From Aurantibacter crassamenti (GTDB lineage Bacteria; Bacteroidota; Bacteroidia; Flavobacteriales; Flavobacteriaceae): a stretch of 64,000 nt of DNA. Location of the stretch: positions 1,424,221 through 1,488,220 of the forward strand of contig NZ_JAFBGM010000002.1 of assembly GCF_016811105.1 (NCBI RefSeq). The letters are read 5' to 3'. Positions 1-64,000 of the stretch are shown in pieces; the stretch's first letter is position 1, and every line of letters begins with the position of its first letter. The translations under genes and the position numbers were made by a program. The notes beneath the pieces were generated by a model, which was given only the letters and a program-made list of their open reading frames with translations, was not told the DNA's origin and made no database searches.

Positions 1-1
1 A

Positions 2-310
2 GTAGGCCTTGGTGTGATTTTCGGACTATTAAGTTTTGCTAAGGTTTTAAAGTGGATGTTCAATAATTATAAAGACATTACTTTGGCCGTACTAACCGGA
101 TTTATTTTAGGCTCATTAAACAAAATATGGCCTTGGAAACTAGTATTAGAAACGCGTATGTACGGCGACAAAGAAAAAATCATAGCCGAACAAAGTATTT
201 CTCCTTTTGCTTTTGAAGGTGATTCACAATTAATGTCTGCAATAATTGCTGCTATCATCGGTTTTTCTCTTATTTTTATTTTAGAAAGAACCGCCTCAAA
301 AAGCAATTAA
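2..310 (+). CDS. DUF368 membrane protein, C-terminal part (gene starts before the window)
   Basis: The frame is open from base 2, so the 5' end lies outside the window; the GTG at 14 is unlikely to be the real start. The visible part has two membrane segments, the second near the C-terminus, and a WPWK motif that recurs in the following gene. This resembles the end of DUF368 proteins. DUF368 members (PopT) have been reported to move undecaprenyl phosphate across the membrane for cell-wall and glycan synthesis. It lies 5 bp upstream of a full-length paralogue, so the two are probably one operon and a tandem duplication. Confidence 0.8.
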   Translation, partial: VGLGVIFGLLSFAKVLKWMFNNYKDITLAVLTGFILGSLNKIWPWKLVLETRMYGDKEKIIAEQSISPFAFEGDSQLMSAIIAAIIGFSLIFILERTASKSN

Positions 311-315
311 CATAC

Positions 316-1335
316 ATGCAAGAACCTCGCACTTTACTCGATCGATTCTTTTTGATCATCAAAGGTCTGTGTATGGGTGCCGCAAATAAAGTACCTGGAG
401 TTTCTGGTGGTATAGTCGCTTATGTGGGCGGTTTTTATGAAGAGTTTATCTATTCACTTCAAAAAGTAAATCTAAAAGCCTTTAAACTACTTTTTAGCGG
501 AAGAATAAAGAGCTTTTACCGCTACATTAATGGTGGCTTTTTATCGCTATTAATCTTCGGAATGCTCGTAAGTTATTTTAGCGTTTCTAGACTTCTCGAT
601 TATTTTTTAGAACAAAAAGAATTATACGTTTGGGCTACCTTTTTTGGTATGATATTGGGGTCAATTTATTACATCTCAAAAGATTTTGAACATTGGAACA
701 AGCGTACCATACCCGCCGGAATCATTGGCTTAATAGTTGGCATATCAATCAGTTTTTTAAATCCAGCTAAAGAAAATGACAATCTTATTTTTATTTTTTT
801 CTGCGGAATGATTAGCGTCTCTGGCATGACCTTACCTGGCCTTTCAGGGTCGTTCATATTAATTCTGCTAGGCAATTATGTGTTACTCTTAGTTGACTCA
901 GTAAATGCACTGTATGATACCATGTCAGAAATGCTACGCGGTGATTTTAGTTTCATTAAAAATACGGCTCGCATGGCAACCTTAAAAATATTGGCCGTTT
1001 TCACTTTAGGATCTGCCACTGGGCTTGTTACCTTATCACATGTATTGGGTTTTGTACTTAAGCATTACAGACATATCACCAATGCAGTAATTATAGGGTT
1101 CATTACCGGCTCACTTGGTGTTGTTTGGCCATGGAAAAAAACACTGTTACAAATAGATGAAAATGGCAATGCATTAGTAGATTCTAACGGAAAAGAAATT
1201 ATTGCAAATTACCAGCGGTACTTTCCTGATTTTTCAAATTCAGAAACATGGTGGGCTCTATTTTTTGTTGTCATAGGCATTTCCATTTTTTTCGGATTGG
1301 ATTGGTATGCGAAACAAAATAAAACTGCGGTATAA
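316..1335 (+). CDS. DUF368 family membrane protein (putative undecaprenyl-phosphate translocase)
   Basis: 339 residues, very hydrophobic, about eight membrane segments. It carries the two DUF368 signature loops: GAANKVPGVSGG at residues 21-32 and a similar GMTLPGLSGS loop near residue 170. The internal repeat of this P-G-x-SG motif suggests two inverted halves. Family members (PopT type) are reported to recycle the C55-P lipid carrier. Tandem with another DUF368 gene just upstream and followed by aroE, from which a possible promoter separates it. The substrate in this organism is inferred from family only. Confidence 0.88.
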   Translation: MQEPRTLLDRFFLIIKGLCMGAANKVPGVSGGIVAYVGGFYEEFIYSLQKVNLKAFKLLFSGRIKSFYRYINGGFLSLLIFGMLVSYFSVSRLLDYFLEQKELYVWATFFGMILGSIYYISKDFEHWNKRTIPAGIIGLIVGISISFLNPAKENDNLIFIFFCGMISVSGMTLPGLSGSFILILLGNYVLLLVDSVNALYDTMSEMLRGDFSFIKNTARMATLKILAVFTLGSATGLVTLSHVLGFVLKHYRHITNAVIIGFITGSLGVVWPWKKTLLQIDENGNALVDSNGKEIIANYQRYFPDFSNSETWWALFFVVIGISIFFGLDWYAKQNKTAV

Positions 1336-1343
1336 TAATTGAA

Positions 1344-1371
1344 TTGCAACAAGGTATAATTATTAGTTTTG
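1344..1371 (+). promoter_or_regulatory. possible Bacteroidota-type promoter for aroE
   Basis: TTG at 1344-1346 and TAGTTTTG at 1364-1371, separated by 17 bp, fit the TTG / TAnnTTTG pattern known for this phylum. It lies 36 bp upstream of the aroE start. Short motifs of this kind occur by chance in AT-rich DNA. Confidence 0.45.
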
Positions 1372-1406
1372 TTGCTTGAAAAAAGTAAACAGTATAAAAA
1401 AAGAGA

Positions 1407-2144
1407 ATGGAAAAAAGTAGATTCGGACTAATAGGAAAAAATATATCGTATTCATTTTCACGCGGATATTTTGCTGAAAAGTTTGAAAAACTAAATCTAG
1501 AAAATCATTCTTATGAGAATTTTGACTTACAATCAATTGAAGAATTCAACGGATTATTAGATGCTAATTCGGCTATAAAAGGTTTTAATGTAACCATACC
1601 CTACAAACAAGAAATAATACCATATTTAAACAAAATTGATGAAACTGCATTACAAATTGGAGCTGTTAATACTATTAAGATTACAAAAAACAACTTAATA
1701 GGATATAACACAGACGTAATCGGTTTTCAAAAATCAATAGAAACCTATTTAAAACCACATCACAAACGTGCTTTAATATTAGGTACAGGTGGTGCATCAA
1801 AAGCAGTGGCTTATGTTTTTGAATCACTTGAAATTGACTTTCTTTTTGTGTCTAGAAAACCAGGTAAAAATCAGATAAGTTATGCTGATTTAAATCCAAA
1901 AATTATGGAAGACCATACGGTCATAATTAATTGCACTCCGCTTGGCACGCATCCTGAAATTGACAAGAGACCTGACATTTTGTATGATTTTTTAAGTGAC
2001 AAACATCTACTTTTCGATTTAATTTACAATCCCCCTAAAACATCCTTTTTAGAAGCCGGAGAAGCAAAAGGTGCAACCATAGTAAACGGATTGAAAATGT
2101 TAGAATTACAAGCCGAAGCATCTTGGGAAATCTGGAATTCATAG
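1407..2144 (+). CDS. aroE: shikimate dehydrogenase
   Basis: 245 residues. AroE reduces 3-dehydroshikimate to shikimate with NADPH in aromatic amino-acid synthesis (cytosol). Visible signatures: the substrate loop NVTIPYK at residues 61-67 with the catalytic lysine 67, GAVNT at 85-89, NTD at 101-103 with the catalytic aspartate 103, and the nucleotide-binding LGTGGASKAV at 125-134. NCTPLGT follows later. The protein is a little shorter than the usual 270 or so residues but has all parts. It stands alone between the DUF368 pair and a DUF349 gene. Confidence 0.95.
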   Translation: MEKSRFGLIGKNISYSFSRGYFAEKFEKLNLENHSYENFDLQSIEEFNGLLDANSAIKGFNVTIPYKQEIIPYLNKIDETALQIGAVNTIKITKNNLIGYNTDVIGFQKSIETYLKPHHKRALILGTGGASKAVAYVFESLEIDFLFVSRKPGKNQISYADLNPKIMEDHTVIINCTPLGTHPEIDKRPDILYDFLSDKHLLFDLIYNPPKTSFLEAGEAKGATIVNGLKMLELQAEASWEIWNS

Positions 2145-2293
2145 CCAGCATATTTTCCATCCGAAGAAAAACCCTACATATTTATTTGTTGAAATTAATC
2201 TGCTTAATAAAAAGAGCAGGTATAATTTTTGTGGTTCAACCTTGAGTTAGTATATTACATTAAGGATCTAAGCGTAATATACATATAGGGGCA

Positions 2294-4342
2294 ATGCTTG
2301 AAGCAAACGAAGAGAATAAAGAAGAGAAGATTACTGAATCTACAGGTTCAGAATCTCAAGTGAAACAAGATGCTGTTGAAGTAAACAACACGCCTATTTC
2401 AGAAGAAGAAAAAGTAGCTGAAACCACTGAAGAGTCAGTAGATGAAACAGTTACTGAATCAACAGAAAAAAATGAGGCCACCGATGTAGCTGAAGAACCC
2501 ACTACAGAAACTTCAGAAAATGTACTTGAAGAAATAGACGAATCTGTTGCTGAAGATGCTGAAGACACTGACAATCACCAGCGTCATGAAATTCCGATTT
2601 TAGACTACCATTCCATGTCTATGGAAAATTTGGTAGGTGAATTACAACGTTTGGTACGTAATGAAAAGGTGCAAGCCATTAAAAAACATATTGAAGGAAT
2701 AAAATATGAGTTTGATCTAAAGTTTCAAGAATTTTTAGAGCAAAAAAAAGAAGAATTCATTGAAACGGGTGGCAATGAAGTAGATTTTAAATACAACTCT
2801 GTAACAAAAAGACAATTCAATGAAGTCTATCAAGATTATAGAGAGAAGCGCAATGCCTACCACAAGGGTCTAGAAAAAAACCTCAAAGAAAACCTTGCAA
2901 CTCGCCTCGCAATTATTGAAGAGTTAAAGGGTTTAATTAATGTTGAAGAAGACATAAATACCACCTATAAGAATTTTAGACAATTACAGCAAAACTGGAG
3001 TAATGCCGGCCCTATACCGCGTAATAATTACAATGATGTTTGGCGCACCTATCATCATCACATTGAAATTTTTTATGATTTTCTGCACCTTAACAGAGAG
3101 CTACGAGATTTAGATTTTAAACACAATTTAGAGGAGAAGCAAAAACTTGTTGCGCAGGCCGAAGATTTAGTTAATGTGAAAGATTTGGGGCAAGCGTTTC
3201 GTGAACTTCAAATGCTTCACAAGCTCTGGAAAGAAGAAATTGGACCTGTTGCCAAAGACCAACGAGAAGAAATTTGGGAACGCTTTAGCAATGCTACCAA
3301 AGCAATGCACCAAAGACGTCAAGACCATTACAAAGAGTTAGATCTTGTTTACGAACAAAATCTAGAAAAGAAGAAGGCGATAATTGCTGACATAACTAAA
3401 GTGAGCACAAATGTTGCTGACAGCCATAAAACATTACAGCAGCAAATAAAACAAATAGAAGCCTTACGTGATGCATTTTTTAAGGCCGGTAAAGTTCCGC
3501 AAAAAGTAAATGAACAAACATGGGCAGCGTTTAAAGATGCGGTTCGTTCTTTTAATAAAAACAAGAATTCTTTCTACAAAAATTTAAAAAAGGAACAACA
3601 AGACAATTTAAATAAGAAAAGAGAGCTATTAAATATTGCTGTTTCATTAAAAGAAAGTGAAGATTGGGATGTTGCCACGCAAGAAATGAAACGAATTCAA
3701 GGCCAATGGAAAAAAATTGGTCATGTACCCCGTAGGTATTCTGATAAATTATGGAATGAATTTAAATCGGCATGTAACCACTATTTTGATCGATTGCACG
3801 CATCAAAAAATAGCGAACGCAAAGAAGAAACAGGTAATTTTGATAAAAAAATAGCTTGTTTAGATAAGCTTAAAGCCTTTCAATTAACCGGTGCAAGAGA
3901 TAAAGACCTGGCGCAAATAAAAGCTTTTATTGAAGAGTGGAAATCGTACGGCCGTGTTCCGTTCAAAAAGAAGAACATCAATCAAAAGTTCAATATTATA
4001 TTAGATGCACTCTTTAAAAAATTAGACGTTAGCCGTCAAGAGTCAGAACTTTTAAAGTATGGCAATAAAATTAAAGAATTAGCCAATGCTGATAACGATG
4101 CTGCCATTTCAAATGAACGCACATTTATCAGACGCAAAATATCTGAAAGTAAAACGGAACTGCGTCAATTAGAAAATAACATGCAATTCTTCTCAAATGC
4201 TTCAGAAGATAGTCCGTTAGTTAAAAATGTAATTAAGAATATTGAAACCCATAAAGAGGCTATTGAAACTTGGAAAGCCAAGTTAAAAAAGTTGAATATT
4301 ATGGAAAACCAATTAATTAGGGCGGCAGAAGAAGAAGAGTAG
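2294..4342 (+). CDS. DUF349 domain-containing coiled protein
   Basis: 682 residues. The first ~95 residues are acidic and low-complexity (Glu, Thr, Ser, Val), then the protein is highly charged and helical. At least five DUF349 repeats are visible, each with a Trp, a G-P/V-P turn and a second aromatic residue, for example NWSNAGPIPRNNYNDVW, QWKKIGHVPRRYSDKLW and EWKSYGRVPFKKKN. DUF349 proteins are common in Bacteroidota and their function is not established. No signal peptide, so probably cytosolic. The shadow ORF on the other strand of the acidic region is an artefact of composition. Confidence 0.9.
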   Translation: MLEANEENKEEKITESTGSESQVKQDAVEVNNTPISEEEKVAETTEESVDETVTESTEKNEATDVAEEPTTETSENVLEEIDESVAEDAEDTDNHQRHEIPILDYHSMSMENLVGELQRLVRNEKVQAIKKHIEGIKYEFDLKFQEFLEQKKEEFIETGGNEVDFKYNSVTKRQFNEVYQDYREKRNAYHKGLEKNLKENLATRLAIIEELKGLINVEEDINTTYKNFRQLQQNWSNAGPIPRNNYNDVWRTYHHHIEIFYDFLHLNRELRDLDFKHNLEEKQKLVAQAEDLVNVKDLGQAFRELQMLHKLWKEEIGPVAKDQREEIWERFSNATKAMHQRRQDHYKELDLVYEQNLEKKKAIIADITKVSTNVADSHKTLQQQIKQIEALRDAFFKAGKVPQKVNEQTWAAFKDAVRSFNKNKNSFYKNLKKEQQDNLNKKRELLNIAVSLKESEDWDVATQEMKRIQGQWKKIGHVPRRYSDKLWNEFKSACNHYFDRLHASKNSERKEETGNFDKKIACLDKLKAFQLTGARDKDLAQIKAFIEEWKSYGRVPFKKKNINQKFNIILDALFKKLDVSRQESELLKYGNKIKELANADNDAAISNERTFIRRKISESKTELRQLENNMQFFSNASEDSPLVKNVIKNIETHKEAIETWKAKLKKLNIMENQLIRAAEEEE

Positions 4343-4488
4343 TAGCACTCTAATTAGTACGTTTATAGTTTAATACAAAGGGCAATTTTTATAAATAGCA
4401 ATCAATAATCACATTTGAATAATTGATTACTGCTGTTTAATTTCTGTTCTGAAAATTTTCGAAACAAAAATTTTTATCACACACTATT

Positions 4489-5580
4489 ATGAAGAACCTC
4501 ACCTATTTAGTATTGGCCTTTCTAACTATTATGGGCTGTAAACCCAAATCTGATAAAGAAACAACTAATAAAGAGACGGTTATTTCTTTGGATAAAAAAG
4601 CGATTAAAAAAGTAGATGTACATGCGCACTACGAATTTGACCGTGATTATTTCTCTGATTTTTTTGAGGAATGGAATATGCAAGCTGTTCTGGTAGATGT
4701 TGCCTACCATGATTCAATTGGGGTGGGCAGAAGTTGGGATGAATATGTGGCATTAGAAAAATTACGCCCCAATTTATTTTGGTTGTGCTCTTCACTAATT
4801 GGCGCAGGAATTGATGAACCCAATTATGCAGAAAAAGAAATAGCACGCTTAACGAAAGAAATAGAACAAGGTGCAAAAATGGTTAAAGTTTGGAAGAATT
4901 TTGGCATGATTACTAAAGATAAAAGTGGAAAATTTATTCAGATAGATGATGAGCGTTTGCAACCCATTTGGAATTTTCTACAAGAACGAGATATAGCCGT
5001 AATGGCCCATATAGGTGAGCCCATTCAAGCATGGCGCCCTTTAGATGATAAAAAAAATCCACATTATGGGTATTATACAGAACACCCAGAGTACCATGCC
5101 TTCAAGCATTCTGAAATACCTACGTATGAAACTATAATTGCCGCTAGAGATAATTGGATTTCACAGAACCCCGAATTAAAAATATTATGTGCACATATGG
5201 GTAGCATGTCACATGATGTTGACATGATTGCTAAACATCTTGATAAATATGATAATATTTATGTTGAACCAGCAGCTCGGTTTGGAGATCTAGTAGGGCA
5301 AGATGAAGAAAAGATACGAGCCTTTTTTACGAAATATGAAGACAGAATAATGTTCGGCACCGATTTCGGAAATCACATTCAACAAGACTCATTAAGTACA
5401 ACTGAACTTGAAAAAGAATTAGCTGAACTAGAACGCGAATATGCGTTACGCTGGCAATATCTAAGCAGTACAGATACTGTAGAAATTAGAAGTCAAAAAT
5501 CAGTAGGCTTGGGTCTTTCTGAAGAAATACTACAAAAGGTATACTACCAGAACTTTGCAGATTTTTTAAATGTAGAATAA
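4489..5580 (+). CDS. amidohydrolase-family lipoprotein
   Basis: 363 residues with a lipoprotein signal (residues 1-17, Cys17 in IMGC). Metal-dependent TIM-barrel hydrolase of the amidohydrolase 2 type (PF04909-like): HxH at residues 45-47 (VDVHAHYEF), a MAHIGEP strand, CAHMGSMSHD, and a late MFGTDFGN with the catalytic aspartate. These supply the usual His and Asp metal ligands. Probably anchored at the envelope. The substrate cannot be read from the sequence. It is the last intact chromosomal gene before the first cassette array. Confidence 0.85.
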   Translation: MKNLTYLVLAFLTIMGCKPKSDKETTNKETVISLDKKAIKKVDVHAHYEFDRDYFSDFFEEWNMQAVLVDVAYHDSIGVGRSWDEYVALEKLRPNLFWLCSSLIGAGIDEPNYAEKEIARLTKEIEQGAKMVKVWKNFGMITKDKSGKFIQIDDERLQPIWNFLQERDIAVMAHIGEPIQAWRPLDDKKNPHYGYYTEHPEYHAFKHSEIPTYETIIAARDNWISQNPELKILCAHMGSMSHDVDMIAKHLDKYDNIYVEPAARFGDLVGQDEEKIRAFFTKYEDRIMFGTDFGNHIQQDSLSTTELEKELAELEREYALRWQYLSSTDTVEIRSQKSVGLGLSEEILQKVYYQNFADFLNVE

Positions 5581-5599
5581 AACTGAAACAATTTGGTTA

Positions 5600-5782
5600 T
5601 TAAAAATTAGATGCAGAATTGTAGATTACATTTTGGTTTCTTTTAATACGATGTTGCCGGTTGGTTGCATGTTTGCGTATCGCCATAAAATTAACTGGCT
5701 GAAAATAATTCATAACCATTCGTTCTTCTGAACTACCATTGGTATGTTCGCCTAAATTTCCTACAAAAAATTCATTAGTTTA
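5600..5782 (-). pseudogene. C-terminal remnant of an unidentified gene, cut at the array's left edge
   Basis: The minus strand reads about 59 codons (…EFFVGNLGEHTNGSSEERM…) to a TAA whose complement is at 5600-5602. Its upstream side runs into an in-frame stop where the first cassette repeat begins. The residue composition looks like real protein, but I cannot name the family. The simplest reading is that the left edge of the array removed the 5' part of this gene. Confidence 0.45.
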
Positions 5783-5785
5783 GTG

Positions 5786-5839
5786 TTACTAAAAAAGGAA
5801 TAAACGTACCTAGGTACGTTTAGCCAATTGTTGGCAAAC
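5786..5839 (+). repeat. cassette repeat r0, right end only (array 1 left edge)
   Basis: Right-hand end of a repeat of the r16 type. It contains a perfect 22-bp palindrome, TAAACGTACCTAGGTACGTTTA without its centre broken (5801-5822), then GCCAATT and the right arm GTTGGCAAAC (5830-5839). That arm is the exact reverse complement of 7342-7351, which delimits cassette A. Confidence 0.8.
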
Positions 5840-5848
5840 ATTTGAAAA

Positions 5849-6859
5849 TTAAACGTGAATTAGTTCAAACGAATAATTATAATCTATTAATCCTTTACTT
5901 TTCTCATTGTCAATCCACGCTTTTTCTTCGTGACTTAATTCTCTTATTTCCTTCGCATTGTACTTTTTGAATTTTAAAATAATTTCATCTAAAATACCAA
6001 TCTCAACTTTATCAAATAATACACTATTAAATGCTCTAGATGGGATTTTAATAAACTCTTCTCCAACTAAACCACTTGGATATTGAACCGAAATTAAATC
6101 TACAATTTGCTGGTCTGAAAGATAATCGAATAACGTTCTAAATTTCTTCGGCACAGGACCGTGTGTATGCGCAAAATAACGTGTCCCACTTATTGAAACA
6201 CCAGTTAATTTATAATGCAAAAAATCTGAATAAAACAGTAGCTTATTCATTTTAGTAGGTGTTACACTTACATTTTCAGTAAAATATACTACCATTTCAA
6301 CTAGTTTGTTAAAATTAGGTTTTTTATATCCTGAAAAATTATCAGGCAAAAAATTATAATCAAAAACATAGTCAATCAATTCTTGTTTTCTTTTATTAAG
6401 TTCTTCTTCCTTTTTTACTTTGGCTATATTTTTCAAAAACTTCTCTCTTTGAGATTCTGAAATTTCATTATTACTTTTTATTAACCCTTTTAATGTTCCT
6501 AAACTATTAATTATTGCTTTTAATAACGCAGCATTTGCCAAACTAGGCACTTCTCCTTTTTCATAATTACTGTAACTATTAACGCCTAAACCTAATATTT
6601 TGGATATATCTGTATAGCTAAAAGAGTATTTTTCTCTAAATTCTCTTATTTCTTCTGTAAATGGAACATTATGTTTATCTCTATATTTATTATAAACTTG
6701 ATTTAAATTAAATTCATCTAACTCTGTGGTTGTAAATGACTCACCACTATCTTCACAAAAATAACTTTTGTGATTATACTCAAATTCTTCTTTTCGAAAA
6801 ACCAAAATACTCTTCTCATTTTGTAAGGTCATTTCCTTACCTGTGATTGGACTTTTCAT
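5849..6859 (-). CDS. antitoxin-like protein: degenerate zinc domain, HTH and Panacea (DUF4065) domain
   Basis: 336 residues. Residues 1-50 resemble the MqsA-type zinc domain, but most metal cysteines are gone (SPITGKE instead of CPxCG; only Cys35 remains of the second pair). A helix-turn-helix of XRE type spans about 66-125 (EIREFREKYSFSYTDISKILG… NYEKGEVPS). The C-terminal part, about 180-320, is a Panacea/DUF4065 domain (KMNKLLFYSDFLHYKLTGVSISG, HGPVPKKF), known in many antitoxins. It lies 15 bp downstream of a toxin-like gene on the same strand. Cassette A; oriented against the array. Likely autorepressor and antitoxin. Confidence 0.8.
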   Translation of the reverse strand: MKSPITGKEMTLQNEKSILVFRKEEFEYNHKSYFCEDSGESFTTTELDEFNLNQVYNKYRDKHNVPFTEEIREFREKYSFSYTDISKILGLGVNSYSNYEKGEVPSLANAALLKAIINSLGTLKGLIKSNNEISESQREKFLKNIAKVKKEEELNKRKQELIDYVFDYNFLPDNFSGYKKPNFNKLVEMVVYFTENVSVTPTKMNKLLFYSDFLHYKLTGVSISGTRYFAHTHGPVPKKFRTLFDYLSDQQIVDLISVQYPSGLVGEEFIKIPSRAFNSVLFDKVEIGILDEIILKFKKYNAKEIRELSHEEKAWIDNEKSKGLIDYNYSFELIHV

Positions 6860-6874
6860 AATTGTTTGTTTTTT

Positions 6875-7231
6875 TTAGTTTAATTTCTTAAGAGGAAATT
6901 CCATTAGATATTCCGCTTTATGAAAAGAGATGCAAACTGCTCCTCCAGTCATTTTTGAAATAGTCAATTTAATATAGACTTGCTGACCTTTAATTACCTT
7001 TCCGAAAACCCACATTTCAGTTCCTCCTTGTTGAGTTTCTTCTAAAGGACCTTCGCTGTAATCCTCTACTTCTAGATTTAATATTATTTCTTCACGCATT
7101 TTAGCGGTAATACTTAAATCTGCAAGATTCTGAATACTATTTTTAGGACGATTGGAGAAGATTATGCCCAAAGACTTTATAACCGCCTTAAGTTCTTGCA
7201 AAAAAGATTTTATAATTGATTTATCCGCCAT
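6875..7231 (-). CDS. MqsR-like toxin candidate
   Basis: 118 residues, no signal peptide. The sequence pattern (LADLSITAKMREEIILNLEVEDYSEGP, then MWVFGKVIKGQQVYIKL and ISFHKAEYLMEFP) is the one I associate with Bacteroidota proteins called MqsR-family toxins, which cut mRNA. It is the first gene of a two-gene unit with the HTH/Panacea protein, the order seen for mqsRA. The toxin activity is inferred from family resemblance and context; no catalytic residue can be fixed by eye. Confidence 0.6.
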   Translation of the reverse strand: MADKSIIKSFLQELKAVIKSLGIIFSNRPKNSIQNLADLSITAKMREEIILNLEVEDYSEGPLEETQQGGTEMWVFGKVIKGQQVYIKLTISKMTGGAVCISFHKAEYLMEFPLKKLN

Positions 7232-7252
7232 ATTAACGTGTTAAATTCTTTG

Positions 7253-7295
7253 CAAATATAAAAACATAACGAATATATACACTATAAAGTATAAT
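7253..7295 (-). promoter_or_regulatory. possible promoter and operator of the toxin-antitoxin unit
   Basis: On the minus strand TATATTTG (complement of 7253-7260) fits the -7 box TAnnTTTG, 21 bp before the toxin start. Just upstream lies the imperfect palindrome ATACACTATAAAGTAT, and at 7322-7333 the perfect palindrome CACTTTAAAGTG. Either could bind the HTH antitoxin. Confidence 0.35.
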
Positions 7296-7341
7296 TATTA
7301 ACATTATATCAACAATTAAGCCACTTTAAAGTGAATAAAAC

Positions 7342-7551
7342 GTTTGCCAACAAAACCTATAAACAATACGGGCTTCGGGCTTAGTCGCAGGGTTTGTGTA
7401 TTTTTATGATGTCCGCAAAATCTTTTGGATTTTGCTTTTTAGAGGGACAAAGAAAAAAAGAAAACTAAACAATAAGCTTTAGCTTCGTGCTAAGACGGAA
7501 ACAAAAAGTTTCCTTACTTCCGCACTACGCTTAGCCGCGCCGTTGTAAGTA
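7342..7551 (+). repeat. cassette repeat r1
   Basis: Left arm GTTTGCCAAC (7342-7351) pairs with the start of cassette A; right arm GTTGTAAGTA (7542-7551) pairs with 7987-7996 at the end of cassette B. Inside: hairpins GCAAAATC/GATTTTGC (7415-7435) and GGAAAC/GTTTCC (7497-7513). Its two inner halves are of different types (hybrid). Confidence 0.9.
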
Positions 7552-7573
7552 ATTCCAATCACCTAAACTCCGA

Positions 7574-7972
7574 ATGATTAGAAAAACATTTTATTTAGGA
7601 TTTCTTAGCTATATCTTCTTAGTGATGTCATGTAAGGAAAAATCATTTTCAGAATATAGTGAGAACGAGTTTTACAAAGTTCAAGGAGTTATAGTTTCTG
7701 CGAAGTTGACCAGTTCGATTTTGGACGACCCTTTCATGAAAGAAATTAAATATAAATACTTTATAAATGATTCCTTGATTTTAGAAGGCTCAGAAGATTT
7801 TTCCTTCATGGACATGGACAAAGGAATACCAATAGAAGTTTTAGTACATAAGGAAAATAAGGATGTCAGTTTCTATTGGAGGAACGGATATACGGAAAAT
7901 ATTACTGCTTATCAGTTGGAGTATGTACGGAAAAAAATGGAAGAAGCAATAGCGGAAATTAAAAACCAGTAA
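7574..7972 (+). CDS. small lipoprotein of unknown function (cassette B)
   Basis: 132 residues with a lipoprotein signal ending at MSC (Cys20). The rest is soluble and polar, with no motif I recognise. It is the only gene of cassette B (7542-7996), whose ends GTTGTAAGTA and TACTTACAAC are perfect complements. The gene points with the array. Single small unknown genes are typical of integron cassettes. Function cannot be given. Confidence 0.75.
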   Translation: MIRKTFYLGFLSYIFLVMSCKEKSFSEYSENEFYKVQGVIVSAKLTSSILDDPFMKEIKYKYFINDSLILEGSEDFSFMDMDKGIPIEVLVHKENKDVSFYWRNGYTENITAYQLEYVRKKMEEAIAEIKNQ

Positions 7973-7986
7973 CGGATAAAAAGAAC

Positions 7987-8125
7987 TACTTACAACAATG
8001 CCTAAAATTAATTGCTTTGGATTTTCCGTTGGAAAATCTAGCGCAATTTTGCTAACTTTAGTTCGCATTGGGAAATCCTGGCGGATTTCACAACGCAACT
8101 AATCTTAGCCGCGCCGTTAGCAACA
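7987..8125 (+). repeat. cassette repeat r2 (short form)
   Basis: Shortest copy, about 125 bp between the AAC and GTT ends, so within the size of known attC sites. Left arm TACTTACAAC, right arm GTTAGCAACA (8116-8125). Inner arms CTAAAATTAATTGC (8002-8015) and GCAACTAATCTTAG (8095-8108) pair at 12 of 14 positions; the two exceptions are A.C. Confidence 0.9.
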
Positions 8126-8187
8126 ATATTACAAAAATTTGGATTTGGTTCGTTTTTGGTGTAAATTAGCATCAAAATACGTTTTTT

Positions 8188-8427
8188 ATGGCTAGACAGA
8201 GCATATCCTTTACGCGACCAAATGATGAATGGTTAAAGGCACAAGTTGATAATCAAGAATACTCGAGTAAAAGCGAACTCGTAAATGACTTAATCAGACA
8301 AGCAAGAAACCAGCAAATCGAAATTGACTGGATTAAAGCTAAATTAGATAAAGCTGAGAATAGCGGATTCAACAATGATAGCAAGAAACAAATTTTAGCG
8401 CAAGCCAAGTCTAAAATTAATGACTGA
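8188..8427 (+). CDS. ParD-like antitoxin (copy 1)
   Basis: 79 residues. The N-terminal part (MARQSISFTRPNDEWLKAQ, then SKSELVNDLIRQA) has the ribbon-helix-helix pattern of ParD/CopG antitoxins; the rest is the toxin-binding tail. The stop overlaps the toxin start by 8 bp (ATGACTGA), the usual coupling for parDE. It binds and neutralises the toxin and represses the operon in this family. Cassette C, with a near-identical second copy at 16050-16289. Confidence 0.88.
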   Translation: MARQSISFTRPNDEWLKAQVDNQEYSSKSELVNDLIRQARNQQIEIDWIKAKLDKAENSGFNNDSKKQILAQAKSKIND

Positions 8428-8707
8428 TTATAAGCTAAGTAATGCCGCAAAAGATGACTTGATAAGGATTCATCGATTCGGAGTGAAAAAGTTTGGAATG
8501 GCTCAAGCTGACAAATACTTTGATTCTTTTTTTGAGTACTTCGACATCATAGCTAAAAGTCCCTATTCATTCGAATCAGTTGATTTTATAAAAAAAGGAT
8601 ATAAGAGGTGCGTATGTGGTTCCGATAGTATTTATTATAAAATTAATGGAAACATAGTAGAAATAATGGCAATTGTAGGAAGACAGGATTTTAAAAATAT
8701 ACTTTAA
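8420..8707 (+). CDS. RelE/ParE-family toxin
   Basis: 95 residues: YKLSNAAKDDLIRIHRFGVKKFG at the start, then FFEYFDIIAKSPYSF and a C-terminal YYKINGNIVEIMAIVGRQDF. This is the ParE/RelE fold pattern. ParE members poison DNA gyrase and RelE members cut mRNA; which applies cannot be told here. Starts within the antitoxin stop region. Intact in this copy, frameshifted in the copy at 16282-16585. Confidence 0.87.
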   Translation: MTDYKLSNAAKDDLIRIHRFGVKKFGMAQADKYFDSFFEYFDIIAKSPYSFESVDFIKKGYKRCVCGSDSIYYKINGNIVEIMAIVGRQDFKNIL

Positions 8708-8725
8708 ACTTTTGCGGGAAAATAC

Positions 8726-8939
8726 TGTTGCCAAAGAAACCTATAAACAATAAGGGCTTCGGGCTTAATTGAAAGGTTTGTGTATTTATATAAAGTCCAC
8801 AAAATCTTATGCCCCGAAGCGTCGGGGTTGCATTAAACAAAAAAAGAAAAAGCAAAACAATAAGCTTTAGCTACGTCGGCAGGCGGAAACGAAAAGTTTC
8901 CTTGCCTCCGCACTACTCATAGCTGAAACGTTGTGCCAC
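8726..8939 (+). repeat. cassette repeat r3
   Basis: Left arm TGTTGCCAAA has AAA where AAC is usual; right arm GTTGTGCCAC (8930-8939). Central hairpin CCCCGA/TCGGGG (8812-8827) replaces the GCAAAATC hairpin of r1; GGAAAC/GTTTCC present. Its left half is nearly identical to that of r9, in step with the duplicated toxin-antitoxin cassette. Confidence 0.9.
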
Positions 8940-8960
8940 ATTAAAAAACCATAGAATTGA

Positions 8961-9959
8961 ATGGGAATATTTGGAAGTAATAAAGAAAAATGGACAAATC
9001 ATAGTGGAAATATTAATATTCATTCTGACCTGAAAAAATCTGATATCTCCAAAATAATATCCGAAGAAAACATTCATTCACTTCAATTATACACATTTGA
9101 AAACCCAAAAAAACAAACTTGGGAAACACTAAATGAGTTTTACAAACAATATCCAAACATTGGACTTCGAGTGGTTTGGTATAACGCTCAAGATTTATCC
9201 TTTTATAAAGAAATACCATACGTTAGGAAATTCCAAATTGCATCCTACAATACAAAGGACTATTCAAAACTTCTGTCTAATACCAAACTCAAACATTTCG
9301 GAATTGAAGAAACTAAATCAAACGCCGTTAACCTTTCCTTCATTAAAGAATTTAATGAATTAGAATCGCTTTACGTCGATGGAATGAAGAAAGGATTAGA
9401 GAATGTTCAATACTTGAAAAAGTTAAAAATTCTGACTTTTAGAGGTGTGAAAATGGATGATTTGAATTTCTTATCAGACTTAAATAATCTCGAAGAACTC
9501 AATTTACTTTTTGGCAGTTATAAAAACCTTGAATCTGTTTCTAATTTAAAGAAATTAAAATCTATTGAATTTAGTAGAGTAAGACAAATTCCAAATTTTG
9601 ACTTTTTAAATTCATTGGAAAATTTAGAGAAAATAGAATTTGAAGGAATGTCTAAAATGGAACAAATACCAAACTTATCGAAATTGGGTAAACTAAAAAG
9701 AATTCAAATTCACAATAACTTAAGACTTCAAGACATAAAATCGGTTGGTAAAATTCCAAATTTAAAACTTCTTCAATTATCATTTGCAGAAAATTCGAAA
9801 ACTGCTGAACGAAAAAATCTAATTGACCAATCCATAGACATCTTGATGAAATCGAAATCAATTGAGTACACGAATATTATGCATTGGACCGATGAAGAGA
9901 CGACAAAAAAGTTAACAGATAAAGGAATTAAAACTTGGAGTTGGGACATCGAAATATAA
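8961..9959 (+). CDS. leucine-rich-repeat-like protein (cassette D)
   Basis: 332 residues, no signal peptide. From about residue 100 to 300 it shows irregular leucine-rich repeats of about 22 residues (LNNLEELNLLFGSYKNLESV, LENLEKIEFEGMSKMEQI, IPNLKLLQLSF), a protein-binding scaffold. The first ~100 residues contain no domain I recognise. It is the only gene in cassette D, which is bounded by the perfect pair GTTGTGCCAC (8930) and GTGGCACAAC (9961). Role unknown. Confidence 0.75.
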   Translation: MGIFGSNKEKWTNHSGNINIHSDLKKSDISKIISEENIHSLQLYTFENPKKQTWETLNEFYKQYPNIGLRVVWYNAQDLSFYKEIPYVRKFQIASYNTKDYSKLLSNTKLKHFGIEETKSNAVNLSFIKEFNELESLYVDGMKKGLENVQYLKKLKILTFRGVKMDDLNFLSDLNNLEELNLLFGSYKNLESVSNLKKLKSIEFSRVRQIPNFDFLNSLENLEKIEFEGMSKMEQIPNLSKLGKLKRIQIHNNLRLQDIKSVGKIPNLKLLQLSFAENSKTAERKNLIDQSIDILMKSKSIEYTNIMHWTDEETTKKLTDKGIKTWSWDIEI

Positions 9960-9960
9960 C

Positions 9961-10168
9961 GTGGCACAACAAAACCGATAAACAATACTGGCTTCGGGTT
10001 TAATCGCTGGGTTTGCGTATTTTTATGAAGTCCGCAAAATATTATGCCCCGAAGCGTCGGGGTTGCTTTAAACAAGAAAAAACAAAACAAAAAGATTTTG
10101 CTATGTGCGTGGCGGAAAGCAAACACTAGTTTGCTCCCGTATTGTTCATAGCTCAACCGTTGTGCGTC
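9961..10168 (+). repeat. cassette repeat r4
   Basis: Left arm GTGGCACAAC (9961-9970), right arm GTTGTGCGTC (10159-10168). Inner arms 9976-9988 and 10139-10151 pair (AACAATAC with GTATTGTT). The variable hairpin is GCAAAC-acta-GTTTGC (10119-10134). The right half matches r9. Confidence 0.9.
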
Positions 10169-10181
10169 ATTTAAGACACGA

Positions 10182-10724
10182 ATGTTAATCAAAAAATATA
10201 CATCAGATTGGGTTCAACAATTTGCGGAATTAAAGCGTGAAATTGACAAGGGTTTAAATGGAATTGAATACCAAATTGAGCACGTTGGAAGTACGTCAAT
10301 CCCAAAATTGGACTCAAAACCGATTATCGATGTCGACATTGTTTATAAAACAATAAAGGAATTTGAAAAAATAAAATCTCATCTAATCAAAATCGGCTAT
10401 TATCATAACGGAAATCAAGGAATTGAAAATCGAGAAGTGTTTAAGCGAGATGGGAGCCTAATCAATAACATTTTAGACTCAATTCCTCATCATCTTTATG
10501 TTTGTCCATCTAACAGTAAATCGTTGGAAAGACATATTCTTATGCGGAATTACTTAAGAAAAAATGATTCAGCTAGAATAAAATATCAGGAAATGAAATA
10601 CCGATTAGCAGAAAAAGCAAGTCAGAATAAAAAACTGTATGCAGAATTAAAAGAATTGAACGTCAATGCATTTATTGACGAAATAATAGAAATAGAAAAA
10701 ACGAACGCACAACAAAACCTATAA
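10182..10724 (+). CDS. GrpB family protein (nucleotidyltransferase fold)
   Basis: 180 residues, the usual length for GrpB/UPF0157. The key region at residues 31-56 reads QIEHVGSTSIPKL followed by KPIIDVDIVY, giving the GS motif and DxD carboxylates of the nucleotidyltransferase superfamily. Biochemical role in the family is poorly known. Only gene of cassette E (10159-10713); its last codons run into the left arm of repeat r5. Confidence 0.88.
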   Translation: MLIKKYTSDWVQQFAELKREIDKGLNGIEYQIEHVGSTSIPKLDSKPIIDVDIVYKTIKEFEKIKSHLIKIGYYHNGNQGIENREVFKRDGSLINNILDSIPHHLYVCPSNSKSLERHILMRNYLRKNDSARIKYQEMKYRLAEKASQNKKLYAELKELNVNAFIDEIIEIEKTNAQQNL

Positions 10725-10916
10725 ACAATACGGGCTTCAGGCATAATCGAAAGGTTTGTGTATTTTTATGAAGTCGCTAAATATTATGCCCCGACGTTTC
10801 GGGTTAGCTTTGGACAAAAAAAGTAAAAGCAAAACCAAAAGCTTTAGCTACGTCGGCAGACGGAAACGAAAAGTTTCCTTGCCTCCGCACTACGCTTAGC
10901 CGCGCCGTTAGCATTA
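10704..10916 (+). repeat. cassette repeat r5
   Basis: Left arm AACGCACAAC (10704-10713) matches the cassette E start at 9 of 10 bases; right arm GTTAGCATTA (10907-10916). Contains GGAAAC/GTTTCC. The 3' end of the GrpB gene overlaps it. Confidence 0.9.
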
Positions 10917-11201
10917 ATAGCTCGAAAATTAAATCTTCTCGCGGAATTCAGCGGTAAATATTTTGTCAACTTAGGGACGTAAGTCCTCGATTTTTTTTGC
11001 GCAAATGGACCTTACTCAAACGCAACTGTTGCGACGATGGACTTCTTAGCTTGTTTACGCAAATGGACCTCACTCCTACTCGCTAAAGAATGTGCCAATC
11101 TGTGCAATCGTAACGCAAGCAAATTCTAATCGCTAACCAATCGTTATGTAATCTGCGTAAAGAGCCTGTGCTTACTCATATGGTTCGCTACTAATGCTAA
11201 C
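10907..11201 (+). other. gene-less cassette F
   Basis: Bounded by GTTAGCATTA (10907) and its perfect complement TAATGCTAAC (11192-11201). I see no credible protein in 295 bp. It holds two copies of CGCAAATGGACCTyACTC (11000-11017 and 11059-11076) and the short palindrome CGCAAC-T-GTTGCG (11021-11033). It may encode an RNA, be a regulatory cassette or be a decayed gene. Confidence 0.6.
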
Positions 11202-11393
11202 AAAGCCTATAATTAATCCGGACTTGGGGTTTATCTGCCAAAGTCTGTGTATTTTTAGTATGTCGCAAAATCTTATGGATTTTGCATTTAAGACAAAAAA
11301 GAAAACACAAAACCATAAGCTTTTGCTTTGTGCGTAGCTGGAAATCCTACGGATTTCTGCGCCGCACTAATCATAGCCCAGCCGTTGGCAACA
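11192..11393 (+). repeat. cassette repeat r6
   Basis: Left arm TAATGCTAAC, right arm GTTGGCAACA (11384-11393). Inner arms CTATAATTAATCCGG (11207-11221) and CCGCACTAATCATAG (11362-11376) pair at 12 of 15. Variable hairpin GAAATCC-tac-GGATTTC (11341-11357). Confidence 0.92.
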
Positions 11394-11395
11394 AT

Positions 11396-12427
11396 ATGAC
11401 CAAAGAAGAAGAAATAGAAAGAGTACACGGAAAAGGAACACACGTTGTTATTCTTGGAGCTGGTGCAACTTATGCTTCTACCCTCAAAAATCCTGAAAAG
11501 AATGGAAAAACACTTCCTTTGATGTGGAATGTTATTGATATTGTTGGATTAAGTGATGTTGTAAAAGGATTGCCAAGAGAATACCAAACACTTAAAGAGG
11601 ACTTTGAAAAGCTTTATAGTTTATTAGCAAAAGATGATAAATTTAAAGCAGAAAGAGAACATATTGAAAAGGTGGTTTACCAATACTTTAATGAATTAGA
11701 GTTACCTGATGAACCAACAATTTATGACTATCTCGTTCTTTCTTTGAGACACCGAAAAGATATAATTGCAACTTTTAATTGGGATCCGTTTCTTTATAAA
11801 GCATATGTGAGAAATGGAGAATTCACAGATAGTCCTGGGATTTTATTTTTACACGGTTGTGTTTCTTTAGGCTATGACAAATCAAATGGTTCTTCTGGAC
11901 CTGCTGGTTGGTTCTCAAAAGAAACAAAACAAGAGTTTAAACCAACTAAATTATTATATCCTGTTGATAAAAAAGATTACAATTCTGACCCTTTTATAAA
12001 TGGACAATGGGACGTGCTTGGTAATAAACTTAAAATAGCAGAGAGAGTAACTGTATTTGGATATTCTGCACCAGTTAGTGATGTTGAAGCAATCGATTTA
12101 CTTCAAAAATCTTGGGGAAATGTAGAAGATAGGGCAATGGAAGAATTTGAATTGATAGATATTCAAGAGGAGAAAAAATTATTGAAATCGTGGGATACAT
12201 TTATTCATACTCATCATTATAACTACTGCAATGACTATTTCGATTCTTCATTGGCTTTACATCCAAGAAGAACGGTAGAAAGTTATCATCATTGGGCAAT
12301 GCCAATGACACCTAATGAAGCCTTCCAAGATGGAAATCAAATACCAAAGGATTTTAAAACCCTTGAAGAATTGTGGGAATGGCACAAACCTCTAATTGAA
12401 GCTGAAAAAAGATTCTATGGTGAATAA
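11396..12427 (+). CDS. SIR2-like domain protein (putative defence gene 1)
   Basis: 343 residues counted from the ATG at 11396; the longer frame from 11282 is rejected because it lies in repeat r6. SIR2-like features: VVILGAGAT at residues 18-25 (nucleotide-binding glycine loop), TFNWD at 126-130, LHGC at 152-155 with a histidine in the catalytic position, and a later VFGYSAP. SIR2-like proteins in anti-phage systems often destroy NAD+. The ATG is only 12 bp after the repeat boundary. First gene of a three-gene cassette with an AbiC-like protein and a second SIR2 protein. Confidence 0.8.
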   Translation: MTKEEEIERVHGKGTHVVILGAGATYASTLKNPEKNGKTLPLMWNVIDIVGLSDVVKGLPREYQTLKEDFEKLYSLLAKDDKFKAEREHIEKVVYQYFNELELPDEPTIYDYLVLSLRHRKDIIATFNWDPFLYKAYVRNGEFTDSPGILFLHGCVSLGYDKSNGSSGPAGWFSKETKQEFKPTKLLYPVDKKDYNSDPFINGQWDVLGNKLKIAERVTVFGYSAPVSDVEAIDLLQKSWGNVEDRAMEEFELIDIQEEKKLLKSWDTFIHTHHYNYCNDYFDSSLALHPRRTVESYHHWAMPMTPNEAFQDGNQIPKDFKTLEELWEWHKPLIEAEKRFYGE

Positions 12428-13400
12428 AGAGTCAACGGAAATAAAACAACCTAAAAAGCCTTATTTAAGGCCAGATTATAAACCTAAAAATTGGTGGCAA
12501 CGTAATTGGATTGAGTTGCTTACAATAGCAGTCGGTGTAATTATCATTCATATTTTTTTACTTTTTAAAGCTTTTAATGGTAATGAGTTAAATTCAACGA
12601 ATGCAAGCGAATTTGGAAGCTTCATCGGTGGATATATGGGAACTTTATTTGCTCTAGTAAGTGTTATTTTTCTATATACAACTTTGAGAGACCAAAGGAG
12701 AACTTCCGAAATTGAGAAGTTTGAAACACGCTTTTTTGAATTGATTAGACTTCATAGGGATAATGTTCAAGAAATAACTTTAAAAACACAAAATGGAAAA
12801 AAGATTTTTGTGCTATTTATTCGAGAGTTTAGAGAAATAATGAAAATTGTCAAAGACGTTTTTAAAAATGATAAGCTAGAAAAAAAGCAAATTATTGAAA
12901 TTTCATATTTGGCATTTTTTTACGGTATTGGACCAAATTCTACAAGAATATTAAAAAATTCACTTTCCGATTATAATAAAACCAAAGTGAAAAAATTGAC
13001 TGAAGAACTACAATCACAAAAACAGGAAGTAAAAAAAGAACGAAATTTTAATTATGTACCTTTTGAAGGACATCAATCAAGATTGGGTCATTATTATCGA
13101 CATTTGTTTCAATCAATTGCTTATTGTCACAATAAGAAAATTGATATTGATAAATACGAGTATATTAAATTAATTCGAGCTCAACTTTCAAATCACGAAC
13201 AGGCTCTTTTATTTTTAAATTCAATTTCTAAACTCGGAAAACCTTGGAAAGACGAGAATTTGATTAAAACATATCGTCTGATTAAAAATATCCCAGAAGA
13301 TTTTTTTGACCCTAAAAAAGAAATTGACATCAAAGAATTATATCCAGAAATGATATTTGAATATGAAGAAAGTACTGTAGCTAAAATTATAACAAAATAA
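12417..13400 (+). CDS. putative phage abortive-infection membrane protein (putAbiC-like)
   Basis: 327 residues from the ATG at 12417, overlapping the previous gene by 11 bp; an ATG at 12396 would add seven residues. Two membrane segments at about 32-51 and 72-91 are followed by a cytosolic part starting EKFETRFFELIRLHRDNV (100-117), the pattern of the putative AbiC family (PF16872-like). Such proteins are linked to phage exclusion. Sitting between two SIR2-like genes with overlapping or touching ends, it likely acts as a membrane partner or effector in the same system. Confidence 0.72.
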   Translation: MVNKESTEIKQPKKPYLRPDYKPKNWWQRNWIELLTIAVGVIIIHIFLLFKAFNGNELNSTNASEFGSFIGGYMGTLFALVSVIFLYTTLRDQRRTSEIEKFETRFFELIRLHRDNVQEITLKTQNGKKIFVLFIREFREIMKIVKDVFKNDKLEKKQIIEISYLAFFYGIGPNSTRILKNSLSDYNKTKVKKLTEELQSQKQEVKKERNFNYVPFEGHQSRLGHYYRHLFQSIAYCHNKKIDIDKYEYIKLIRAQLSNHEQALLFLNSISKLGKPWKDENLIKTYRLIKNIPEDFFDPKKEIDIKELYPEMIFEYEESTVAKIITK

Positions 13401-14738
13401 ATGGAAGATAAATGCAAATGTCAAATATGTGAAAATGATTTACCGTTTGAAATCCCTAACGATATAATTGATTCGCTTCTAAATAACAATCTAGTCTTAT
13501 TTGCAGGTGCAGGCATCAGTACAGAAACTAAACGCATATTTAAAGAAACGTTATATGATGATGTCCTTTACGATTTAGATGAAAAAAACACTGATATTTC
13601 GTTTCCAGATTTAATGTCCAAATTTTGTAATTCATCGCCTAATGGAAGGCAAAAATTATTGGAGAAAATTAAAAAACGATTCGATTATGTTCACCAATTC
13701 AAAGAATTATATCGAATGGCTTCTGAATTTCATATTGAAATATCAAAATTTTGGATGCTCAAAGATATTATTACTACTAATTGGGATGATTATTTTGAAA
13801 GAGAATGTTCGGCAATTCCAATAGTTACACCAAAAGATTTTGCTTTTTACAATATTGACCAAAGAAAGGTTTTTAAAATTCACGGTTCTATCAGTAATTA
13901 TGGTAGCGTGATAGCTACTAAAGAAGACTATGATTTATGTTACAAGGAACTAAGTACTGGACTCATAGGAGCGAATCTTAAAACTCTCTTGGCTACCAAA
14001 ACAATACTTTTTGTTGGATACTCTTTTAGAGATTTCGATTTCAACAAAGTTATTGAGTTACTTAAATTAGAAATGGGGCAAGTATTTCCTCACTTTTATA
14101 TAGTAACCTTAGATGATAAAATTCCTGATTCTTTAGATAGTTCAAAAGTCACAATGATTAATACTTCTGGAACATTTTTCTTTAAAAAAATTAGGGAACA
14201 TTTAGAAAATAAAAAAATTATTGTACCCGAGAAAAAGTTAAATAGAATTTATGAAATAAAATATTTATTAAGCTCTGTACATTCCGATTTATCAGACTTC
14301 TTCTTAGATAAAAAGAAGTCTTGTTCTTTAATTTATACAATGTTATATCAAGATGGAGTCTCTCACGCTACGGATTATTTAGATTTTAAATCAAAAAGCG
14401 GAGAATCTTACAATCATAATGATTTAATGAACCAATTAATCCTTTATACTGAGGACATAAGAAAAAAAATGTCAAAAGCTAGGAATTATATGGACTTGGC
14501 GTATATAGATGGTTATATAGAAGGATTGGCAATTCCGTTATTTTACGAAGACATAGAAGAGTTTCCACTATTCTATATATATGGAATTGGTCCAACAAAT
14601 GATATTGAACTTGCATATGATACTTTTCAAAAAGACACCATAAGGCATAAAGCTTCTGAAAAATACGGAAGAAAATTCTTTAAAGAATACCTTAAGGATG
14701 ATTCGGAATTAGTTCTACATCATAGACCTTTCATATAA
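13401..14738 (+). CDS. SIR2-like domain protein (putative defence gene 2)
   Basis: 445 residues; its ATG follows the previous stop directly. SIR2-like domain: LFAGAGIS at residues 33-40, TTNWD at 125-129, FKIHGS at 158-163 with the presumed catalytic histidine 161, and FVGYSFRDFDF further on. Three cysteines near the start (CKCQIC, residues 5-10) could form a small metal site. The C-terminal ~180 residues are helical and not recognised. Probably an NAD+-consuming or NAD+-sensing part of the same defence unit. The cassette ends a few bases after its stop. Confidence 0.82.
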   Translation: MEDKCKCQICENDLPFEIPNDIIDSLLNNNLVLFAGAGISTETKRIFKETLYDDVLYDLDEKNTDISFPDLMSKFCNSSPNGRQKLLEKIKKRFDYVHQFKELYRMASEFHIEISKFWMLKDIITTNWDDYFERECSAIPIVTPKDFAFYNIDQRKVFKIHGSISNYGSVIATKEDYDLCYKELSTGLIGANLKTLLATKTILFVGYSFRDFDFNKVIELLKLEMGQVFPHFYIVTLDDKIPDSLDSSKVTMINTSGTFFFKKIREHLENKKIIVPEKKLNRIYEIKYLLSSVHSDLSDFFLDKKKSCSLIYTMLYQDGVSHATDYLDFKSKSGESYNHNDLMNQLILYTEDIRKKMSKARNYMDLAYIDGYIEGLAIPLFYEDIEEFPLFYIYGIGPTNDIELAYDTFQKDTIRHKASEKYGRKFFKEYLKDDSELVLHHRPFI

Positions 14739-14741
14739 TAC

Positions 14742-14938
14742 TGTTGCCAACAATGTATATAAAAAATAGGGCGATAATTGCTTAAATAAAGGCTTGTGCT
14801 TTTTTGCAAAGTCCGCCATATTTTTAATATGTATTTTAGTGAAAAGATAAAAATAAAATGAAAAATATGGCTAAGTGTAAATCCGAAAGTAAGTGCTTGT
14901 CAACTGCCCTACTTTTCATATACTAACCGTTGTACGCA
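14742..14938 (+). repeat. cassette repeat r7
   Basis: Left arm TGTTGCCAAC (14742-14751), the perfect complement of the cassette G start; right arm GTTGTACGCA (14929-14938). Inner arms 14756-14772 and 14906-14922 pair at 15 of 17 positions, and the two exceptions are A.C. The middle differs from the r1 type. Confidence 0.9.
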
Positions 14939-15054
14939 AGCTTGAAAATCCTTGAAATTGAATAAAACCTATTACAACCAAAGCAAAATGGACATTGACA
15001 AAAATGTCGTAAAGATGTCGGTATTATGACATTACCAAAAAGACTAGGACTGCA

Positions 15055-15062
15055 TAATTTTG
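15055..15062 (+). promoter_or_regulatory. possible -7 promoter box before the HTH gene
   Basis: TAATTTTG fits TAnnTTTG and lies 25 bp before the ATG at 15088. No good -33 TTG is seen. If real, cassette H carries its own promoter. Confidence 0.3.
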
Positions 15063-15087
15063 TTTTAAAATTATTAACTTAATTATT

Positions 15088-15771
15088 ATGCAGGAGCAAA
15101 ATTTAGGTAAGAGGGTAAAAAAACTAAGAAATACTCAGGGAATATCTCAGGAATTTCTAGCTGACGAATCAGGTTTGAGTATACGGACAATTCAAAGAAT
15201 AGAAAAAGGTGAAACAACACCAAATGGCGATACATGTCGAAAACTGTCTGACGCATTAAAGGTTAGCCCAAATGAATTGATGGATTGGACTTTAATTGAG
15301 GACATCGATTTTCTGAAGAAATTAAATTTATCCGCATTACCATTTGTTTTTTTACCACTACTAGCAATATTATTACCAGTCTCAATGTGGCATTCCAATT
15401 TGTCATTCGTTTTTTTTCCACTGTTTGGTATATTAGTACCAGCCTTAATGTGGATTTCAAAAAAAGACAAGATTAAAGACATTGATAGAGTAGCTAAAAA
15501 ACTAATTAATTTCCAAATAACATGGTTAATTCTCTCCTTTATCATATCATTCTTCCTTCCTCCAATTCTATTGAGGTTATTAGAAATTCTCTTTGAAATT
15601 TTAAACACCAACATTAATCTGATAGGAGACGGTTTTACAAACGTCCGATTTACCATGGCTGTTATGGGCATAGTAAATATTACTTATATTTTGCTCAACA
15701 CATTTCGAATTCACGATGGGAAAAAACTGAAATATTTCCCTTCAATTCCATTTTTAAAAGTGGTTGACTAA
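15088..15771 (+). CDS. XRE-type HTH protein with C-terminal membrane domain
   Basis: 227 residues. Helix-turn-helix at about 8-60 (RVKKLRNTQGISQEFLADESGLSIRTIQRIEKGETTP), then about four membrane segments from residue 78 to 215. This HTH-plus-membrane design occurs in Bacteroidota regulators of unknown trigger; the membrane part could sense an envelope signal. Only gene of cassette H, bounded by GTTGTACGCA (14929) and AGCGTACAAC (15787). Confidence 0.85.
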   Translation: MQEQNLGKRVKKLRNTQGISQEFLADESGLSIRTIQRIEKGETTPNGDTCRKLSDALKVSPNELMDWTLIEDIDFLKKLNLSALPFVFLPLLAILLPVSMWHSNLSFVFFPLFGILVPALMWISKKDKIKDIDRVAKKLINFQITWLILSFIISFFLPPILLRLLEILFEILNTNINLIGDGFTNVRFTMAVMGIVNITYILLNTFRIHDGKKLKYFPSIPFLKVVD

Positions 15772-15786
15772 CTGAATAGAAAAGCC

Positions 15787-15987
15787 AGCGTACAACAAAA
15801 CCTAAACGTAATGCTGACTTCAGGGCTAAACCGAAAAGTCTATTTATATTTATAATGTCGCTAAATCTTATGGATTTTGCTCTTGATAGGAAAAAATAAA
15901 TCAAAACAAAAAGATTTTGCTTAGCGCTTAGCTGGAAATCCGTCGGATTTCTGCGCCGCACTAATCATAGCTCAACCATTAGCAGCA
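15787..15987 (+). repeat. cassette repeat r8
   Basis: Left arm AGCGTACAAC (15787-15796) matches the cassette H start at 9 of 10. Right arm ATTAGCAGCA (15978-15987) has A for the usual G. Variable hairpin GAAATCC/GGATTTC. The inner halves are of different types. Confidence 0.88.
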
Positions 15988-16049
15988 ATATTACAAAAAT
16001 TTGGATTTGGTTCGGTTTTGGTGTAAATTAGCATCAAAATACGTTTTTT

Positions 16050-16289
16050 ATGGCTAGACAAAGCATATCCTTTACGCGACCAAATGATGAATGGTTAAAG
16101 GCACAAGTTGATAATCAAGAATACTCGAGTAAAAGCGAACTCGTAAATGACTTAATCAGACAAGCAAGAAACCAGCAAATCGAAATTGACTGGATTAAAG
16201 CTAAATTAGATAAAGCTGAGAATAGCGGATTCTCCAATGATAGCAAGAAACAAATTTTAGCGCAAGCCAAGTCTAAAATTAATGACTGA
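16050..16289 (+). CDS. ParD-like antitoxin (copy 2)
   Basis: 79 residues, differing from the copy at 8188-8427 only at one position (S for N at residue 63, GFSND versus GFNND). Ribbon-helix-helix antitoxin features are intact. It keeps the 8-bp overlap with the toxin frame, but that toxin is broken. An orphan antitoxin could still neutralise the toxin made by copy 1. Lies in cassette C', a near-identical duplicate of cassette C. Confidence 0.88.
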   Translation: MARQSISFTRPNDEWLKAQVDNQEYSSKSELVNDLIRQARNQQIEIDWIKAKLDKAENSGFSNDSKKQILAQAKSKIND

Positions 16290-16585
16290 TTATAAGCTAA
16301 GTAATGCCGTAAAAGATGACTTGATAAGGATTCATCGATACGGAGTGAAAAAGTTTGGAATGGCTCAAGCTGACAAATACTTTGATTCTTTTTTTGAGTA
16401 CTTCGACATCATTGCTAAAAGTCCCTATTCATTCGAATCAGTTGATTTTATAAAAAGTTGATTTTATAAAAAAAGGATATAAGAGGTGCGTATGTGGTTC
16501 CGATAGTATTTATTATAAAATTAATGGAAACATAGTAGAAATAATGGCAATTGTAGGAAGACAGGATTTTAAAAATATACTTTAA
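16282..16585 (+). pseudogene. RelE/ParE toxin, frameshifted copy
   Basis: Matches 8420-8707 almost base for base, but a 16-bp tandem duplication, AGTTGATTTTATAAAA twice (around 16440-16471), shifts the frame after about 57 codons. It also has a few substitutions, such as Ala to Val near residue 9 and Phe to Tyr near residue 17. The encoded toxin would lose its C-terminal catalytic part. Confidence 0.88.
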
Positions 16586-16603
16586 ACTTTTGCGGGAAAA
16601 TAC

Positions 16604-16811
16604 TGTTGCCAAAGAAACCTATAAACAATAAGGGCTTCGGGCTTAATTGAAAGGTTTGTGTATTTATATAAAGTCCACAAAATCTTATGCCCCGAAGTGT
16701 CGGGGTTGCTTTAAACAAGAAAAAACAAAACAAAAAGATTTTGCTATGTGCATGGCGGAAAGCAAACACTAGTTTGCTCCCGTATTGTTCATAGCTCAAC
16801 CGTTAGCAAAA
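16604..16811 (+). repeat. cassette repeat r9
   Basis: Left arm TGTTGCCAAA as in r3; right arm GTTAGCAAAA (16802-16811). The left half equals r3 up to the central CCCCGA hairpin, the right half equals r4 (GCAAAC-acta-GTTTGC hairpin). The switch lies near 16706, at the shared GGGTTGC. Confidence 0.9.
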
Positions 16812-16924
16812 ATATTAAATGACCCTAAATATAATATTTACTATTAATCCGTAATAAATATATAAACCTGTTACAATGTTAATTGCGGTTCTTAAATTGG
16901 AATGATTCTTGTTTCAATCATTTT

Positions 16925-17347
16925 ATGAGAGAATTAATAGCTTTGTTTATCATCTTTTTTGGTTTATTAAGTTTTGGTCAGGAAAATAAAATTTCTAAAT
17001 CAAATCGAGAAAATTTTAAAAGTATTCAAGAATTAGATTCAACTTTCCAAAATAGAATCAATGAAGAGGATTTAATAGGAGTTTGGTTCACAACGGCAGT
17101 AACTCATTCAAAATATAGATCAAATCCCTACCCTAGATTTAAAGACAGGTATTCTTTTAAAAAAGACTTTTCTATTTCATTTGTGAAGAATAAGAAAATA
17201 ACTTCTGGCACTTGGAGTCTTTCGGCAAATAATATACTTAACATTACAACTAACTCCGGTAAAATAGTTTATCAAATAAGAGCTTTTAAGGATGGGACAT
17301 TGATACTATCCTCTTCCAACAATTATATAACACTCAAGAAAAATTAA
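16925..17347 (+). CDS. small secreted protein of unknown function (cassette I)
   Basis: 140 residues from the ATG at 16925, chosen because a signal peptide starts there (MRELIALFIIFFGLLSFGQ); the frame upstream to 16883 looks non-coding. The mature part has alternating beta pattern (GVWFTT, YSFKKDFSISFV, GTWSLSANNILNITT, GTLILSSSNNYITL), as in small lipocalin-like barrels. No family assigned. Cassette I has perfect ends GTTAGCAAAA and TTTTGCTAAC; 185 bp between the stop and the repeat hold no gene. Confidence 0.7.
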   Translation: MRELIALFIIFFGLLSFGQENKISKSNRENFKSIQELDSTFQNRINEEDLIGVWFTTAVTHSKYRSNPYPRFKDRYSFKKDFSISFVKNKKITSGTWSLSANNILNITTNSGKIVYQIRAFKDGTLILSSSNNYITLKKN

Positions 17348-17531
17348 TAATTAAAATATAAAATTGCTCTTCCTAGTTGTAAATACCCCTACTTATACCT
17401 AAATATTGTAAACAATAAAAACTGAACGGAGTAGAATGCAAATGAAACTGCGAAAGTTAATGCAGTCGGATTTGAAAAACTGTTCGCAGACGGAATTGAA
17501 TCGCCTCGAACGCAATATTGGTGGAAAATAC

Positions 17532-17768
17532 TTTTGCTAACAAAACCTAAACGCAATCTGGAGTTTTAGGCAAAACCGAAAGGTCTGTGTATATTTATGA
17601 AGTCGCTAAATCTTATGCCCCGACGTTTCGGGTTAGCTTTGGACCAAAAAAGAAAAAACAAAACCAAAATCTTTAGCCTCGTGCACAGACCTGCCCGCCG
17701 GCAAGCAGGCGGAAACGATATGTTTCCTTGCCTACCCCCTACTTGCCATTGCCGAACCGTTAGCAACA
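17532..17768 (+). repeat. cassette repeat r10 (long form)
   Basis: Left arm TTTTGCTAAC (17532-17541), right arm GTTAGCAACA (17759-17768). About 25 bp longer than most because of an extra CCTGC…GCAGG hairpin near 17690. Left and right inner halves do not match each other well. Confidence 0.9.
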
Positions 17769-17782
17769 TTTAAGAGTTAAAA

Positions 17783-19180
17783 ATGATTGAAAAACTTGGG
17801 AAAAAACTAACGCATCTATTTTTAAAATATATGCCAAATGCATTTGTTTTTGCAATACTCTTAACTTTTATAACCGCCCTAGGCGCTTTTATTTGGTTAG
17901 ACACCTCACCAATAAAAATCATAACCTCTTGGTATGACGGCTTTTTTGATTTATTAGGGTTTGCGATGCAAATGGTTTTAATTATTATTACTGGATTCAG
18001 TATCGCATTATCACCAATAGTTAAAAGCGGAATAGATTCCGTTGCTAAACATATTAATTCTCCAAAACAGGTATATTTTTTGGTTGTTTTAATCGGTTTA
18101 TTATTAACCCTTGTAAGTTTTGGATGGGTAGTTATTACCTGTGTTTTAGCAAGAGAGTTGGCATTACGAGTTAAGGGGGTTAACTATCCTTTTTTGATTG
18201 CGTGTGTTTATGTATCAAGTGCCGGCTGGGTTTCAGGGTTATCAAGTTCTATTCCTTTACTTTTAAATACAGAAAATAATTTTTTGATTAAATCCGGTGT
18301 ATTGACGGAAGTTATTCCAACCTCTTATACATTGGGGTCAATCTTAAATATTACAATGCTTATTACATTGCTTATTTTAACACCGATAATTTTACTTTTT
18401 CTTCGACCTAGAAACGCACATAATAAAGAATTAACTGATTTAATGATCGGTAAAGAAATTTCAAATACTCAAACAATAAAAGAAGAAGCATTAAGTCTAA
18501 AATTGCCCTATAAATCATATTCTGACAAGTTGAATAATAGTGCAATTCTTCAGATGATCATTGCTATAATGGGCTTTGTTTATATCTTTTATCATTTTAA
18601 AACAAAAGGATTTGATTTGAATCTTAATATCATGATTTTCATATTCCTTATTCTTGGTTTATTGCTGCATAGAACACCAATGCGTTATGTTATTTCAATG
18701 AGACATGCAAGTAGTAATATTTCAGGAATAGTATTTCAGTACCCTTTTTATGCTGGTATAATGGGTATTATGTTATATACAGGTTTAGGTGAAAAACTTG
18801 GACAAATTTTAGCATCGCAAGCTAGTTTGACTTCTTATCCTTTTTTCGCCTATTTAACCGGAGCCATTGCCAATTTTGCAATTCCATCGGCTGGTGGTGA
18901 ATTTGCCGTGGTTGGCCCAAGTATAATTAATGCTGTAAAAGAAATAAGTGTAGGCTTACCTGCTGAAGAAATTACTACAATGATTGCAAGAGCCTCGTTA
19001 TCTGTAGCATATGGTGAGAGTTTAAGTAACATGTTACAACCTTTTTTCTTGTTACTTGTATTACCAATAATGGCACTAGGTATTAAAATACAAGCACGTG
19101 ATATTATGGGTTATTTAGTGTTACCTTTTATCATCCTTTTTATTATTCAATCTGTTTTAGTCTCCTTCTGTCCGCTATAA
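17783..19180 (+). CDS. short-chain fatty acid transporter (AtoE-like)
   Basis: 465 residues with 10-12 membrane segments; closely follows the SCFA transporter family (PF02667): MIEKLGKKLTHLFLKYMPNAFVFAILLT at the start, IVKSGIDSVAKHI, a central GGEFAVVGPSI loop and ARASLSVAYGESLSNMLQPFF near the end. Family members import acetoacetate or butyrate. It is an unusually large metabolic cargo for a single-gene cassette. Cassette J starts with a clear repeat arm; its end arm (19220-19231) is decayed. Confidence 0.88.
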   Translation: MIEKLGKKLTHLFLKYMPNAFVFAILLTFITALGAFIWLDTSPIKIITSWYDGFFDLLGFAMQMVLIIITGFSIALSPIVKSGIDSVAKHINSPKQVYFLVVLIGLLLTLVSFGWVVITCVLARELALRVKGVNYPFLIACVYVSSAGWVSGLSSSIPLLLNTENNFLIKSGVLTEVIPTSYTLGSILNITMLITLLILTPIILLFLRPRNAHNKELTDLMIGKEISNTQTIKEEALSLKLPYKSYSDKLNNSAILQMIIAIMGFVYIFYHFKTKGFDLNLNIMIFIFLILGLLLHRTPMRYVISMRHASSNISGIVFQYPFYAGIMGIMLYTGLGEKLGQILASQASLTSYPFFAYLTGAIANFAIPSAGGEFAVVGPSIINAVKEISVGLPAEEITTMIARASLSVAYGESLSNMLQPFFLLLVLPIMALGIKIQARDIMGYLVLPFIILFIIQSVLVSFCPL

Positions 19181-19219
19181 TTAAATCATATTGAGAAAGC
19201 TTAATGATTTTTAATAAAA

Positions 19220-19386
19220 CGATTGCCAAACAAAGGCTAAAAAATAGATTACTTGGGTATCTATAGCTATCGGCACTAAACATGAATCACGCGCAAAAAA
19301 GTTATCTTTAGGTTTGGATGCCCTTAAATTTCCGGGGCTTCGGACAAATCACAGCAACAAACATACGAGCCCAACCGATGGCATTC
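19220..19386 (+). repeat. cassette repeat r11 (degenerate)
   Basis: Decayed copy of about 150 bp: left end CGATTGCCAAAC, right end GATGGCATTC where GTT has become GAT. The right end still matches the cassette K end (GAATGCCA-like, 19965-19974) except for indels. Confidence 0.6.
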
Positions 19387-19400
19387 ATTAAATAAAACAG

Positions 19401-19964
19401 ATGAAAAGTAGAAATTATGACTTATTAGTAGGAGGCATATTTTTAATTCTAACAATTACCTTCATTGTGATTTCAATGACTAACGAACCTTTTTTTGATT
19501 GGGTTTTTGAACGACACCATAATCAATGGAGTAGGTATCTAAGACCATTATTTTTACTTCCATTTTGCTATTTCGCTTATAAAAAAAGCTTTGCTGGAAT
19601 GATGGTTTCGATTTTTGCCTTGTTCACAAGTATGTTTTGGTTTCCCAAACCCGAAATTGTAAGTAAAAGCGTAATAGATTTTTTAGAATTTGAGAAAGAG
19701 TATCTGTACGGTGAATGGAACTTAAGCAAACAACTACTGACCTTAACAATCCCTATTTCATTTATTGCTTTAGGATTAGCTTTTTGGAAACGAAGTGTAA
19801 TACTGGGTATTGCGGTAGTTGTTCTTATGGCAACAGGTAAAATGGTGTGGAGTATTCAAAATGCGGGTGAATCAGGAAAATCAATTTTGATACCAGCGAT
19901 TCTTGGCTTATTAATTTGTTGCGGTCTGATTTTCTACGGATTTAAAAGGTTAGAAAAAAAATAA
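19401..19964 (+). CDS. membrane protein of unknown function (cassette K)
   Basis: 187 residues with about five membrane segments: residues 8-24, about 53-75, 113-125, 132-146 and 163-181. No motif or family recognised. Single gene between the degenerate repeats r11 and r12, pointing with the array. Confidence 0.7.
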   Translation: MKSRNYDLLVGGIFLILTITFIVISMTNEPFFDWVFERHHNQWSRYLRPLFLLPFCYFAYKKSFAGMMVSIFALFTSMFWFPKPEIVSKSVIDFLEFEKEYLYGEWNLSKQLLTLTIPISFIALGLAFWKRSVILGIAVVVLMATGKMVWSIQNAGESGKSILIPAILGLLICCGLIFYGFKRLEKK

Positions 19965-20192
19965 CGAAATGCCAATACTGTTAATAGCAAATAGGGCTTT
20001 CGGTGGTTTTTGAAAGTAAAGTGCTATCTATTAACACTGCCAAATCGTTAGATTACCTGATAGGGAAATATTTAAAAATTTGGCTTTTAAGCATGAATAA
20101 ATTAAAAAAAATACAACGATTTGGCTCAGCGAAAACTTGAAAGTTGATCGCTTTCTGGTGCCCTAATTACCATATACTAAACGTTGTGCTTA
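19965..20192 (+). repeat. cassette repeat r12 (divergent)
   Basis: Left end GAAATGCCAATAC, right arm GTTGTGCTTA (20183-20192). The left ATAGCAAATAGGGC and right GCCCTAATTACCAT inner arms pair at 11 of 14. Middle unlike the r1 type. Fills the gap 19965-20299. Confidence 0.65.
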
Positions 20193-20299
20193 ATAATGAC
20201 CAACCAAAAAGTATACAATATTCGAAAATCCGTATAACAAAACAATACCTCTTCCATCTGACCTTTGTCTTATAATTTTCATTAAAAGAAATAGACAAA

Positions 20300-21250
20300 A
20301 TGAATACAAATCAATTTGGTAAAAAAGGTTGGACACCTGATAGAATCGAAAATTTGAATGGCAAAATATATGTCATAACAGGAACTACAAGCGGAACAGG
20401 TTTTGAAGCAACAAGAATTTTACTTTCAAAGGGTGCAAAAGTTGTAGTGCTTAATAGAAACCCTAAAAAAGCAGAAGACACCATTACTTCATTGAAACAA
20501 GAATTGGGTAACGATATTGATGTAACCAACATTCAAATGGACTTATCCCAGCAAGTCTCCGTAAAAAAAGCGGCTGAAGAAGTTTTAAAAACGCTTCCTC
20601 AAATTGATGCACTTATTTGTAATGCAGCAATTGCCCAAGTGCCTAAACAAACACTAACTGTAGACGGCTGGGAAAGTCAAATGGGAACGAATTACTATGG
20701 AAATTGGACTTTACAAGCTTTATTGTTCCCGCTTATTGAAAAATCCAAAGGACGCATTGTAACCGTAGGAAGTTTGGGTTATGATATGGGTATTAAAACA
20801 ATCAAATTTGATGACTTAAATTGGGATAAAGATTACACGCCTAATAATGCTTACAGTCAAAGTAAACTTGCACAGATAATGTCAATTTACGAACTACAGG
20901 AAAGATTGAAAGAAGCTGAGAAAACAGATATTAAAGCCTATGCGTGTCATCCGGGTTCTTCAAGAACCAACCTAATTAATACGAGTGGTAGTTTTATGAT
21001 GAAACTCATTTTTAATCTGATGAAATTATCCCCATTAACACAATCAGCTGAAAAAGGTGCATATCCGCAATTAATGTGTGCAACGGAGCCAAATCTTGAC
21101 CAGAAAGGTTTTTACGGCCCAACAGGTAGAAGCAATTGGGTGGGTCCAGTTGGAGCACACAAAATAGAGCCACACGCTAAAGATAAATCGGTGGCTAAAA
21201 GACTGTGGGAACTTTCGGAAAAAGAGACAAGAGTAAAATGGAATATTTAA
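20300..21250 (+). CDS. short-chain dehydrogenase/reductase (protochlorophyllide-reductase-like)
   Basis: 316 residues. NAD(P)-binding TGTTSGTGFEA near residue 28, NAAIAQ after the fourth strand, and the YSQSK catalytic tetrad (Tyr-x-x-x-Lys) in NAYSQSKLAQ. Longer than minimal SDRs and resembling the retinol/protochlorophyllide group. First gene of cassette L, followed at 9 bp by an AraC regulator and then a small membrane protein. Substrate unknown. Confidence 0.87.
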   Translation: MNTNQFGKKGWTPDRIENLNGKIYVITGTTSGTGFEATRILLSKGAKVVVLNRNPKKAEDTITSLKQELGNDIDVTNIQMDLSQQVSVKKAAEEVLKTLPQIDALICNAAIAQVPKQTLTVDGWESQMGTNYYGNWTLQALLFPLIEKSKGRIVTVGSLGYDMGIKTIKFDDLNWDKDYTPNNAYSQSKLAQIMSIYELQERLKEAEKTDIKAYACHPGSSRTNLINTSGSFMMKLIFNLMKLSPLTQSAEKGAYPQLMCATEPNLDQKGFYGPTGRSNWVGPVGAHKIEPHAKDKSVAKRLWELSEKETRVKWNI

Positions 21251-21259
21251 ATTAGTGAA

Positions 21260-22171
21260 ATGAAACACTTTAAAACCTTATCATCTTATTTAGATTATTT
21301 GCAGTTGCCTCGCCCAGAGCATCCAATGTTGAGTGTATTTAACTCAAAAGGCGATGGCTTCTTACCTTGCCCAAAAGAAAGTTCGCCACCAATTACAAAT
21401 GATTGTTATAGCATAAGTTTTAAAAAGTTTGTAGAAGGAAAATTAAACTACGGTCGCACCCAGTACGATTTTACCAATGGTGCTTTGATTTTCATTTCAC
21501 CCAGACAAGTCTTACAATGGGATAAAAGCGTAGTTTTTGAACAAAAAGGGTTTTCAATAAACTTTCACGAAGATTTTCTAAAGGGAACAGAATTAGCGCA
21601 ACAAATAAAAAAATATGGTTTCTTCTCTTATTCCGTAAATGAAGCTTTGCACCTTTCGCCTAAAGAAGAAAAACAATTAGAGTTCATTGTAGAAAATATT
21701 GAAATTGAATATCAAAACAACCAAGACGAGTTTAGTAAGGACATCATCATTTCTCAATTAGACACATTGTTAAAGTATGCCAATCGTTTTTATGAACGCC
21801 AGTTTTTAAACAGAAAAGAATTGTCCAACGATTTGTTAGAACAATTCAACCATCATTTGGACACATATTTTGAATTGGGAAAACTGCAAGAAAAAGGAAT
21901 TCCAAGCATAGAGCAGATAGCAACCGAATTGTCGGTTTCACAGCGTTATTTAAGTGATACACTTAAAAAAGAAACAGGCAAGTCCACGACCGAACATTTA
22001 CACTTACGTTTAATTGATGAAGCAAAGAATGTTTTATTGAAACCGAATAAAACCGTAGCAGAGGTTGCTTATGAATTAGGGTTTGAATATCCAGCCTATT
22101 TTTCGAGACTGTTCAAAAAGAAAGAAGGTTTAAGTCCTACGGATTATAGAGAAAAATACAAACTGAATTAA
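21260..22171 (+). CDS. AraC family transcriptional regulator
   Basis: 303 residues: an N-terminal sensor part with FTNGALIFISPRQVLQW (cupin-like) and two C-terminal helix-turn-helices (IEQIATELSVSQRYLSDTLKKETGKSTTEHL, then VAEVAYELGFEYPAYFSRLFKKKEGLSPTDYR). It sits between the SDR (9 bp) and a membrane protein (3 bp) and probably controls this cassette operon. Confidence 0.9.
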   Translation: MKHFKTLSSYLDYLQLPRPEHPMLSVFNSKGDGFLPCPKESSPPITNDCYSISFKKFVEGKLNYGRTQYDFTNGALIFISPRQVLQWDKSVVFEQKGFSINFHEDFLKGTELAQQIKKYGFFSYSVNEALHLSPKEEKQLEFIVENIEIEYQNNQDEFSKDIIISQLDTLLKYANRFYERQFLNRKELSNDLLEQFNHHLDTYFELGKLQEKGIPSIEQIATELSVSQRYLSDTLKKETGKSTTEHLHLRLIDEAKNVLLKPNKTVAEVAYELGFEYPAYFSRLFKKKEGLSPTDYREKYKLN

Positions 22172-22174
22172 ACA

Positions 22175-22678
22175 ATGGAACTATTAAAATTAGCCACAGA
22201 ATGGGCAAAAGCCGAAGTCTTTTCAACACGATTCTTTATTTTTTTCGCGATTGGATTTTTAATCGCAAGTGTTAGTTTTTGGCAATTAGGAAAAACAGAT
22301 TTAGCAAAGGCTTACATCATTCCAACCTTGGTAGCAGGCTTGATGCTAATGACAATTGGGATTGGATTATTCTATACCAACAAATCAAGGATTACTCAAT
22401 TTGAAAAAGCATTTAATTCTAATGCTACTGCCTTTTATCAATCCGAAATTGAACGTTCGGAGAGCACCTTAAAAGAATACACAGTTGTATTTAAAGTAAT
22501 TCCGATTTTAATTATCATAGCAGCATTACTAATTCTGTTTGTTAACACACCAACTTGGAGGGCAATTAGCATTACCACAATTGCAATGCTGATAACTATC
22601 TTATTAATTGACGGAACTGCACATTCGAGAATGGACTCTTATCATACGGTGCTGAAAATGAATGACTTAAAAGAATAA
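22175..22678 (+). CDS. small membrane protein of unknown function
   Basis: 167 residues with four predicted membrane segments (about 18-36, 48-69, 106-124, 128-147). A soluble middle section reads FEKAFNSNATAFYQSEIERSESTLKEY. Three bp after the AraC gene, so last gene of the cassette L operon. I recall similar proteins beside SDR and AraC genes in Bacteroidota but cannot assign a role. Confidence 0.7.
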   Translation: MELLKLATEWAKAEVFSTRFFIFFAIGFLIASVSFWQLGKTDLAKAYIIPTLVAGLMLMTIGIGLFYTNKSRITQFEKAFNSNATAFYQSEIERSESTLKEYTVVFKVIPILIIIAALLILFVNTPTWRAISITTIAMLITILLIDGTAHSRMDSYHTVLKMNDLKE

Positions 22679-22691
22679 CTCAAAAAACAAC

Positions 22692-22889
22692 TACACACAA
22701 CAAAGCCTAAACGTAATGCGGACTTTTGGGCTAAAACGAAAGGTCTGTATATAATTATGTTGTCCGAATAATTGAAGATTACATGTCGGTGAAATATTCA
22801 ATTTTAGCTATAAAAAAGCAATATGCGTGGTAGAAAGCAAATGCTAGTTTGCTCCCATAGTGTTCATAGCATAACCTCGGTTGTCATGA
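22692..22889 (+). repeat. cassette repeat r13
   Basis: Left arm TACACACAAC (22692-22701) matches the cassette L start at 8 of 10 bases. Right arm GTTGTCATGA (22880-22889). Variable hairpin of the GCAAA/GTTTGC type. Inner halves mixed. Confidence 0.85.
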
Positions 22890-22895
22890 AATAGG

Positions 22896-23477
22896 TTAAA
22901 CCAGCAAAGACATAGCTAAATTCACAGAATCAGTTAGTTCCTTTTTGTTAGTGTGTATTTTAGTAACTACCAGAATACCATTATAAATTATAAATAGAAA
23001 AGAAGCCAATGACTTTAAATCTTTACATTGCTTTAATTGACCGTTCTTTTGACCTTCTTTTAGGTATTCATAAAAAAGGTTTTCAATATCACGCCTATTA
23101 CTAGATAAAACCTCTAGACAATTATCATTATTAGGAACGAGTTCTGTCGTGTTATTTACTGCAAAACAACCCTTTCGATCTTTATCTAGTAAAGCTTCAT
23201 TTATTGCATTATTGAAAAGTTCAGAAAAACCTTCTTTAACATTTGGTTGGTTTTGAAAAAACTGACAAATTTTATCAATACTTTGACTACGGTAAAGCTC
23301 AAACGATTTTTTAAAAAGTTTTTCCTTATCACCAAAAGTATCATACAAACTCGCTCGGTTTATTCCTAAATGTGTAACCAAGTCTTGTATCGAAGTAGCC
23401 GAATAGCCTTGTTTCCAAAACAAATTCATAGCTTTTGTTAAGATTTCTTTTTCATCAAATAATTTTACTCTTGGCAT
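22896..23477 (-). CDS. TetR family transcriptional regulator
   Basis: 193 residues from the ATG at 23477; the longer frame to 23555 would run through the promoter palindromes. N-terminal HTH (FDEKEILTKAMNLFWKQGYSATSIQDLVTHLGINRASLYDTFGDKEKLF) is of the AcrR/YxaF type; the C-terminal ligand part contains RKGCFAVNNTTEL. It lies 67 bp downstream of an SDR gene on the same strand, with matching palindromes before both genes, so it likely represses both. Confidence 0.9.
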   Translation of the reverse strand: MPRVKLFDEKEILTKAMNLFWKQGYSATSIQDLVTHLGINRASLYDTFGDKEKLFKKSFELYRSQSIDKICQFFQNQPNVKEGFSELFNNAINEALLDKDRKGCFAVNNTTELVPNNDNCLEVLSSNRRDIENLFYEYLKEGQKNGQLKQCKDLKSLASFLFIIYNGILVVTKIHTNKKELTDSVNLAMSLLV

Positions 23478-23486
23478 ACTATAAAA

Positions 23487-23512
23487 TGTGGAAGCGTAAA
23501 AACGCTTCCACA
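23487..23512 (-). terminator. perfect hairpin between SDR and tetR
   Basis: TGTGGAAGCGT and ACGCTTCCACA form an 11-bp perfect stem around AAAA. On the minus strand it is followed by TTTTAT, so it may end or attenuate the SDR transcript just before tetR. As an alternative it could be a regulator site 10 bp before the tetR start. Confidence 0.5.
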
Positions 23513-23523
23513 AAAGTATCTTA

Positions 23524-23541
23524 TTGGAATTATCATTCCAA
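23524..23541. promoter_or_regulatory. putative TetR operator 1
   Basis: TTGGAATTATCATTCCAA is a near-perfect palindrome in the SDR-tetR gap. It shares the GGAAynnTCrTTCC pattern with the two sites upstream of the SDR gene. Confidence 0.55.
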
Positions 23542-23544
23542 ATA

Positions 23545-24303
23545 TTAACCTGCAAATATTGGATTTACATTAAGACCACCATCCACATTAAATTCAGAAC
23601 CTGTAATAAACGAAGCTTTGTCAGAAGCAAGAAAAGCTACCATTTCAGCAATCTCTTCAGGTTTGCCATATCTTTTTAGAGGGATTCGGTTTTGCATCAT
23701 ATCTCCCATTCCTTTAAGTTGCTCTTCTGACATCCCTGTTTTGCTAAAAATTGGTGTGGCAATTGGCCCCGGGTTAACAGCATTTACTCTAATTTTTCGT
23801 GGAGCCAATTCTGTAGCAGCTGCTCGAGTATAAGAATTTAAAGCAGCTTTGGTTGCACCATAAACAGCTGTGTTAGGCATTCCTGTATAAGCATTTATTG
23901 AAGATAAATTTATGATGCTACTTCCATCATTAAGAAGTGGTAGAAATTTCTCGATTGTAAAAATTGCCCCTTTAAAATTAATATCTATTAAAGTATTAAA
24001 ACCTTCTTCTGAATTTTGCCCTACCGGCATAGGAATAAAAACGCCTGCGTTAACAAACAAAATATCAATTCTCTCAAATTCATTTTTAACTTGATGAACA
24101 GCTTTGTCCATAGCAGATAAATCCGATACATCTGCAATAATTCCTCTAACATCAAGTTCTTTTGCAGCTGAATTAACCCTTTCTTGAGAACGCCCTATTA
24201 TGATTACTGTTGCTCCTTCTTCTTTTAATTTTCTAGCTGTTGAATAACCGATACCACTATTTCCTCCAGTAATTACTGCTACTTTTCCTCTTAATGTACT
24301 CAT
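23545..24303 (-). CDS. SDR family oxidoreductase
   Basis: 252 residues from the ATG at 24303 (MSTLRGKVAVITGG); the longer frame would cover the operator. Classical SDR: TGGNSGIG near residue 11, NAG, a Ser in INLSSINAY and catalytic YGATK, then NPGPIATP. The ending with GSEFNVDGG is typical of the fabG-like group. Usually NADP-dependent, substrate unknown. Regulated, I infer, by the adjacent TetR; TetR/SDR pairs of this type often respond to electrophiles. Confidence 0.92.
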   Translation of the reverse strand: MSTLRGKVAVITGGNSGIGYSTARKLKEEGATVIIIGRSQERVNSAAKELDVRGIIADVSDLSAMDKAVHQVKNEFERIDILFVNAGVFIPMPVGQNSEEGFNTLIDINFKGAIFTIEKFLPLLNDGSSIINLSSINAYTGMPNTAVYGATKAALNSYTRAAATELAPRKIRVNAVNPGPIATPIFSKTGMSEEQLKGMGDMMQNRIPLKRYGKPEEIAEMVAFLASDKASFITGSEFNVDGGLNVNPIFAG

Positions 24304-24333
24304 TATTTCATTTTTAATTATTACTATTTGTAG

Positions 24334-24349
24334 TGGAACAATCGTTCCA
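24334..24349. promoter_or_regulatory. putative TetR operator 2
   Basis: TGGAACAATCGTTCCA, a palindrome 31 bp before the SDR start, same pattern as operator 1. Confidence 0.6.
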
Positions 24350-24369
24350 GATACAAACATACAAATAAC

Positions 24370-24384
24370 AGAACATTCGTTCCA
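24370..24384. promoter_or_regulatory. putative TetR operator 3
   Basis: AGAACATTCGTTCCA contains the perfect GAAC-attc-GTTC palindrome and matches operator 2 at most positions, about 36 bp further upstream. Confidence 0.5.
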
Positions 24385-24517
24385 AATAAAATAAAAGCAA
24401 ATTATTTATATTTAGCTAAATAAAAAACAAAAATAGTTATCGCGTACCAAACGTTTCTTATATAGAATGTTGAACAACGTATTACCGACTTTATACCAAA
24501 ATATATTTATCATATAA

Positions 24518-24868
24518 ATGACATTCAATTTTCTCATAGCATTTTCTTCAATATTGATGGGTTTACTTGTGTTAATCATTGGCTTCATTCTTACAAAGAA
24601 CCCAACAAAAATTGGGCGTATCAATGGATTTCGAAATAAACATGCTATGAAAAACCAAGAGCAATGGAATTTTTCACAAAGAGTGTTTGCTAAAAATTAA
24701 ATAAAATTTTCATGCATTCCTTTTTTGACAGCAGTACTCGGATTTTTTGTTACCGAACAAAACACTACTTGGGGAATATGGGGTGTAATGATAAGTTTTC
24801 TTGTGTGTATGGTTTTGGCCTCTTTTAAAACGCTAGATAGAATTAATGCGGAATTTGATAAAAAATAA
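24518..24868 (+). pseudogene. SdpI-like membrane protein gene with internal stop
   Basis: The first 60 codons (IAFSSILMGLLVLIIGFILTKNP, then IGRINGFRNKHAMKNQEQWNFSQRVF) match the SdpI family pattern G-[FY]-R-x-x-x-[AS]-MKN-x-E-x-W. A TAA at 24698-24700 stops it, but the same frame then reads about 55 more codons with two further membrane segments, to a TAA at 24866-24868. I infer one gene broken by a nonsense mutation or by small compensating indels. SdpI members give immunity to the SdpC toxin in Bacillus. Confidence 0.6.
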
Positions 24869-24960
24869 AACTAAACAATAAGCTTTAAATAAGTGCTTTA
24901 TCAGAAATTAAGTGAATATAATCCCTGTGCTTATCATAGTCAAGACGCTGGTAAAAATTT
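24868..24960 (+). repeat. cassette repeat r14, partial
   Basis: Only the right half can be recognised: AAACAATAAGCTTTA as in r1 and TGCTTATCATAGTCAAGACGCTGG, resembling the usual ACTAATCATAGCTCAACCGTTGG. GTT has decayed, and no matching cassette arm is seen. Confidence 0.5.
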
Positions 24961-25026
24961 AAAAACAGTGTAACAATTGAAAAATGTTTAAATCTTTAAG
25001 GTAATCCAACCTAAAAGCAACAAACA

Positions 25027-25938
25027 ATGAAAAAATCATATGTTATTACTGTATGCCTATTTATCTTGATATCATGTAAACAACAAATTCTGAAAGAAGA
25101 AAAGAAAAATATAAATACCATATCATCAGAATCTCTTGGAAACCCAGATGAATTTATTGGAAATCATAAAACCAAAGCTACTATTTTAGGTGTTTTTCAT
25201 TTCGATAATCCAGGATTAGACGATTATAAAGAAAAGTATTCGATAGACATTCTTTCCAAAAAACGACAATCTGAACTTGAAGACGTAATCACAAGTCTTG
25301 TTGCGTACAAACCAACTAAAATTCTAGTAGAAGTAAGAAGAAAAGAAAGTGACAGTTTAATAAATGATAGGTATAAAAAGTTCTTAAACGGAAATTATAG
25401 TATTAGTGACAAAAAAAGTGAAACCTATCAGCTTGCTTTTCGTTTAGCAAAAAAATTAGGACATACAAGAATCTATGCCTCTGATGTAAAAAATTCTTAC
25501 TGGTTTGGTGCTGACATAGATTGGGACAATTATGATGAAGATGAATACACAAAATCGCTTATACAATATGAAAAATCAAATAGGTATGATTATGAAAAAA
25601 TCTATGAATATCATGATTCCTTAAAAACTAAAATTACTTTGAAAGAATATTTTAAATTAGATAATGATCCCAAAGTTCGGCTAAAAGATCATCAATCTTA
25701 TCTCACTTCAAGCATATTAGCAGGTGCAGGAGATTTATACATTGGTGCAGACGCTGTTTCAAGATGGTATCAGCGTAATTTAAAAATATTTGCTAATACT
25801 TATGATATCGTTGATTTCTCAAAAGAAGATCGGGTTTTATTACTTTATGGTGCAGGTCATGTGTGGCAGTTAAGACAACTTTTTAAAGACTCGCCAGATT
25901 TTGAGTATGTAGAAATAAACCAATATCTATCAGATTAA
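25027..25938 (+). CDS. DUF5694-like lipoprotein
   Basis: 303 residues, lipoprotein signal with Cys17 (ISCKQQ). KATILGVFHFDNPG near residue 56 and RQSELEDVITSLVAYKPTKILVEVRR are the typical opening of the DUF5694 group, and a late LYGAGHVWQLRQL provides a second GxxH-type motif. The GxxH plus AGH arrangement recalls the TraB/ChaN-type metal enzymes; activity is not known. Envelope-anchored. Between repeats r14 and r15. Confidence 0.8.
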   Translation: MKKSYVITVCLFILISCKQQILKEEKKNINTISSESLGNPDEFIGNHKTKATILGVFHFDNPGLDDYKEKYSIDILSKKRQSELEDVITSLVAYKPTKILVEVRRKESDSLINDRYKKFLNGNYSISDKKSETYQLAFRLAKKLGHTRIYASDVKNSYWFGADIDWDNYDEDEYTKSLIQYEKSNRYDYEKIYEYHDSLKTKITLKEYFKLDNDPKVRLKDHQSYLTSSILAGAGDLYIGADAVSRWYQRNLKIFANTYDIVDFSKEDRVLLLYGAGHVWQLRQLFKDSPDFEYVEINQYLSD

Positions 25939-25943
25939 AAGCA

Positions 25944-26138
25944 GTTGCACACAATTGCTATTGCAAATAGGTCATAAAGTCTTAAATTTAAAGACTTGCG
26001 TTTATTGACCTAGTACTAAAAATCTTTGGCCCAACGCTTCTGGGTAGCCCTGATACCAAAAAAATAGCTGCGAGCTGTGGCGCAAAGGGAATTGTAAATC
26101 ACCAGCCCACACTAAATATGGCCGAGCGGTTAGCAGTA
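25944..26138 (+). repeat. cassette repeat r15 (last of array 1)
   Basis: The left end GTTGCACACAATTGCTATTGC is decayed; right arm GTTAGCAGTA (26129-26138). The left half resembles r17 (GCAAATAGG…CATAAAG), the right half r18. No matching arm is found after the following gene, so this repeat ends the array. Confidence 0.75.
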
Positions 26139-26180
26139 ATGAAACGAGCACATTACTTGAATAGTGTTAAAATTCTAAAT

Positions 26181-27353
26181 ATGAAAAAACACACTTTACT
26201 AGTTGTTCTTTTACTAAGTATTGGCTCTACTGTATCATCACAAATAAAGGAAATAAAAATACCTATTGTCGAATACAGACAAGGTATATATTATTTAGAA
26301 TTGGATGGTAATACTGCATACGAAAGAGGCTTTCAACAAGGCAAAGCGCTAGAATTTGTTATCAAAAATTCTTTAATGAATTTTGAAAACTGGATAGCCG
26401 ATAAAACAGCTATAAAAGTCCCTGAAGAAGCCATTTCTGATTTTGCGACCAGTTCCGGATATATTGAATCAACCAAAAACCAATTGCCTGAATTGTTCAA
26501 TGAATTTCAGGGCATTGTTGATGGGGCTCAAGTTGATTTTAACACACTTTTTACGTATCAAAGTTTTGATGAGTTCTATTCGTATTTAGAAGCTGGTAAT
26601 CATTTTAAAAAAAATGAAGGTAATTGCACAACAACAGGTGTTTTTGGCAGAGAAAACCAAGCAAATTTCCTTACACATAACAATGACCTTCCTAGTTATC
26701 ATGAAGATGCAGTAACTATCTTAAAAATTAAGTACCCAAATTCAGGTTTGGTCATACTCCAACAAACATTTGCAGGCCAGATTGGTCAAAATGGAGTTAA
26801 CAATTATGGTGTTGCGGTAGGTATAAATACAATAATAGATATGCCTGTATCTACTAAAGGACTTCCTGTTTCATTTAATGTGCGAAAAATACTGGAGTCA
26901 AAGAACATTACAGAATCTCTTGAGTATCTCAAAAAGGTAGATTTTGGAACCTCAATGAATTATCTAATTGCTGATAGAGAAACTGCAATTACAGTTGAAA
27001 CCTGGGAAGATAATATTGAAGTTATTGACAATAAGAAACAGCAATATATAGCGCATACTAATCATACACTTCAAGAAAATGCTCCTGTTATTTACGAGAT
27101 AGATGAGGATAGTAACGATAGTAGCTTTGGCTATACGCATGCAAGGTTAAATTTAGCAAATGAAACTTTAGGCGACAGTGCTAATACTATAGATTTTGAA
27201 GGATTAAGAGAGCTAAAATCAACTCGACCAATACTTAATAAGAGCACCATCATGGGTACCATAATACGTATTCCGAAAAAAGGATTTCCTATTTTATGGA
27301 CTACTCCAGGTTCGCCCAATACATTTAACCATGTGAAGTTCACATTTGATTAA
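26181..27353 (+). CDS. C45-family autoproteolytic Ntn-hydrolase-like protein
   Basis: 390 residues from the ATG at 26181, where a signal peptide begins (MKKHTLLVVLLLSIGSTVSSQ); the upstream frame overlaps repeat r15. It resembles the acyl-CoA:6-aminopenicillanic acid acyltransferase group (C45): GNTAYERGFQQGKAL near residue 43, the likely self-cleavage site GNC-TTTG with nucleophile Cys149, then THNNDLP and GQNGVNNYGVAVGIN. Such enzymes cut amide bonds of small molecules. Exported. Last gene attached to array 1. Confidence 0.82.
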   Translation: MKKHTLLVVLLLSIGSTVSSQIKEIKIPIVEYRQGIYYLELDGNTAYERGFQQGKALEFVIKNSLMNFENWIADKTAIKVPEEAISDFATSSGYIESTKNQLPELFNEFQGIVDGAQVDFNTLFTYQSFDEFYSYLEAGNHFKKNEGNCTTTGVFGRENQANFLTHNNDLPSYHEDAVTILKIKYPNSGLVILQQTFAGQIGQNGVNNYGVAVGINTIIDMPVSTKGLPVSFNVRKILESKNITESLEYLKKVDFGTSMNYLIADRETAITVETWEDNIEVIDNKKQQYIAHTNHTLQENAPVIYEIDEDSNDSSFGYTHARLNLANETLGDSANTIDFEGLRELKSTRPILNKSTIMGTIIRIPKKGFPILWTTPGSPNTFNHVKFTFD

Positions 27354-27414
27354 ACCTTTTAAAAAATTATACATTAGCAATTAGCAAGCGTATAATTTGC
27401 AACCATTCTAAAAC

Positions 27415-29139
27415 ATGAACACAACTGAAAATTTTAAACAATTTGAAAACTTAGACGAAGAACAACTCCCTGTAGCCAAACACAAACTACATGATTGGAC
27501 ACATTTTGCTGGACTATATGCTGCCGAGCATGTAGCAGCAACAGAGTTTGTCATTGGGGCAACTTTTGTCGCGCTAGGCGCCAAGACTATGGACATTATC
27601 CTCGGGCTGCTAATCGGTAATATTCTGGCCGTACTGAGTTGGAGGTTCATCACCTCGCCTATTGCTGTTGATACGCGTTTAAGCCTTTATACTTATCTGA
27701 ATAAGATTGCCGGAGATTCGATGACCAAGTTGTACAATTGGGCCAATGTCATCATCTTTTCGGTAATATCTGCGGCGATGATAACGGTATCGGCAACAGC
27801 AGTTCGCTTTGCTTTTGATATTCCTGCGCAACTTAATTGGTACCCCACCAATGCCTGGTTTATTTTGATAGTCTTAGCTGTGGGCATCGTGGTAGTATCC
27901 ATTGCGCTCTATGGTTTTAATGCAGTTTCCGAATTCTCAGGCATCTGTGCGCCTTGGCTTTTTGTAATGTTTACGAGTGGCGCTATGGTGCTCCTCCCCG
28001 CTTTGTCTTTAGATGTTCTAGACAAAACCCTACCCGCAGGGTGGTCTGATTTTATGACCCTTGGCAATCAGAGTATCTGGACAGGCATCAACAGCGATGG
28101 CGAACCAGGCATCGGATTGGTCGAAGTCATCGGCTTTGGATGGGCTGCCAATACCATTACACATTTCGGATTAATTGATATGGCACTTCTTCGTTTTGCC
28201 AAAAAGAAAAGCTACGGCTATGCCACCAGTACGGGTATGATGTTCGGACACTATGTTGCATGGATAGCAGCCGGAATTATGGGTGCAGGTGCTGCTGTTA
28301 TTTTAGGAAAATCCATTGTTGAACTCGATCCGGGAGATGTTGCTTACTACGCACTTGGTTGGTCGGGATTTGTGATTGTTATTGTTGCAGGATGGACGAC
28401 CGCAATTACCAACCTATATAGAGCAGGTTTGGCAGCACAAGCTATCTTCTTCAATAATTCGCGAAAGAAAACAACAATTGTTGTTGGTATAGTTACCATT
28501 GCCATCGCCTGTTTCCCATTTGTATTTTCTCAAATTCTGCCGCTACTAACCTATGCTGGTCTGTTGGTGGTTCCTGTGGGGGCAATTGTATTTACAGAAC
28601 ATCAGATTTTCCCTCGAATTGGCTATACGCGCTATTGGTCATCTTATAAAAAATTAACCTTTAGTCTGCCCGCGGTTGCCGCGTGGGGTTTGGGCTTGGT
28701 CTTCGGTTTTGGTTTGAATTTCTTAGATGTAATTTCCTTCTATTATCTATTTATTCCAACTTGGTTTTTTACTATCGCTGTTTATACTGTACTCGCAGGA
28801 AAGTATGGTGCAAAAGAGACCTTTGCGGAAGAAGTACAAGAGGAAGAACTTCGTAATGAAGCTATTGAACGCTTTCAAGAGGAACAAGCAACAGCCGAAC
28901 CTGCGCATGTAAAAGATACATCTGTGCTATCTAAAGGATTAAAATTCGTAGCCATTTTGGCTTTGGTAGCAACCTTAGTGTTAGCTAGTAATGTAATGTT
29001 CGGGAGTGCTACGGAAGCAAATTATATAGAAAATCGGAAACTCTTTTACACCTACGCTTTCATTTGTACCATCATTTATTTCGTATTGGCCTATTGGGCA
29101 CTCAAACGCGGAAAACGAACCGCTTCAGGTAAAGAATAA
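27415..29139 (+). CDS. 12-TM permease, NCS1/cytosine-permease-like
   Basis: 574 residues with about 12 membrane segments, and a charged stretch (EEVQEEELRNEAIERFQEEQ) before the last two. The opening (HDWTHFAGLYAAEHVAATEFVIGATFVALGAKTMDIILGLLIGNILAVLSW) resembles purine/cytosine permeases. The gene next door encodes a polyol or uronate dehydrogenase, so its cargo may be a sugar acid or polyol rather than a base. The coding sequence is visibly richer in G and C than the array. Confidence 0.65.
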   Translation: MNTTENFKQFENLDEEQLPVAKHKLHDWTHFAGLYAAEHVAATEFVIGATFVALGAKTMDIILGLLIGNILAVLSWRFITSPIAVDTRLSLYTYLNKIAGDSMTKLYNWANVIIFSVISAAMITVSATAVRFAFDIPAQLNWYPTNAWFILIVLAVGIVVVSIALYGFNAVSEFSGICAPWLFVMFTSGAMVLLPALSLDVLDKTLPAGWSDFMTLGNQSIWTGINSDGEPGIGLVEVIGFGWAANTITHFGLIDMALLRFAKKKSYGYATSTGMMFGHYVAWIAAGIMGAGAAVILGKSIVELDPGDVAYYALGWSGFVIVIVAGWTTAITNLYRAGLAAQAIFFNNSRKKTTIVVGIVTIAIACFPFVFSQILPLLTYAGLLVVPVGAIVFTEHQIFPRIGYTRYWSSYKKLTFSLPAVAAWGLGLVFGFGLNFLDVISFYYLFIPTWFFTIAVYTVLAGKYGAKETFAEEVQEEELRNEAIERFQEEQATAEPAHVKDTSVLSKGLKFVAILALVATLVLASNVMFGSATEANYIENRKLFYTYAFICTIIYFVLAYWALKRGKRTASGKE

Positions 29140-29227
29140 TTATAGGCATTTTGAAGAATATATTTTGATTTCGTGAAAGACTTCAGAATACTAAAATCTC
29201 GATTATCGAGGCTAAAACAGCATAAAC

Positions 29228-30712
29228 ATGGAAACCCCATTACAACTCAATCAAGAAAATTTAGAGACACTAGGAAGTCGTATTCCCGTACCAAACTATA
29301 GTCGTTCTTCGGATAAAACAGGAATCGTACATATCGGCGTCGGCGGATTTCACAGAGCCCACCTTGCCTATTACCTACACCAATTAAAAAAAAAGGACGC
29401 TGCCTCTTCATGGAGTATCTGCGGAATTGGTTTACGTGAAGCAGATGATAAACTAAACCAAATTTTCAAAAAGCAAGACCACCTATATACCCTGATGGTC
29501 AAACACCCCAACGGAAAAATCGAACCCGAAGTCATAGGGTCAATTGTAGATTTCAAAATGGGAATCATAGACCCTGAACCCGTCATTGCCCAAATGGCAC
29601 ATGCAGATACCAAAATAGTATCGCTGACGATTACCGAGGGGGGCTATAATTTCAATCCCACCACGGGGGAATTCAATTTTGACAACCCAGACATACAACA
29701 CGAACTTCGTCACCCAGAAGACCCGATAACCGTTTACGGATTTCTATGCGCAGCCCTGGAAAGACGTTATAAAGCAGGCTTGCCCGCCTTTACCATTTTA
29801 TCTTGTGATAATATCGAACACAACGGAGATATGGCACGCAAAATGTTACTCACCTTTGCAGAAGTACAAGACCCAGACTTAGCAAAATGGATAGCCCAAG
29901 AAGTCTGCTTTCCCAATAGTATGGTAGATCGTATCACTCCGGTAACTACGCATGCGGATATCGAAACCCTATCACAAACCTATGGTGTTCAAGATGCTTG
30001 GCCCGTTACCTGCGAACCTTTTATACAATGGGTCATTGAAGATAATTTTACAAATGGCAGACCTGAGTTCGAAGAAGTTGGCGTACAATTTGTAACAGAT
30101 GTTGAGCCCTATGAGAAAATGAAACTCCGCTTACTGAATGCAGGTCATTCAGTCTTGGGTATTTTGGGTGCCATTCATGGTCACCCTACAATCAATGCTT
30201 GTATGGAAGACGAAACCTTTGTCAGATATTTACGGGCATTTCTAGATAATGAAGCAACACCTATATTAGGAGATATTGAAGGTATCAATTTAGAAGACTA
30301 CAAAGACATTTTGTTACAGCGTTTTGCTAATCCGAATATCAAAGACAGCGTTAGTCGTATCTGTTCTGAAAGTTCTGCCAAATTACCCAAATTCTTAATT
30401 GCTACCCTACATGATAATCTAGCGAAAGGTGGTAGCATAAAATTTGCTACATTAATCATCGCTACCTGGTGTTATTATAGTGATAAAGGAATAAATAGAC
30501 ATGGACATCAAATTGAAATTATCGATACAATGAATGCTGAACTTCATCAGATGGCAAATCAAACCAAAACCGACCGACTAGCCTTTATAAAACAAGAATC
30601 CCTTTTTGGAGAACTAATCAACAATGAGCGATTCACAAAATTATACGCAGAGATGGTTCAGAAAATCTATAAGGATACCAATATTAAAAAACATATGAAG
30701 GATATGATTTAA
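29228..30712 (+). CDS. mannitol dehydrogenase family protein
   Basis: 494 residues, full length for the long-chain polyol dehydrogenases (mannitol 2-dehydrogenase, fructuronate reductase). Rossmann start VHIGVGGFHRAH near residue 36, SLTITEGGYNF, the PNSMVDRITP strand and the catalytic region KLRLLNAGHSVLG with conserved Lys, Asn and His. It oxidises a polyol or reduces a keto-uronate with NAD(H). 88 bp after the permease; likely a transport-and-oxidation unit, plausible for algal mannitol. Confidence 0.9.
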   Translation: METPLQLNQENLETLGSRIPVPNYSRSSDKTGIVHIGVGGFHRAHLAYYLHQLKKKDAASSWSICGIGLREADDKLNQIFKKQDHLYTLMVKHPNGKIEPEVIGSIVDFKMGIIDPEPVIAQMAHADTKIVSLTITEGGYNFNPTTGEFNFDNPDIQHELRHPEDPITVYGFLCAALERRYKAGLPAFTILSCDNIEHNGDMARKMLLTFAEVQDPDLAKWIAQEVCFPNSMVDRITPVTTHADIETLSQTYGVQDAWPVTCEPFIQWVIEDNFTNGRPEFEEVGVQFVTDVEPYEKMKLRLLNAGHSVLGILGAIHGHPTINACMEDETFVRYLRAFLDNEATPILGDIEGINLEDYKDILLQRFANPNIKDSVSRICSESSAKLPKFLIATLHDNLAKGGSIKFATLIIATWCYYSDKGINRHGHQIEIIDTMNAELHQMANQTKTDRLAFIKQESLFGELINNERFTKLYAEMVQKIYKDTNIKKHMKDMI

Positions 30713-30947
30713 ACTTTTCTATTCTGATTATACTATTAATCTCAAGAGAATCAAACTCAAGTAGTGTATATTTCATTGTTATTATTCGTCTTTTCAAGAA
30801 CACCGAAATGTTGAGATGAAACGAAATTCAAACACAAAAACTATCTTTAGTTATGGCCACCTTGAAGCTAATGGGCATCCGACTAAATCTTAGTAACGCA
30901 TAAAACATAAAACAGTTTCCACTCATATATTAATCTATGTATGTAAA

Positions 30948-31829
30948 ATGACAAATGACATTCCATATGTAACATTCAACCCTGCAACAACAGATTCTCA
31001 TGGTTTTGAAATTGTTCCGATTGAAGAAATTGCAAAGAGCAAAAATGAACATGAACACAATCCTGAATTACCACATCAGCTTAAATTTTATAATTTAATA
31101 TTTTTCACGCAAGGTTCAGGCAGGCATTTTATCGATTTTAACTGGTATCCTGTGCAAAAAAATAGTTTGGTTTATCTTACTAAAGACCAAATCAATGCTT
31201 TTGAGTTTTCAGAAGAGTTAAAAGGCTTTTGCATCATATTTACAGAAGCGTACTTTGTAAATAGTTTTTCTAATTTGTCAGATGACTTTGTTTTTAGAAT
31301 TTTTAACCCAGAATTATTCTCCCCTATTCTCCAAATACCAAATAATTCAGATTTTACTACATATTTTAATTTATTGCTGAAAGAAAATGATACACCAGAT
31401 ACCTTTAATCATGATAAAACTATACAATCGCTTTTAACTATTTTGATATCAAAGGCGGAAAATTTAAAACAAAAACTAACCTTTCATATTTCAGATTCTT
31501 CAAAAGCGGTAGTTTATCAAAAATTTATTTCCCTTATAGAGCAACACTTAACCCAAAGCAGAAGTGCTAATTTTTATGCCAAAGAACTTGCGATTACCTA
31601 TAAACATTTGAATACCATTTGTAGAGAATTGGTTAGCAAAACCGCTAAAAACGTAATTGACGATTTTGTAATTCTTCAAGCAAAAAGAAACTTAATAAAT
31701 TCAACAACCAACAGTACAGAATTAGCTTATAAATTGGGTTTTGACGACCCAACAAACTTTACCAAATATTTTAAAAAAAATACAGGTTTAACCCCTAAAA
31801 CCTTCATAAAATCACTTTCCAAGAGATAA
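30948..31829 (+). CDS. AraC family transcriptional regulator
   Basis: 293 residues: cupin-like sensor (FFTQGSGRHFIDFNWYPVQKNSLVYL) and C-terminal HTH (YAKELAITYKHLNTICRELVSKTAKNVIDDFV, then STELAYKLGFDDPTNFTKYFKKNTGLTPKTF). It is a paralogue of the regulator at 44682-45503. It lies between the dehydrogenase and the SnoaL-like gene, either of which may be its target. Confidence 0.9.
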   Translation: MTNDIPYVTFNPATTDSHGFEIVPIEEIAKSKNEHEHNPELPHQLKFYNLIFFTQGSGRHFIDFNWYPVQKNSLVYLTKDQINAFEFSEELKGFCIIFTEAYFVNSFSNLSDDFVFRIFNPELFSPILQIPNNSDFTTYFNLLLKENDTPDTFNHDKTIQSLLTILISKAENLKQKLTFHISDSSKAVVYQKFISLIEQHLTQSRSANFYAKELAITYKHLNTICRELVSKTAKNVIDDFVILQAKRNLINSTTNSTELAYKLGFDDPTNFTKYFKKNTGLTPKTFIKSLSKR

Positions 31830-31921
31830 TGGTTCAACTTTAACCATTTTAAGTCTCGTTTTCATCTTTTCTGAAGATTGCTATTGCTTCATCTTTGTAC
31901 TCTAATATAAAAACAAAGAAA

Positions 31922-32797
31922 ATGAAACAAATATGTACATCTATTGCGCTGGTATTATTAATGACATCATGCAATGCCCAAGACAAAAAAAGCAACAAAA
32001 AACAATTAGAAAAAATGGAAACAAAAACAGCAGTTTCAAACAAAGAAAAAGCAGTAGCCCTAATCACAAGTTTAGAAACTGGCGACAAGTCGACTATTGC
32101 ATACATTAACCCAACAAATTACAAACAACATAATCTTGCTGTGGCAGATGGCTTGGAAGGCTTTGGTGAAGTATTACATCATGCCCCAGAAGGCGGTTTT
32201 AAAGCAAACGTTGTTCGTTCATTTCAAGATGGAGATTACGCCATTACACATACTGAATATGACTTCTTTGGCCCCAAAATAGGTTTTGACATTTTTAAAT
32301 TCGAAAATGGTCAAATCATAGAGCATTGGGATAATTTTTCTGATTTATCAACTGTAAACCCAAGTGGAAGAACACAAACAGATGGTGCTACAAAAGTTAT
32401 TGACTTAGATAAGACGGAACAAAACAAAGCTTTAATAAAAGATTTCATTAACACGGTTTTAATCAATGGTGAATTTGACAAAATGCACAACTATTTTAAG
32501 GGTGACAATTATGTTCAACACAATACTATGATTGGTGACGGAGTATCTGGTTTAGGAAAAGCTTTTGAAGAAATGGCCAAACAAGGCATTACAATGGTAA
32601 TTGAAAAAAATCACATCGTATTAGGAGAAGGTAATTTTGTACTATCAATAAGCGAAGGCACATTTGCCGGAAAGCCAACCTCATTTTACGACTTATTTAG
32701 AATTGAAGATGGAAAAATAGCAGAACACTGGGATACCATTGAAACTATTTTAGCAGAGTCAGAAAGAAAGAACAGCAATGGAAAATTTAATTTTTAA
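31922..32797 (+). CDS. lipoprotein with two SnoaL-like (NTF2-fold) domains
   Basis: 291 residues from the ATG at 31922, with lipoprotein signal (LMTSCNAQ, Cys18). Two similar halves of about 120 residues each: both contain an N-Y-x-Q-H-N motif (NYKQHNLAVADGLEGFGE and NYVQHNTMIGDGVSGLGKA) and end with H-W-D (IIEHWDNF, IAEHWDTI). This is the predicted SnoaL-like aldol-condensation family, doubled. 11 bp before a MoaF-like gene; likely co-transcribed. Confidence 0.85.
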   Translation: MKQICTSIALVLLMTSCNAQDKKSNKKQLEKMETKTAVSNKEKAVALITSLETGDKSTIAYINPTNYKQHNLAVADGLEGFGEVLHHAPEGGFKANVVRSFQDGDYAITHTEYDFFGPKIGFDIFKFENGQIIEHWDNFSDLSTVNPSGRTQTDGATKVIDLDKTEQNKALIKDFINTVLINGEFDKMHNYFKGDNYVQHNTMIGDGVSGLGKAFEEMAKQGITMVIEKNHIVLGEGNFVLSISEGTFAGKPTSFYDLFRIEDGKIAEHWDTIETILAESERKNSNGKFNF

Positions 32798-32808
32798 AAG
32801 CAACAAAA

Positions 32809-33249
32809 ATGAAACAGAAACTAATTATTTTTATTAGCCTTATCACATTTAGCGTTAGTTATGCCCAAACCGAAAAATCAGAAACAAACAAATTTCAATT
32901 TGGAGCGGCAGAACATTTTTTAGATGGATATTCGTTAAATTTTCAATATCAAGACGGTAAAGCAATTCATATGGATTTCTACAATGGAAAAGCCAAATAT
33001 GAATGGATTGTAGGCCCAGGAAAAGGAAGAGGAAATGAAGACATTCAGTATCGTTCACGTAAAATTGGAGATAATCTTTTTCTAGTTAATTGGCATGAAA
33101 CAGGGATTAAAGATTATTTGACCATTGTTTTTGATTTTGACAAAATGGTAGTCCATAGTTCTATAATTATAGGATATGAAAATAATCCTGATAGAAAACT
33201 GAAAACGGTTTTTTTAACAGGAGTTATTGACCATTTAATAAAGAAGTAA
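32809..33249 (+). CDS. exported MoaF-like protein
   Basis: 146 residues, signal peptide 1-19 (ending VSYAQ). Mature part is beta-rich: FQYQDGKAIHMDFYNGKAKYEWI, RSRKIGDNLFLVNWHETG, YLTIVFDFDKMVVHSSIIIGYE. This is the MoaF/phenolic-acid-decarboxylase-like small barrel. Follows the SnoaL-like lipoprotein and overlaps nothing; the next gene begins 1 bp after its stop. Ligand unknown. Confidence 0.75.
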   Translation: MKQKLIIFISLITFSVSYAQTEKSETNKFQFGAAEHFLDGYSLNFQYQDGKAIHMDFYNGKAKYEWIVGPGKGRGNEDIQYRSRKIGDNLFLVNWHETGIKDYLTIVFDFDKMVVHSSIIIGYENNPDRKLKTVFLTGVIDHLIKK

Positions 33250-33250
33250 T

Positions 33251-33436
33251 ATGAGCACAGTAGCAACCTGTCCAACATGTGGCAGTTCATCAAAAATTAA
33301 GGAAACGAATGGAGTAACAACTTATCAAACCATTCAAGAAGATGACTTGATAAAAAAAGTAGGTCAGTTAAAAAAAGCAATGCAGAAATACAAGGAAAAA
33401 GCAGAGCGACTAGAAAAGCAACTTAAACAAGTTTAA
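33251..33436 (+). CDS. small CxxC protein with coiled-coil tail
   Basis: 61 residues: CPTCGSS near the start gives a single CxxC, then a charged helix (LIKKVGQLKKAMQKYKEKAERLEKQL) likely to form a coiled coil. It begins 1 bp after the MoaF-like gene and ends before a strong terminator, so it is the third gene of that operon. No family assigned. Confidence 0.65.
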   Translation: MSTVATCPTCGSSSKIKETNGVTTYQTIQEDDLIKKVGQLKKAMQKYKEKAERLEKQLKQV

Positions 33437-33468
33437 TGCGAAATTTGACCTTCATCAATTTATAAATG

Positions 33469-33512
33469 CAATAACGGTTCTGGTGAAAACTTGAACCGTT
33501 ATTGTTTTTAAA
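33469..33512 (+). terminator. Rho-independent terminator
   Basis: CAATAACGGTTC (33469-33480) and GAACCGTTATTG (33493-33504) form a perfect 12-bp stem with a 12-nt loop, followed by TTTTTA. Ends the three-gene SnoaL/MoaF/CxxC operon. Confidence 0.85.
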
Positions 33513-33729
33513 TAAGAATATTTCTATCCGAGAAATAAGCGCATAAATCTTCAACATAGAATATAACGAACTCGACATTGATTATATTGAAATGCCTTTG
33601 TAAGACTTAAATCAAAAAATTTAACTCTATGTTAGACTCTTGACATATGAGATACTATTCGGTTTGTATTTATTAAATTATATATTTAACAGATTAACTA
33701 ATGGTTTACTACTTTATCGGCACGTTATT

Positions 33730-34266
33730 ATGAATCCTATTTCAAATTTAATTAATAGAATAGACCATGAAAATCTTTGGGATTGTGAAATAACATTAGC
33801 ACGCGATGAATATTTGAAAGTAAAAGGAAGTATTGACACTAATATCTACTTAGTTGTACAGGGAAGCTTAAGAATTTTTGTAATTGATGAAAACGAAGAA
33901 CATACAATTCGGTTTGGATATAAAAACAATTTAATAGCATCATTAGATTCATTTCTAAATGAACAACCGTCAGATTTCTATATTCAAGCATTAAAAAAAA
34001 CTACGGTGAAAGCCATCAATAAAAAAAAGTATATATCCTTTATTGAATCATCAGAAGTGAATAAAAAAATATGGCTTAATATTTTAGAGAATTTTGTACT
34101 ACAACAAATGGAAAGAGAAAGAGATATTCTAACTTCATCTCCTATTCAACGGTACAATAGAGTTTTAAAAAGAAGTCCACAACTATTTCAAGAAATACCA
34201 AATAAATATATTGCCTCATATTTAAGAATGACTCCTGAAACGCTTTCTAGAATTAAAAAATCTTAA
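33730..34266 (+). CDS. Crp/Fnr family transcriptional regulator
   Basis: 178 residues from the ATG at 33730 (MNPISNLINRID); the frame up to 33640 lacks the family pattern. Cyclic-nucleotide-binding-like barrel (YLVVQGSLRIFVIDENEEHTIRFGYKNNLIASLDSFL) then a C-terminal helix-turn-helix region (QEIPNKYIASYLRMTPETLSRIKK). Effector unknown. 52 bp before a DinB-like gene. Confidence 0.88.
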   Translation: MNPISNLINRIDHENLWDCEITLARDEYLKVKGSIDTNIYLVVQGSLRIFVIDENEEHTIRFGYKNNLIASLDSFLNEQPSDFYIQALKKTTVKAINKKKYISFIESSEVNKKIWLNILENFVLQQMERERDILTSSPIQRYNRVLKRSPQLFQEIPNKYIASYLRMTPETLSRIKKS

Positions 34267-34318
34267 TTTCAATCAAGATTTTAAAGTATATAAATCTTGA
34301 AATTTGTAATAAAAAATA

Positions 34319-34885
34319 ATGGTACTATCATCAAAAAAATTATTACAAAACTTAAGAGTAATCACTATTGAGAATTTAAATGTCGTTGAAAATTTAAAGA
34401 ACCAATCTACAGAGGGTTTAAACTGGAAACAAAATCCAGAAAGTTGGAGTGTATTAGAATGTATTGAACATTTAAATAAGTATGGAGATTTTTATATTCC
34501 TGAAATAACAAATAGAATACAAGCTACTACATATAAAAGTTCAGAAATATTTAAAAGTAATTGGCTAGGTAAATATTTTAGTAAATCGGTTTCATATAGT
34601 GAAGATTTAAATAAAATGAAAACCTTTAAATCTATGAACCCGTTAAACTCAAAATTAAATATTCAAACGCTTGAAAAATTTATAAAACAACAACATCAAA
34701 TTATTGAGCTCCTTGATACAGCAAAAAATGTTAATCTTGACAAAACAAAAACCGCTATTTCAATTTCAAAATTGATCAAATTAAAATTAGGAGATACTTT
34801 TAGAGTACTAATATATCATAACGAAAGACATATTAAACAAGCAGAAAAAACATTTAGAAAAGTTAGTAGTTTACAAGGCATATAA
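34319..34885 (+). CDS. DinB family protein
   Basis: 188 residues, four-helix DinB fold: NWKQNPESWSVLECIEHLNKYGDFY near residue 37 with the first conserved histidine, and LIYHNERHIKQAE at the end with two more, forming a likely metal site. Cytosolic. DinB-like proteins include bacillithiol-type thiol transferases; the role here is open. Follows a Crp-like regulator. Confidence 0.87.
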   Translation: MVLSSKKLLQNLRVITIENLNVVENLKNQSTEGLNWKQNPESWSVLECIEHLNKYGDFYIPEITNRIQATTYKSSEIFKSNWLGKYFSKSVSYSEDLNKMKTFKSMNPLNSKLNIQTLEKFIKQQHQIIELLDTAKNVNLDKTKTAISISKLIKLKLGDTFRVLIYHNERHIKQAEKTFRKVSSLQGI

Positions 34886-35062
34886 TTTATCATTAGTTTT
34901 TGTTTAGGTATTGTGAATCAAACCCTTATCTATCAGCACCAACAAACAACCAATGATAAAATTTTGTAGCTTAACAAAGCAATATTAAGTTTTAAATAGA
35001 CCTTCTGCCTAGACATTCATAGAGAACTCACTATTGGCATCACCAATTTATAACTCAAAATT

Positions 35063-35800
35063 ATGATTAAGTTCTTTAGAAGAATAAGACAAAAAATGCT
35101 CTCTGAAAATAAATTCAGCAAATATTTACTATATGCCATTGGTGAAATTGTTCTTGTAGTTATTGGTATTTTGATTGCTTTATCAATTAATACTACGAAT
35201 CAAAAAATCAAAAGACAGGAACTAACTCAAACCTATTTAAAATCATTAATGGTTGACATTGTACAAGACACAATCGAAATAGAGGCGATTATTATGCATC
35301 ATATTAGCGACAGTTTAAAAATATCAGAACATCGAAATATTTTGACAAATGACGATGCAACTTTAGACGATGTTGTAAAAATAATGGTAAATGATTGGGA
35401 TCCAAGAATAGGAAGTATACGAGGTTTTAATACCCAAACTTTCGATGCATTGGTAAGTACTGGAAATATTGATTTAATTGATCCTGATATATTAGAATTG
35501 CTAGGTAAGATAAATCGTTTACAAGAAGAATACCTCTCATTCATTGGTGAGTTCATCGATTTCTATCGAAAATCAGGTGATCCAACAATAATTAACCCTG
35601 TAGGTAGTTTATCTGTCATTAATACTGGGCCCATATTTGACCGAATGATTGAAGAAATTGATAAAGTACGCCTCGCTAATAATTTCAATGGTAAACTAAC
35701 TTTGAAACGACAAACGAATAGAGTGTCGATCAGTTTTCTAACAACCATTCAGCAAGAAAAAATAAAACTTATTAAGTTAATTAATAAAAAAGTAAATTGA
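35063..35800 (+). CDS. DUF6090 family membrane protein
   Basis: 245 residues. The start (MIKFFRRIRQKMLSENKFSKYLLYAIGEIVLVVIGILIALSIN) is the signature of DUF6090: a basic N-terminus, one membrane segment at about 25-42 and a soluble helical part. Frequent in marine Flavobacteriaceae, often many copies per genome. Function unknown. Stands alone. Confidence 0.88.
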   Translation: MIKFFRRIRQKMLSENKFSKYLLYAIGEIVLVVIGILIALSINTTNQKIKRQELTQTYLKSLMVDIVQDTIEIEAIIMHHISDSLKISEHRNILTNDDATLDDVVKIMVNDWDPRIGSIRGFNTQTFDALVSTGNIDLIDPDILELLGKINRLQEEYLSFIGEFIDFYRKSGDPTIINPVGSLSVINTGPIFDRMIEEIDKVRLANNFNGKLTLKRQTNRVSISFLTTIQQEKIKLIKLINKKVN

Positions 35801-35828
35801 TATAAAATTAAATAAACAGCATACAACT

Positions 35829-37016
35829 CTACAACAGCGTATCAAGGTCAAATGAATAAACATTGCCCAAATCATCAGAGAAAAATATGAGTTTAGCCTG
35901 ATGGGGTAAAAAACTAGCCTTACTTGAAGTGACATCGCCGTTTTTCCCTTTAATTTTTGTTTTTAGTTGCATCAGTTCTTTAAACTGCCATTCATTATTT
36001 TTCTTTACTATTTCATTAACAGAAATGAAATATTGATTATTCTCTCGATTTCTTACGGAGTGAATTTCAAAAATTTTACCAGATACAATATGATTAATTA
36101 TAGGGCGACTAGGACTTCGTTGTTTCGTAAGGTTTTCATAAGGAATATTTGTCCATTTGCCTTCAACGTTTCGTAAACGCAATACAAATTGAGGTGCATT
36201 CATTTTGTCTACACTATTTTTGGTAACAAGAGCCATTTCTCCATTTTCAAACACTGTAGCATTCAAATGATCATCGGCATTATTATCACCCTGTTGCACA
36301 ATTACAGGTGCCGACCATTGCTGAGGAGCATCGCCATCATAATGGATCCGCTCAACAATAGATGCTGTGTTTTGATTAGACCAGATTACTGAAATTTGGT
36401 TTTTAAGTCCCACAACTAAAGAGATATCGTCTTTATTAATATCGGCTGCTAAGACAAACGGTTTAGACCAATCTTTACCATTTACCGAATGCCAGACCAT
36501 AATACTTTCATTCATATCAGCACAGACCCAGAATTCATTTTTTGAATCAAGCGTAATGGTTGCTGTTTCAATCGTGTTGCACTTCTCGGGGATGGGGAGA
36601 TTTACCTTCGATTGATGTTCATACTGTTTTAAATCATGAGTATAAGTTAATTGAACAACTGTTAAGGCACAATCATCAACTAAAACAATATGCGCCTCAT
36701 CCCCTTTAATTAAAACATCTGCCCTACTCGGTAATGCTTGCAATGCTTGATTAATTGATGTTTGACTCGCCCATCCAGAAATATCTTTTTTCAATAATTT
36801 AGGACCATCTTCATCACCTACTAATAACCATTGCCCGTGTTTATTGGTCCAAGATTTTGATTGCGGTTTATCGGCTGTTGCGTCGCCATAGTTAACTTTA
36901 AAAATAGGTTCTAAATAAAGTTCAGGCGTTTTGGTGGTTTGCGAGTATGTGTCAAATACAGAAAGTAAAAGGCAAAAAAATGACAGTAAAGGGAATGTAA
37001 TTTTTTTAAGTTTCAT
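35829..37016 (-). CDS. exported beta-propeller-like protein of unknown function
   Basis: 395 residues from the ATG at 37016, with signal peptide (LLSFFCLLLSVFDTYSQ). Repeated strand-rich segments (KNEFWVCADMNESIMVWHSVNGKDWSKPFV, NQISVIWSNQNTASIV, GEMALVTKNSVDKM) recall sialidase-like propellers without catalytic marks that I can see. It is convergent with the DUF6090 gene. Located beside putative carbohydrate-active proteins. Confidence 0.6.
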   Translation of the reverse strand: MKLKKITFPLLSFFCLLLSVFDTYSQTTKTPELYLEPIFKVNYGDATADKPQSKSWTNKHGQWLLVGDEDGPKLLKKDISGWASQTSINQALQALPSRADVLIKGDEAHIVLVDDCALTVVQLTYTHDLKQYEHQSKVNLPIPEKCNTIETATITLDSKNEFWVCADMNESIMVWHSVNGKDWSKPFVLAADINKDDISLVVGLKNQISVIWSNQNTASIVERIHYDGDAPQQWSAPVIVQQGDNNADDHLNATVFENGEMALVTKNSVDKMNAPQFVLRLRNVEGKWTNIPYENLTKQRSPSRPIINHIVSGKIFEIHSVRNRENNQYFISVNEIVKKNNEWQFKELMQLKTKIKGKNGDVTSSKASFLPHQAKLIFFSDDLGNVYSFDLDTLL

Positions 37017-37180
37017 AGTGCAGTTTGTTGGCAACTAAATTAATCAAACTTTACCGTCAAAAAGTAATTGATTGTTTTCAAAAACTTAAACCTTAAAGCG
37101 TTTGGGTTCTTCAATATTCAATTCGTTTTGTAATTGCTAAATTAGTAACGGAAATCACAATTCCATACCTAAAATAAACT

Positions 37181-37726
37181 ATGAAATATATAATAGTCAG
37201 CCTGATTTTAATCGTTTTTAGCTGTAAGAGCGAAACAAAAACTGAAAACGGAATTGACGAATCTGTTTATGAAATGTGGAGTAATTTTACCTCATCAAAT
37301 GCCGAATTCAAAAAAGATGAACTTCCAGAATCTTGGTTTTTTCATGATAACGAAGAAGATGCAAATCGGTTGGCAAATTTAACCTTAAGCGGTAAAAAGA
37401 AAGCGACGACTTCTGGTTTATATACTTGGTATGAAGAAGCAAATGCTGATTTACCAACCGTTGGTACAAAACACATTGTCACCAATTTTTCAGGAAAAGC
37501 AATGGCGATTATTGAGATTAAAAAAATAGATACAATTCCGTTTAATCAAGTATCAAAAAATCATGCTGAACTAGATATGGGAACAACTATCGATCCTCTT
37601 AAAAAATGGAAAAAAGCGCATTGGGATTATTTTGAGAGTGTAATGAAAGAAAACGGTGAAGTACCAACTGAAGAAATGCTTCTAGTTCTCGAACAGTTTG
37701 AAACCATTTGGCCAAAAAAACACTAA
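37181..37726 (+). CDS. ASCH-domain lipoprotein
   Basis: 181 residues. Lipoprotein-type start (ILIVFSCKSE, Cys13). ASCH fold: WFFHDNEEDANRLANLTLSGKKKATTSGLYTWYEE with the GKKxAT motif, then GKAMAIIEIKKIDTIPFNQVS. ASCH proteins bind RNA or modified nucleosides, and are usually cytosolic; a lipid anchor on one is unusual. Confidence 0.8.
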   Translation: MKYIIVSLILIVFSCKSETKTENGIDESVYEMWSNFTSSNAEFKKDELPESWFFHDNEEDANRLANLTLSGKKKATTSGLYTWYEEANADLPTVGTKHIVTNFSGKAMAIIEIKKIDTIPFNQVSKNHAELDMGTTIDPLKKWKKAHWDYFESVMKENGEVPTEEMLLVLEQFETIWPKKH

Positions 37727-37740
37727 CATCAAAAAATCAC

Positions 37741-37830
37741 ACAATAGCAGCTTAAGAAAAAACAGAAAGGTTTACGTATTTTTATAATCGCCCCCTATTG
37801 ATAAATTCGCGATAGCCAAACTATCAATCT
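37741..37830 (+). repeat. isolated remnant of a cassette repeat
   Basis: CAGAAAGGTTTACGTATTTTTATAATCGC (in two parts, around 37764-37790) matches the conserved inner segment AAAGGTTTGTGTATTTTTATGAAGTCGC of the array repeats. No arms are left. It lies in the 129-bp gap before the next gene, far from both arrays. Confidence 0.45.
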
Positions 37831-37855
37831 TATGTTTTAAACTAAAAATCAACCA

Positions 37856-39529
37856 ATGAAAACGCTGCAACTGTATTTAATTCTAATATTAACCAGTGTT
37901 TTTTTGCTGTCTTGTAATCAATCTTCTGATAATACTCATGAGCCAACTCCCAATCAACAAAAAGCTTTAAAACAAGCGCAAGCCAATGGTATATTAGTTA
38001 ATGTAGGCTTAGAACGGTGTAGACGTTTTGTGAAAGATTGGCTAGTTCATGCCGATTCAACTACTGGTCTCATCCCAAGAAATTTAAACGAGAGCACAGA
38101 CATTTGGAATGCAAAGGATGCTGCAGCAGATAATTATCCATTTATGGTTTTAACAGCGGCGATTACGGATCAAGCACTTTTTGATGGGCGAATGACTGAA
38201 ATGCTAAAAAACGAAACGCGCTTAACTTCACGTATTGACAGATTGCCAGACACATATTCATTTAGTAAAAAAGGTTTTGATTCGCCTGAAGTTGATTTAA
38301 AAAGTATTTTATTTGGATCTTCTGAATACATCAAAGATGGACTTTTACCACTTACCGAATGGCTAGGTGAAAGTCCATGGTCTGAAAGAATGATTGGCAT
38401 TTTAGAGGATATGTGGAAGCATGCAGAAGTGGAAACCGATTACGGAAATATCGTTTCTACCAATGTAGAATTAAATGGTGAAATGCTACAAGTACTCTCT
38501 CGGGTATATTGGATGACAGGCGAACAAAAATATCTTGATTGGGCCATACGTTTAGGTGATTACTATCTATTAGGAAATCATCATCCAACCAAAGATTTTG
38601 CAGAACTCAGATTACGTGATCATGGTTGTGAGGTGGTATCCGGACTTTGTGAACTTTATGTCACAATAAGTTACGCAGCAAACGAAAAAAAAGAAACGTA
38701 TCAGCCGCAAATCTATGCAATGCTTGATCGCATTCTTGAAGTCGGAAGAAATGAAGATGGCCTTTTTTATGATGCCATTAATCCACAAACTGGCGATGTA
38801 ACAAAATCTCGCGTTGCTGATAATTTCGGATATACATTCAACGCGTTTTATTCTGTGTATCAGATAGACAGTGTAGAAGCATATCGAACAGCTACGTTAA
38901 AAGCATTGGAAATATTAAATGAAAAGTACAGAAATAATGACTGGGAAGATGGTTCTTCAGATGGTTATGCAGATGCTATTGAAGGTGCTTTAAATTTATA
39001 TGCTAGAGAACCGATTGCATCTACTGCTGCTTGGATTGATAGTGAAACCCAAGTAATGTGGTCTTTGCAAGACACAAGTCTTAGAAAAAACACAGAACAA
39101 TGGCGTTCATCAGGTGTAATTGAAGGATGGCACGGAGATGGAAATTTCGCTAGAACCACTATAATGTACTGTCTTTGGAAAACCCAAGGGGTTACAGCTT
39201 ATCCATGGCGTTCTGATCTTCAAATAGGTGCTGTATTAAAAGAAGATGATTTACTTATTAGTCTTACTTTAGATAAAGACTGGACCGGCATTTTAAAGTT
39301 TGATACGCCCAGACATAAAACAATTATGAATATGCCTTTTGATTGGCCTAGAATCAATCAATTTCCGGAGTGGTTTACTGTAGAAAAAGGCAGGAATTAT
39401 GACCTAACCAATTATACAACCAAGAATCAACAAATTTTCACGAACCAACAGCTAAGCGATGGAGTTCCGCTTTCATTAACAAAAGGAGTGCATCAATTTC
39501 TATTGAAAAAGAAAAATACAGAACAGTAA
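37856..39529 (+). CDS. lipoprotein with (alpha/alpha)-barrel fold, putative carbohydrate-active enzyme
   Basis: 557 residues, lipoprotein signal (LLSCNQ, Cys20). Helical repeats with hairpin spacing (VSTNVELNGEMLQVLSRVYWMTGEQKYLDWAIRLGDYYL, EVVSGLCELYVTISYA, DNFGYTFNAFYSVYQI) suggest a six-hairpin toroid as in glycosidases and lyases. Acidic residues are abundant, but I cannot pick a catalytic pair. Convergent with another protein of similar look at 39563-41722. Probably degrades or modifies a polysaccharide fragment. Confidence 0.68.
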   Translation: MKTLQLYLILILTSVFLLSCNQSSDNTHEPTPNQQKALKQAQANGILVNVGLERCRRFVKDWLVHADSTTGLIPRNLNESTDIWNAKDAAADNYPFMVLTAAITDQALFDGRMTEMLKNETRLTSRIDRLPDTYSFSKKGFDSPEVDLKSILFGSSEYIKDGLLPLTEWLGESPWSERMIGILEDMWKHAEVETDYGNIVSTNVELNGEMLQVLSRVYWMTGEQKYLDWAIRLGDYYLLGNHHPTKDFAELRLRDHGCEVVSGLCELYVTISYAANEKKETYQPQIYAMLDRILEVGRNEDGLFYDAINPQTGDVTKSRVADNFGYTFNAFYSVYQIDSVEAYRTATLKALEILNEKYRNNDWEDGSSDGYADAIEGALNLYAREPIASTAAWIDSETQVMWSLQDTSLRKNTEQWRSSGVIEGWHGDGNFARTTIMYCLWKTQGVTAYPWRSDLQIGAVLKEDDLLISLTLDKDWTGILKFDTPRHKTIMNMPFDWPRINQFPEWFTVEKGRNYDLTNYTTKNQQIFTNQQLSDGVPLSLTKGVHQFLLKKKNTEQ

Positions 39530-39562
39530 GCAAACTAAAATATATAGCTCGAAATCATTGTT

Positions 39563-41722
39563 TTAAAGCCCGGGAAGCATGGTCTTTTTCAACTGATTAA
39601 AATCAGATCCCACACTTGAATTTTTTGTTTTATCCCAATAACTCGTGTTCTCTAACTTTAAAGCCAAGGTTGTAGTAATAAAACTTTGCGTCCATCCCGT
39701 TAGCGTACCCCATGCACCCCAGCCATGATCTGCGTTGGATCCATAATATTCCCAATTCTCATAATCAAAGGCACGAAACCATGCACCATCTAAATCGGCC
39801 CTACCAGAAGACGTACTTTGAATGCGCACTAAAAAATCAGAAAGTTTGTCTACAGCTTCTAAGTAACTTACATCTTGTGTTACCTGCGCTGCTTCATTTA
39901 ATGAGAAAAGTGCAAAATTGCTGGTGTATAACATATCTGCAACTGGGTCACCATTTGAAAAAATAACCGGTGCTTCAGAAGTACCGTATGCTTCATTACT
40001 TTTTGACGCACCATATTTGCCTTGTTGCTGATTACCAAGCACTTCACGAAGTGCACCAGAGCTCACCTGAAATTCTAATAAATCATCGCAAAGCAACTTT
40101 AACCATTTTTGATGTTGTTGCGTATTTTCAACACGCACCAACCACGCCAAAGGCAAAATCATTCGAGACCTTTCTTGTTGCAAGCCATTCGTCCAAATCC
40201 ATTTATTTGGATAAGCAGCCATTGTACTTGCTATTGCCCTTTTAGCTTTATCCAACAAGGGCTTATATCCTGTTTTATCGTACAACCAAATATAAGTTGC
40301 CCACAACCATGATTCATAATGCGGTGCAGGATTAATCAATTCACCATTATTTAAAGTTCGCCAACCTTCGGGCTCCATTTTTATTCCATTCAAAGCATTA
40401 CCCCGAAATCCAGTTTTACCAGTAGTCCGAAAATTTGCAAGAATTAGCTTTTTTAGTGATGCATCCCATTTCTTATTATCAAGTACTTCTGCTGCCAAAA
40501 GTCCTCCTAAAATTACCCGGGCATTATCATCACCATAATATTTGTGTGGATTAGTATCAGCCCATCCGATAAGTCCGTATGATGCTCGATCCGGATTTTT
40601 ACTGTCCTCAGTTTTAAATGTATCAGTGTTAAAAAGAAAATCCATTAAATTTTCAGCCGTATGTACATTGCCTTTACGTTCTTGAACCGTATTTGCCATG
40701 GCCATGGTCATTGCTGTTTCTGCAACACAGTCGGCTCTTAACCAATAACGGTACGGTTGGCTTCCGTCAGGGTTTATATATGAATAATGCCCTTCCATAA
40801 CCCCTAAAGAACCGTCACCTGAAGGTCGATTAAGGTTCATCGGTGGCCCAACTGGCAGTGCCAAAGTATCAATAGCTTCCCAATCGTTCTTCCAGTCAGG
40901 ATGTATTAAAAATCGCCCTTTTTCATACCATTGGCCACCTCGATCAATAGCAAGTTGATATGCATTCTCAGGCAGCTTTTGTTCTTTTGAATAAGTCGGT
41001 TTAACCATCGGATCCCATTGTACAGTAGTGGCATCAAAATCGTCGATTAAATATGAAAGTACATGCCCAATAACAACATTCCATTCTTTAATTGGCGAAT
41101 ATCGCCCCTGAATAATATTGCTCAATTTAGTTGTGGCAACAAGTATATTATCTTGTTCAAATAGAACAGGAAAATGCTCGGTTTTGTTCAACCCATAAAC
41201 TGCTGATTTAAATCCTGCTACTTTCGCTCCTTGTAAAAGTGACGCTCTGTCAGATAATGAAACATATGAAAATAGACCCGCATCTAAAATACTCATTTCA
41301 GGTAAATGCTGCCCAAATGCCTCAGATGTAACCACAAGTCGCTCCTTTTTTGTTGCGAAGATTTTACCAGATTCTTCAGCATTCAAATACTCAGGAAACT
41401 CTACATATACTTTCAGCTTTTTTGTTGTTGCTTTTTGATAAAAATCAGATGGAAGTACTGTTTTTTCTTCGGGATATTGCTGAGCAAGTACCATTAATTT
41501 ACCATGCTCCGGAATCTCATTCATGGCGGTGTGTACATCCTCAAAAACGGTATAGACAAGTTCAGTCTTTGATAATACTTTTAATAAATCATTATTTTGG
41601 TTGGCCACAATGTACAATTCGGGCTTAGGATGAATAGCTGTACAACTAAAATTTAAAAACCCTAGTATTACAAAAAAGAATATTCCAAATAGTAATTGGG
41701 TGATGCGCTTCAATGGTTTCAT
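39563..41722 (-). CDS. lipoprotein with C-terminal (alpha/alpha)-barrel, unknown carbohydrate role
   Basis: 719 residues with lipoprotein signal (LNFSCTAIH, Cys27). The first ~250 residues form an alpha/beta domain (KLMVLAQQYPEE, LSILDAGLFSYVSL), the rest a helical toroid rich in Trp and Asn (YRYWLRADCVAETAMTMAMANTVQ, PAPHYESWLWATYIWLYDKTGYKPLLDKA, GWGAWGTLTGWTQSF). The layout resembles enzymes acting on oligosaccharides, but I recognise no named family. Tail to tail with the previous gene. Confidence 0.65.
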   Translation of the reverse strand: MKPLKRITQLLFGIFFFVILGFLNFSCTAIHPKPELYIVANQNNDLLKVLSKTELVYTVFEDVHTAMNEIPEHGKLMVLAQQYPEEKTVLPSDFYQKATTKKLKVYVEFPEYLNAEESGKIFATKKERLVVTSEAFGQHLPEMSILDAGLFSYVSLSDRASLLQGAKVAGFKSAVYGLNKTEHFPVLFEQDNILVATTKLSNIIQGRYSPIKEWNVVIGHVLSYLIDDFDATTVQWDPMVKPTYSKEQKLPENAYQLAIDRGGQWYEKGRFLIHPDWKNDWEAIDTLALPVGPPMNLNRPSGDGSLGVMEGHYSYINPDGSQPYRYWLRADCVAETAMTMAMANTVQERKGNVHTAENLMDFLFNTDTFKTEDSKNPDRASYGLIGWADTNPHKYYGDDNARVILGGLLAAEVLDNKKWDASLKKLILANFRTTGKTGFRGNALNGIKMEPEGWRTLNNGELINPAPHYESWLWATYIWLYDKTGYKPLLDKAKRAIASTMAAYPNKWIWTNGLQQERSRMILPLAWLVRVENTQQHQKWLKLLCDDLLEFQVSSGALREVLGNQQQGKYGASKSNEAYGTSEAPVIFSNGDPVADMLYTSNFALFSLNEAAQVTQDVSYLEAVDKLSDFLVRIQSTSSGRADLDGAWFRAFDYENWEYYGSNADHGWGAWGTLTGWTQSFITTTLALKLENTSYWDKTKNSSVGSDFNQLKKTMLPGL

Positions 41723-41979
41723 AAAAGATAATTAATACCTCGTAAATTAGTCGAAATTACAGTAGCAAAGAAATTAATAACTAGCTTAACTGAACTCTAA
41801 CGGAAATAAAATATTATAAAAACAACAGCTGCTAACTATATATAAAAATAAATACTAATTATAGGTTTGACTAAAGGTCGTCGTAAGACAATTGCGTTTA
41901 TTTACCTTATGCGTGGAATTGGGGAATAATCATTAAATAGTATTTAAGGAACTACAACACAATTAGCAACTGTTAAATC

Positions 41980-43236
41980 ATGACTATGCACTTAAAAACA
42001 ATCACACTGTCTGTTTTATTTTTACTAATTAATTTAACCAGTAATGCCCAAATCTCTGATTTAAAAAATTGGTTAAAGGTTGATTATGCTAGCAGGTTAC
42101 CTTTAGACAGTTTAACTTTTTCTAAAAAAGCTTTGACTAAACAAGAAGCAAAGCTAGCTACGGCCCTTTTAGTAGCAGATAAAAAGTCAAGGATAACAGA
42201 TACCTATGATAAACAATGGGAAAATCGATTGATAAATTATGATACTCATCAAATGCCTTTTTATTTTCAAATCTTTGGCAAAGAACCTGCTGACGGACGA
42301 AATTTATTTATTTCGATGCACGGAGGTGGCAATGCACCAGCCGCTTTAAATGATAAACAGTATGAGAATCAAAAACACTTGTACGATAAAACGATGGATT
42401 CACTTGAAGGGGTATACCTTGCTGCAAGAGCTCCGACCAATACATGGAACTTATGGCATGAAAATCATATTGATGATTTTTTTAACATCTTAATTCAAAT
42501 GGCAGTTATCAAACTAAATGTAAATCCGAATAAGGTTTATCTTCTAGGTTATTCGGCAGGCGGTGATGGTGTTTATCAATTGGCTCCACGAATAGCAGAT
42601 CGTTGGGCGGCAGCTTCAATGATGGCCGGACACCCTAATGAAACTTCACCTTTAGGACTTCGAAATTTACCTTTTGCACTACATATGGGAGCCTTAGATA
42701 AGGCATACAACAGAAATGGTATTGCTCAGCAATGGGGCACACAACTAGATAGTTTACAACAGACCGATAATGACGGCTATATACACCAAGTTGAATTACA
42801 CGAAGGGTTAGAACATTGGATGAAATTACAGGATGCCGTAGCATTTCCGTGGATGATAAATTACAAGCGAAACCCTATTCCGCAAAAAGTTGTTTGGAAA
42901 CAAGACGACAGACATCATTCTAGCATTTATTGGATTAAAACACCAAAAAATCATACCAAAACTGGTGGCGTAATTTCAGCTGAATACAATTCTAGTTTAA
43001 ATGAAATTAATATAATTGAAAATTACAGTGAAACACTAGAATTACTAATTAATGATGACATGTTAGATTTGGACAAGCCTGTTACAATAAAGCGTCAAAA
43101 TAACATAATTCATCAAGGTAAATTTGATAGGAATATTTTAAACATATATAATAGCCTACAATACAAAGGAGATATTAATTTGACATTTCCCGGTATAATA
43201 AAAATAAATGATGATGAAGTAATTACAAACAAGTGA
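41980..43236 (+). CDS. exported alpha/beta hydrolase (esterase-like)
   Basis: 418 residues; signal peptide ending NAQ near residue 25. Oxyanion motif MHGGGNAPAA, nucleophile elbow GYSAGGDG, and later HEGLEHWMK with a possible catalytic histidine: a carboxylesterase/PHB-depolymerase-like core. The last ~60 residues look like a separate beta domain. Next to two putative carbohydrate-active lipoproteins, so it may remove ester groups from glycans. Confidence 0.78.
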   Translation: MTMHLKTITLSVLFLLINLTSNAQISDLKNWLKVDYASRLPLDSLTFSKKALTKQEAKLATALLVADKKSRITDTYDKQWENRLINYDTHQMPFYFQIFGKEPADGRNLFISMHGGGNAPAALNDKQYENQKHLYDKTMDSLEGVYLAARAPTNTWNLWHENHIDDFFNILIQMAVIKLNVNPNKVYLLGYSAGGDGVYQLAPRIADRWAAASMMAGHPNETSPLGLRNLPFALHMGALDKAYNRNGIAQQWGTQLDSLQQTDNDGYIHQVELHEGLEHWMKLQDAVAFPWMINYKRNPIPQKVVWKQDDRHHSSIYWIKTPKNHTKTGGVISAEYNSSLNEINIIENYSETLELLINDDMLDLDKPVTIKRQNNIIHQGKFDRNILNIYNSLQYKGDINLTFPGIIKINDDEVITNK

Positions 43237-43329
43237 AATTAGTTTTGCTTAAAAAAATCTATTCGAACTAAAGTTTATGCAAACCTGTGAATGCTTCAAG
43301 ACGTTAATTTTTAAATTGCAACATTTGCA

Positions 43330-43485
43330 AACACAACCAATTTTTATCCTAAGATTTCAGAAGACTTTTAAATAGAAAAAGATAAAAACAAAATACACCT
43401 TTTTAGCGCAGCTCGAACTTCAAAGTTTATCCCTTTTCACTCCCCTATACACCAATTTCAACACGTTGTTGAATATAATAAAATC
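43330..43485 (+). repeat. possible decayed cassette repeat
   Basis: In the 268-bp gap before the VOC gene, GCAGCTCGAACTTCAAAG…CCCCTATACACC…ACACGTTGTTG resembles the right half of r12 (CTCAGCGAAAACTTGAAAG…CCCTAATTACC…AAACGTTGTG). No left arm. Weak evidence. Confidence 0.3.
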
Positions 43486-43504
43486 CTTATAATCAAAACA
43501 TAAT

Positions 43505-44572
43505 ATGGAAAACAAATTGATATACGGCATTCAACAAATTGGAGTTGGAGTTGAAAATGCTGATAAGGCATTTGAGTGGTATGCAACTCGTTTAGGGGCT
43601 GATGTTCCAGTTTTTGATGACAGTAATACTGCCACGTATATGGCGCCCTATATGGGTGGAAATCCACATAAAAAAAGAGCGATTCTGGCAATGAATATGC
43701 AAGGTGGCAGCGGTTATGAAATATGGCAATACCTTGATAGAAAACCTGCACATTCTAAAACCAATATTCAACTAGGAGATTTGGGGGTTAATTGCGCGTT
43801 TATAAAAACAAGAAACATAGAAGCTACATATCAAAAATTAAAAAACCTTGGTGAAAACATTCTAACTGATATTAAAAATGAACCAAATTTTGAGAAAAGT
43901 TTTTACTTAAAAGATCCGTTTGGCAACATGCTAAAAATAAAAGAATATGATTCATGGTATGCAGATGATGGAAATGATTTGGGTGGCATTTTCGGATGTT
44001 CTATTGGCGTTACAGATATTGCGAAATCAATGAAACTATATGCTGATATTTTAGGCTATGACCAAGTGATATATGATAAAACCGACATTTTTAACGACAT
44101 TGATGGATTGCCAAATGGAAAAAGCAAATTCCGTAGAGTTCTTTTAACACATGAAAAAGAAAGAGTTGGCGGCTTCAGTAAATTGTTTGGCAAAAGTCAA
44201 ATTGAGTTGATACAATGTTTAGATAACAAGCCAAAGAAAATTTTTAAAGATAGGTACTGGGGCGATATCGGTTTTATTCATCTGTGCTTTGACATCAGAA
44301 ATATGAAAGCCCTGACAAAAGAATGTAAAGCCAAAGGATTTCCTTTTAAAGTATTGAGTGCTGAGTCATTTGACATGGGTGATGCAAATGGTCACTGGGG
44401 CTATATTGAAGATTGCGATGGAACCTTAATTGAATTTGTAGAAACTCATAAAGTTCCGTTAATTAAACAATTGGGGTTACATATTAATCTAAAAAAGAGA
44501 AGTCCGTTAAAAGCTGTACCCAATTGGATGATTAAAGCAATGGCGCTAAAACGGGTTAAAAGTTTTGACTAA
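43505..44572 (+). CDS. VOC (glyoxalase-fold) protein, two modules
   Basis: 355 residues. Two vicinal-oxygen-chelate modules: residues ~6-140 (IQQIGVGVENADKAFEWYATRLG … FYLKDPFGNMLKIKE) and ~155-310 (FGCSIGVTDIAKSMKLYADILGYDQVIYD … GYIEDCDGTLIEFVE). A conserved glutamate closes each module. Such enzymes are metal-dependent dioxygenases, isomerases or glyoxalases; substrate unknown. An AraC regulator follows at about 110 bp. Confidence 0.87.
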   Translation: MENKLIYGIQQIGVGVENADKAFEWYATRLGADVPVFDDSNTATYMAPYMGGNPHKKRAILAMNMQGGSGYEIWQYLDRKPAHSKTNIQLGDLGVNCAFIKTRNIEATYQKLKNLGENILTDIKNEPNFEKSFYLKDPFGNMLKIKEYDSWYADDGNDLGGIFGCSIGVTDIAKSMKLYADILGYDQVIYDKTDIFNDIDGLPNGKSKFRRVLLTHEKERVGGFSKLFGKSQIELIQCLDNKPKKIFKDRYWGDIGFIHLCFDIRNMKALTKECKAKGFPFKVLSAESFDMGDANGHWGYIEDCDGTLIEFVETHKVPLIKQLGLHINLKKRSPLKAVPNWMIKAMALKRVKSFD

Positions 44573-44681
44573 AATTAATATGCAGAATGCACATGAGTAT
44601 TTCATATAAGTAAGAATAAATTCTCCTTAAAAAAGTTAGCGTATTTTAGTTGTTTAAAGAAGTTCTATCAAGCGAAAATTT

Positions 44682-45503
44682 ATGGGTAGCGATGCAAATG
44701 AAGACATACCTGTTTACAATAAAATTCCAACTTTTAATGATATAAAGATTGAGCCCTTTGACATCACTAAAAGATATACCAAACCGCACAAGCACAATAA
44801 ATATCTTGAAATTGCATATTTCACACAGGGTAGTGGCTTTCATTTTTTAGATTTAAATCCACTTGAAATTAAACCACCAATTGTATTTCTTATTCATAAA
44901 AACCAAGTACATCATTGGAGTATAGATTCGCTTCCTGAAGGCTATGTAATAATAATTAAAGAATCGTTTTTAGATAACATACTTGACAAATCAATTCATA
45001 TGCAATTGATTGAACTAAAAGCCCTACAAGAAATAGCTATTGACAAAAATGACAAGGTCATTGACATTCTTTTTAAAGCTTTACACCTTGAAATGAAAGC
45101 ACAAATAATCAATCAAGAAGTAATAGAAGGTTGTTTAAAAGCATTACTCTCAAAAGTAATTTCACACTCAAGTAGTTCAAAAGAAAAAAACAATTCGTTA
45201 GAACAAGGTTTTATACAATTACTATCTGAAGAACTTAATAACAACGTAGATTTTTATGCTCGTAAATTAAATACCTCAGCGCAAAATTTAAATGCAGTCT
45301 GCCAAAAAACATTTCACAAAACTGCTTCAACAGTAATTACAGAACATTTGATACAAGAAATTAAACGTCAATTGTTATATACATCTAAAAATATAAGTAA
45401 CATTGCGTATGATCTAAACTTCAATGACAATTCAAATTTCACCAAATTTTTTAAACGTCATACCAAATTAACTCCGTTACAATTCCGTAAGACTTCATCC
45501 TAA
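44682..45503 (+). CDS. AraC family transcriptional regulator
   Basis: 273 residues; cupin-like sensor (YFTQGSGFHFLDLNPLEIKPPIVFLIHKNQVHHW) and C-terminal HTH (YARKLNTSAQNLNAVCQKTFHKTASTVITEHL, then ISNIAYDLNFNDNSNFTKFFKRHTKLTPLQF). Similar in both halves to the regulator at 30948-31829. Its neighbours are a VOC protein and a TonB-dependent receptor. Confidence 0.9.
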   Translation: MGSDANEDIPVYNKIPTFNDIKIEPFDITKRYTKPHKHNKYLEIAYFTQGSGFHFLDLNPLEIKPPIVFLIHKNQVHHWSIDSLPEGYVIIIKESFLDNILDKSIHMQLIELKALQEIAIDKNDKVIDILFKALHLEMKAQIINQEVIEGCLKALLSKVISHSSSSKEKNNSLEQGFIQLLSEELNNNVDFYARKLNTSAQNLNAVCQKTFHKTASTVITEHLIQEIKRQLLYTSKNISNIAYDLNFNDNSNFTKFFKRHTKLTPLQFRKTSS

Positions 45504-45591
45504 TAAATAGTACCATTTATTTGTAAAATAGACCATAAAAGGAAATATCCTAATAATACCTTGTGCTATTAAATCAACCTACAACAAACGA

Positions 45592-48063
45592 ATGGCAAAA
45601 GGTACATTTATAGTATTCTTCTTTTTAATTGTATCGCTAACGAGCGCTACTGCTCAAATTCAGGGCAAAATTATAGACGAGCAAAATATCCCGCTTGAAT
45701 ATGCGACTGCTGCACTATTTAAGCAGTCAGATGGTTCATTAGTAACCGGTGTTATTACTGACATTGACGGTATTTTTCGAATTGAAAATATCGAAAATGG
45801 CACATATTACATCGAAGCATCTTTTATTGGTTATGACATAAAAACTATAAAAAATATTAGCATCACCAATTCAAAAAATGTAAAACAGCTAGAAAACATT
45901 CAATTAATATTGGGCAATCAGCTAAATGAAGTTGTTGTACAAGGCGAACGTGCTACGGTGATTAATAAAATAGACCGTCAAGTTTTTGACGCTCAAAAAT
46001 TTAAAAATGCCAAAGGAGGAACGGGTGTAGATGTGATACGAAATTTACCTTCAGTAAGTATTGATGCGCAAGGTGAAATTAGCGTAAGAGGTAGTACAGG
46101 TTTTATGGTATTACTTAACGGAAAACCCACACAAGGTAATGCCAGCGCATTGATTGCACAATTACCAGCAAATGCTATTGAACGTGTTGAAGTAATTACA
46201 GCCCCTTCTGCTAAATATGACCCTGAAGGAAAAGCAGGTATTCTAAATATTATTACAAAAAAGGGCGCAACCGATGGTGCCTACGGTCAATTAAATTTAA
46301 AAGGTGGGTTACCATCAATTGAAACATATGACAATGATAAATTTCACCAACGTTACGGCATTGATGCAACGTATAACATTCGAAATGATAAATGGAATAT
46401 CTCCTTCGGAGCAAATTATCAAAGGAATGATTTAGGTGGAAGACGTGAAGGTGATGTATTTACAATTATCAATGATATACTAACCCAGTTTCCTTCATCA
46501 GGCGAGCGTAGTTTTGATGAAGTCAACTACAACGGAAGGCTAACCGTAGATTTCACGCCAGATACAACTAACACCTTTTCATTGGGCTTTTTTGCAGGCA
46601 AACGTAGTAAGGATCGTTTAGCGGATATTGTTTATTATGACAATCATGCACGTACCCCAGTTGAAAATGAAAATAGATTTAGAACCTTTAGCTATTACAA
46701 TCATAATTTAAGAATACGTACCAGTGATTTTGCCTTAGGTAGTTTTGATTATACGCATCTCTTTAAAAACAAATCAACACTATCAACTTCATTTTTATAT
46801 GAGTATACGCTTTTAGGTGGACCAACGGTGAATCAAAATCTAGGTCATCCTGACAATTCAATTGTGTATCAAGATGAATACAATACCAATGACAACCCCT
46901 TAAACGGATTGCGCCTACAAGTTGATTATGCTTTTAAGCCTTTTAAATTCGGAACCCTAGAAGCAGGTTATCAGTATCGAAATTTAAATCATACCGGCGA
47001 TTTTGTTTACCAACGACGAACTGATTATAATGCTGACTTTGCATTGGTTCCAGATTTTTCAAGTGAAGTAGATTTAAATCGAACAATTAATTCGGCCTAC
47101 ACACAATTGACAGGCAAAAGTGATAAATGGAATTATGCTGCCGGAGCGCGATTAGAACTTACAAACCGAACCTTAGACTTGCGTGATAAAGCCAATACAA
47201 TAGACACGACCTACACTTATGATTTTACAAAATTATATCCATCAGCTTCACTACAATATGCGTTAAGTGAACGCACAAAACTAAAGGCTTCATATAGCAA
47301 ACGTGTTGAACGCACAACTACTTTTAAAATGAATCCTTTTCCTGAAAGAGAACATTCTGAAACATTAGAACAAGGTGATCCTACTTTAAAACCTGAATTT
47401 ATAGATTTAATTGAATTGGGAATCACCGAAAACTTAAAGGGTGGAAATTCACTTTTTGCAACAGCGTATTACAGGAATGTAAAAAATGTGGTAAATCGTG
47501 TAAACACAATTTACAACGACACTATTTTAAATCGAATTTATTCAAATGTTGGCACTGCAAAGGCCCTTGGCTTAGAAATAGGCACACAACTAAAACCTAC
47601 TAAAAATTGGTCTAATTTTATCGGAGCTAATCTATATAGTTATAAAATAGACGGTTCATTTGACAACAAACCAATAGCTACTGACGCAACTGTATACTCC
47701 GTAAATTTGAACTCGACTTATAATTTTTGGGAAAACGCATCACTACAATTTACCTTTAATTATTTATCAGAAAGAATAACCGCTCAAGGTGAAGATTCAA
47801 GATTTTATTCACCAAACTTAACTTTTCAAAAATCGTTTTTAAAAGATCGATTAACGGCCACGTTGCAATGGCAGAACATTGATATGGGCTTACTAGCCAC
47901 CAATGAGCAACGCATTACAACCTACCGCCCAAACGAGTTTTATACTACAACTAACTATGTGTATGAAGTAGACATGGTTATGCTAAACGTATCCTACACT
48001 TTCAAGAATGGTAAAAACCAATCTAAGTTTATTGATAGCGAATTCGGTAAACGCGAATTTTAA
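45592..48063 (+). CDS. TonB-dependent outer-membrane receptor-like protein
   Basis: 823 residues, signal peptide ending TAQ at residue 22. A carboxypeptidase-regulatory-like domain (residues 22-105; IQGKIIDEQNIPLEYATAAL), a plug (VDVIRNLPSVSIDAQGEISVRGSTGFMVLLNGKP) and a C-terminal beta-barrel of the OMP_b-brl_3 type, rich in alternating aromatic strands and ending in Phe. No SusD partner gene nearby, so not a full polysaccharide locus. Imports an unknown ligand or acts as a barrel scaffold. Confidence 0.9.
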   Translation: MAKGTFIVFFFLIVSLTSATAQIQGKIIDEQNIPLEYATAALFKQSDGSLVTGVITDIDGIFRIENIENGTYYIEASFIGYDIKTIKNISITNSKNVKQLENIQLILGNQLNEVVVQGERATVINKIDRQVFDAQKFKNAKGGTGVDVIRNLPSVSIDAQGEISVRGSTGFMVLLNGKPTQGNASALIAQLPANAIERVEVITAPSAKYDPEGKAGILNIITKKGATDGAYGQLNLKGGLPSIETYDNDKFHQRYGIDATYNIRNDKWNISFGANYQRNDLGGRREGDVFTIINDILTQFPSSGERSFDEVNYNGRLTVDFTPDTTNTFSLGFFAGKRSKDRLADIVYYDNHARTPVENENRFRTFSYYNHNLRIRTSDFALGSFDYTHLFKNKSTLSTSFLYEYTLLGGPTVNQNLGHPDNSIVYQDEYNTNDNPLNGLRLQVDYAFKPFKFGTLEAGYQYRNLNHTGDFVYQRRTDYNADFALVPDFSSEVDLNRTINSAYTQLTGKSDKWNYAAGARLELTNRTLDLRDKANTIDTTYTYDFTKLYPSASLQYALSERTKLKASYSKRVERTTTFKMNPFPEREHSETLEQGDPTLKPEFIDLIELGITENLKGGNSLFATAYYRNVKNVVNRVNTIYNDTILNRIYSNVGTAKALGLEIGTQLKPTKNWSNFIGANLYSYKIDGSFDNKPIATDATVYSVNLNSTYNFWENASLQFTFNYLSERITAQGEDSRFYSPNLTFQKSFLKDRLTATLQWQNIDMGLLATNEQRITTYRPNEFYTTTNYVYEVDMVMLNVSYTFKNGKNQSKFIDSEFGKREF

Positions 48064-48248
48064 TGCGCATAGCTATAAATTAAATTATGACCGTTAATTA
48101 TATTTTTAATACAATCCAAAGTTAGAAATCACCCTAACTTAGAAACACATTTGTTTTTCTAAATATCTTATCTTCAGACTTGAAACAATATTAAAGATGA
48201 TTTGTTAGCAATCATGATTTGCCTAACAGCCAAAATTTGATTTTAAAT

Positions 48249-49151
48249 ATGGATAAGAAAAGAAGAAATGTACTGCGCAGCCTAGCACTTGCTCCTATTT
48301 TATTGAGTTCTCGAAACCTTTTTGCAAGTCCATTAAATACAACCTCAGCCTCGTCTAGATTGCAATATAGTGTCAATGCATATACATTCAATTCTTTGCT
48401 TAAAAGCGGAGAAATGACATTTTTTGATATGATGGAGTTTGCCTCCACTCTGGGTTTGAATGCAGTGGACATAACAGGCTATTATTTTACCAATTTTCCT
48501 AAAATACCTGATGATAAAACTCTGTTTCAACTAAAGAAGAAAGCATTAGAATTAGGGTTAAATATTTCATGGACAGGTGTTAGAAATAACTTTGTAAATC
48601 CAGATAAAACTGTACGAGAATCTGATGCTGAGTTGATAAAAAATTGGTTGCAAGTATCATCAAAACTTGGAGCTTCAATTATGCGCATTTTTCCAGGGAA
48701 AGGAGAGCACGAAGGTTATTCAAGAGACGAAGTTAAAAAATGGATGGTATCAGACTTTCAAAAGTGTGCTACATATGCTGAAGAAACAGGTGTTATTGCA
48801 GGCATGCAACATCACAACGATTTCTTGTTTGAAGCAGATGAGGTTATCGATATTTTAAAAAGAGTAAATTCAGAATGGTTCGGATTAATTTTAGATATTG
48901 GTAGTTTACGAAAAGGAAATCCGTACGAAGAAATACAGAAATTAGCACCCTACGCAAATTACTGGTTTATAAAAGAATTAGTTTATGTAAATGGAATTGC
49001 GGAACCTGTTAATATGCAAAAGATAGCTCGCATTTTGAAAGATGCAAACTATACAGGTTACATTTCTTTCGAAAGCTTAACTGACGGCGACCCAAAACAA
49101 ATTGTAACCTCTATGTTTGCTGATTTTAGAGCAGCGTATGAAAAACTTTAA
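48249..49151 (+). CDS. sugar phosphate isomerase/epimerase-like TIM barrel
   Basis: 300 residues from the ATG at 48249; the N-terminus KKRRNVLRSLALAPILLSS resembles a Tat-type signal without a full RR-x-FLK. Xylose-isomerase-like barrel: MEFASTLGLNAVDITGYYF, MRIFPGKGEHEG, MQHHNDFLFEADEV, LILDIGSLR, YISFESLTDGDP, giving the Glu, His and Asp metal ligands. Exported sugar isomerase or epimerase, substrate unknown. Found near a receptor and a Gfo/Idh oxidoreductase. Confidence 0.86.
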   Translation: MDKKRRNVLRSLALAPILLSSRNLFASPLNTTSASSRLQYSVNAYTFNSLLKSGEMTFFDMMEFASTLGLNAVDITGYYFTNFPKIPDDKTLFQLKKKALELGLNISWTGVRNNFVNPDKTVRESDAELIKNWLQVSSKLGASIMRIFPGKGEHEGYSRDEVKKWMVSDFQKCATYAEETGVIAGMQHHNDFLFEADEVIDILKRVNSEWFGLILDIGSLRKGNPYEEIQKLAPYANYWFIKELVYVNGIAEPVNMQKIARILKDANYTGYISFESLTDGDPKQIVTSMFADFRAAYEKL

Positions 49152-49178
49152 ATAGTATAGCAATCAAAACTAAATACA

Positions 49179-49688
49179 TTATTGATTCCAAGGCGAATGA
49201 TGTTCGTGCACTATTTTCCATCCACCGTCTGTTCGTACAAATAATAGAGTAGTTTGTTCATTAATTACAACTAGGTCTTCTCCAAACTTTAAATGAAAAT
49301 CAGACTGAAAAGTCAAATTAGCAACATCACCATAGACAGCAACTTTTAAATTTATTGCATCAAATTTCACAACTTCAGTAACTGCACCAAAAGCTCCCCG
49401 CTCATAAGCTTCGTTAGCTGCTGCATCATTAACTGCTTCACCATTTTTAAATTCGGTAAACTTTGTACTATAGCCATGAAAGGCAATTAACTTGTCCATA
49501 TCGCCATCTCTAAGGCTTTGTTCAATTGCATTCCAAGTTTCAATAACTTCTTGTTTGGCTTCAGGAAATTCAGTTTGTATAAGATCTACTTGAACAGTAG
49601 GTTGCGGTTGCACTTCGTCATCATCATTACAACCTGTAATAAAAAATGAACAAACAGTAAATAATATAAGCGTCATTTTAGTTTTCAT
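49179..49688 (-). CDS. NTF2-like (DUF4440/SnoaL-type) lipoprotein
   Basis: 169 residues, lipoprotein signal (FFITGCNDDD, Cys20). IETWNAIEQSLRDGDMDKLIAFHGYSTKFTEFKNGEAV is the NTF2-fold opening, and TLLFVRTDGGWKIVHEHHSPW is the usual ending. Small-molecule binding or enzyme role unknown. Confidence 0.85.
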   Translation of the reverse strand: MKTKMTLILFTVCSFFITGCNDDDEVQPQPTVQVDLIQTEFPEAKQEVIETWNAIEQSLRDGDMDKLIAFHGYSTKFTEFKNGEAVNDAAANEAYERGAFGAVTEVVKFDAINLKVAVYGDVANLTFQSDFHLKFGEDLVVINEQTTLLFVRTDGGWKIVHEHHSPWNQ

Positions 49689-49841
49689 ACTATATGTTTT
49701 AGTGATTAGTAGCTGTTTATAGCAACATGAGATTCAATTCTCATACCGTGCTAAAACAATAATGTAAAACTAAAAGCTTGCTAAAAGTTTTGATGTAAGA
49801 TTTGTTCCAAAACCTGTCACAAAATCTACAACACCCAATTA

Positions 49842-49970
49842 TTAAATTACATTTTGGAGTGAATTGAAACTAAAATCATAAGCTATTTCTGAAACAGTTT
49901 TATGTCCCTTTCGTAAGGTTTGTTCAGTAAACATCATACGTAATTCCAAATCAATTAATTAGGCGACATT
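49842..49970 (-). pseudogene. AraC-type HTH fragment
   Basis: The minus strand reads RMMFTEQTLRKGHKTVSEIAYDF followed by SFNSLQNVI and a stop (complement of 49842-49844). This is the second half of an AraC HTH domain. No N-terminal part or start is present upstream, so it is a remnant. Confidence 0.55.
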
Positions 49971-50489
49971 CCAAATAAGAATGAAACGCGACGACACACT
50001 TATGTTTTGTTAAAACCTTGCCGATAGCCGAGGCTTGCTTTATTAATTAAAGTAGCCCTTTAATGCTTTTCTATAAATTCAAAAATACTTTACGAAAAGG
50101 GCTTAAAATTATTGAAAATGGTAAAAATGGAGAATGGATTACCAAATTATACAATGAACTTTTGTAGAAATAAAACAGCTATAAAAACATCAAGTTAAAT
50201 AACTAAATATCAATCACATAGAACATATAGAAAAAAGTAGCACCAATTAATAGTAAGGAATAAAAAAAAATCAGTCAAATTAAATGCTGCCAGCTTTGTG
50301 TTGGTATAAAAAATGGTGTAAGCAATAGCGCTTTGCTCATGCAGTTATTTTACATGTGACTGCAAAAAACTAAAGCTTGATTAATTTATGTTATAATTGT
50401 AACCATTGGCTTTTTAATAAGAAAATTTTGATTAAAAATTATTTCAGTATACTTCGAAAAATTAGAACAACTTCACATTCGTAATCAAT
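49971..50489. other. intergenic region without a clear gene
   Basis: About 520 bp between the AraC fragment and egtB. A short open stretch around 50065-50167 (YKFKNTLRKGLKIIENGKNGEWITKLYNELL) looks faintly coding, but no start or family is seen. The promoter of egtB should lie in its last part. Confidence 0.4.
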
Positions 50490-51638
50490 ATGAATCTAGA
50501 CGAAAAGTATAAAAACATACGGCAACAAACCCTCAATTTTTGCAGCCACTTACAAGCAGAAGATTACTCCATTCAGGTTGTACAATTCGCGAGTCCTGCA
50601 AAATGGCATTTGGCGCATACAACTTGGTTTTTCGAAACCTTTATCTTAAAAAATGAAGTAGCCAATTACACTGAATTTGATTCAAATTTTAACTTCCTTT
50701 TCAATAGTTATTACAACAATGTAGGCGATAGAGTTTTACAGGCGAACAGAGGCAATATGTCTCGCCCGAGTACCGATGAAATTTTTTCTTATAGAAACTA
50801 TGTGGATGAAAAAATGTTGGATTATCTACAACAAGATCCTTCAAAAAAAATTATCGATTTAGTTGTTTTAGGCTTAAACCATGAGCAACAACACCAAGAA
50901 TTATTGATTACAGATGTAAAATATATGCTTGGTCATAATGCTTTGTTTCCTGTCTTTGATACTGCATACAATTTAATAAAAGACAAAAACGCAACTTCAG
51001 AAAGCATAAAAATTAATGCCGGCGTCTATGAAATTGGGCATCAAAGCAATGAATTTAGTTACGATAATGAATTAGGTGTACACCAGGTTTATATTGATGA
51101 TTTTGAGATAAACAATCATCTAGTAACAAATGAGGAGTTTATTGAATTTATAGAATCCGGTGCCTATTCTGATTTTAATCTTTGGCTTGATGAAGGTTGG
51201 TCTTGGGTAAACTCAAACAAAATTGATTCACCCATGTACTGGCATAAAATTGATGGTACATGGCATGCCTATACGCTTGCAGGTTTACAAAAAATAGATA
51301 GCCAAGCACTATTATGTCACATTAACTTTTATGAAGCAAACGCCTTTGCAGAGTGGAAAGGTATGCGGTTACCTACTGAATTTGAATGGGAAATAGCTGC
51401 TAAAAAATTGGACTGGGGTAAACGTTGGGAATGGACAAACAGTGCCTATTTACCTTACCCGAATTTTGTAAAAGAAAATGGTGCTGTTGGTGAGTACAAT
51501 GGCAAATTTATGAGTAACAAAATGGTACTAAGAGGGGCTTCTGTTGCTACTTCTAAAAACCATAGTCGCATTACCTACCGCAATTTTTTTCATCCTTCAG
51601 AACGCTGGCAATTCACTGGAATAAGATTAGTAAAATAA
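50490..51638 (+). CDS. egtB: ergothioneine biosynthesis protein EgtB (hercynine oxygenase)
   Basis: 382 residues. N-terminal DinB-like domain with His43 (WHLAHTTWFFE) and the HX3HXE iron motif at 131-137 (HEQQHQE). C-terminal formylglycine-generating/sulfatase-modifying fold (YEIGHQSNEFSYDNELGVHQVYIDDFEINNHLVTNEEFIEFI; VLRGASVATSKNHSRITYRNFF). It joins a thiol to hercynine with O2 in ergothioneine synthesis. One bp upstream of egtD, in a clear operon. Confidence 0.93.
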   Translation: MNLDEKYKNIRQQTLNFCSHLQAEDYSIQVVQFASPAKWHLAHTTWFFETFILKNEVANYTEFDSNFNFLFNSYYNNVGDRVLQANRGNMSRPSTDEIFSYRNYVDEKMLDYLQQDPSKKIIDLVVLGLNHEQQHQELLITDVKYMLGHNALFPVFDTAYNLIKDKNATSESIKINAGVYEIGHQSNEFSYDNELGVHQVYIDDFEINNHLVTNEEFIEFIESGAYSDFNLWLDEGWSWVNSNKIDSPMYWHKIDGTWHAYTLAGLQKIDSQALLCHINFYEANAFAEWKGMRLPTEFEWEIAAKKLDWGKRWEWTNSAYLPYPNFVKENGAVGEYNGKFMSNKMVLRGASVATSKNHSRITYRNFFHPSERWQFTGIRLVK

Positions 51639-51639
51639 C

Positions 51640-52587
51640 ATGATAGAGATTTTTAAAAGTGATGTAGAAAAAGGATTAGAATCATGTCCGAGAACACTAC
51701 CTTCAAAATACTTTTATGATAAAAAAGGAGATGCTTTTTTTGTTGAAATAATGAATTTACCTGAGTATTACCTTACCCGGTGTGAATTGAATATTTTTCA
51801 AAACAAAACCCAGCAACTTGTTGAGGCTTTGGGCGTAAAACCAGATTCTTATTTCGAGTTGATAGAGCTAGGTGCTGGTGACGGCACAAAAACCAAAGAA
51901 TTACTTCGATTATTAGATGAACAGAATCATTCTTTTGATTATTTCCCTATCGATATTTCTTCCAATGCGTTAAACTTATTAGAAAAGGACCTTAACGCAG
52001 CATTACCAAGAGTATCTGTACAAACAAAGCAAGGTGATTACTTTAAGGTTTTAGCTTCACTAAAAGATAATAAAAAGCCTAAAATCATATTATTTCTTGG
52101 TTCAAATATTGGAAATATGACAGATGATTTAGCCGCAGATTTCATTTATAATTTAGGGTCAAATCTGCAAATAGGCGATAAGTTATTGTTGGGTGTAGAT
52201 TTAATAAAATCAGAAGAAATTGTACTACCTGCGTATAATGATAGTAAAGGTATTACCGCAAAATTTAATCTTAATTTACTCGATAGAATTAATAATGAAC
52301 TTGGCGGAAATTTTAATCTTAAACAGTTTAAACACCAACCCGAATACAATAAAAATGAGGGTATCGCTAAAAGTTTTATTATGAGTACGGCGGATCAAAA
52401 AGTAGAAATTAAAGCCATAGACAAAACATACAATTTTACCAAAGGCGAAAAAATTCATACCGAAATATCTAGAAAATATAATGATGACCTTATAAAGAAA
52501 ATCATTTCTAAAACTGATTTCGTTCTTGAAAACAAAATACTAGATAGTAAAGCCTATTTTGCAGATTACATTCTAACAAGAAATTAA
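51640..52587 (+). CDS. egtD: L-histidine N-alpha-methyltransferase EgtD
   Basis: 315 residues, the usual length. SAM-binding motif LIELGAGDGTKTKELL near residue 76, YLTRCELNIF just before it, FPIDISSNAL, and LFLGSNIGNM. It makes hercynine from histidine using three SAM. Coupled to egtB. No egtC or egtE is seen, as in two-gene ergothioneine routes of many non-actinobacteria. Confidence 0.93.
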   Translation: MIEIFKSDVEKGLESCPRTLPSKYFYDKKGDAFFVEIMNLPEYYLTRCELNIFQNKTQQLVEALGVKPDSYFELIELGAGDGTKTKELLRLLDEQNHSFDYFPIDISSNALNLLEKDLNAALPRVSVQTKQGDYFKVLASLKDNKKPKIILFLGSNIGNMTDDLAADFIYNLGSNLQIGDKLLLGVDLIKSEEIVLPAYNDSKGITAKFNLNLLDRINNELGGNFNLKQFKHQPEYNKNEGIAKSFIMSTADQKVEIKAIDKTYNFTKGEKIHTEISRKYNDDLIKKIISKTDFVLENKILDSKAYFADYILTRN

Positions 52588-52634
52588 AATTAGTATCTTC
52601 AAAAGAACTGAAGTAAACAAATAAAGCAATTGTT

Positions 52635-53369
52635 ATGAGCTATAAAGATTTTAAAGACCTAAAAGCAGTTTATGTGAATTGCACATTAAAGAAATCACCA
52701 TTAACTAGCCATACGTCAAAACTTATCGAGGTTTCAAAATCGATAATGAAGAAAGAACAAGTTGTTGTTGAAGAGATTCGGTTAATTGATCATAATGTAG
52801 CTACCGGTGTTTATCCAGATATGAAAGACCATGGATGGAAAGAAGATGAATGGCCTGAACTTTTTGAAAAAATATTTGACGCAGATATTCTAATTGTTGG
52901 TACGCCAATATGGTTGGGAGAAAAATCATCCGTCGCACAGAAATTAATCGAGCGATTATATGGTATGAGTGGCAAAACAAATGCTAAAGGCCAATATAGT
53001 TTTTATGGTAAAGTGGGTGGCTGCATGGTTACTGGTAATGAAGATGGAATCAAGCATTGTGCTATGGGGATATTATATTCACTACAACATGTAGGATACT
53101 CTATACCACCACAAGCAGATTGCGGATGGATAGGAACAGTAGGCCCCGGACCTAGTTATGGAGATACTGAATGGAATGGCGAAGAATTAAAAACACCTGT
53201 GGGTTTTGATTCCGATTTCACCAATCGCAATACAACTTTCATGACGTACAATTTATTGCATTTGGCTTCTATGTTAAAAAAACAAGATGGATATCCTAGT
53301 TACGGAAATTCTAGAGAAGAATGGGATGATGGTACAAGATGGAATTTTGACAATCCTGAATACCGGTAA
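52635..53369 (+). CDS. flavodoxin-fold NAD(P)H-dependent FMN reductase
   Basis: 244 residues. Flavodoxin-like: YVNCTLKKSPLTSHTSKLIE (FMN phosphate loop), DADILIVGTPIWLGEKSSVAQKLIERL, GGCMVTGNEDGIKHC. It starts 47 bp after egtD, same strand, and may be co-transcribed. Reduces small quinones, dyes or flavin in this family; link to ergothioneine is only by position. Confidence 0.85.
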   Translation: MSYKDFKDLKAVYVNCTLKKSPLTSHTSKLIEVSKSIMKKEQVVVEEIRLIDHNVATGVYPDMKDHGWKEDEWPELFEKIFDADILIVGTPIWLGEKSSVAQKLIERLYGMSGKTNAKGQYSFYGKVGGCMVTGNEDGIKHCAMGILYSLQHVGYSIPPQADCGWIGTVGPGPSYGDTEWNGEELKTPVGFDSDFTNRNTTFMTYNLLHLASMLKKQDGYPSYGNSREEWDDGTRWNFDNPEYR

Positions 53370-53492
53370 ATGTATCGATACTGTTTCCATTTTTAAAATC
53401 TAAAAGCAATCTCAATTCCTTTTAAATTCTAGTACGCAATAACCTAGATCAAAACTAATTTTACATATTGGGTCCAAAAATTATTTAATAAA

Positions 53493-54341
53493 ATGAAAAT
53501 AGCAGTTACTTCAGCAAACGGAAAATTAGGTTCGGCAATTATAAAAAACTTAATTAAGGAAATAGGAAAAGAAAATGTTATAGGCATTGCACGTACACCA
53601 GAAAAAGCAAAACATCTAGGTATTGAAATAAGAAAAGGAGATTATAATAATCGTGAAGATTTTAATACTGCTTTACAAGGAATAGACACTGTGATGTTGC
53701 TTTCTGGAATGGATGAACCCCAAAAAAGAATTCAACAACATAGAAATGTAATTGAAGCAGCAAAACAAAATGGTGCAGAGAAAATAGTATATACCAGCAT
53801 TGTTGGAGACGAAGAAAATACTGCATTTAGTCCCGTAGTACAAAGTAACCGCCAAACAGAAGTTGATGTTCAAAATTCAGGTCTGAATTGGGTAATTGGT
53901 AGAAACGGAATTTATATTGAGCCCGATTTAGAGTATATAGAAACCTACGAAAAGGAAGGTGAAATTAGAAACTGTGCTGGTGATGGAAAATGTAGTTATA
54001 CCAGCAGAGAAGAATTAGGTTATGCATACGCTAAAATGCTTATTGAAGAAAAACACAATGGTCAAACATATAATCTTGTCGGCCAACCTATAACCCAAAA
54101 CCAACTCGCTGATTACATAAATCAGGTTTATAATACACATCTCGTATACAACTCCGTTTCGGTAGCGAACTATTTAATTGAGCGAAAAAATGCGTTGGGT
54201 GATTTTATAGGAACTATAATTTCAGGCATTTACGAAGGCATTAAAAATGGCGCTAATGACGTATCTTCGGATTATAAAAAAGCTACGGGTAAATCTCATA
54301 AGTCACCCCTAGAAATGATTAATGAATTCAAAAAAGTATGA
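53493..54341 (+). CDS. NmrA/QorB-like NAD(P)-binding protein
   Basis: 282 residues. Rossmann start VTSANGKLGSAI at residues 4-15, GIARTPEKAK, and IDTVMLLSGMDEPQKRIQQHRNVIEAAKQNGAEKIVYTSIVG, a match to the atypical SDR group of NmrA and quinone oxidoreductase QorB. Its stop overlaps the next gene's start by 4 bp (ATGA), so the two are one operon. Confidence 0.87.
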   Translation: MKIAVTSANGKLGSAIIKNLIKEIGKENVIGIARTPEKAKHLGIEIRKGDYNNREDFNTALQGIDTVMLLSGMDEPQKRIQQHRNVIEAAKQNGAEKIVYTSIVGDEENTAFSPVVQSNRQTEVDVQNSGLNWVIGRNGIYIEPDLEYIETYEKEGEIRNCAGDGKCSYTSREELGYAYAKMLIEEKHNGQTYNLVGQPITQNQLADYINQVYNTHLVYNSVSVANYLIERKNALGDFIGTIISGIYEGIKNGANDVSSDYKKATGKSHKSPLEMINEFKKV

Positions 54342-55183
54342 AATTTAAACTCCTCTTTACCATAGTGCTATTTGCTATTATAAATAGTTCAAATTGTATT
54401 GCTCAAGAAAAAACTTTGTACAAAGAGATTGATTCAACGAAATTATTTTTAGAAACATATTATCCGGCAGAGCTTGAAGCAAATAAAAGTTACCCAGCTA
54501 TGATTTTCTTTTTTGGTGGCGGATGGACTGGTGGAAATAGAAGTCATTTTATTAACCATGCGCAGTATTTTTCTAAAAGAGGAATTGTGTGTTTTTTGGC
54601 GGATTATAGAACAAAAAGTAAAAACAACACCACGCCGTTTGAATCGCTCAAAGATGCTAAATCTGCAATGCGATTTATTCGAAAAAACGCGAGTAATTTT
54701 AAAATCGACAGCGCTAAAATTATCGCTTCTGGAGGCTCAGCTGGCGGACATCTTGCTGCTGCAACAGCATTAATAGAAGACTTTAATGAAACCACTGATG
54801 ATATATCTATAAGTTCTGTACCAAATGCCTTAGTTCTTTACAACCCAGTAATTGATAATGGCCCAGGCGGTTATGGATACGAACGAATTGGTGCTACCTA
54901 TAAAAGTTTTTCCCCTTTACACAACATAAAAAAAGGAGCTCCTCCAACAATATTATTTTTAGGGACAAAGGATAAACATATACCGGTTGAAACGGTACAG
55001 TATTACAAAACCGTAATGAACAAAGTTGAAAGCAGATGCGAATTAAAAATTTATGAGGGTCAGGGACACGGTTTCTTTAATTATGCAAATTTTGAAAATT
55101 ACAAAAAGACAATTACTGAAACTGATATTTTTTTACAGTCGCTTGGGTATTTAAAAAAAGAACCAGTAGTAGCTATTAAGTAA
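54338..55183 (+). CDS. exported alpha/beta hydrolase (BD-FAE-like esterase)
   Basis: 281 residues, signal peptide ending at AQE near residue 23. Oxyanion motif FFFGGGWTGGN, nucleophile elbow GGSAGGH, DKHIPV with a likely catalytic Asp and GQGHGFFN with the catalytic His. Esterase of the bifunctional-feruloyl/acetyl-esterase-like group; natural substrate unknown. Translationally coupled to the NmrA-like gene. Confidence 0.85.
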   Translation: MKFKLLFTIVLFAIINSSNCIAQEKTLYKEIDSTKLFLETYYPAELEANKSYPAMIFFFGGGWTGGNRSHFINHAQYFSKRGIVCFLADYRTKSKNNTTPFESLKDAKSAMRFIRKNASNFKIDSAKIIASGGSAGGHLAAATALIEDFNETTDDISISSVPNALVLYNPVIDNGPGGYGYERIGATYKSFSPLHNIKKGAPPTILFLGTKDKHIPVETVQYYKTVMNKVESRCELKIYEGQGHGFFNYANFENYKKTITETDIFLQSLGYLKKEPVVAIK

Positions 55184-55216
55184 AAATAGTTACGCGGACC
55201 AAAGTTTCTTAAAATA

Positions 55217-55252
55217 ACAATGGGAATAGAATTTATTATCTATTCCCATTGT
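55217..55252. terminator. bidirectional terminator
   Basis: ACAATGGGAATAGA and TCTATTCCCATTGT form a perfect 14-bp stem with an 8-nt loop between convergent genes (ending 55183 plus and 55282 minus). A-rich and T-rich flanks are modest; it likely serves both directions. Confidence 0.75.
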
Positions 55253-55281
55253 GCTAAAAAATTGTTTAAAAATCAAATAAC

Positions 55282-56772
55282 CTACGCAGGCATGTCAGGC
55301 AACTTCCATCCATCACGATAGGTATGACTCACCAGTTCTTTTGCAAATTCACTAGCAGAAAAAGGCTCCGTCCAATCTTTTTGAAATTTCGGTCGACCAC
55401 CATCGGTAGTGACAAAATTATCACGAATAACTGTTTTAATAGTTTCATCATCTCCAATATTGGTGAACTGCATGTTGGCACCATCCCATTCTAAAATTTT
55501 ATTCAATGATTGTAATCGTACAGCTAAAACTCCCATAACTACCATTTCATTAAATGGTCCTGCTTCAGAAAAATCAGAAGTACAAGGTTTGCGATTTTCA
55601 GGACTTTCTTTACAAGCACGAACCCAATCCATCTCATGTGCCCCTTTGTTCCAAGCCAATCCTATTTCTTCCTCAACCCGTCGTTCTGTTTTAGCAACTT
55701 TTGGTAAATCTCTACCAATAATTTCAGGTTCCACTCCATAACAACCTGCATGAATAATTCCTTTAGTTCCATAAAAGAAGGTACCACCACCTGATTTATT
55801 TGGATCCTTACCATTCGTCCATCCTTTAGGTAATGCTGGTTTAATTCCTCCATCAAACCATGAGACTTCAACTTCTGGCAGTTTTACTTTACCAATTTTT
55901 CCACGCTTCGGAAAAGTCATCTTAACAGATTGTGCAGTTGGCGCACAATCTCTTAGTAGTAATGAAGAACTACCTTGTGCTTTCGTCGGATATCCTAATT
56001 TTAAAGCTTCGAAAACGGGGTGTAAAATATGGCAGGCCATATCACCTAAGGCACCAGTACCATAATTCCACCAACCACGCCAGTTCCAAGGATGATACAC
56101 TTGATTATACGGAACTAATTTTGCAGGTCCTGTAAACAAATCCCAATCTAAAGTATCAGGAACCCAGTGACCTTGTGTCGGCGGATTTAAACCTTGTGGC
56201 CAAGTAGGACGATTTGTAAACGACTCTACTTTGGTAATTTCACCAATGGCACCACTCCATATCAATTCACAGGTTTCAGCCACCCCAGCACCTGAGGCAC
56301 CTTGATTCCCCATTTGAGTTGCAACCTTATGTTTCTTGGCAAGTTTGGTCAATAAACGTGATTCATAAACGGAATGTGTCAATGGCTTTTGCACATACAC
56401 GTGCTTGCCACGAATCATAGCCTCTGCCGCAACAATGGCGTGTGTATGATCTGCAGTGGCAATAACCACTGCATCAAATTCATCAGCCATTTCATCGAAC
56501 ATGACTCTAAAATCTTTAAAGCGTTTCGCTTTAGGAAAATGTTCAAAACAACGTTTCGCATAATTCCAATCTACATCACAAAGACCGACAATATTTTCAC
56601 TTTCAAGGTTTCTTAAATTTCCAAATCCCATGCTTCCGACACCAACACCAACAATATTTAATTTGTCACTGGGTGCCTTGTGTCCTAATCCGGTAATTAC
56701 ATTACTGGGAAGAATGGAAATACCGACTGCTGCGGTTCCTGATTTTCTAATAAAGTTTCTTCTTGTCGTCAT
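55282..56772 (-). CDS. Gfo/Idh/MocA family oxidoreductase with Tat-like signal
   Basis: 496 residues. MTTRRNFIRKSGTAAVGISIL is a Tat-type signal (RR-N-F-I-R-K). The Rossmann core (NIVGVGVGSMGFGNLRNL) and the typical HADHTHA and KPLTHSVYES (catalytic Lys) follow, then the long C-terminal beta domain with PYNQVYHPWNWRGWWNYGTGALGDMACH. This secreted subfamily is common in Bacteroidota and Planctomycetes and acts on glycan-derived sugars by an NAD-bound mechanism. Confidence 0.9.
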   Translation of the reverse strand: MTTRRNFIRKSGTAAVGISILPSNVITGLGHKAPSDKLNIVGVGVGSMGFGNLRNLESENIVGLCDVDWNYAKRCFEHFPKAKRFKDFRVMFDEMADEFDAVVIATADHTHAIVAAEAMIRGKHVYVQKPLTHSVYESRLLTKLAKKHKVATQMGNQGASGAGVAETCELIWSGAIGEITKVESFTNRPTWPQGLNPPTQGHWVPDTLDWDLFTGPAKLVPYNQVYHPWNWRGWWNYGTGALGDMACHILHPVFEALKLGYPTKAQGSSSLLLRDCAPTAQSVKMTFPKRGKIGKVKLPEVEVSWFDGGIKPALPKGWTNGKDPNKSGGGTFFYGTKGIIHAGCYGVEPEIIGRDLPKVAKTERRVEEEIGLAWNKGAHEMDWVRACKESPENRKPCTSDFSEAGPFNEMVVMGVLAVRLQSLNKILEWDGANMQFTNIGDDETIKTVIRDNFVTTDGGRPKFQKDWTEPFSASEFAKELVSHTYRDGWKLPDMPA

Positions 56773-57079
56773 TTAGAATTGAAATTAAAGTTAGTTTGCT
56801 AAATAGATTTTGCATGAAATACTATTATGCCTAAAAGATATAAACTTTTTTTTTCAATGTTCTGTCGACGCTAATATTTGTTTAGGGTAAAGCTGTTTTT
56901 TTGATATTTTGAGAATCGCAAACAGCTATCTATTTCTTGAAAGTAAAATAAGATTAGATTCCGAAATTGTCTTCAGATTAATTAATTGAATGGTTTATGG
57001 AAAATGAAAAGCCGTGCTGATCTAATTATAGGCAACCATAAACTCAACACTATTATTTATATGTTTTGAATAAGATGGC
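56773..57079. other. intergenic region
   Basis: About 307 bp between two minus-strand genes. GTTTATGG (56993-57000) and CCATAAAC (57035-57042) could form a weak stem near the msrA end. Otherwise I see nothing in it. Confidence 0.4.
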
Positions 57080-57571
57080 TTACTTAAGAAAAGTACCAAA
57101 ACGTTCAAAATGACACGTATACCCATTAGGTATACGAAGCAAATAATCTTGATGTTCAGGTTCTGCTGGCCAAAAAACTGTAAAAGGTTCTAAAGTAGTC
57201 ACCGCATTTGCTTCCCACCGATTGGAATCATCAACAATTTTAATCACTTCTTCGGATATCGCTTTCTCTTCTTCATTCTGAAAAAATATAGTAGAACGAT
57301 AACTAGACCCACGATCATTGCCTTGTTGGTCTATTGTGGTAGGATTATGAATTCTAAAAAAATAATCTAAAATAGCCTTAAACGAAGTTTCATTTGAGTC
57401 GTAAGTTAATTCGATTCCCTCTGCATGACCTGGGTGATTTTTGTACGTAGGATTTTCATTTTCTCCACCTAAATAACCAACTTCAGTATCTTTAATTCCG
57501 GGTTGCACTCTAAACAAATCTTCCATTCCCCAAAAGCAACCCCCAGCGATATATGCTTTTTTAATACTCAT
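57080..57571 (-). CDS. msrA: peptide methionine sulfoxide reductase A
   Basis: 163 residues, compact form. The signature GCFWGMEDLFR gives nucleophile Cys12; GYLGGENENPTYKNHPGHAEGIELTYD and QGNDRGSSYRSTIFF follow. A C-terminal Cys (NGYTCHFERFG) may resolve the sulfenate. Reduces the S-epimer of methionine sulfoxide in the cytosol. First to be read after selO and msrB on the same strand, so part of a redox repair group. Confidence 0.95.
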   Translation of the reverse strand: MSIKKAYIAGGCFWGMEDLFRVQPGIKDTEVGYLGGENENPTYKNHPGHAEGIELTYDSNETSFKAILDYFFRIHNPTTIDQQGNDRGSSYRSTIFFQNEEEKAISEEVIKIVDDSNRWEANAVTTLEPFTVFWPAEPEHQDYLLRIPNGYTCHFERFGTFLK

Positions 57572-57630
57572 TCTTTTCTTTTTAATTCTTTTAATCTATC
57601 CGTCTTAAAACAAACAAATTCAAAATAGTT

Positions 57631-59199
57631 TTATGAACTGCACGACAACATTGAACATCCTACTTTATGTCGCGCCCAATCCGGTCGTTTTGCAAACCAT
57701 TTTTCATTTTCGGGTTGCTCATCATAGGGTTTTTTCAATAACTGATACAATTCATCAATCAAACTATAATCCGCTTCGTCAGCGGCATCAATAGCTAATT
57801 GCGCCATGAAATTTCGCAACACATATTTAGGATTGGTTTTATTCATGGCCGTTTTTCTTTCATCATCAGAAAGCATCTCTTTTTTCAACCGAACTTGATA
57901 GTTTGAAAACCATTCGTTCCATTCGCCTTCAAGTTCACCCGTAATTTCTATTGCATTATAAAAGGCTGCTTCAACAATTGCCAAACCTTCTACCTCACCC
58001 TCTTTTTGAAAATTTGCTAGATTCCTGAAAAAGATAGTCATATCCGTTTCAGATTTTTGCAAAATTGCTTCAAGTGAAGTAACCAATTGTAGGTCATTTT
58101 CATCCTTTTCAAACAATCCAAGTTTTGACTGCATCATAGACAAATACGCGGCATCCGTTTGTTCTTGTAAAGTCTTTAAAATATCTTGTAAAGGTGCAAC
58201 CTCATCAATCAACGGATAAAGTGCATTCGCCAATTTGTATAGATTCCACAGCACAAGATCTGGCTGCGAACCGTAACGATATCTTTTATGTTGCCTATCT
58301 GTAGTGTTGGGTGTCCAGCCATGGTCATATCCTTCCAACCAACCATACGGACCATAATCAATAGTCAATCCTAAAATCGACATATTATCCGTATTCATAA
58401 CCCCATGAACAAAACCAACACGTTGCCAATGCATAACCATTGCCAAACTTTTCTCACCCACCTCTTTTAAAAATTTCAGATAGGTTTCTTTTGACGGTTC
58501 ACCCAAATGTGCATAGTGGTGTTTGATGGTATAATCAACAAGGATTCTTAAAGTCGTTGTATCTTCGCGGGAAGCAAAAATCTCATAACTACCGAAGCGT
58601 AAAAAAGATGGTGCTACCCTACACACAATAGCGCCTTTTTCATATTCAGGATTACCATTGTAGAGTACATCACGTAAAACTTGATCACCAGAAAGCGCCA
58701 ATGATAATGCTCTAGTTGTAGGTACACCCAAATGGTACATAGCTTCGCTACACAGGTATTCACGAATTGACGAACGCAAGACCGCCAAACCATCAGCAGT
58801 TCTTGAATACGGTGTTTCACCTGCACCCTTTAATTGTAAAGCCCAGCTTTTATTATTGTGTTCAACTTCAGTCAAATTAATTGCGCGACCATCACCCAAC
58901 TGCCCAGCCCAATTTCCGAATTGATGACCACCATAACACATTGCAAAAGGAGATGTATTTGGCAAAACCTCATTGCCCGTAAAAACCTTTAAAAAAGCCT
59001 CACTTTTAGCATCGTCAACAGTTAGCCCCAATTCATTCAACATTTCAGAAGAAACATGAAGCATTTCAGCATTTGCTGTGGTTTTTGGCGTTACATAAGA
59101 AAAACAAGATTTCATTACTTGCCGTCTACCATTCGCTGTAATTGGATCCGCAGGCAGCTCTTTATTGAACTTGTCTTGTATGTTTAATTTTAAACTCAA
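57631..59199 (-). CDS. selO: protein adenylyltransferase SelO
   Basis: 522 residues, full length for SelO/YdiU. Landmarks: HQFGNWAGQLGDGRAINL, LQLKGAGETPYSRTADGLAVLRSSIREYL, HGVMNTDNMSILGLTIDYGPYG (metal-binding and active site of the inverted pseudokinase) and a C-terminal CSMLSCSS. Selenocysteine-bearing homologues have Sec near this end; here it is Cys. SelO adds AMP to proteins and is linked to oxidative stress. Lies between msrA and msrB, same strand. Confidence 0.94.
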   Translation of the reverse strand: MSLKLNIQDKFNKELPADPITANGRRQVMKSCFSYVTPKTTANAEMLHVSSEMLNELGLTVDDAKSEAFLKVFTGNEVLPNTSPFAMCYGGHQFGNWAGQLGDGRAINLTEVEHNNKSWALQLKGAGETPYSRTADGLAVLRSSIREYLCSEAMYHLGVPTTRALSLALSGDQVLRDVLYNGNPEYEKGAIVCRVAPSFLRFGSYEIFASREDTTTLRILVDYTIKHHYAHLGEPSKETYLKFLKEVGEKSLAMVMHWQRVGFVHGVMNTDNMSILGLTIDYGPYGWLEGYDHGWTPNTTDRQHKRYRYGSQPDLVLWNLYKLANALYPLIDEVAPLQDILKTLQEQTDAAYLSMMQSKLGLFEKDENDLQLVTSLEAILQKSETDMTIFFRNLANFQKEGEVEGLAIVEAAFYNAIEITGELEGEWNEWFSNYQVRLKKEMLSDDERKTAMNKTNPKYVLRNFMAQLAIDAADEADYSLIDELYQLLKKPYDEQPENEKWFAKRPDWARHKVGCSMLSCSS

Positions 59200-59298
59200 A
59201 ATAGTTTTCCTTTCTTTTTAATATACCATGGTGATTCCAACAAATTAAGTCGTTTGTTCAGCCTAGTCCTTACGGAAAGGTTCAAGCTAAAACCGCAA

Positions 59299-59772
59299 TT
59301 ATTCTTCGTTAGATTGTGTTTCTAATTGCATTGATTCTGAGTTGATGCAATAACGGAGTCCACTTGGCTCAGGGCCATCCGGAAAAACGTGCCCTAAGTG
59401 TCCGTCACAGGTATTGCACATCACTTCTACACGCACCATTCCGAAAGAAGAATCTTTATGATATTTAATTGCGTTTGCTGCAATAGGTTGTGTAAAACTT
59501 GGCCAACCCGTACCCGATTCAAATTTAATAGTAGAATCAAACAAAGGCGTATCACAACACACACAGTTATATTTTCCCGCTTCATGAACACTACATAAGG
59601 CACCAGAATGTGGAGCTTCAGTTCCTTTTTGGCGTGTAATTCTATATTGTTCAGGCGTCAAAATAGCCTTCCATTCGGCTTCTGTTTTCTCAACCCTTTT
59701 ATCTGGTGTCGGATTACCTTTAACACTAAAATGAATTATATCTTTCCAATTTAACATGTCTTTATCTTTCAT
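59299..59772 (-). CDS. msrB: peptide methionine sulfoxide reductase B
   Basis: 157 residues, no signal peptide. Two CxxC-type zinc sites (YNCVCCDTPLF and MCNTCDGHLGHVF), the FESGTGWPSF motif and the catalytic RYCINSESM near the C-terminus. Reduces the R-epimer of methionine sulfoxide. About 100 bp upstream of selO on the same strand. Together with msrA it covers both epimers. Confidence 0.95.
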   Translation of the reverse strand: MKDKDMLNWKDIIHFSVKGNPTPDKRVEKTEAEWKAILTPEQYRITRQKGTEAPHSGALCSVHEAGKYNCVCCDTPLFDSTIKFESGTGWPSFTQPIAANAIKYHKDSSFGMVRVEVMCNTCDGHLGHVFPDGPEPSGLRYCINSESMQLETQSNEE

Positions 59773-59872
59773 TTATTTGTTACTGTAAAATTAAGAACAA
59801 CAAATCACTTTAACTTTCTTCTATTCTATTAGTATTGTCGTTATCAAAACAGAAACTAACACAATACCTATA

Positions 59873-61285
59873 TTACTTTGGTGCCTTTATAACTTCTTGA
59901 TTCACAACCGCACCATCAACATCATAATGTGTAAATTGAATTGTAGGTGTTTTTTTATCGCGAAATACGTTCACTGCCAAAAAGCCACCTTTTACACGTA
60001 AAAACTTATGTTCCGGTCGAATATCATTAGGATCCCAACCTTGTGCATGATTATCACTAACGGGGCCTTGACTAAATTCACGCAAACCAGTTTTTGGATC
60101 TACAGAAACATATTGCCAATGCCGATCCCCATTAATTACAAAAACTTTTTGTGTGGCTAAGTACTTTCGCAACCATTCGCCTTCCGTTTCAAATGAACGG
60201 TTTGAATGATTATCAAATTTACCTTTTGATCGGTCTGGTCCAACAACAGGTGTTGGTGAAACAAGAATTTTAAAACTTGCATCCGATGTTTCTACCGTTT
60301 CTTTAAACCATTCAATTTGTTCGGCACCCCAAATAGTTTTTTCCTTTCCATCGGGTGCTTTATTGTCACTTCTAAATTCGCGTACATCTACCATCCATAC
60401 TTGTAAATCTTTACCCCAGCGAACAGTTCTGTAGGGTTTTTCTATAATGGGCACTTGCTCACGCCATATGTCTAAACCATCTAGATAACTTAATTCTCCA
60501 AAAGGTGTAGAATACGGCGTTGTATCATCTTTTAATAAATCGTGATCGTCTTTTTGTTGATACACAGACGTGCTACTATAAAAATCAACTAAGGCAGGCC
60601 ACGAATTCATTGCATGCCATTTGTGCCGTGCCAATTCAACTGTATAGGCCATTGGCCCGGGTTTATCATAATATACATAATCACCAGTTTGGCAATGAAA
60701 AGACGGGTTCAATTTCCGCATGCTATCATAAATTTTAAAACCACGTTGTGGATCATCATGAGACCAAAAATACTGGCATGTTGACGAGGTAAACAATATT
60801 GGAACTGCTTCATCAGCCGAAGGAGCCGTTGTAAAGGCACCCTTAATTTCAGTACTAGTGGCATCGCTATTTTTTCTACCTTGAATAATAATAGCATATG
60901 TGGTGTTTGAAGCTAAGCCATCAAATTTTTGTTTTATAGTAAAATCTTTATAGCCAGACACATATTCCCAATCCGTTGTAATTGTAGTGTCTTTAGACTT
61001 TAAGGTTATTTTCACTTGACCGGCAGCACCTTCTACAGCACCCTCCATTTTTTGCACGGGCATGGAATTATCAAAATCTATAGGAGGTCTGAAAGTGGTG
61101 TTTTTTTGTTCATGATAAATGGCAACAGGTTTTGCAGTTTTACATAAACGTGTTAGAATAATTGCCGATGAGTGGGTAACCTCCCCTATTTTAAAACCAG
61201 TAGTAAAATATATGGTGTCATCATTCTGTGCTGTACTTTGCACAATACCTAATGAAAAAAATAGTAGGGTAAAGAAAACTCTCAT
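59873..61285 (-). CDS. exported alkaline phosphatase D family protein (PhoD-like)
   Basis: 470 residues, signal peptide ending STAQ near residue 19. After an immunoglobulin-like N-terminal part come PhoD-type motifs: FHCQTGDYVYYD, YQQKDDHDLLKDD (metal ligands), VWMVDVREFRSD, and VFVINGDRHWQYVSVD. Metal-dependent phosphodiesterase or phosphomonoesterase outside the cytosol. It is the last ordinary gene before array 2. Confidence 0.9.
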   Translation of the reverse strand: MRVFFTLLFFSLGIVQSTAQNDDTIYFTTGFKIGEVTHSSAIILTRLCKTAKPVAIYHEQKNTTFRPPIDFDNSMPVQKMEGAVEGAAGQVKITLKSKDTTITTDWEYVSGYKDFTIKQKFDGLASNTTYAIIIQGRKNSDATSTEIKGAFTTAPSADEAVPILFTSSTCQYFWSHDDPQRGFKIYDSMRKLNPSFHCQTGDYVYYDKPGPMAYTVELARHKWHAMNSWPALVDFYSSTSVYQQKDDHDLLKDDTTPYSTPFGELSYLDGLDIWREQVPIIEKPYRTVRWGKDLQVWMVDVREFRSDNKAPDGKEKTIWGAEQIEWFKETVETSDASFKILVSPTPVVGPDRSKGKFDNHSNRSFETEGEWLRKYLATQKVFVINGDRHWQYVSVDPKTGLREFSQGPVSDNHAQGWDPNDIRPEHKFLRVKGGFLAVNVFRDKKTPTIQFTHYDVDGAVVNQEVIKAPK

Positions 61286-61496
61286 ACTGCTTATTTAAGG
61301 TGATACTAAAAATAGCCAATAATTATAGCTGGTCGATTTTTAACACAATAGTAAGGCAAATACTTTTTTAAAGTTGCTCTATTGCTTTCGGATTTAAAGA
61401 TATTTAAAAAGAATTCTGCTTTATGAACAAAATGGACTTTACTCAGACGAAAAAAAACATAAACCTAATCGTTCGTGCTTACTAGTGCGCATCGCT
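61286..61496. other. intergenic region before array 2
   Basis: Contains AAATGGACTTTACTC (61431-61445), close to the motif AAATGGACCTYACTC that occurs twice in cassette F. Otherwise nothing recognised. Confidence 0.4.
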
Positions 61497-61697
61497 ACAG
61501 TTTACAATAAAAACATAATGCAGTGTTTAAGGCCAAATCAAAAGGTCTGTGTATATTTATAATGATGATACCCCGATAGCTATCGAGAATAAATTTAGCT
61601 TTTGACACGAAAGGAATAAAATTAAAAATAAGTTTTAGATTAGTAATACTAAAAATGGAATAAACGTAATAGTACGTTTAGCCAATTGTTAGGCACA
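61497..61697 (+). repeat. cassette repeat r16 (array 2 left edge)
   Basis: Left end ACAGTTTACAAT is decayed. The inner segment AAAAGGTCTGTGTATATTTATAATG is conserved. The right end holds TAAACGTA-ATAG-TACGTTTA (61661-61680) and GCCAATT, as in r0. Right arm GTTAGGCACA (61688-61697). Confidence 0.85.
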
Positions 61698-61719
61698 ATA
61701 CTAAAAACGCAGTCAAAAT

Positions 61720-62466
61720 TTGAAAATCATAGCCAAAATATTTTGTATAGGTCTTTTAATATCATTTTACGGGTGTCTACCTGGCATTGGAGAATGGGAT
61801 ATAACCCTATATGAACAAAAAATTGAGGGAACGTCTAAGGCTATTTATAAATACGATGCTTGGGGTGGAAGGGATTCGCACGTTTCCGGATATACGGTTC
61901 GGGACACCACTCAAAAATTCACAATCGCAGGAGTCAATAATTTACCGATTTCACAGTTAACTGACATCCCAAATAAAAATCTAATTCAGGCTATTGCGAC
62001 AGTTCGAGTTCCTTATGAAGAGATGAAAGACTTAGAAGAATTATTTGTACCTGTAGAAACAAAAAAAATAGAAATTGAGGGACTAAATCTTCGAATAAAA
62101 TACTATCAAGATAAAGACTTGAGAAATATGAAAAGAAGATATTACAGATATCAATTCAATGGTTTTAAAGAGACAAGAGATTCTATAACTTTTTATGACT
62201 TAAATGATATAGTTAGTATGGACAAATCGCCACATAGAGATAGTATAAAAGTAAAAAAAGGACATGTAATAATACGGCAAAGAGAGAATCTAGGAATAGT
62301 AGCAATAGAAATTGAGGATTTAACCCTATCAAATGGACAGGATAGTTTGATATCTAACTTGAGTTGCGTTTTGACGTCCAAAAACAAAATTGAATTGAGT
62401 GAATTTTCTGACTACGGGATGTTTAAAGAAAAAAGTACTGCGCCTAACAATGGCTATAGCAAATAG
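61720..62466 (+). CDS. lipoprotein of unknown function (cassette O)
   Basis: 248 residues with a TTG start at 61720 (no ATG fits). Lipoprotein signal MKIIAKIFCIGLLISFYGC (Cys19). The rest is soluble; a segment with many basic and acidic residues reads YYQDKDLRNMKRRYYRYQFNGFKETRDS. No family. The last six codons lie inside the repeat, past the TGCGCCTAAC arm at 62439-62448, as happens in integron cassettes. Confidence 0.72.
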   Translation: MKIIAKIFCIGLLISFYGCLPGIGEWDITLYEQKIEGTSKAIYKYDAWGGRDSHVSGYTVRDTTQKFTIAGVNNLPISQLTDIPNKNLIQAIATVRVPYEEMKDLEELFVPVETKKIEIEGLNLRIKYYQDKDLRNMKRRYYRYQFNGFKETRDSITFYDLNDIVSMDKSPHRDSIKVKKGHVIIRQRENLGIVAIEIEDLTLSNGQDSLISNLSCVLTSKNKIELSEFSDYGMFKEKSTAPNNGYSK

Positions 62467-62644
62467 GGCATAAAGCGCCTAATTTAAAGGCTTGGGCTCA
62501 TTTACTAAGTCCGCCAAATCTTTTGGATTTGGCAATTAAAAAAAGAAAAATAATTACAAAACAAAAAGCTCTGGCTCGCAGACCAGACGGAAACGAAAAG
62601 TTTCCTTGCCTGCCCTACTTGCCATAGCCTAAGCGTTACCACAC
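62434..62644 (+). repeat. cassette repeat r17
   Basis: Left arm TGCGCCTAAC (62439-62448), right arm GTTACCACAC (62635-62644). Inner arms 62452-62469 and 62612-62629 pair at 16 of 18, both exceptions A.C. Hairpins GCCAAATC/GATTTGGC and GGAAAC/GTTTCC. Confidence 0.92.
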
Positions 62645-62653
62645 ATTTAAGAA

Positions 62654-63253
62654 ATGACCGTAATAATATTATTTTTCTTGATTATAATTGGATTGAATTG
62701 CATTCCTTTTGTGGTCAAAACGGAGTTTCCAAAATTAGAAACACTTATTAAACGAACACTAATAATCACTTCGATTATTTTTATTTTAATGGTAATCTTG
62801 TTGTCAAATGGTTACCAACTAAAAGGAATTTACTCTCACTCATTTATAGAACTGACTTTTATAATTTTAATTCTTTTTTACTTTAGTTTTTTCAAGAACA
62901 ATAAATCGAAGTTATTATCACTTTTTATATTAGTCCCATTAATTTCTTTGGCAACATTACTACTTGTATTTGAGCAAGTTATTACCGAATACAAGATAAA
63001 TGAAAAATATAAAATTGAAGTTTCAAAGAGTGGATTTTTAGGCTGCGGAGAAAGAGTTTCAATCACTAAATCGGATTTAGGGATATTCCGTAAAAGAATA
63101 TTGATACGAACGGATTTATGTTTAATCGGAATAGATAAGATAGAAACGGTAGAGTTCAACGAAAATGGCGCTGAATTTTTAATTTATCATAATGGGATTT
63201 TTGATAGTGAAAACCCATATAAATTCGAAATAAAAAATAAAAACGTGTGGTAA
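62654..63253 (+). CDS. membrane protein of unknown function (cassette P)
   Basis: 199 residues with four hydrophobic segments in the first 110 residues (about 1-17, 33-50, 65-79, 86-106), then a soluble tail with basic and acidic residues and two Cys (GCGERV, DLCLIG). No family. The TAA stop is formed by the repeat arm itself (GTGTGGTAAC, 63245-63254), so the gene fills the cassette to its end. Confidence 0.72.
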   Translation: MTVIILFFLIIIGLNCIPFVVKTEFPKLETLIKRTLIITSIIFILMVILLSNGYQLKGIYSHSFIELTFIILILFYFSFFKNNKSKLLSLFILVPLISLATLLLVFEQVITEYKINEKYKIEVSKSGFLGCGERVSITKSDLGIFRKRILIRTDLCLIGIDKIETVEFNENGAEFLIYHNGIFDSENPYKFEIKNKNVW

Positions 63254-63448
63254 CAATGCCTATAATTAATGTGGGGTTTGGGTTTTTACGCCAAGGTCTG
63301 TGTATATTTATGAGGTCGCAAAATCTTTGGGATTTTGCTTTAGACAAGAAAAAATAAAACAAAACAAAAAGATTTGGCTACGAGCTGTGGAGCAATAGGA
63401 ATTGTAAATCACCGCCCCACACTAATCATAGCCGCACCGTTGGCGCAA
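63245..63448 (+). repeat. cassette repeat r18
   Basis: Left arm GTGTGGTAAC is the perfect complement of the cassette P start; right arm GTTGGCGCAA (63439-63448). Inner arms 63260-63276 and 63415-63431 pair at 15 of 17, both exceptions A.C. Confidence 0.92.
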
Positions 63449-63703
63449 ATGTTAAGCAAGTATATCCAATACTAAAAATACTGCCTGATATTCTCCTGAA
63501 ATTAAAACGCAGACGGATTCTGAATAACTTGACGGATTATTTACGTTGACGCAATCGTTATGTAAAAAATAATTTCCAATCTGTTCGGAGTAAAACGCAA
63601 GTAGTTCGCTTACTTCCCCCTACCGGGGTGGCAATTCGCAAGCAACACTTTAAGTACGCAAGTAGAACGCAAGCAACATCGCAAAAAAAACACTTGTGCC
63701 AAC
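63439..63703 (+). other. gene-less cassette Q
   Basis: 265 bp bounded by GTTGGCGCAA and TTGTGCCAAC (63694-63703), 9 of 10 bases complementary. No credible protein. It shares short words with other non-coding array segments: AATCGTTATGTA with cassette F, and CGCAGACGGA with the tail of cassette I (near 17490). Confidence 0.55.
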
Positions 63704-63880
63704 AGAACCTAAAAGTAATGCGGGCTTTGGTGTTTAATTCAATGGTTTATGTATTTTTAGATGGTCGCAAAATCTTTAGGATTTTGCTTTGGACTAGAAA
63801 AAAGTAAAACAAAACAAAAAGCTTCTGCTAAGCGTTGTGGCGCTATGGGAATTGTTTCTCTAAATCCGCACTACTCTTAG
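63689..63880 (+). repeat. cassette repeat r19, truncated at right
   Basis: Left arm TTGTGCCAAC (63694-63703). Inner arms 63709-63723 and 63866-63880 pair at 13 of 15, both exceptions A.C. The sequence breaks off right after CTTAG, where the CCGTT end should follow. Confidence 0.85.
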
Positions 63881-64000
63881 GTACTGTGTCAAAAAACAAG
63901 TTTTTTCTTTAAAATTTAGGAAACAAGTTGAGTAATCAAATTGTTATCCTGCGCAGCAAGGGCTTTATGCTTTTGCTGCTTTTTTGTTTCAAAATTTGCA
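63881..64000 (-). mobile_element. probable insertion-sequence end, running off the window
   Basis: GTACTGTGTCAAAAAACAAG starts exactly where r19 is cut and looks like a terminal repeat. On the minus strand a frame enters from the window edge and ends at the complement of 63916-63918, reading FETKKQQKHKALAAQDNNLI before the last residues TQLVS. This resembles the lysine/glutamine-rich tail of a transposase. The IS family cannot be told. Confidence 0.5.

Follow-up and report, generated by a model that had tools for sequence, protein, structure and literature searches.

The 64,000-nucleotide stretch of the Aurantibacter crassamenti genome analysed here (the window) very probably carries two integron-like arrays, each starting from an attI-like site. 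The enzyme that moves their cassettes is likely a tyrosine recombinase related to IntI yet distinct from it; this enzyme is encoded directly upstream of the arrays in relatives and was not found in the assembly. An earlier note on this DNA had proposed that a site-specific recombinase moves the cassettes by acting in the repeats, and this proposal is now supported by the permutation of cassette ends, by the recurrence of cassettes with edges at GTT and by the recombinase present in relatives, all of which point to, rather than display, the recombination itself.

Layout of the two arrays

Array 1 occupies positions 5777-26140 and array 2 positions 61636-63880, with attI-like sites, cassettes and attC sites all on the forward strand. 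The attI-like site of array 1 (5777-5832) aligns with the DNA located right after the integrase stop codon of a relative (G034); it contains the palindrome ATAAACGTACCTAGGTACGTTTA, then GTT, and its left end resembles the final codons of a lost integrase. Cassette 1 (5830-7541, from GTT to the next GTT, ends matching at 10/10 positions) carries on the reverse strand a gene for a SocA/Panacea plus MqsA/HTH protein (5849-6859) and another ORF (6875-7231), and its attC (7337-7556) is composed of the 3' arm, an interior of 190 nt and the next 5' arm. Cassette 2 (7542-8115, ends 10/10) contains an ORF without a Pfam match (7574-7972) and an attC of the short class (7982-8130, interior 119 nt). Cassette 3 (8116-8929, ends 8/10, attC 8721-8944), a second copy of which lies at 15978, encodes a ParE-like toxin (8420-8707) with a short ORF, seen by eye, ahead of it. 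A leucine-rich-repeat protein (8961-9959) is encoded by cassette 4 (8930-10158, ends 10/10, attC 9956-10173) and a GrpB-family protein (10182-10724) by cassette 5 (10159-10906, ends 9/10 plus one inserted base, attC 10699-10921), while cassette 6 (10907-11383, ends 10/10, attC 11187-11398) has no ORF of at least 80 aa inside its ends. There are three ORFs in cassette 7 (11384-14928, ends 10/10, attC 14737-14943), with putAbiC in 12423-13400 and a SIR2_2/ThsA-like domain in 13401-14738. Cassette 8 (14929-15977, ends 9/10, attC 15782-15992) encodes an HTH_3 and DUF4870 protein (15088-15771), cassette 9 (15978-16801, ends 7/10, attC 16599-16816) is the second copy of cassette 3, with segments 94 and 98% identical, and cassette 10 (16802-17757, ends 10/10, attC 17527-17772 with an interior of 216 nt) encodes a lipocalin-like protein (16883-17347). 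The remainder of array 1 (17758-26140) is decayed and keeps cassette ends only in part; model matches mark attC-like stretches at about 19971-20185, 22697-22876, 24775-24947 and 25951-26130, and a further one near 19215-19390 is seen by eye only.

The left half of an attC (61499-61620) lies upstream of the attI-like site of array 2 (61636-61692). Cassette 1 of this array (61688-62634) has an ORF at 61720-62466 and an attC at 62434-62649 which, joined in silico with the cassette's own 5' end, is predicted to form a bottom-strand hairpin of -42.6 kcal/mol. It is followed by cassette 2 (62635-63438, ORF 62654-63253, ends 10/10, attC 63240-63453) and by cassette 3 (63439-63880, ends 9/10), which has no ORF of at least 80 aa and whose attC lacks a right end from about 63880, near the contig end.

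The absence of an integrase from the window, claimed earlier, stands for full genes, but attI-like sites are present at 5777-5832 and 61636-61692, and both arrays begin at such a site without its integrase. In relatives, attI-like sites, defined by position and sequence only, are found right after the integrase stop codon, their palindrome is common to several loci, and the first cassette begins no more than 400 nt from the integrase end in 42 of 53 loci. In our refined reading, the window arrays begin at attI-like relics. A search of the A. crassamenti genome with the curated integron-integrase model TIGR02249 and with the integrase of a relative matched only XerC and XerD, and no repeat match was found near either of the two remaining tyrosine recombinases of this genome (ORFs of 432 and 431 aa). 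There are 52 attC-like matches genome-wide, some of them partial, with no integrase found, and the arrays extend nearly to the ends of contigs; those of the window would be relics or substrates used in trans, unless the integrase sits in an assembly gap.

Cassette ends, attC structure and cassette movement

The matching, cassette-specific ends are the central observation of the earlier note, and all 14 end pairs that it listed were read back in the window sequence, the seven called perfect at 10/10 and the other seven at 7-9/10. The exceptions to the GTT beginning and the AAC end are 15978, which begins with ATT, and 8726 and 16604, which terminate with AAA. What had escaped notice is the regularity at position 11, which is A in the 5' arm and G in the reverse-complemented 3' arm in 13 of the 14 pairs, and also in the 14th (10159/10704) once a one-base insertion is allowed. 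The end rule can be written as GTT-N7-A-N3 for the 5' end of a cassette and the reverse complement of GTT-N7-G-N3 for its 3' end. Past position 11 the match resumes for at least 3 bases in 12 of 14 pairs, or 13 of 14 counting 10159/10704 with its insertion; 20183/22692 fails.

The arm matches survive a permutation test, since none of 20000 permutations of 47 cassettes from this genome and related loci reached the observed match. A larger set of 105 cassettes from the window genome and its relatives was obtained from 237 repeats after removal of 66 without the GTT and 31 without the AAC anchor. With position 11 left unscored, 49 of these cassettes agree at no fewer than 8 of the 10 scored positions, as opposed to 2.3% of mismatched pairings, and the match between own ends was again reached in 0 of 20000 permutations. 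In the 49 well-matched cassettes, the 5' arm always has A at position 11 and the 3' arm has G there in 43 cases, and the match drops off at position 15, giving arms of about 14 nt. The remaining 56 of 105 cassettes score below 8/10, which counts against our preferred explanation. Cassettes scoring 5 or less have a median length of 2268 bp versus 696 bp, a difference that would follow if they contained an undetected site; alternatively, their sites may be hybrid or decayed.

The repeats, of about 190 bp, resemble attC sites in forming hairpins with covarying arms, in which the commonest mismatches are G.T wobbles when read on the bottom strand. The length of 190 bp given earlier is correct for one class of repeats and is not the only one, as attC interiors fall in size classes near 54, 118 and 183 nt. 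In each of the two large size classes, L arms pair preferentially with their own partners (0 of 5000 permutations), and the bottom strand is the more stable one in 231 of 255 interiors (8 of 263 fell outside the size ranges and were not counted). Among the 12 attC interiors of the window, the top strand is the more stable one in 3 and the two strands are equal in 1. When a single array attC was folded, neither strand stood out from shuffles (z of -1.1 and -0.7); a signal emerged only from pairing with the 5' end of the same cassette and from comparison across sites. G.T as opposed to A.C was counted in 264 of 269 cases in a set that was partly selected for that, the unselected measures being the 105-cassette end set and the stability comparison of interiors. 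The pairings show unequal spacers and occasional bulges, with no fixed extrahelical bases established. The repeat model R1 is made of sequence alone, with no base pairs, and an Rfam search of the window returned no family.

The recurrence of identical cassettes elsewhere with edges at GTT was also confirmed. The window cassette at 61688-62634 is present in another genus (G013), where 949 of 950 bases (61688-62637) are identical and both edges are at GTT. It belongs to one of 38 cassette pairs that are at least 97% identical, the others being found in relatives. In the 30 pairs for which both next boundaries are known, the cassette's own attC is 91-100% identical, and the flanking cassettes differ, except that a left neighbour is shared once and a right neighbour once. 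These pairs are not independent, since 33 of the 38 come from a single genome (G016), where one 438-bp family contributes many of them, and only one pair joins two genera. By these comparisons, a cassette and its attC appear to travel as a unit that runs exactly from GTT to the next GTT.

It is unlikely that the genes are shuffled simply by homologous recombination between the long repeats with no site-specific enzyme involved. The repeats are 60-98% alike, and the two copies at 8116 and 15978 switch partner in the middle of a repeat: they share no whole attC, their identity stopping mid-attC, which means that another process, such as homologous recombination, also acts. Homologous recombination would nevertheless leave the cassette-specific ends unexplained, and it does not account for near-identical cassettes that stop at GTT next to unlike neighbours, for sites that follow the same end rule with interiors as short as 52-55 nt (8 of 10 in Rufibacter), or for end pairs that, in the tested loci, are nearly confined to the downstream side of one integrase family.

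In the site-specific mechanism that we favour, the bottom strand of attC would fold, and its R stem (about 14 bp) and L stem (about 17 bp), in which G.T wobbles occupy preferred positions, would be recognised by structure. The A at position 11, which gives an A.C mismatch on the top strand and a G.T wobble on the bottom strand, is likely one strand mark. Cleavage would take place between G and TT, and we infer that cassettes exit as circles and enter at attI or at another attC.

The recombinase of the relatives

In relatives, a tyrosine recombinase of about 380 aa is encoded directly upstream of the arrays. The expectation that a recombinase lies beside such arrays was borne out: 53 of 65 integrase loci with at least 2 kb downstream have cassettes, the other 12 having none by the end rule. 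In 35 integrase loci, 56 end pairs were found downstream, against 1 upstream and 2 on the opposite strand (L250, one of these loci, was afterwards placed with Xer; it accounts for 1 of the 56). A control set of 20 Xer loci gave 2 end pairs. In 20 further loci, drawn from 19 of 92 enzyme-positive genomes and mostly best-scoring, there were 42 downstream and none upstream or on the other strand, 16 loci being positive. Over 97 loci, no two of which have an identical integrase, the combined counts are 251 downstream, 11 upstream and 18 on the opposite strand; in G003 and G001 the repeats have the opposite orientation. A phylum-wide sample of 296 genomes contained 92 that encode the enzyme or its close kin; among these, matches of about 280-300 aa may be without the N-terminal domain and arrays were checked in few. 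In Pontibacter, an array adjoining conjugation genes is borne on a plasmid.

The recombinase contains PF13495 and PF00589 domains, and in 22 aligned enzymes R240, K268, H329 and R332 are invariant and H355 and Y364 at least 90% conserved. Its nearest solved structures by sequence and fold are the Xer-like 4a8e, IntI4 and XerA. Whole-integrase fold matches span only residues 108-367, and the N-terminal domain gave nothing convincing against PDB by sequence and only Foldseek E-values above 0.04. The additional domain around patch III, specific for IntI and regarded as essential in the integron enzymes known so far, is absent: the alignment with IntI4 (2a3v) is split, and the spacing from the Lys loop to HxLRH is 60-62 residues in 42 enzymes, versus 84-104 in 5 IntI and 65-69 in 11 Xer. 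In a quick tree, the array recombinases fall outside the IntI clade; all 42 Bacteroidota enzymes share one side of a branch with support 0, so that their monophyly is not established, and 41 of the 42 join at 93. Judged by these comparisons, the array recombinase is IntI-related and distinct from classical IntI.

A classical IntI integron with unusually long attC sites, its intI lost or missed, is accordingly an improbable source of the arrays, even though the general plan is alike and some candidate cassettes beside IntI (Paraglaciecola L271) match over 9-12 nt. No match above the TIGR02249 cut-off was obtained in 99 genomes, the three scanned integrases scoring 197-211 bits against a cut-off of 265, and the enzyme, as described, has no additional domain and stands outside the IntI clade. 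Six loci scanned as IntI gave 1 end pair in total; two of these loci, L248 and L267, later did not read as IntI, leaving four true IntI controls, maybe not all cassette-bearing. The A/G at position 11 is absent from all 51 candidate pairs of three IntI loci and present in 60 of 276 from 11 Bacteroidota loci, in a noisy, rule-free search for 7-nt cores in which five loci were scanned as IntI and L248 is probably not IntI. It is scarcely credible that the genes are individual small transposons, each bounded by its own pair of terminal inverted repeats, or that the matched ends are transcription terminators: the ends are indeed inverted repeats of about 14 nt, but their sequence varies by cassette and could hardly be read by a transposase, attC accompanies one side only, the arrays run head to tail and mostly begin near an integrase, and a terminator hairpin would not be split by a whole gene.

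Relation to known systems and significance

The arrays share with IntI integrons a tyrosine recombinase beside attI, head-to-tail cassettes, the GTT boundary, R arms matching across the cassette, a bottom-strand-biased attC hairpin (predicted here), and the cassette with its attC as a unit. Unlike IntI, the recombinase bears an extra domain of about 100 aa at its N-terminus. The core of classical integrons is 7 nt, whereas the R arms here are of about 14 nt with A/G at position 11. In classical integrons the integrase and the array are divergent, and some integrons are inverted; here the integrase is co-directional with the array and attI is on its 3' side. With XerC, XerD and XerA the enzyme has in common the catalytic core, two of its top three sequence matches in PDB and the best fold matches, but the Xer enzymes show no cassette linkage. 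Clusters of attC without an integrase are known as CALIN (PMC9024848); the window arrays have attC, and no integrase was found for them in the assembly, but they retain attI-like sites.

In an integron-like subgroup of tyrosine recombinases, the insertion was reported as not fully conserved (PMC8138268), so relatives of this kind may be inside that subgroup, for which the portions of that source available to us describe no Bacteroidota cassette arrays. One complete Bacteroidetes integron, that of Salinibacter ruber, is named in the available part of the IntegronFinder 2.0 paper (PMC9024848). No description of Flavobacteriaceae arrays or of a patchless integron integrase was found in the literature searched, which included the available parts of PMC9024848, PMC9668308, PMC8138268 and PMC8618304 and lay mostly outside subscription journals and preprints. 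Within that literature, the arrays would represent an undescribed integron-like system outside IntI. If this is true, integron-style gene capture would be common in the phylum (92 of 296 genomes; 16 of 20 loci with cassettes), the need for the IntI additional domain in recombination of folded attC, and likewise strand choice, would become testable, and a large cassette pool would be opened, with likely genes for defence and toxin-antitoxin systems among its contents.

Cassette ends and attC sites

The 14 pairs of matching cassette ends listed by an earlier note all proved correct when checked against the window sequence. The match extends past position 10: after one differing position, at least three further bases agree in 12 of the 14 pairs. 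The differing position is A in the 5' arm and G in the reverse-complemented 3' arm in 13 pairs, and the 14th shows the same A/G once one inserted base is allowed for. A cassette begins with GTT-N7-A-N3 and ends with the reverse complement of GTT-N7-G-N3. The claim that the ends are cassette-specific also withstood permutation, since none of 20000 permutations reached the own-end match, in 47 and later in 105 cassettes. Position 11 was left out of scoring in the 105-cassette test; in the 49 well-matched cassettes of these 105 it was A in 49/49 and G in 43/49.

The interior of the attC site, the repeat between cassettes, was measured from the AAC of one cassette to the GTT of the next. The 263 unique interiors comprise groups of 46-60 nt (n = 10, mode 53), 110-132 nt (n = 175, mode 118) and 170-205 nt (n = 71, mode 183), together with three interiors of 38-39 nt, two of 133-169 nt and two longer than 205 nt; none measured 61-109 nt. 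The clusters near 54, 118 and 183 nt are spaced by steps of about 64 nt, i.e., 32 per arm, or about three helical turns if the site is folded. Most window attC sites, at 177-216 nt, fall in the longest group, and one has 119 nt. The last of them stops at about 63880 in unlike sequence (63880-64000), about 120 bases short of the contig end, a break possibly due to an insertion sequence.

The 26 nt at either end of an interior pair best with their own partner; in both large groups none of 5000 permutations did as well, and with permutation confined to single genomes none of 2000. The differences between the arms are directional: in the 118 class, A in the left arm facing G in the reverse-complemented right arm was counted 396 times and the reverse 29 times; for C with T the count was 106, for T with C 22. 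The preferred differences are A.C and C.A mismatches in the top strand, which become T.G and G.T wobbles in the bottom strand. Of 255 interiors folded alone in silico, 231 are predicted to be more stable as the bottom strand. For the window, the bottom strand is predicted to be more stable in 8 of 12 interiors taken alone (top strand 3, tie 1) and in 11 of 12 cassettes once their own 5' end is attached in silico, with one tie.

Cassettes as probable units of movement

A model of the repeat built on sequence only (R1) matches the window's own genome 52 times at E ≤ 0.01, in some cases only partially, and 53 of the 99 genomes searched have matches. Among 48 cassette pairs compared at coverage of at least 85%, 38 are 97-100% identical, 33 of them supplied by one complete genome (G016). 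In the 30 of these 38 with both next boundaries known, identity across the cassette's own attC is 91-100% as far as the next GTT, and the next cassette is unlike in 29; the preceding 30 nt are unlike in 37 of the 38. The window cassette 61688-62634 is identical at 949 of 950 positions to one in another genus of the same family (G013), the identity stopping at the next GTT, and its left neighbour is attI in the window and attC in G013. The simple picture of cassette-plus-attC units is challenged by two ParE-type copies in the window (8116-8929 and 15978-16801), whose attC sites are unlike in their right halves, which points to exchange within attC sites. The window cassette 11384-14928, which carries putAbiC and SIR2/ThsA-like genes, is likely an anti-phage defence cassette.

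The recombinase and its linkage to cassettes

The integron integrase model TIGR02249 scored above its cut-off in 0 of 99 genomes and gave a strong partial match in 36, most of the matched proteins being tyrosine recombinases about 380 aa long. Of 18 non-overlapping integrase loci with repeats, 16 have them downstream and on the integrase strand (exceptions, G003 and G001). The end rule was scanned independently of R1 (at least 9 matches among the 10 scored positions, position 11 being A/G, spacing 150-5000 bp). In 35 loci chosen by protein similarity, including two from bins labelled archaeal (L215, L219), it found 56 pairs downstream on the integrase strand, one of them from a locus later grouped with Xer (L250), 1 upstream and 2 on the other strand; 20 Xer control loci gave 2 pairs. 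Another 20 loci, mostly top-scoring and taken from 19 genomes among the 92 positives in a phylum sample, gave 42 pairs downstream and 0 upstream or on the other strand, with 16 loci positive. The totals for 97 loci are 251 downstream, 11 upstream and 18 on the other strand, and no two integrase ends in these loci are identical. A cassette is present in 53 of 65 integrase loci having at least 2 kb downstream, and in 42 of the 53 no more than 400 nt separate the integrase end from the start of the first one. Among the named bearers are Seonamhaeicola, Winogradskyella, Algibacter, Zunongwangia, Flavobacterium, Algoriphagus, Rufibacter and Alkalitalea. Enzyme matches at E 1e-75 or better occur in 92 of 296 genomes of the phylum sample, a count of the enzyme and not of arrays; some, of about 280-300 aa, may be devoid of the N-terminal domain.

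In several relatives a short palindrome and then the first GTT immediately follow the integrase stop codon. The window stretches 5777-5832 (array 1) and 61636-61692 (array 2) align with the stretch after the integrase stop in a relative (G034), including the apparent last integrase codons, and therefore both arrays begin at an attI-like site from which the integrase is gone. A further copy in the window's own genome (contig C1:2896260-2896327) is preceded by codons for FRNIKNPLD and then a stop, resembling the integrase end; this genome holds at least two attI-like sites besides the window's two. It yielded no integrase match at the E 1e-75 level, and as both ends of C1 and the end of a second contig, C2, have arrays close by, the enzyme may be hidden in a gap of this assembly.

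Many integrases have a gene of about 130 aa divergently upstream (e.g., L074:1775-2176, minus strand; L084:17948-18337, plus strand), treble-clef-like and at best DUF2116, below cut-off. The integrase of G002, from the same genus as the window (L098 467-1546, minus strand), has an 11-residue gap in the alignment where its kin carry the catalytic His and Tyr, and is probably a dead gene, or else an assembly error. Plasmid pls1 of Pontibacter kalidii (L192 12001-18200) carries the integrase and tra (conjugation) genes together with a series of small genes whose ends match, and is likely a mobile form of integrase and cassettes; the gene ends were matched by eye, and position 11 is not always A/G. 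The small-gene run bears short attC-like sites.

Proposed mechanism and relation to integrons

The anatomy, covariation, linkage and exact cassette units documented here are best read as recombination of the integron type, carried out on folded bottom strands by a patchless integrase related to IntI, i.e., one without the IntI additional domain. The attC single strands would fold inside the cell, the strand would be cut between G and TT, and cassettes would pass through circles; the wobble at position 11 may play a role.

The window arrays share the overall plan of integrons. IntI has the additional domain, given in a passage of PMC9668308 as one of the defining integron-integrase features, whereas the recombinase beside the arrays lacks it and hence is not IntI by that test. 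A passage of PMC8138268 describes this insertion as not fully conserved in the integron-like subgroup of tyrosine recombinases, so relatives of the array integrase may already have been seen. Patchless recombinases from Alphaproteobacteria and an Acidobacteriaceae bin (L224, L226, L227, L229, L232, L234, L236) group with IntI in the tree (branch 87). In Paraglaciecola (L271 161-4545), the ends of candidate cassettes beside IntI match over 9-12 nt and so reach past the 7-nt core; the A/G position is absent. One complete integron is named in Bacteroidetes in an excerpt of PMC9024848, and the part of PMC8618304 consulted lists Bacteroidota among integron-bearing phyla. These arrays were not described in the papers covered by the literature searches.
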